Shown piece after piece: positions 1 through 14,334 of a stretch of 14,334 nucleotides of DNA. This stretch comes from Verrucomicrobiota bacterium. Lineage in GTDB: Bacteria; Verrucomicrobiota; Verrucomicrobiia; Limisphaerales; AV2. The stretch is taken from contig QHPA01000317.1 of NCBI GenBank assembly GCA_003218935.1, positions 1 through 14,334 of the forward strand, read 5' to 3'. Position 1 is the stretch's first letter, and each line of letters begins with the position of its first letter. A program made the position numbers and the translations under genes. The notes under the pieces were generated by a model, which saw only the letters and a program-made list of their open reading frames with translations, was not told the origin of the DNA and did no database searches.

Positions 1-132
1 CACGGCTTTGCCAAGAGGCGAAATCACATGACCCACGAGAGCCGGCCTGGTCGGCACCTGCGCATGGACGGCGAAAGCTACGGTTGCCAACGCAAGCACC
101 ACAATGAACCCTTTCACAAAATATGAAGGCAT
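1..132 (-). CDS. Secreted protein, N-terminal fragment (runs off the window)
   Basis: Reading the minus strand from the ATG at 132 gives 44 open codons that leave the window at base 1. Residues 1-24 form a convincing signal peptide: a short N-region with one Lys (MPSYFVKG), a hydrophobic core (FIVVLALATVAFAV) and an Ala-x-Ala-like cleavage site (HAQ). The mature part begins QVPTRPALVGHVISPLGKAV. The G-x-V-x-x-x-x-G-K-x-V pattern resembles the first strand of a carboxypeptidase-regulatory-like (transthyretin-fold) domain, which is common at the N-terminus of exported proteins. That domain call is an inference from about 12 residues. The product is probably exported to the periplasm or cell surface. 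No strong Shine-Dalgarno is visible before the ATG. Confidence 0.6.
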   Translation of the reverse strand, partial: MPSYFVKGFIVVLALATVAFAVHAQVPTRPALVGHVISPLGKAV

Positions 133-376
133 GGAACGGGAGCAGTTATCTGCCGATCCTGAATGATGCTATCGCGCAATGAGGAGAAGCTTGTCAAAGA
201 ATTGTAAAAACTCTCTCAAGGGGTCGTTGGTTTTTTCAAGCCGAAGCCGATTCGGAGTTCAACACCAGCGTGCGGTTCACGTCCCACGTTGCGCCAATGG
301 TGGCCATCCGCAAGGACCGCGGCACGGGCGGCCCAGCGCGCCCGACCTGACGGATGGAGAATGGTTTTGACGCTCG
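133..376. other. Gene-free stretch upstream of the secreted protein gene
   Basis: No convincing gene is seen here. The short open frames on both strands have repeat-like, arginine-rich translations and no recognisable motif. The stretch should contain the promoter of the minus-strand gene that starts at 132, but no clear -35/-10 pair could be assigned. The part from about 235 to 376 runs straight into the palindromic repeat at 377 and may belong to the same dispersed element. Confidence 0.4.
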
Positions 377-527
377 CCCTCATCCCGGCCTTCTCCCCCG
401 GGGAGAAGGAGAATCGTTCGCCGCGTTTTTGGAATGTCGTGTGGCGGAGATGGCAGGAACGTCGTCGAGCAAACGGAAGACGGACGATGGCGACTCCCTC
501 TCCTTGGGGAGAGGGCCGGGGTGAGGG
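377..527. repeat. MITE-like element with 22-nt terminal inverted repeats
   Basis: The left end at 377-398 (starts CCCTCATCCCGGCC) and the right end at 506-527 (ends GGCCGGGGTGAGGG) are imperfect reverse complements over about 22 nt. Each end is also a small palindrome on its own (CTCCCCC/GGGGAG around 393-406, and CTCTCC/GGAGAG around 498-513). The spacing gives a non-coding unit of about 150 bp. Elements with these CCCTCA...TGAGGG ends are widespread in intergenic DNA of many GC-rich bacteria. No transposase is present, so it would be non-autonomous. Open frames through this unit are not genes. Confidence 0.65.
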
Positions 528-568
528 AGGTCGTGAAAACAAATTTGGCGGCTCAGGAGAACGGTTAT

Positions 569-602
569 GATTCTGCCGGACCGCGACTGTGTCCGCAGGA
601 CC
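569..602 (+). repeat. Dispersed direct repeat, copy A (34 nt)
   Basis: This 34-nt unit starts GATTCTGCC and contains CGCGACTGTGTCC and AGGACC. It matches positions 2398-2431 at 30 of 34 bases in the same orientation. It lies about 45 nt upstream of the antitoxin-like gene. Its function is unknown; it looks like part of a dispersed intergenic repeat family. Confidence 0.6.
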
Positions 603-646
603 GATAATTCGTTTGAACGAAGCGACTTTTCCGGTATGGTTTCGCC

Positions 647-856
647 ATGACCGCGAAGGGCGTCATTGAACAGATCAAGCACCTGCCGCCCAGCGAACAA
701 TCGCGTGTGATTCAATTTGCCGTTGAACTCGCGCGTACCCGGCAGCTCGCCGGAGACGAATTGTCCGCGCTCGCGCGGCGCATGGTTGAATCCGACGATC
801 CCGCCGAAGTTGAAAAACTGAAATCCGCCCTGACGCACGGCTTCTACGGCAATTAA
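647..856 (+). CDS. Small antitoxin-like protein (69 aa)
   Basis: A 69-residue, charged, soluble protein beginning MTAKGVIEQIKHLPPSEQ. The N-terminal pattern (I-E-Q-I-K-x-L-P-x-x-E-Q-x-R-V-I-x-F) is typical of small helical antitoxin-like proteins in which a short helix, LPP turn and second helix form the dimerisation or DNA-binding part. The C-terminal half is a second charged helical region (DDPAEVEKLKSAL). The stop at 854-856 is followed after only 3 nt by the ATG of the broken gene at 860, so the two were probably one transcript. Two tightly linked tiny genes fit a toxin-antitoxin-like pair, but I do not recognise a named family and the partner's activity is unknown. No strong ribosome binding site is visible before the ATG. 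Confidence 0.65.
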   Translation: MTAKGVIEQIKHLPPSEQSRVIQFAVELARTRQLAGDELSALARRMVESDDPAEVEKLKSALTHGFYGN

Positions 857-859
857 GCC

Positions 860-1080
860 ATGCCCCGTATCCAGCGCAGCAACCTGCCGCGGGCCTTGTT
901 TGCGCATCTGCTCGACCGCATCAAAACCCGCAACATTTCCGCCGACCAACTACCAAGCCGGAAGTTCCCGAAGGAAAATGGTTCAAGAAATTTTCCGGTA
1001 TGACTGTTTGCGCGGGCGAACTGATAATACTCGATCCAAATCGAATGGTGCGTGTGAATTCCAAGTGGCTGACAGCCTGA
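860..1080 (+). pseudogene. Frameshifted small gene, partner of the antitoxin-like gene
   Basis: The ATG at 860 opens a frame that begins MPRIQRSNLPRALFAHLLDR and continues IKTRNISADQL, then stops at 1001-1003 after 47 codons. From about 955 a different frame reads KPEVPEGKWFKKFSGMTVCAGELI and stays open to the TGA at 1078-1080. From memory, small bacterial proteins join these halves as LP-x-x-L-x-x-H-L-L-x-R-x-x-x-R-x-I-S-x-x-Q-L, then about ten residues ending in a W-L-D-T-like motif, then P-x-G-x-W-(F/Y)-K-x-F. Here the linker is gone and the frame changes, consistent with a deletion of about 28-31 nt near 950-955. The sequence after GELI no longer looks family-like. The activity of the intact family is not known to me; a toxin role is only suggested by the 3-nt spacing from 856. 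Confidence 0.6.
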
Positions 1081-1123
1081 TCGGCGAAGAGGCGCTGCAG
1101 TCGAACGGAAGATCCAAAATCAA

Positions 1124-2135
1124 ATGCCGGACAATGATAAAGACAATTCACTGGGCGTCTGCATGGACCTGGCACTCGAACAGTCGGCGGCCTTTGATGT
1201 CGCCGTGAGGGAACTTGTCGACGCTTTGGCACGATTGGGCATTGACTTCGCAGCGGGCCCGACCGGACGCGTGCTGGAGCGCGGTTTCGAAGTGGGCCGC
1301 GTGATCTCGTGGAAACCGGGCGAACGAATCCTGATGCAATGGCGTCCGGCCGACTGGCTGCCTGAAGAAGTCACGGAGATCGAATTGCTTTTCGAGAAGC
1401 GCGACGGCGGCACGCGCGTGACGCTGAAGCATCGCGGATGGGATCGCCTGATCAAGGAGCCTGATGAACTGGTGGGTTGGTTCGCCAGCGAAGTGGCTGC
1501 GCCCATTCTGCGGGTGCTGGCGCCCGACGGATTTGGAGATTGGATGACCGACCGCAGGGCGCGCCGGCCTTCCGGCTCGCAAGCGCGCTCCGTTTATCGC
1601 GACCCGCTCTTTCACTACCCAAACTTCCGGGTCATCCTCGCGGAGTTGGCATTGACGCGCGAGGACTACCTATTGGAAGTGGGTTGTGGCGGCGGCGCGC
1701 TTCTGAAACCAGGAGATCAATCGCGACGCGGTCGCCGAAGGCCGACTTCAGGTCCGGCAATCCAGCGCCGATCGTTTGCCGTTCGCGGATGGCACGTTCA
1801 CTTGCGCGGTCATGACTGGTGTGTTGGGTTTTCTTCCAGAGCCGTTGGCCGCCTTCCGCGAAATCCGCCGTGTGCTTCGTCTAAATGGCCGATTCGTTGC
1901 CCTGGGAAGCGATTCCAGGTTGAAGGGAACCCCTGCCGCCCCCGAGCCAATGGCTTCCCGGCTGCGCTTTTACGAAGATGCAGAACTCGAATGTCTGGCG
2001 CGCGATGCGGGTTTCGAGGAAGCACGCGTGGTGCAGCGAGAGCTTGGGCAATTTGCCCGGGAAGCGGGCGTGCCGCAGCAATGCCTCGCGCTCTTTGACG
2101 GAGCCACGGGATTCCTCCTTGCGCGGAGACGCTGA
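1124..2135 (+). pseudogene. SRPBCC (AHSA1-like) + class I methyltransferase fusion, frameshifted
   Basis: The first part, from ATG 1124 or 1163, reads in one frame to about 1708. It contains an SRPBCC/AHSA1-type ligand-binding domain (GRVISWKPGERILMQWRPADW, then GGTRVTLKHRGW), a linker, and the start of a SAM-methyltransferase fold with motif I (LLEVGCGGGALL). From about 1710 the protein continues in another frame: EINRDAVAEGRLQVRQSSADRLPFADG, then a motif IV/V-like stretch (MTGVLGFLPEPLAAFREIRRVLRLNGRFV) to the stop at 2133-2135. The piece between motif I and EINRD, which should hold the acidic ribose-binding residue of motif II, is absent. A deletion (length 3n+2, roughly 60-75 nt) at about 1706-1713 explains both the loss and the frame change. 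An intact relative might methylate a small molecule bound by the SRPBCC part, but the substrate is unknown. This copy cannot make a working methyltransferase. Confidence 0.75.
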
Positions 2136-2214
2136 GCGTCAAACGTTGCGCGGCGAGAGAAACGTTCTCCTCATCGGCCACGCCGATAAAATAGCGGAGA
2201 TGGCGCAGTTCCAT
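2131..2214 (-). pseudogene. 5' stub of a LysR-family regulator gene
   Basis: From the ATG at 2214 on the minus strand the first 28 codons read MELRHLRYFIGVADEENVSL and continue AAQRLTLS. This is the classic LysR start: M-E-L-R-H-L-R-Y-F-x-x-V-A, then the first helix of the winged HTH with A-A-x-R-L. The recognition helix (normally S-Q-P-A-L-S-x-Q-I) and everything after it are missing: from 2130 the frame runs antisense into the end of the methyltransferase gene. LysR proteins are usually about 300 residues, so this is a truncated remnant. It overlaps the methyltransferase stop by a few bases, so the junction marks a deletion or rearrangement breakpoint. Confidence 0.75.
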
Positions 2215-2241
2215 GTGCCAACCAGCATACCCCGTGGTTTG

Positions 2242-2349
2242 CTTCGGGCAATCCCGAAGGCGATTGTGTCGTTCAGCCCGGCGTTGCTCGATGAAATCGG
2301 GCTACGCTGGGTGCCGAATCACGAATTGAGATCAACCCTGAAGGGGTTG
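2242..2349. repeat. REP-like palindromic intergenic repeat
   Basis: Three small hairpins lie in a row in an otherwise gene-free stretch (2215-2527). The first is CTTCGGG/CCCGAAG (2242-2248 with 2253-2259, loop CAAT). The second is AGCCCG/CGGGCT (2275-2280 with 2298-2303). The third is CAACCC/GGGTTG (2333-2338 with 2344-2349). Read on the minus strand, the order CCCTTCAGGG, ATTCGTGAT, CCCAG, GGGCT matches the order of blocks in the repeat at 3585-3660, so the two are probably diverged members of one family in opposite orientation. No coding potential is visible here. Confidence 0.5.
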
Positions 2350-2397
2350 AACTCATGCGCGCGAAATGGTGAGGCAACTCAGACGGAATTTCGTTAG

Positions 2398-2431
2398 GAT
2401 TCTGCCAGAGCGCGACTGTGTCCAGAGGACC
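2398..2431 (+). repeat. Dispersed direct repeat, copy B (34 nt)
   Basis: Matches copy A at 569-602 at 30 of 34 bases in the same orientation, with four substitutions and no gaps. Together the copies bracket the antitoxin-like gene, the two broken genes and the lysR stub (about 1.8 kb). Confidence 0.6.
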
Positions 2432-2527
2432 AGACGCAACGCGTGGATAGTGGAAGCTGGTTAGAAGATCTCAGACGGCTTGCTTAGGGACTTAACAAAT
2501 GTATCTTTGAGACCAACCGAACGAAGT

Positions 2528-2773
2528 ATGGAAACTCTCGTTAAGATAATCCTGACTGCGATTTTTACGTTCACGTTTGCAATCTGCTTGTATTGGACAT
2601 GGTCAAGCCAAATTGACGTAAAGCGCACGTTCTCACAATTCTTTGAAAAAAGGACTGACGGTCATCACTGTTGGAATATTTATGCTGTCGTGCGTCGCTT
2701 GCAAGAACATGGAAGAGAGTGCACTTCCTCAAGCTGTGGAGATCCAGAAATGGCGCGTCGTTCGGATTACTAG
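2528..2773 (+). CDS. Possible small membrane protein (doubtful)
   Basis: From the ATG at 2528 the frame gives METLVKIILTAIFTFTFAIC, which continues LYWTWSSQIDVKRTFSQFFEKR. Residues 4-23 form a good hydrophobic membrane helix, followed by a polar charged segment. After about residue 41 the sequence becomes cysteine- and histidine-rich and overlaps the start of the protease gene (2643), so the tail is unlikely to be real. It may be a short membrane protein whose original stop near 2650 was lost by a frameshift in the A6 run at 2646-2651, or chance. I do not recognise it. Confidence 0.25.
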   Translation: METLVKIILTAIFTFTFAICLYWTWSSQIDVKRTFSQFFEKRTDGHHCWNIYAVVRRLQEHGRECTSSSCGDPEMARRSDY

Positions 2774-3365
2774 AGAACGGCAAGGACAGTTCACATTTCT
2801 TGGAACGGGACTCATAATCGTGAGAGACAAAAGACCGTTTGTTGTAACGAATGATCACGTCGCACGAAAGGCGAGAGCTCCGAACGAGGCAACAAGTATA
2901 TGCATCGCATTCAATACGAATGCGTACCCAGCACGTGTAATCGGCAGCGATTCGGCACATGATCTTGCTTTACTTGAGTTGTCACCGGACTTTGAGATCG
3001 ATGGCTAAACTGGAGAAACCGTTGGTGAAGTTGGGCTGGGAACTGTAGTTTTCACGTTGAGTTTCGACGATTCACACAGTGCGGCATCAGACTTGATTAG
3101 CTCCAAGGGCAGGGTCGTGCTCGCGGCACCATTCGTGGCAGGAAAGAATATGTTCATTAGGTCAGGTGTTTACCCCGGCGAAACGGCGAAGGGTTTCGTG
3201 ATCAGTGGCGTCAACTGCACAAGTGGTTCAAGCGGAAGCCCCGTGTTCGACAAACATGGCAACATTCTGGGCTATTTGAAGGGCCGAACAGACGATGGTC
3301 AGTGTATTGCGATTTCACTCGAAAGAGCGCTTCAGTTAATTTCGCAAGCAAAGACGAAGAAATAA
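2643..3365 (+). pseudogene. Trypsin-like serine protease, lipoprotein type, interrupted by one in-frame stop
   Basis: A TTG start at 2643 gives a short basic N-terminus (MKKG), a hydrophobic core and cysteines in a lipobox-like setting (FMLSCVAC), so export as a lipoprotein or secreted protein is likely. The chymotrypsin/trypsin-like fold follows with all three catalytic residues visible: His72 in VVTNDHVA, Asp107 in SAHDLALLEL and Ser199 in SGSSGSPVFD. A TAA at 3006-3008 (codon 122) interrupts the frame between Asp and Ser. The same frame continues without shift through GLGTVVFTLSFDD to the true end at 3363-3365. A single point mutation therefore explains the break. Without it the product would be about 240 aa, usual for a small trypsin-like peptidase. 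The ATG at 2682 is an alternative start but would remove the signal peptide. The region is less GC-rich than its neighbours, hinting at separate origin. The substrate is unknown. Confidence 0.8.
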
Positions 3366-3755
3366 GTTCGCTCGCGAGATCACGCAAACCACTTTTGGAC
3401 TCGGTGTCTTAGTTAGATCTGCTTCTGGGTCAACTAATGACGCCTACTCAGGGATCAGGCTTCCTGTAAGGTTTCCGCTCCCACCCGGACGAACTCCCAT
3501 CATGAACGAGCATTCCTCTTGATCATCATTACCGGCACCAATGCGAACGGAGGAGCGTTGTTGCATTGGCTCACACCGTTTCTGTCGCCCTTTCAGGGCT
3601 CGAATTCTTTTTTTGATTCGTGATCCCAGGGCAACGCTGCGCTTGCCCTGGGCTATCATCTGTCGGTGCTACAACCAAAGACATTTCCCTTTGTCTGGCC
3701 ATTTGCGCTTCCACACATTACGCTTTACGAATAACGCATCGAGCATAACGCGCTT
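3366..3755. other. Gene-free stretch between the protease remnant and the HIT gene
   Basis: No credible gene is seen. Its main content is the palindromic repeat at about 3585-3660. The AT-rich 3700-3755 just before the HIT gene probably holds that gene's promoter, although no clear -35/-10 pair can be assigned. Confidence 0.4.
3585..3660. repeat. REP-like palindromic repeat with a perfect 10-bp stem
   Basis: The core is CCCAGGGCAA (3625-3634), an 8-nt loop, then TTGCCCTGGG (3643-3652), a perfect 10-bp inverted repeat. Upstream is a smaller hairpin, GCCCTTTCAGGGC. The block order (CCCTTTCAGGGCT, ATTCGTGAT, CCCAGG, GGGCT) is shared with the repeat at 2242-2349 read on the other strand. REP-like elements of this type are usual in intergenic DNA of Verrucomicrobia and Planctomycetes. 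The stem could also act as a transcription barrier. Confidence 0.6.
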
Positions 3756-4100
3756 ATGAGCAAAACCATCTTCGAAAAAATCATCGCTCGCGAGATTCCG
3801 TCCGACATCATTTACGAAGACGACCTGGTCGTCGCTTTTCGCGACATCAAACCCCAGGCCCCGACACACGTCCTGCTTGTCCCGCGAAAGCCCGTCCCTC
3901 GCATCGCCGAAGCCGCCGCGGAGGACCATCGCTTGCTCGGGCATCTGCTCCTGAAAGCTGCTGAAGTGGCGGCGAAACTGGGTTTGAAACCGAACGGCTA
4001 CCGGCTGGTGATCAACAACGGGCCGGATGGCGGGGAATCCGTCCCCCATCTGCACTGCCACATCCTCGGCGGTCGTCACCTGGGCTGGCCGCCGGGATAG
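3756..4100 (+). CDS. HIT-family (HINT-type) nucleotide hydrolase
   Basis: A complete 114-aa member of the histidine-triad superfamily, Hint branch. These cytoplasmic enzymes hydrolyse purine nucleoside phosphoramidates and aminoacyl-adenylates. The N-terminus (TIFEKIIAREIPSDIIYEDD) and central FRDIKPQAPTHVLLVPRKP are typical. The active-site triad His98-x-His100-x-His102 is in the motif PHLHCHILGGR, and the tail ends in WPPG as in most bacterial Hint proteins. Length and motifs show no loss, in contrast to several other genes in this window. The ATG at 3756 places the start where family members begin. The gene stands alone on the plus strand and faces the minus-strand aminotransferase group, so it is probably monocistronic. 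Confidence 0.95.
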   Translation: MSKTIFEKIIAREIPSDIIYEDDLVVAFRDIKPQAPTHVLLVPRKPVPRIAEAAAEDHRLLGHLLLKAAEVAAKLGLKPNGYRLVINNGPDGGESVPHLHCHILGGRHLGWPPG

Positions 4101-4120
4101 CCGTATCTGTTGAGTCCAAG

Positions 4121-4272
4121 GTAGGACAGGCGTCTCGCCTGTCCCGCTCGGACGCCAGCCCGAGCGGGCAAATCCGAATATCCCGGCCGATCACTTTTAA
4201 GTGATGCCCGCCGACATCGCTCGATCCAACCAGACCAGTTGCCTTGCTGGGCAGGCGGGACGCCTGCCCTAC
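4121..4272. repeat. MITE-like element with ~24-nt terminal inverted repeats
   Basis: The left end at 4121-4144 begins GTAGGACAGGCG and the right end, about 4249-4272, closes with CGCCTGCCCTAC. The two ends match as reverse complements at about 21 of 24 positions. Each end is a perfect hairpin: GGACAGGCG/CGCCTGTCC (4124-4132, 4136-4144) and GGGCAGGCG/CGCCTGCCC (4249-4257, 4261-4269). Inside are two more stems, CCGCTCGG/CCGAGCGG near 4144-4166 and ATCACTT/AAGTGAT near 4191-4206. It sits between the convergent HIT gene and small ORF and may double as a two-way terminator. Confidence 0.6.
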
Positions 4273-4273
4273 T

Positions 4274-4399
4274 CTACGGCTGTCGCGCATTCGCCGCCTG
4301 CCAAAGCATCCAGGTTATCTCCTCGTAAAACGCGTTCTTGCTCGGATAATCGAAAATCCTGCGCTGCAGGATCGCGAATCGATTGGCCGCGTCGGTCAT
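4274..4399 (-). CDS. 41-aa ORF coupled to the aminotransferase gene
   Basis: The ATG at 4399-4397 overlaps the TGA of the aminotransferase (4398-4396) in the four bases ATGA, a classic arrangement for translational coupling. The product begins MTDAANRFAILQRRIFDYPS and continues KNAFYEEITWMLWQAANARQ. It is compact and mixed-charge, with an aromatic-rich amphipathic second half and no membrane segment or signal. I do not recognise a family. Its stop lies right against the right end of the repeat at 4121-4272, so the gene may have been shortened by that insertion. The overlap and the protein-like composition argue that it is real, but it could be chance. Confidence 0.45.
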   Translation of the reverse strand: MTDAANRFAILQRRIFDYPSKNAFYEEITWMLWQAANARQP

Positions 4400-5658
4400 A
4401 AAAGTTCGCGCAGCGTCGCGCCGAGCCGCGCGATGCCCGCGCGAATGTCGGCTTCGGTCGCGCTGCCGAAACTGATGCGCATCTCGTGGTTCGGCTTGCG
4501 CCGCGTCGGATCGTCGGCGTAACACAGCTCGCCCGGCACATATAAAACTCCGTGCCTGAGCGCGCTTTGAAACAGCTTCGACTTGAGACCCGATTTCACC
4601 GATCCGGGCAGGCGCGCCCAAACGTAAAGCCCGCCGCGCGGCTCCTCCCAGAGAACGTCCGCCGGGAAATGCTCGCGCATGGCCTTCACCATCGCGACGG
4701 CCTTGCGCGCATAACGGTGCCGCAGCGCCGACAAATGTTTTTCATACCGGCATGACGCCAGCGCGCGACTCAACAACTGTTGCAGCAGATTCGACGTGCC
4801 GAAATCGTGGTTGGCTTTGACGCGCACCACCGCGTCCAGCAGCGGCTCCGGCAAAATGCCGAAGCCCACGCGCGCCCCGGTCGCAAACGGCTTGCTGTAA
4901 GTGCCGGCGTAAATCACCCGTTCACCAGCGCCGTTTGCCGCGAGCGCCGACGGCACATCGTCCCCGGCGAAACGCAGCTCGCGATATGCTGCGTCTTCGA
5001 GCAGATAGATCGGATGCCCGGCGGCCCGTTCAAACTGTTTCAACATTTTCAGCGCCTCGACTTTCTTGACAAAGCTCGTCGTGATGCCGGTCGGGTTCTG
5101 GTAATAACTGACAAGAAAGAGCATTTTGACACGCTGCAACTCGCCGCTTCGTTGGAGCAACTTCAGCGTTTGTTCCAAATGGGCCAAATCAATTCCATCC
5201 CCCGCGAGACGAACGCCGCGACACAGCAAACCGTGGCTTTGCACGATGCTGAGATAGACGAAATAGGTCGGGTCCTCCACCAGGACGACGTCGCCGGGGT
5301 CGCACAGGCACTCGGTCAACATGTAAAGAAGTTGTTGCGAGCCGCTCGTGATGACTGCGCGTTCCGCTGAATAGATTTCCTTCGACTCGCGAGGACTGGG
5401 TCCCACCCGGGCCCTGACCGTTGACGCTCTCCTCCGGTCGATCAGGGACGCGGTGGAGCGCGTCCCTCCCGACGAATCCAATTGCCACAACCGGTCCGTC
5501 GTCAAACGCCGCAACTGCGGGTCGCCAACCGTCGTGCCGTATTGCAGCGCCATCCGACCGGTCATCAAGGACGGATGGTCGAGCGGCAGTTTCATCAGCC
5601 ACGAAATCGGCGGCGCTTGAGTGCGCCGGCCCATTTTTGAAAAGGCGGATGTTTTCAT
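4396..5658 (-). CDS. PLP-dependent aminotransferase (fold type I, LysN/ARO8-like), with an internal gap and an insertion
   Basis: A 420-aa class I/II aminotransferase of the type found as 2-aminoadipate or aromatic aminotransferases and as the C-terminal part of MocR regulators; no HTH is present. Visible motifs are ITSGSQQLLYMLTE (phosphate-binding turn, 103-116), DPTYF (129-133), YYQNPTG (Asn188), LLEDAAY (Asp222), YAGTYSKPFATGARVGF (Schiff-base Lys256) and EMRISFG near the end. Two oddities occur near the N-terminus. Between HPSLM and TGRMALQYG (residues 32-33) the usual stretch with S-L-A-x-G and F/L-P-V, about 33 residues, is missing in frame. Residues 62-94 are an extra Arg/Ser-rich segment encoded by a palindromic repeat (5444-5467). 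Loss of the substrate-binding N-terminal arm may inactivate the enzyme. It lies 47 nt downstream of the hydrolase gene, probably in one operon, and is followed by the ATGA-coupled small ORF. Confidence 0.8.
   Translation of the reverse strand: MKTSAFSKMGRRTQAPPISWLMKLPLDHPSLMTGRMALQYGTTVGDPQLRRLTTDRLWQLDSSGGTRSTASLIDRRRASTVRARVGPSPRESKEIYSAERAVITSGSQQLLYMLTECLCDPGDVVLVEDPTYFVYLSIVQSHGLLCRGVRLAGDGIDLAHLEQTLKLLQRSGELQRVKMLFLVSYYQNPTGITTSFVKKVEALKMLKQFERAAGHPIYLLEDAAYRELRFAGDDVPSALAANGAGERVIYAGTYSKPFATGARVGFGILPEPLLDAVVRVKANHDFGTSNLLQQLLSRALASCRYEKHLSALRHRYARKAVAMVKAMREHFPADVLWEEPRGGLYVWARLPGSVKSGLKSKLFQSALRHGVLYVPGELCYADDPTRRKPNHEMRISFGSATEADIRAGIARLGATLRELL
5444..5467. repeat. Palindromic repeat inside the aminotransferase gene
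   Basis: AGGGACGCG (5444-5452), a 6-nt loop, then CGCGTCCCT (5459-5467) form a perfect 9-bp stem. It resembles the intergenic hairpin at 8223-8245 (AGGGACGGCG/CGCCGTCCCT). In the minus-strand reading frame it encodes residues 64-72 (GGTRSTASL) of the aminotransferase, in a segment that family members do not have. Confidence 0.7.
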
Positions 5659-5705
5659 TTCCGGTGTCAGGCAGCGTAAGGGATGGAAACGGAGTTTTCC
5701 ATCTG

Positions 5706-6626
5706 CTATCTGTGATGCTCCCGCTTCGGTGCCGTGCGGCTGTTTTCGAGCAGGGCGAGAAACTTGTTCAGTCCGTCGAGATACCGCTCACGGCCAGCTT
5801 CGAGAAAATCATTATGACGGCCGACGATTTCCCAAAGCAGTTTCGGTTCGTTGGCCGCGGCGAAATTTTTCTCCGCATGATGGAAACCGATCAAGCCATC
5901 GGCGCGGCTGTGCATGACCAGCACCGGCACTTTAATGCGCGGCAACTTGCTGTGTGTATCGTATTTGATGATGCCCAGCCAGCGCACCGGCAGCCAGGGA
6001 AACAACTCCGCTCCGAGGTCAGTGACGCTGGTGTAAGTGCTTTGAAGAATCAGGCCGCCCGAAGGTTCGCGCAGGGCCAGTTCACTGGCGATGCCCCCAC
6101 CGAGCGACTCGCCCAACACGATAATGTTCGCCGCGGCGAAGCCTCTTTGGCGCACCCATTGATGCGCCGCCTGGCCGTCCAGATACGTGCCTTCCTCGCT
6201 CGGTCTCCCTTCGCTCCGGCCGTAGCCGCGATAATCGAAGATGAAAACGCTCGCGCCGGTTTCGAGCAACGCCGCGACGTGCTCGAGCCGATGACTGATG
6301 TTCCCGGCGTTGCCATGGCAAAGCAGGTAAACGAGGTGTTGACGCGACGAGTCCTTGTCCGCGGGAAAAAACCAGCCATTCAGCTTCAATCCGTCCGCGG
6401 TTTGAAAATGAACATCCTCGAACGGGCGGCCCAACTCGCTGCCGTTCGCGTCCATTGGGCGAGACGGCTGATAAACCTGACGATGTTCGAACCAGCGCAG
6501 CACAAGATAAACAACCGCCAGCAAAACGAGCAGTCGAATGACTTTTGAGGTTCGTCGCGTCGACTTGCTGTTGGTCACGGCAAAAAATGCCACACCGACA
6601 ATTGAAAGGCCAGCCTCGTTAAGCAT
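5706..6626 (-). CDS. Membrane-anchored alpha/beta hydrolase (BEM46/ABHD13-like)
   Basis: A complete 306-aa protein. A single hydrophobic helix at about residues 29-46 (VIRLLVLLAVVYLVLRWF) follows an Arg/Lys-rich start, so the catalytic domain is probably tethered to the inner membrane. The alpha/beta-hydrolase fold shows the oxyanion motif HGNAGN (104-109), FDYRGYGRSEG (130-140), the nucleophile elbow GESLGG with Ser174, Asp243 in MHSRADGLIGF and His271 in VGRHNDF. These match the BEM46/ABHD13-type serine hydrolases; the physiological substrate is unknown, and a lipid or ester is likely. No piece appears to be missing. A GTG at 6578 is an alternative start, and neither start has a strong ribosome binding site. 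It is the first gene of the minus-strand group leading to the aminotransferase. Confidence 0.9.
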   Translation of the reverse strand: MLNEAGLSIVGVAFFAVTNSKSTRRTSKVIRLLVLLAVVYLVLRWFEHRQVYQPSRPMDANGSELGRPFEDVHFQTADGLKLNGWFFPADKDSSRQHLVYLLCHGNAGNISHRLEHVAALLETGASVFIFDYRGYGRSEGRPSEEGTYLDGQAAHQWVRQRGFAAANIIVLGESLGGGIASELALREPSGGLILQSTYTSVTDLGAELFPWLPVRWLGIIKYDTHSKLPRIKVPVLVMHSRADGLIGFHHAEKNFAAANEPKLLWEIVGRHNDFLEAGRERYLDGLNKFLALLENSRTAPKREHHR

Positions 6627-6676
6627 TCCAAATGCAAGTTCGAAGATCGGGTATTACCGTGAATCCGCCGCTCGTA

Positions 6677-6782
6677 GCCGCTTAGGTACTGGTACAATTT
6701 GGTGGGGCGAGGCTACGGACGAGCCGGCTCGCGCGGACGCTCGCCCCACCGAAAATGCAAACTGTACCACTACCGCCGCATA
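6677..6782. mobile_element. 90-bp MITE-like element, copy 1, with 8-bp target duplication
   Basis: The element spans 6685-6774. It is a near-palindrome whose right end reads GCAAACTGTACCACTACC and whose left end is the slightly decayed complement (GGTACTGGTACAATTTG). Inside are GGTGGGGCGAG and CTCGCCCCACC. It is flanked by GCCGCTTA (6677-6684) and GCCGCATA (6775-6782), an 8-bp direct repeat with one mismatch, as expected for a target-site duplication. It is 84 of 88 identical, in inverse orientation, to 7366-7453. It has no coding capacity. Confidence 0.8.
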
Positions 6783-6798
6783 ACGCCGCTTTACAAAT

Positions 6799-7326
6799 TC
6801 AACGTTGCGACACCGCGTCGTTGAACTGCGGAATAGCGGTGAAGCCGCTCGCCCTCGAATCCTCCCGCAACCCGTTCTCGCGCAACATTTCGACCAACTC
6901 TTCCCCGGTGTAGTAGGGCCAAAGCATTGCCGCGGCGTGCCGCATGAAATGCTCGCTCTCCGGCGAGTTGTCGCGCAAACACGGCATGAGGCCGATGAGT
7001 TTGCCGCCGGGGCGCAGCGGTGAGACGGCCTGTCTGAACAACGTGGTCGGCTCGATCAATTCGACAATGGGGCCGGCCAGCACAAGCGCGTCATACTTTT
7101 CATGCGCGCCGAGGGAAGTTTGGGCGTGGACAGCTTGAACCAGTTGCAGCGCCGCAGAAGCCGTGGACCAGTCGAGCCATTGGCAATCGACGAGCCGGGT
7201 GTTCACAAATTCCCGCTGCGCCGCCAGATCTTCGAGCGACCACCGGATTTGCGCGTCGCGTGCGTAATGTTGGAGAAACTCCGCGCCTGCCGCTGAAAAC
7301 GTCGGTGACATTGCTCCGACAAACAT
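6799..7326 (-). CDS. Methyltransferase-like protein, possibly lacking its SAM motif I
   Basis: From the ATG at 7326 (or 7311, which has GGAG close upstream) the product is 175 or 170 aa. The second half resembles the C-terminal half of class I SAM methyltransferases: YDALVLAGPIVELIEPTTLF (motif IV-like strand and helix), then SPLRPGGKLIGLMPCL (motif V/VI-like), then YTGEELVEMLRENGL. The N-terminal half (SAAGAEFLQHYARDAQIRW, EDLAAQREFVNTRLVDCQWLDW) shows no G-x-G-x-G motif, although DCQWLDW could follow motif II/III. Either this is a degenerate family or a motif-I piece is lost, as in other genes here. The reading frame is open beyond 7326 into the flanking element, but that extension is repeat-encoded. 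MITE copies lie 17 nt after its stop and about 30 nt before its start. It is divergent from the methyltransferase at 7548. Confidence 0.6.
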   Translation of the reverse strand: MFVGAMSPTFSAAGAEFLQHYARDAQIRWSLEDLAAQREFVNTRLVDCQWLDWSTASAALQLVQAVHAQTSLGAHEKYDALVLAGPIVELIEPTTLFRQAVSPLRPGGKLIGLMPCLRDNSPESEHFMRHAAAMLWPYYTGEELVEMLRENGLREDSRASGFTAIPQFNDAVSQR

Positions 7327-7356
7327 ACCGGACGCGGCCGGCCGGTCCAACCCTGA

Positions 7357-7462
7357 TGAATTACAGTAGTGGTACAGTTTGCATTTTCGGTGGGGCGAGC
7401 GTCCGCGCGAGCCTGCTCGTCCGTACCCTCGCCCCACCAAACTGTACCACTACCTGAATTAC
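7357..7462. mobile_element. 90-bp MITE-like element, copy 2, with perfect 8-bp target duplication
   Basis: The element spans 7365-7454 in inverse orientation to copy 1. Its ends are GTAGTGGTACAGTTTG and CAAACTGTACCACTAC, a perfect terminal inverted repeat of about 16 bp. It is flanked by TGAATTAC at 7357-7364 and again at 7455-7462, an exact 8-bp direct repeat. It sits in the divergent promoter region between the two methyltransferase genes, about 30 nt upstream of the minus-strand start. Confidence 0.85.
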
Positions 7463-7547
7463 GTTCGGGTTCCGGATTGTCGTGTGGTAAACTCGTCTCA
7501 CGCAAAGCAGACGCGGAGCGGCTTGCACGGCGCCAATCGCGAAGCGG

Positions 7548-8216
7548 ATGAAACGTATTCCCGAACCGGAATTGATGGACACGGACGAGCAAGCACGCGC
7601 TTATGCCGCCGCCGATTTTTCCACGGCGCACCAGTCTTACGTCACATTATTTTCTGAGACCTTCCCGAAACGGCCGGCGAAAGCCACGGTGCTCGACCTG
7701 GGTTGTGGCCCGGCCGACGTGACTATTCGTTTTGCCAACGCCAATCCAGGCTACACTTTCCACGCCGTGGACGGCTCCGCCGCGATGTTGAACTGTGCCA
7801 GGCAGGCCCTGAAATCGCGGCGCCGGTTGATCCAGCGGATCAAACTCGTCGAGGGTTACATCCCTGGCGCGCCGATTCCGCGCAAGGGCTACGACCTGAT
7901 TCTGTCGAACAGCTTCCTGCATCACCTCCACGATCCTCAAGTCCTTTGGCGATGTGTCCGAAGCCACGCGAAAACGGGAACCCTTGTCTTTATCACCGAC
8001 TTGTTCCGACCCGCCAGCCGCGCCAGGGCCAAGGCTCTGGTCAGGAAATATTCTCATGCCGAGCCGTCGATTTTGAAGCGGGACTTCTACAACAGCTTGC
8101 TGGCGGCATTTACGCCGGACGAAATAATGGAGCAACTGGCGGAGGCCAAATTGGATCAACTTTGCGTCCAGGTCGTCAGCGACCGGCATTTGATGATTTA
8201 CGGCAGAATCCGTTAG
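7548..8216 (+). CDS. Class I SAM-dependent methyltransferase
   Basis: A complete 222-aa methyltransferase. Motif I is ATVLDLGCGPADVTIRFA (residues 46-63) and motif II ends in the acidic ribose-binding residue of FHAVDGS (Asp75). The post-II segment is GYIPGAPIPRKGYDLILSNSFL with HHLHDP, which is the motif IV region of small-molecule methyltransferases, followed by the strand TGTLVFITDLFRP. The C-terminal part (EPSILKRDFYNSLLAAFTPDEI) is like that of enzymes in the UbiE/Methyltransf_25 group. The substrate cannot be told from sequence. It is transcribed divergently from 6799-7326 with MITE copy 2 between them, and is followed by a strong hairpin at 8223. No missing segment is seen. Confidence 0.9.
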   Translation: MKRIPEPELMDTDEQARAYAAADFSTAHQSYVTLFSETFPKRPAKATVLDLGCGPADVTIRFANANPGYTFHAVDGSAAMLNCARQALKSRRRLIQRIKLVEGYIPGAPIPRKGYDLILSNSFLHHLHDPQVLWRCVRSHAKTGTLVFITDLFRPASRARAKALVRKYSHAEPSILKRDFYNSLLAAFTPDEIMEQLAEAKLDQLCVQVVSDRHLMIYGRIR

Positions 8217-8222
8217 CACGGG

Positions 8223-8245
8223 AGGGACGGCGTGCCGCCGTCCCT
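8223..8245. repeat. Perfect 10-bp hairpin after the methyltransferase gene
   Basis: AGGGACGGCG (8223-8232), loop TGC, CGCCGTCCCT (8236-8245). It begins a few bases after the methyltransferase stop and could terminate transcription, but no T-run follows, so it is more safely called a palindromic repeat. It resembles the stem inside the aminotransferase gene. Confidence 0.65.
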
Positions 8246-8289
8246 GATTCGAGCGACCGCAACATCCGTGCAGGGCGCATCGACGGCTC

Positions 8290-8353
8290 GTGGCACGGGC
8301 GTCCCGCCCGTTTGCTCCAAACCAGAAACTCACGGGCGGGACACCCATGCCAC
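8290..8353. repeat. Inverted-repeat element upstream of thiG
   Basis: The left arm, GTGGCACGGGCGTCCCGCCC (from 8290), pairs with the right arm near 8331-8353, which reads CACGGGCGGGACACCCATGC and then CAC. About 20 of 23 positions match as reverse complements. The left arm also contains its own palindrome, CGGGCGTCCCGCCCG. It is non-coding and lies in the 230-nt gap before thiG. Confidence 0.6.
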
Positions 8354-8445
8354 TACCATTGCGAGAAACTCAGATGCGCCCCGGTCCCTCCCGTCGGCTC
8401 CTGCACTCTCGACACCCGGCTCGCGACGACCTATGCTCCCTGGCG

Positions 8446-9234
8446 ATGCCTTTAGTGAAGCGACCATTGACCATTGCCGGACACGAGTTCGGCTCGCGTT
8501 TGATTCTCGGCACAGGAAAATTTTCTTCACCGGAAAAAATGCGGGACGCGCTCGACGCCAGCGGCGCGGAAATGGTCACCGTCGCGCTCCGCCGCGCGGA
8601 CCTGAGCGGCAAACATGATCCCTTCGCGAACATTTTGGATTTCATTGATCCGAAGCGTTATCTGATCCTGCCCAACACCAGCGGCGCAATGAACGCCGAG
8701 GAAGCCGTGCGACTCGCGCGACTGGCGCGCGCGGCCGGACTACCCAACTGGGTGAAGCTTGAAATCCATCCAGACCCGCGTTACCTGTTGCCCGACCCGA
8801 TCGAAACGCTCAAAGCCGCGGATCAGCTCGTGAAGGAAGGTTTTATTGTACTGCCTTACATCAATGCCGATCCGATACTGGCCAAACGTTTGCAGGACGT
8901 CGGCACCGCCACGGTGATGCCACTCGGCTCGCCGATTGGCTCGAATCGCGGCCTTCAAACACGCGATCAGATTCGCATCATCATCGAGCAAGCCACCGTG
9001 CCGGTCGTGGTTGATGCCGGCCTCGGCGCGCCCAGCCACGCCGCCGAAGCGATGGAACTGGGCGCCGACGCCGTGCTCGTCAACACCGCCATCGCTGTTG
9101 CCGATGATCCGGTGCGGATGGCAGTCGCATTCAAGAAGGCGATCGAAGCCGGTCGTGATGCGCATGAAATCGGGCCGGGCGCACAGCTTGATACCGCAAG
9201 CGCGACGAGTCCATTGACGGCATTTCTTGAGTGA
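8446..9234 (+). CDS. thiG: Thiazole synthase ThiG
   Basis: A complete 262-aa ThiG, close to the usual 250-265 residues. ThiG condenses 1-deoxy-D-xylulose 5-phosphate, dehydroglycine and ThiS-thiocarboxylate into the thiazole phosphate of thiamine in the cytoplasm. Visible motifs are [41 protein letters not shown] with the Schiff-base Lys104, [63 protein letters not shown] and the C-terminal [10 protein letters not shown]. The frame is open upstream of 8446, but that part is encoded by the repeat at 8290-8353, and homology starts at the ATG at 8446. No thiS, thiH or thiF is in the window, so the rest of the pathway must lie elsewhere. The next gene starts 145 nt downstream, beyond another repeat. 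Confidence 0.97.
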
Positions 9235-9240
9235 GAACTC

Positions 9241-9364
9241 CGAAACCCGAATGCCGAATGACGAACGAAACTCGAATGACGAATGGCAAATGCCGCGCCG
9301 GTGCGGTGCTGCGTTCGAGCTTCCGGCTTCGTCACTCTTTTGGCATTCGGCATTCGGATTTCGT
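9241..9364. repeat. Inverted repeat between thiG and rfaE1
   Basis: The left arm, CGAAACCCGAATGCCGAATG (from about 9241), pairs with the right arm CATTCGGCATTCGGATTTCG (about 9345-9364), 19 of 20 positions as reverse complements. Between them CGAATGACGAA-type units repeat. This ATTCG-rich non-coding element fills nearly the entire gap. Open frames reading through it are not genes. Confidence 0.6.
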
Positions 9365-9378
9365 CATTTTCCACCGCC

Positions 9379-10296
9379 ATGAAACCGCGACTTCTCCCGG
9401 TTGACCGCGTTCGCCGAATTCTGCAGGCCGCCGCGCGGACCCGTGTGCTGGTCATCGGCGACGTGATGCTCGACCAGTTCATCTGGGGCCGCGTCTCGCG
9501 CATTTCGCCGGAAGCGCCGGTGCCGGTGGTTGAGTTTGAGCGCGAAAGCTTCATGCCCGGAGGCGCCGCCAACGTGGCGCGCAATCTCACCGCTTTGAAA
9601 ACTTCCGCCGACGCGCTGGGCGTCATTGGCCGGGACGACGCCGGAAAAAAATTAACGAGCCTGCTGGAGGAGCAACGCGTTGGCTGCGACGGCCTGCTGC
9701 AACACTTCGACCGCACCACCAGCATCAAGACGCGGATCATCGCGCACCAGCAACAGGTCGTGCGGATCGACCGCGAGACGCGCGAGGACCTGGACGAAAT
9801 GGCCACGCAGCGCCTGCTGGAGATTCTCGCCTGGAAACTTCCGTCCGCGGACGCGGTCATTGTGGGCGATTACGGCAAAGGCGTAGTGACTCAGCCGCTG
9901 CTCGATGAAATCAAAAAACTCTGCCGCGCGCGCGGCCTCTGGCTGAGTCTCGACCCCAAGCCGGTCCACCATTTGAATCTGGCGGGAATATCCCTCATCA
10001 CGCCGAATCGGAAGGAAGCGTTTGAATTGGCCGGCGTGATCGACGGCGGTTCCGCGCGGTCCGCCAATCCGCTGAATGACGCCGCTTTGATGGGCGCCGC
10101 GGAAAAATTGTTGCGCGACCTGCGACCGGCTTTTGACACGGTCATCGCGTCGTTGACCCTGGCCATTGCCGCAGGCGCATCGCCGCTCGAAGCGGCGATC
10201 TTTTCCAACCACGTGGCCGGAGTTGTCGTGGGCAAGGTCGGCACCGCCACCGTTTCGCCGCAGGAATTGCTGGCCAGTTTCAAACGCAAGGGATGA
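9379..10296 (+). CDS. rfaE1: D-glycero-beta-D-manno-heptose-7-phosphate kinase (RfaE1/HldE kinase domain), missing its GAGD region
   Basis: A PfkB/ribokinase-fold protein of 305 aa that matches the kinase half of HldE, which makes heptose-1,7-bisphosphate for the LPS inner core. Motifs are VLVIGDVMLDQFIWG, RISPEAPVPVV, MPGGAANVARNLTAL, TSIKTRIIAHQQQVVRIDRE, GDYGKGVVT, SLDPKP, ITPNRKEAFELAG and the C-terminal GVVVGKVGTATVSPQEL. At residues 252-253 (10132-10137) the sequence jumps from RDLRPAF directly to DTVIASLTLA. Family members have about 36 residues here, including the G-E-x-G-M strand and the PfkB signature F-D-V-S/T-G-A-G before D-T-V. Only the catalytic Asp of GAGD remains. The loss is in frame and would remove the anion hole and part of the ATP site, so the product is probably inactive if the sequence is right. 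The ATG at 9379 fits the family start. No nucleotidyltransferase domain is attached. Confidence 0.85.
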   Translation: MKPRLLPVDRVRRILQAAARTRVLVIGDVMLDQFIWGRVSRISPEAPVPVVEFERESFMPGGAANVARNLTALKTSADALGVIGRDDAGKKLTSLLEEQRVGCDGLLQHFDRTTSIKTRIIAHQQQVVRIDRETREDLDEMATQRLLEILAWKLPSADAVIVGDYGKGVVTQPLLDEIKKLCRARGLWLSLDPKPVHHLNLAGISLITPNRKEAFELAGVIDGGSARSANPLNDAALMGAAEKLLRDLRPAFDTVIASLTLAIAAGASPLEAAIFSNHVAGVVVGKVGTATVSPQELLASFKRKG

Positions 10297-10446
10297 AGCT
10301 CCAAACACCAAACACCAAAGAATCTCCCAGCTCCACGCCTTAAACGATGCGCGATACTCCCCGATGGACACACACAATGGCAGAATGTCGTTGGAGCTTT
10401 GGATTTGGGATTTCTTTGGAGCCTGGGATTTGGGTTTTGGAGCTTT
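10297..10446. repeat. Inverted repeat filling the gap between rfaE1 and the GmhB-like gene
   Basis: The left arm, AAGCTCCAAACACCAAACAC (from about 10297), pairs with the right arm near 10409-10446, which carries TTCTTTGGAGCC, GGGATTTGGG and TTTTGGAGCTT. The right arm is itself built from TTGGAGC and GGGATTTGG units in tandem. It ends at the ATG of the next gene, so that gene's ribosome binding site (GGAG about 6 nt before the ATG at 10447) is part of the repeat. Confidence 0.6.
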
Positions 10447-10995
10447 ATGAGTCGCGCTGTTTTCCTGGATCGCGACGGGACCCTCATCGAAGAGAAGGAT
10501 TATCTGAGCGACCCGGATCAAGTTGTCCTTCTTCCCGGCGCTGCGGAGGCGTTGAAACGATTGCAGGATGCCGGCTTCAAACTGTTCATCGTCTCGAATC
10601 AGTCCGGCGTGGGCCGCGGCTACTTCACGATGGCGGACGTGGAACGGATGAATCAACGTTTGGTCGAACTGCTCGCAAAAAACGGCGCGCGCCTCGAAAA
10701 AATTTACATCGCGCCCGAAGCGCCGGAGCAGCCGAGCCGCGGACGCAAACCGTCGCCACAATTCCTCTTTGACGCGCGGGATGAGTTCGGCATCGAGCTC
10801 TCGGAAAGCTACCTGATCGGCGACAAGCAGACTGATCTGGAGTGCGGGTGTAACGCGGGCGTGAAACAGAGCATCCTGGTGCGGACGGGGTATGGCGCGG
10901 AGCAGGAGCGTGCTGGAAACCAATTTACCCGCGCCGCAGTCGTGGATGATCTCCAAACGGCGGTAGAGTTGATTTTGAAGGCCGAGGTGCCCTGA
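10447..10995 (+). CDS. gmhB: HAD-IIIA phosphatase, GmhB-like (heptose-1,7-bisphosphate 7-phosphatase)
   Basis: A complete 182-aa HAD-superfamily, subfamily IIIA protein. Motif I is VFLDRDGTLI (nucleophile Asp8, acid/base Asp10), motif II is FIVSNQSGVGRG (Ser50), motif III has Lys101 in GRKPSPQFLFDA, and motif IV is LIGDKQTDLECG (Asp126, Asp130). The arrangement matches GmhB, which removes the 7-phosphate from heptose-1,7-bisphosphate, the step after the RfaE1 kinase encoded just upstream. The Cys/His zinc site of E. coli GmhB is absent: the loop reads APEAPEQPSRGRKP. Some HAD-IIIA enzymes lack that site, so a related sugar or histidinol phosphatase remains possible. The frame is open upstream, but family homology begins at the ATG at 10447. 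No internal loss is seen. Confidence 0.85.
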   Translation: MSRAVFLDRDGTLIEEKDYLSDPDQVVLLPGAAEALKRLQDAGFKLFIVSNQSGVGRGYFTMADVERMNQRLVELLAKNGARLEKIYIAPEAPEQPSRGRKPSPQFLFDARDEFGIELSESYLIGDKQTDLECGCNAGVKQSILVRTGYGAEQERAGNQFTRAAVVDDLQTAVELILKAEVP

Positions 10996-11033
10996 CCACT
11001 TGTTAGGTCAGTAAACACCACATATAAACACCT

Positions 11034-11633
11034 ATGCACGTCGTTGTCCATGATACTAATCCAAACGGAAAACCCGAGAAACTGGCTGCTTTAAATTCTA
11101 CGAGTCGTGCTGATCGTGACCACTCGATATGCTTGAGTGTTCCCGCGAATCGATTCGCAGCGCCAGCAATGCGACGTGGAGGTTCGAGGAGGAAAACGCG
11201 GACAAATCCCTCATCTCAAAACGAGAAAAAGAGAGGCTCTGTTTGGATCCTGAACCCTCTTGATAAGGACTTTGTTCCTTCTGACGCAAAATTAAGTCCT
11301 TTCGAAATCGAACAAACGCAAGTCTATCGCCCGCGACATTTCACGGAACGATTGATCGCACAAGCAGGTTACTTCACAATTCATTGCTTCCACCAAAACA
11401 CTTCGAGTTTCACGCCAATTGAAAAGGATTTGAGGTTGGGAAAGCGTTTGATGGAAATCCAGATTGAGCCAGATGCTTTCAGTGATCTGAGAGACAATCT
11501 TGAACGACACGGCGTCAGTGATCTGACAATGTTTCCAGACTTGGAAGGAGTCGGTCGATATATCACTTGGAACAATTCCTTATTGCGTGATGAAATCGAC
11601 CCTCCGAACATTCTCCTTAATCAAGGCAAGTGA
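11034..11633 (+). pseudogene. FRG-domain protein remnant (N-terminal part missing)
   Basis: The 199-codon frame has an unconvincing first third (Ser/Arg-rich, no motif). From about residue 66 it resembles the second half of an FRG domain: RGSVWILNPLDKDF, then YRPRHFTERLIAQAGYFTIH, then PDLEGVGRYI. The first half of the FRG domain, including the F/W-R-G motif and the region that usually reads P-T-R-L-L-D-W, is not found. A neighbouring frame around 11130-11250 gives a charged stretch (TWRFEEENADKSLISKREKE) that might be the original upstream reading, so a frameshift is possible. The function of FRG domains is not well established. The DNA is visibly less GC-rich than the flanking genes, suggesting acquisition. 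It ends with GTGA overlapping the kdsB start, splitting what is otherwise an LPS gene row. Confidence 0.5.
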
Positions 11634-12379
11634 ACATCCTCGGCATCATCCCCGCCCGTTATGCTTCAACTCGTTTTCCCGGCAAACCGCTGCATCCGAT
11701 CGCGGGCAAGCCGCTCATCCAGCGCGTCGTCGAGCGATGCAAGCTGGCAAACTCGTTGAGCGAAGTCATCGTCGCGACGGATGACGCGCGCATTCGCGAG
11801 GTTGCAGAGAAGTTTTGTCGCGTAGAGATGACGCGCGCGGACCATCCGAGCGGTACGGACCGCATTGCGGAAGTCGCCGCGCGTTGCGACGGCGACGCCG
11901 TGGTCAACATCCAGGGCGACGAACCGTTGATTGACCCGAAGGTAATTGATGCCGTGGCCGCTGCGCTGACAGACAATGAGATGTCCACCGCGGCCACGCT
12001 CATCAAAGACCCTGCTGAACACGACAATCCGAACGTCGTAAAAGTCGTTGTCAATTCCGCCGGACGCGCCTTATACTTTTCCCGGCGCACGGTCCCGTAT
12101 CTGCGCGATGCCGCCAGTGGTTCGGCTGCCGAACAGTTGGCGGCGTTTCCTTTTTTGAAACATCTGGGCACCTACGGCTACCGGCGTGAGACGTTGTTGC
12201 GGCTGGTGAAATTTCCGGTTTCGCCGCTCGAAGCCGCGGAGAAACTGGAACAGTTGCGCGCGCTGGAAAACGGGATTCAAATCGCGGTCGTGAAAGTGAA
12301 CTACGACAGCGTGGGCGTGGACACGCCTGAAGACGCGGCGCGTGTAGAAAGAATTTTAACCACGGATAAACACAGATGA
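11630..12379 (+). CDS. kdsB: 3-deoxy-manno-octulosonate cytidylyltransferase KdsB
   Basis: A complete 249-aa KdsB, the usual size. It activates Kdo with CTP to CMP-Kdo for lipid A-core synthesis. Motifs are IIPARYASTRFPGKPL (nucleotide-binding loop), VIVATDD, MTRADHPSGTDRIAEVA, VVNIQGDEPLID, NPNVVKVV, ALYFSRRTVPYLRD, HLGTYGYRRETLL, SPLEAAEKLEQLRALENG and VGVDTPEDAARVE. The GTG at 11630 overlaps the TGA of the FRG remnant (GTGA) and is preceded by AAGG 4 nt upstream. The last seven residues (LTTDKHR) and the stop are encoded by the left arm of a dispersed repeat (12355-12388). The product of PyrG, encoded downstream, is CTP, the cosubstrate of this enzyme. Confidence 0.96.
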   Translation: MNILGIIPARYASTRFPGKPLHPIAGKPLIQRVVERCKLANSLSEVIVATDDARIREVAEKFCRVEMTRADHPSGTDRIAEVAARCDGDAVVNIQGDEPLIDPKVIDAVAAALTDNEMSTAATLIKDPAEHDNPNVVKVVVNSAGRALYFSRRTVPYLRDAASGSAAEQLAAFPFLKHLGTYGYRRETLLRLVKFPVSPLEAAEKLEQLRALENGIQIAVVKVNYDSVGVDTPEDAARVERILTTDKHR

Positions 12380-12388
12380 ACACGGATA
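12355..12388. repeat. Repeat arm overlapping the 3' end of kdsB
   Basis: Reads TTTAACCACGGATAAACACA and then GATGAACACGGAT. It is the inverted counterpart of 12700-12723 (ends CATCTGTGGTTAAAA): both share TTTAACCAC and AGATGAACACGGAT in reverse complement. It supplies the kdsB stop codon at 12377-12379. Confidence 0.7.
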
Positions 12389-12405
12389 TTTTATGAGTTG
12401 TTAAT

Positions 12406-12660
12406 ATGAATCTGATGCAAGCCGTCATGATGTTCGGAATGTTTTTGCTGGGAGCGAATTGTGGATACTTAATTTCCATGCTTCTTCCCCGTGTTTTTGC
12501 GCAGTTGTGCATGCTAGCATCGGGAGCCCTGATTGCATTTTTCTCTTTTGTGCCCGTGACAAAATGGCTGATGAGCAAACCCTGTTCACACACTAGGTCC
12601 ACAGTTCTAACGATTGCATCTGTTTTGCGCCGTTTACGCTGTGGAATCTTGAAAGTTTGA
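12406..12660 (+). CDS. Small membrane protein of unknown function
   Basis: An 84-residue frame starting at ATG 12406 (MNLMQAVMMFGMFLLGANCG). Two hydrophobic segments, about residues 5-27 and 32-53, are separated by a short Arg-containing turn, with a basic tail (RRLRCGILKV) after about residue 58. This is the pattern of a small two-helix inner-membrane protein. The C-terminal third reads less like protein. It is not recognised as any family. Its DNA is less GC-rich than the flanking genes and it lies between the inverted repeat arms at 12355-12388 and 12700-12723, so it may have been carried in with them. The ribosome binding site is weak. Confidence 0.35.
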   Translation: MNLMQAVMMFGMFLLGANCGYLISMLLPRVFAQLCMLASGALIAFFSFVPVTKWLMSKPCSHTRSTVLTIASVLRRLRCGILKV

Positions 12661-12699
12661 AACATCGCTAATGGTTTGATACGACTTGCATCCGTGTCA

Positions 12700-12723
12700 A
12701 TCCGTGTTCATCTGTGGTTAAAA
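12700..12723. repeat. Repeat arm just upstream of pyrG
   Basis: ATCCGTGTTCATCTGTGGTT followed by AAAA, preceded by a second ATCCGTGT unit at 12690. It is the reverse complement of the core of 12355-12388. It ends 10 nt before the pyrG GTG, so it occupies the place where promoter or ribosome-binding elements would be expected. Confidence 0.7.
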
Positions 12724-12733
12724 ACTTTTTGAA

Positions 12734-14297
12734 GTGAAATACATCTTCGTCACCGGCGGCGTGGTGAGTTCGCTGGGCAAGGGCCTGACCGCGGCGGCGC
12801 TCGGCACCTTGCTGGAGAACCGCGGGCTGAAAGTCGCGCTGCAAAAGTTCGACCCTTACCTCAACGTGGACCCCGGCACGATGAACCCCTATCAGCATGG
12901 CGAGGTCTATGTGCTCGACGACGGCGCCGAGACCGACCTTGACCTCGGCCATTACGAGCGCTTCACCAACGTCAAGCTCACCCGCTTCAACAACCTCACC
13001 AGCGGCCAGGTTTACCAGACCGTGCTCAACAACGAGCGAGAGGGAAAATACCTGGGCAAGACTCCTCGCCGATCAATCAAAGGCGGACGTCGTCATCACC
13101 GAAATCGGCGGCACCACCGGCGACATCGAAGGCTTGCCCTTTCTCGAAGCCATCCGCGAGTTCGCGCTCGAAGCCGGGCACGGCAACGTGGTGTTCATGC
13201 ACGTCACCTACGTCCCGTTCATCAAGGCGGCGGGCGAACTGAAGACCAAGCCGACGCAGCAATCGGTCGCCAAACTGCGCGAAATCGGTATCGCGCCGCA
13301 TATTTTGATCGCCCGTTGCGAACGTCCGCTCGATAAGGAACTGCGCCAGAAAATCTCGCTGTTCTGCAATGTCCCTTACGAAGCGGTCATCGAGGAGAAG
13401 GACGTTGACCACAGCATTTACGAGGTGCCGCTCATGCTTCAGCGCGACCGGCTCGACGACCTCGTCTGCCGCCTGCTGCACCTCGACACGCCGACGGCGA
13501 ACATGGCGCATTGGCAGGAGATCATCCGCAAACTCATCGCGCCGCAACATCGCGTCCGCATCGGCGTCGTCGGCAAATACATCGAGCTGCAGGACGCCTA
13601 CAAATCGGTTTACGAAGCGGTCATTCACGGCGGCGTGGCCAACGATTGCGGCGTGGAAATCGTCAAGGTGGACGCCGAAGACATCGAGCGCGAAGGACCG
13701 GAGAAGATTTTGAAGGGACTCGGCGGAATTCTCGTGCCGGGCGGTTTCGGCGAGCGCGGGATCGAGGGGAAAATCATGGCGGCGAAATACGCCCGCGAAA
13801 ACAAACTTCCCTATCTCGGATTGTGTCTCGGCATGCAGATCGCCACGATCGAATTCGCCCGCAACGTGCTCAAACTGGACAAAGCGCATTCGACCGAGTT
13901 CGATCCCGACACACCACATCCGGTCATCGCGCTTTTGGACGAACAGAGGAAAATTACAAAAAAAGGCGGCACGATGCGGCTGGGCGCGCAGCCATGCCAG
14001 TTGGTGATGGGCTCGATGGCGGCCAAACTTTATGGCGCGTTCGTCGTCAACGAACGGCACCGACATCGCTACGAATTCAACAACGCGTATCGCGACAAGT
14101 TCGAGAAGGCTGATTTCGTTTTCAGCGGGACGTCGCCGGACGGCAAACTGGTTGAGGTGATCGAACTGCCGAACCACCCATTCTTCATCGCCAGCCAGTT
14201 TCACCCGGAGTTTCGCAGCAAACCGCACCAGCCGCATCCCTTGTTCCGGGGCTTCATCGCCGCCGCCCACGCGCACATTCATCATCGGCCGCTGTGA
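12734..14297 (+). pseudogene. pyrG: CTP synthase PyrG, broken by a short out-of-frame deletion
   Basis: PyrG aminates UTP to CTP using glutamine. The frame from GTG 12734 gives [20 protein letters not shown] (P-loop), [32 protein letters not shown] and then [12 protein letters not shown], ending at about 13061. The remainder is in another frame: [20 protein letters not shown], then [52 protein letters not shown], the glutaminase domain with [16 protein letters not shown] (nucleophile Cys), [22 protein letters not shown] and [19 protein letters not shown], to the TGA at 14295-14297. Family members have about 17 residues between YLGAT and the A-D-V-V strand (V-Q-V-I-P-H-I-T and following) that are absent here. 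A deletion of about 50 nt (3n+2) at 13061-13062 accounts for both the loss and the frame change. All other motifs are intact, so decay is either very recent or an assembly error. The GTG start lacks a clear ribosome binding site. Confidence 0.93.
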
Positions 14298-14334
14298 ATG
14301 GGGAAGGGAACATGTTCGAGCTAAACTAATCGGA

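Follow-up and report, generated by a model that had tools for sequence, protein, structure and literature searches.

Previous work on metagenome assembly has raised the suspicion that local assembly errors are particularly prominent with IDBA-UD; in the passages concerned, such an error is defined by a junction that no read supports perfectly (Chen 2020, PMC7111523). In its passage on assembly, a study that names the sample 14_0903_13_30cm describes trimming of reads to 200 bp and their assembly with IDBA-UD, after which "scaffolding errors" were corrected following Anantharaman 2016 (Diamond 2019, PMC6784897; BioProject PRJNA449266). Here, we analyse a 14,334-nucleotide stretch of DNA (the window) from a Verrucomicrobiota metagenome-assembled genome (MAG), in which several conserved genes lack one compact internal piece. 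We refer to the genome of the window as G000 and compare it with the same-genus genomes G001, G002 and G004. The gaps most likely reflect sequence that was dropped in assembly, rather than gene loss by the bacterium.

Results

An initial reading of the letters and open reading frames (the sequence-only reading) had pointed to five genes in the window with internal losses of about 30 to 110 nt. Comparison with same-genus genomes or close homologues bears this out, with losses of about 25, 65, 87, 108 and 50 bp in the order of the genes. As had also been proposed, two are in frame (aminotransferase, rfaE1) and three are out of frame (small gene, methyltransferase, pyrG). These genes, and one whole neighbor, are:

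860..1080, plus strand: small gene; about 25 bp gone near 954, with a frameshift, and about 3 bp near 1012; 3′ end divergent
1124..2135, plus strand: SRPBCC(AHSA1)-methyltransferase gene; split at about 1708/1710, with a frameshift; 22 residues gone
3756..4100, plus strand: HIT-domain gene; whole in the window; Pfam HIT
4396..5658, minus strand: PLP aminotransferase gene; 87 bp gone at 5563/5564 (29 residues), in frame
9379..10296, plus strand: rfaE1-like PfkB kinase gene; 108 bp gone at 10133/10134 (36 residues), in frame
12734..14297, plus strand: pyrG (CTP synthase); 50 bp gone at about 13061–13063, with a frameshift

The aminotransferase, rfaE1 and pyrG lesions were sized on DNA against the same-genus genomes. 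All three pieces are present in G001 and G004; in G002, the rfaE1 and pyrG pieces are present and the aminotransferase piece is visible in the alignment. Thus, the short forms are not common to these close relatives. When G000 was searched with the G001 region, the missing pieces did not turn up as a second copy elsewhere. The piece missing from rfaE1 belongs to the C-terminal half of the protein, and the Pfam PfkB score is 86.1 bits for the window protein versus 134.5 bits for the homologue P0001. For pyrG, a single open frame of at least 537 aa is seen in 34 relatives. The methyltransferase loss was sized on protein (22 residues) and is read as 65 bp; Pfam AHSA1 and Methyltransf_11 match on the two pieces of this gene. 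The small gene is the weakest of the five lesions, because its sole comparison is with one G001 homologue (contig C36; blastn match, 66% identical), against which the gaps were read by eye.

Genes that had been called whole look whole where compared. The alpha/beta hydrolase gene, the methyltransferase gene at 7548, thiG, the gmhB-like gene and kdsB align with G001 without any gap of 20 bp or longer, and the HIT gene, which lies outside the G001 contig, shows only a 3-base gap against G002. Pfam matches were obtained for all six. The G004 counterpart of the HIT gene lacks 110 bp (window positions ~3841–3948). Our two gap screens used ORF thresholds of 150 aa and 200 aa, at which short genes drop out, and for this reason the G004 HIT gap appears in the former and is absent from the latter. 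A trypsin-like protease gene at 2643–3365, overlooked by the sequence-only reading, carries an in-frame stop at 3006–3008.

An intact counterpart of the broken methyltransferase exists elsewhere. Protein P0242, from public protein collections (jgi, lgn, ena and metaclust; four contigs), is identical to the window gene at 195/195 and 141/141 flanking residues (336/336), and between those flanks it holds the 22 residues missing here. The next best proteins are 85–86% identical. For this gene, one of the five hit, the whole sequence is thus present in a further assembly from this strain or one very near to it, as judged at the protein level; some assemblies in the collections listing P0242 may have been built from these very reads. 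Among the best homologues listed, the missing part of the methyltransferase is present in 117 of 119, extra residues are found at the aminotransferase junction in 114 of 120, and at least 25 extra residues are found at the rfaE1 junction in 112 of 120. The remaining proteins are mostly shorter.

Codon positions indicate that three of the hit genes are under purifying selection. In both halves of pyrG, third positions account for 66 of the 72 sites that differ from a relative, the mark of strong selection, and for 107 of 139 when the aminotransferase, rfaE1 and pyrG genes are compared together with G001; no relaxed pattern is evident in these three genes, the ones tested. The lesions themselves are indifferent to gene function and reading frame: pyrG and rfaE1 are among the hit genes, and 4 of 12 private gaps are in frame, as by chance (4/13 if a 79-bp gap of G004 is added). 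Private gaps are those listed against both other members of the trio (G000, G001, G004) and absent from G002. The 12, tallied by hand, measure 50, 64, 83, 87 and 108 bp in G000; 99, 124, 127 and 139 bp in G001; and 80, 90 and 112 bp in G004. Left out were a 114-bp gap of G001, outside the window and common to G002; the 79-bp G004 gap, seen only in the 150-aa screen; and gaps that came up in the comparison with a single partner (91 and 138 bp in G000; 111 bp in G001; 24, 26, 48, 56 and 115 bp in G004).

Between G000 and G001 there are 11 in-ORF gaps of 20–300 bp in 70,945 aligned coding bp, compared with 3 in 134,778 bp for 14 control pairs from other projects (p = 0.001), more than chance would give. 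The control pairs are 14 of the best 40 aligned pairs listed, and several share a locus. Against six control pairs, p = 0.03; against five unlinked pairs of at least 84% identity (2 gaps in 54,427 bp), p = 0.05. The excess over controls is modest without the linked pairs. Across the three pairs of the trio, 34 gaps were counted in 207,009 bp, most events being counted twice; the corresponding p = 3e-5 is too strong for this reason, and the single-pair tests replace it. Indels of 1–19 bp were left unused, since alignment noise is mixed in with them. While the lesions do recur across the window, as the sequence-only reading had noticed, they are not special to it: of four further G000 contigs that were compared, three have lesions, and like gaps are seen at other places in G001 (99–139 bp) and G004 (24–115 bp). 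Many gaps of 20–75 bp are present in G003, and two such gaps in some 42 kb of the congener G002.

The three DNA-sized junctions in the window have overlaps of 0–2 bp. No direct repeats, which the sequence-only reading had proposed to look for in relatives at the deletion ends, were found flanking the window junctions. Collapse at short repeats is thus unsupported in the window, and possible for one gap elsewhere: the 138-bp G000 gap (L163 10528) is associated with a 17-bp direct repeat. Among 24 trio events, five lacked an anchored split; we inspected the two of these with the longest alignment overlap, namely the 138-bp gap and a gap near L174 15357, which shows a 5-bp match. One of the 19 others was omitted from the overlap statistic owing to too many mismatches. 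Over the 18 scored junctions, overlaps range from 0 to 4 bp, and 3–4 bp are seen at 7, in excess of the simulated null (8%; p = 3e-4). This excess counts against an assembly origin, as plain blunt joining predicts nothing of the kind.

Three other candidate causes were set aside. Exact runs at the window junctions (43/88, 121/64, 10/226) initially made strain-identical segments look promising, and the right flank of pyrG matches G001 exactly over about 225 bp, but the 24 events do not differ from 2,100 random places in this respect (p = 0.79). Sequence-intrinsic drop-out is not favored either: in GC (p = 0.26) and folding energy (p = 0.31), 22 deleted pieces resemble random in-ORF pieces. Simple stripping of N runs is likewise not borne out, since gaps marked by Ns are far less common than unmarked ones: 20 further sampled G000 contigs (259,771 bp) hold two that are still open, of 85 and 40 bp, and a different stretch holds one of 9 bp.

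Discussion

We conclude that the gaps in the window very probably arose as local errors of assembly or scaffolding when short reads from a soil metagenome were put together. This explanation is the best supported because of the intact methyltransferase copy, with its identical flanks, and the purifying selection on the hit genes. Of the technical causes offered by the sequence-only reading, assembly or read-processing loss is accordingly retained, and repeat collapse is not. How might such losses arise? The junctions may be places where two contigs met, the source population being low in coverage or a mixture of strains, and coverage or strain mixture may have set the breakpoints. A scaffolding step, or a later automatic error repair, would then join the ends almost bluntly, dropping the 25–110 bp between them and leaving no Ns, while the cell's own genes would be whole. 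The scaffolds of G001 and G004 carry names ending in "_curated", with isolate names AV7 and AV5. We take these AV names to belong to the Diamond 2019 study. The sample style in the "_curated" names fits that seen in passages of PMC6784897. G000 itself probably stems from the project that yielded G001 and G004.

An alternative is that the deletions are real and recent, produced in a deletion-biased lineage by end-joining with little or no overlap, which would remove 25–140 bp at many sites and leave variants in the sampled population. The excess of 3–4 bp overlaps is in line with this idea, as are the privacy of the gaps to single genomes, expected of recent events, and their occurrence in three congeners, together with the many gaps of 20–75 bp in G003. 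We nevertheless regard it as very unlikely. The in-frame share is only at chance level, pyrG is frameshifted with no second copy found, the PfkB match of rfaE1 is weakened, the codon-position pattern is unrelaxed, and G002 has just two such gaps. Moreover, the strong short-deletion bias entertained by the sequence-only reading leaves the intact methyltransferase copy unexplained. In one form of the idea, end-joining at very short overlaps would keep making 25–140 bp deletions in essential genes of a soil Verrucomicrobiota genus, whole and deleted copies coexisting in the population; we think this very improbable.

It is also conceivable that the assembler chose deletion-bearing reads over the whole form, these reads stemming from real minor variants or from library chimeras. 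The whole form is present in other collections, and some junctions have short overlaps of a kind that chimeras or end-joining could leave. However, such reads would need to prevail over the common form every time, at numerous sites and in no fewer than three MAGs, and we give this explanation very little credence. Ordinary gene decay into pseudogenes, suggested by the three frame-shifting lesions and the stop in the protease gene, is scarcely credible, in that third-position bias is retained in the three hit genes tested, pyrG is among the genes hit, and the gaps are private to single assemblies.

If the gaps are indeed assembly errors, the value of the finding is mainly as a quality warning for MAG records. 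G000 lacks 6–7 in-ORF pieces relative to G001 or G004 across roughly 70 kb of aligned coding DNA. Should the sampled rate hold MAG-wide, a few hundred genes would by extrapolation be hit, with consequences for pathway calls, for claims of gene loss and for protein databases that draw on such records. Near-blunt, frame-neutral, private gaps of 25–140 bp in conserved genes provide a signature with which other MAGs can be screened.

Finally, the local errors of IDBA-UD (PMC7111523, PMC5079060) are similar in that, in the passages describing them, wrongly joined contigs give rise to incomplete protein-coding genes in public MAGs. Those errors are found by absent read support, the gaps here by comparison of assembled sequences. 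The recurrent, clean loss of 25–140 bp seen here is not described in those passages, and, unlike the cases they report, the scaffolds studied here, if they come from Diamond 2019, have already been through error correction. A further likeness is to the technical pseudogenes of a recent report (BMC Genomics 2024, PMC11017572), broken genes that are possibly artefacts of sequencing or assembly. In the relevant passages these comprise frameshifts and internal stops in general, whereas the gaps described here are distinguished by their size class.

Internal gaps in five genes of the window

The window comprises the whole of contig C238 (14,334 bp) from G000, a MAG of 3.83 Mb in 546 contigs that is 82% complete. 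We compared it with four other genomes of the genus (G001–G004), two of which, G001 and G004, align to the window at 93–94% DNA identity. The sequence-only reading had held that at least five genes each lack an internal piece, and the comparison confirms this for the five named:

Pieces missing from genes of the window
Aminotransferase: 87 bp, a clean gap by DNA alignment; piece present in both G001 and G004
rfaE1: 108 bp, a clean gap by DNA alignment; piece present in both G001 and G004
pyrG: 50 bp, a clean gap by DNA alignment; piece present in both G001 and G004
SRPBCC-methyltransferase: 22 residues, sized on protein and read as 65 bp
Small gene at 860: about 25 bp, sized on a homologue in G001 that matches at 66% DNA identity

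Judged from the aligned sequences, these junctions are not common to relatives. Relatives lacking the same segments would have counted against the claim, and the large majority of the best listed homologues carry the missing residues. At the rfaE1 site, at least 25 extra residues are found in 112 of the best 120 of 4,117 matches; seven of the other eight (247–294 residues long) have no inner gap of at least 5 residues, and one has 22 residues. For the aminotransferase, 114 of the best 120 of 2,277 matches have at least 15 extra residues, the other six (326–404 residues long) having either no gap (three) or 9 residues (three). The best 120 of 993 methyltransferase matches leave 119 after removal of self, and 117 of these have exactly 22 extra residues; the other two are short proteins (208 and 221 aa). 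pyrG is matched in 37 of the 40 genomes searched, G000 among them: 34 relatives have a single open frame of at least 537 aa, in two genomes the gene spans a pair of contigs, and the remaining match is the window's own broken pyrG.

Gene decay is argued against by the codon pattern. Differences between the window and G001 at codon positions 1, 2 and 3 number 19, 13 and 107 in the aminotransferase, rfaE1 and pyrG combined (57, 21 and 139 in five whole genes), and 2, 4 and 66 in the two halves of pyrG. This third-position excess implies that the three genes are not decaying. The rfaE1 enzyme is nonetheless probably ruined despite the in-frame loss, since its Pfam PfkB match falls to 86.1 bits (residues 21–220), versus 134.5 bits (residues 23–330) in the homologue P0001.

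P0242, a 358-aa protein in other public collections (sources jgi, lgn, ena and metaclust; 4 contigs, the longest 5,655 bp), is identical to the window methyltransferase over 195 N-terminal and 141 C-terminal residues and holds 22 residues between them. The next proteins among the best 120 of 993 matches show 85–86% identity. At the protein level, and for this one gene, the comparison thus indicates that other collections hold an intact version from this strain or one very close to it. These collections may contain assemblies of the same reads, in which case the reads would still be able to yield the whole gene.

Gap frequency across the genus

Four G000 contigs beyond the window were compared with the genus, counting in-ORF gaps of 20–300 bp. 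There are 11 such gaps per 70,945 coding bp between G000 and G001, 12 per 65,600 between G000 and G004, and 11 per 70,464 between G001 and G004. Because most events recur in two of these three pairs, significance was tested on one pair only. Fourteen control pairs from other Verrucomicrobiota loci hold 3 in-ORF gaps per 134,778 bp (p = 0.001); the six of these with at least 84% identity hold 2 per 61,546 bp (p = 0.03), and five of the six, which have no locus in common, hold 2 per 54,427 bp (p = 0.05). G000–G001 therefore likely exceeds the control pairs, though not by an overwhelming margin.

The gap sets of G000, G001 and G004 differ from one another, and 110 bp of the HIT gene present in the window are missing in G004. 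The frame is kept in 4 of the 12 gaps listed against both trio partners and absent from G002. G002 itself has two such gaps per some 42 kb, one common to G001. G003 has many gaps of 20–75 bp in ORFs, several of 43–49 bp (loci L189–L192 and L204–L209), and 8 N runs of 20–183 bp in 73,648 bp; its N runs and 20–75 bp gaps are perhaps a different assembly signature.

Other features of the window

An in-frame stop (3006–3008) interrupts a trypsin-like protease gene (2643–3365), whose two pieces each give a weak Pfam Trypsin_2 match. The pieces (2643–3008 and 3057–3365) lie in the same frame, so that the stop looks like a point change rather than a gap. In G004 (locus L071, contig C511, about 10756 onward), a 95% match to the window ends at window position 931, inside the small gene; what follows is unrelated and contains a different open frame, so that G004 may have gained an insertion here. 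A short intergenic repeat at about 367–552 is the source of most of 62 matches over many G000 contigs, and others were recognised by eye at about 6698–6770 and 7370–7450. Between the gmhB-like gene and kdsB lies a 199-aa open frame (11034–11633) with no Pfam match, in a stretch unaligned in G001.

Origin of the gaps

The five gene gaps of the window are, very probably, an assembly artefact and no biological feature. On the best reading, contig ends would have been wrongly joined and the short stretch between them dropped. Collapse at short repeats, the cause suggested from the sequence by itself, was tested and does not explain the window gaps: the overlaps at the aminotransferase, rfaE1 and pyrG junctions are 0, 0 and 2 bp. 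Across G000, G001 and G004 events, a 3–4 bp overlap occurs at 7 of 18 scored junctions, above the simulated null, and a 17-bp direct repeat lies at a G000 gap outside the window (locus L163, 10528); blunt joining leaves both unaccounted for. Junctions at flanks identical between strains, and GC or folding effects of the lost pieces, were tested and do not explain the gaps.

Window-matching contigs include QHNT01000136.1 (Verrucomicrobia bacterium isolate AV7 14_0929_05_30cm_scaffold_5534_curated) and QHOP01000436.1 (isolate AV5 14_0919_12_20cm_scaffold_3911_curated), and we take the AV isolate names to belong to the Angelo Coast Range grassland study. That study (Diamond 2019; PMC6784897) names a sample, 14_0903_13_30cm, in the same style as the AV7 and AV5 samples. 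As described there, reads trimmed to 200 bp were assembled with IDBA-UD (k 30–200, except that 12 cases began at a larger k), and one sample with megahit plus the IDBA-UD scaffolder; scaffolding-error correction follows its reference 21 (Anantharaman 2016; PMC5079060). In that method, places of zero coverage lead to Velvet reassembly of nearby reads, to Ns or to a scaffold break. As to the wrong joining of contig ends, Chen 2020 (PMC7111523) voices the suspicion that local errors are particularly prominent in IDBA-UD.
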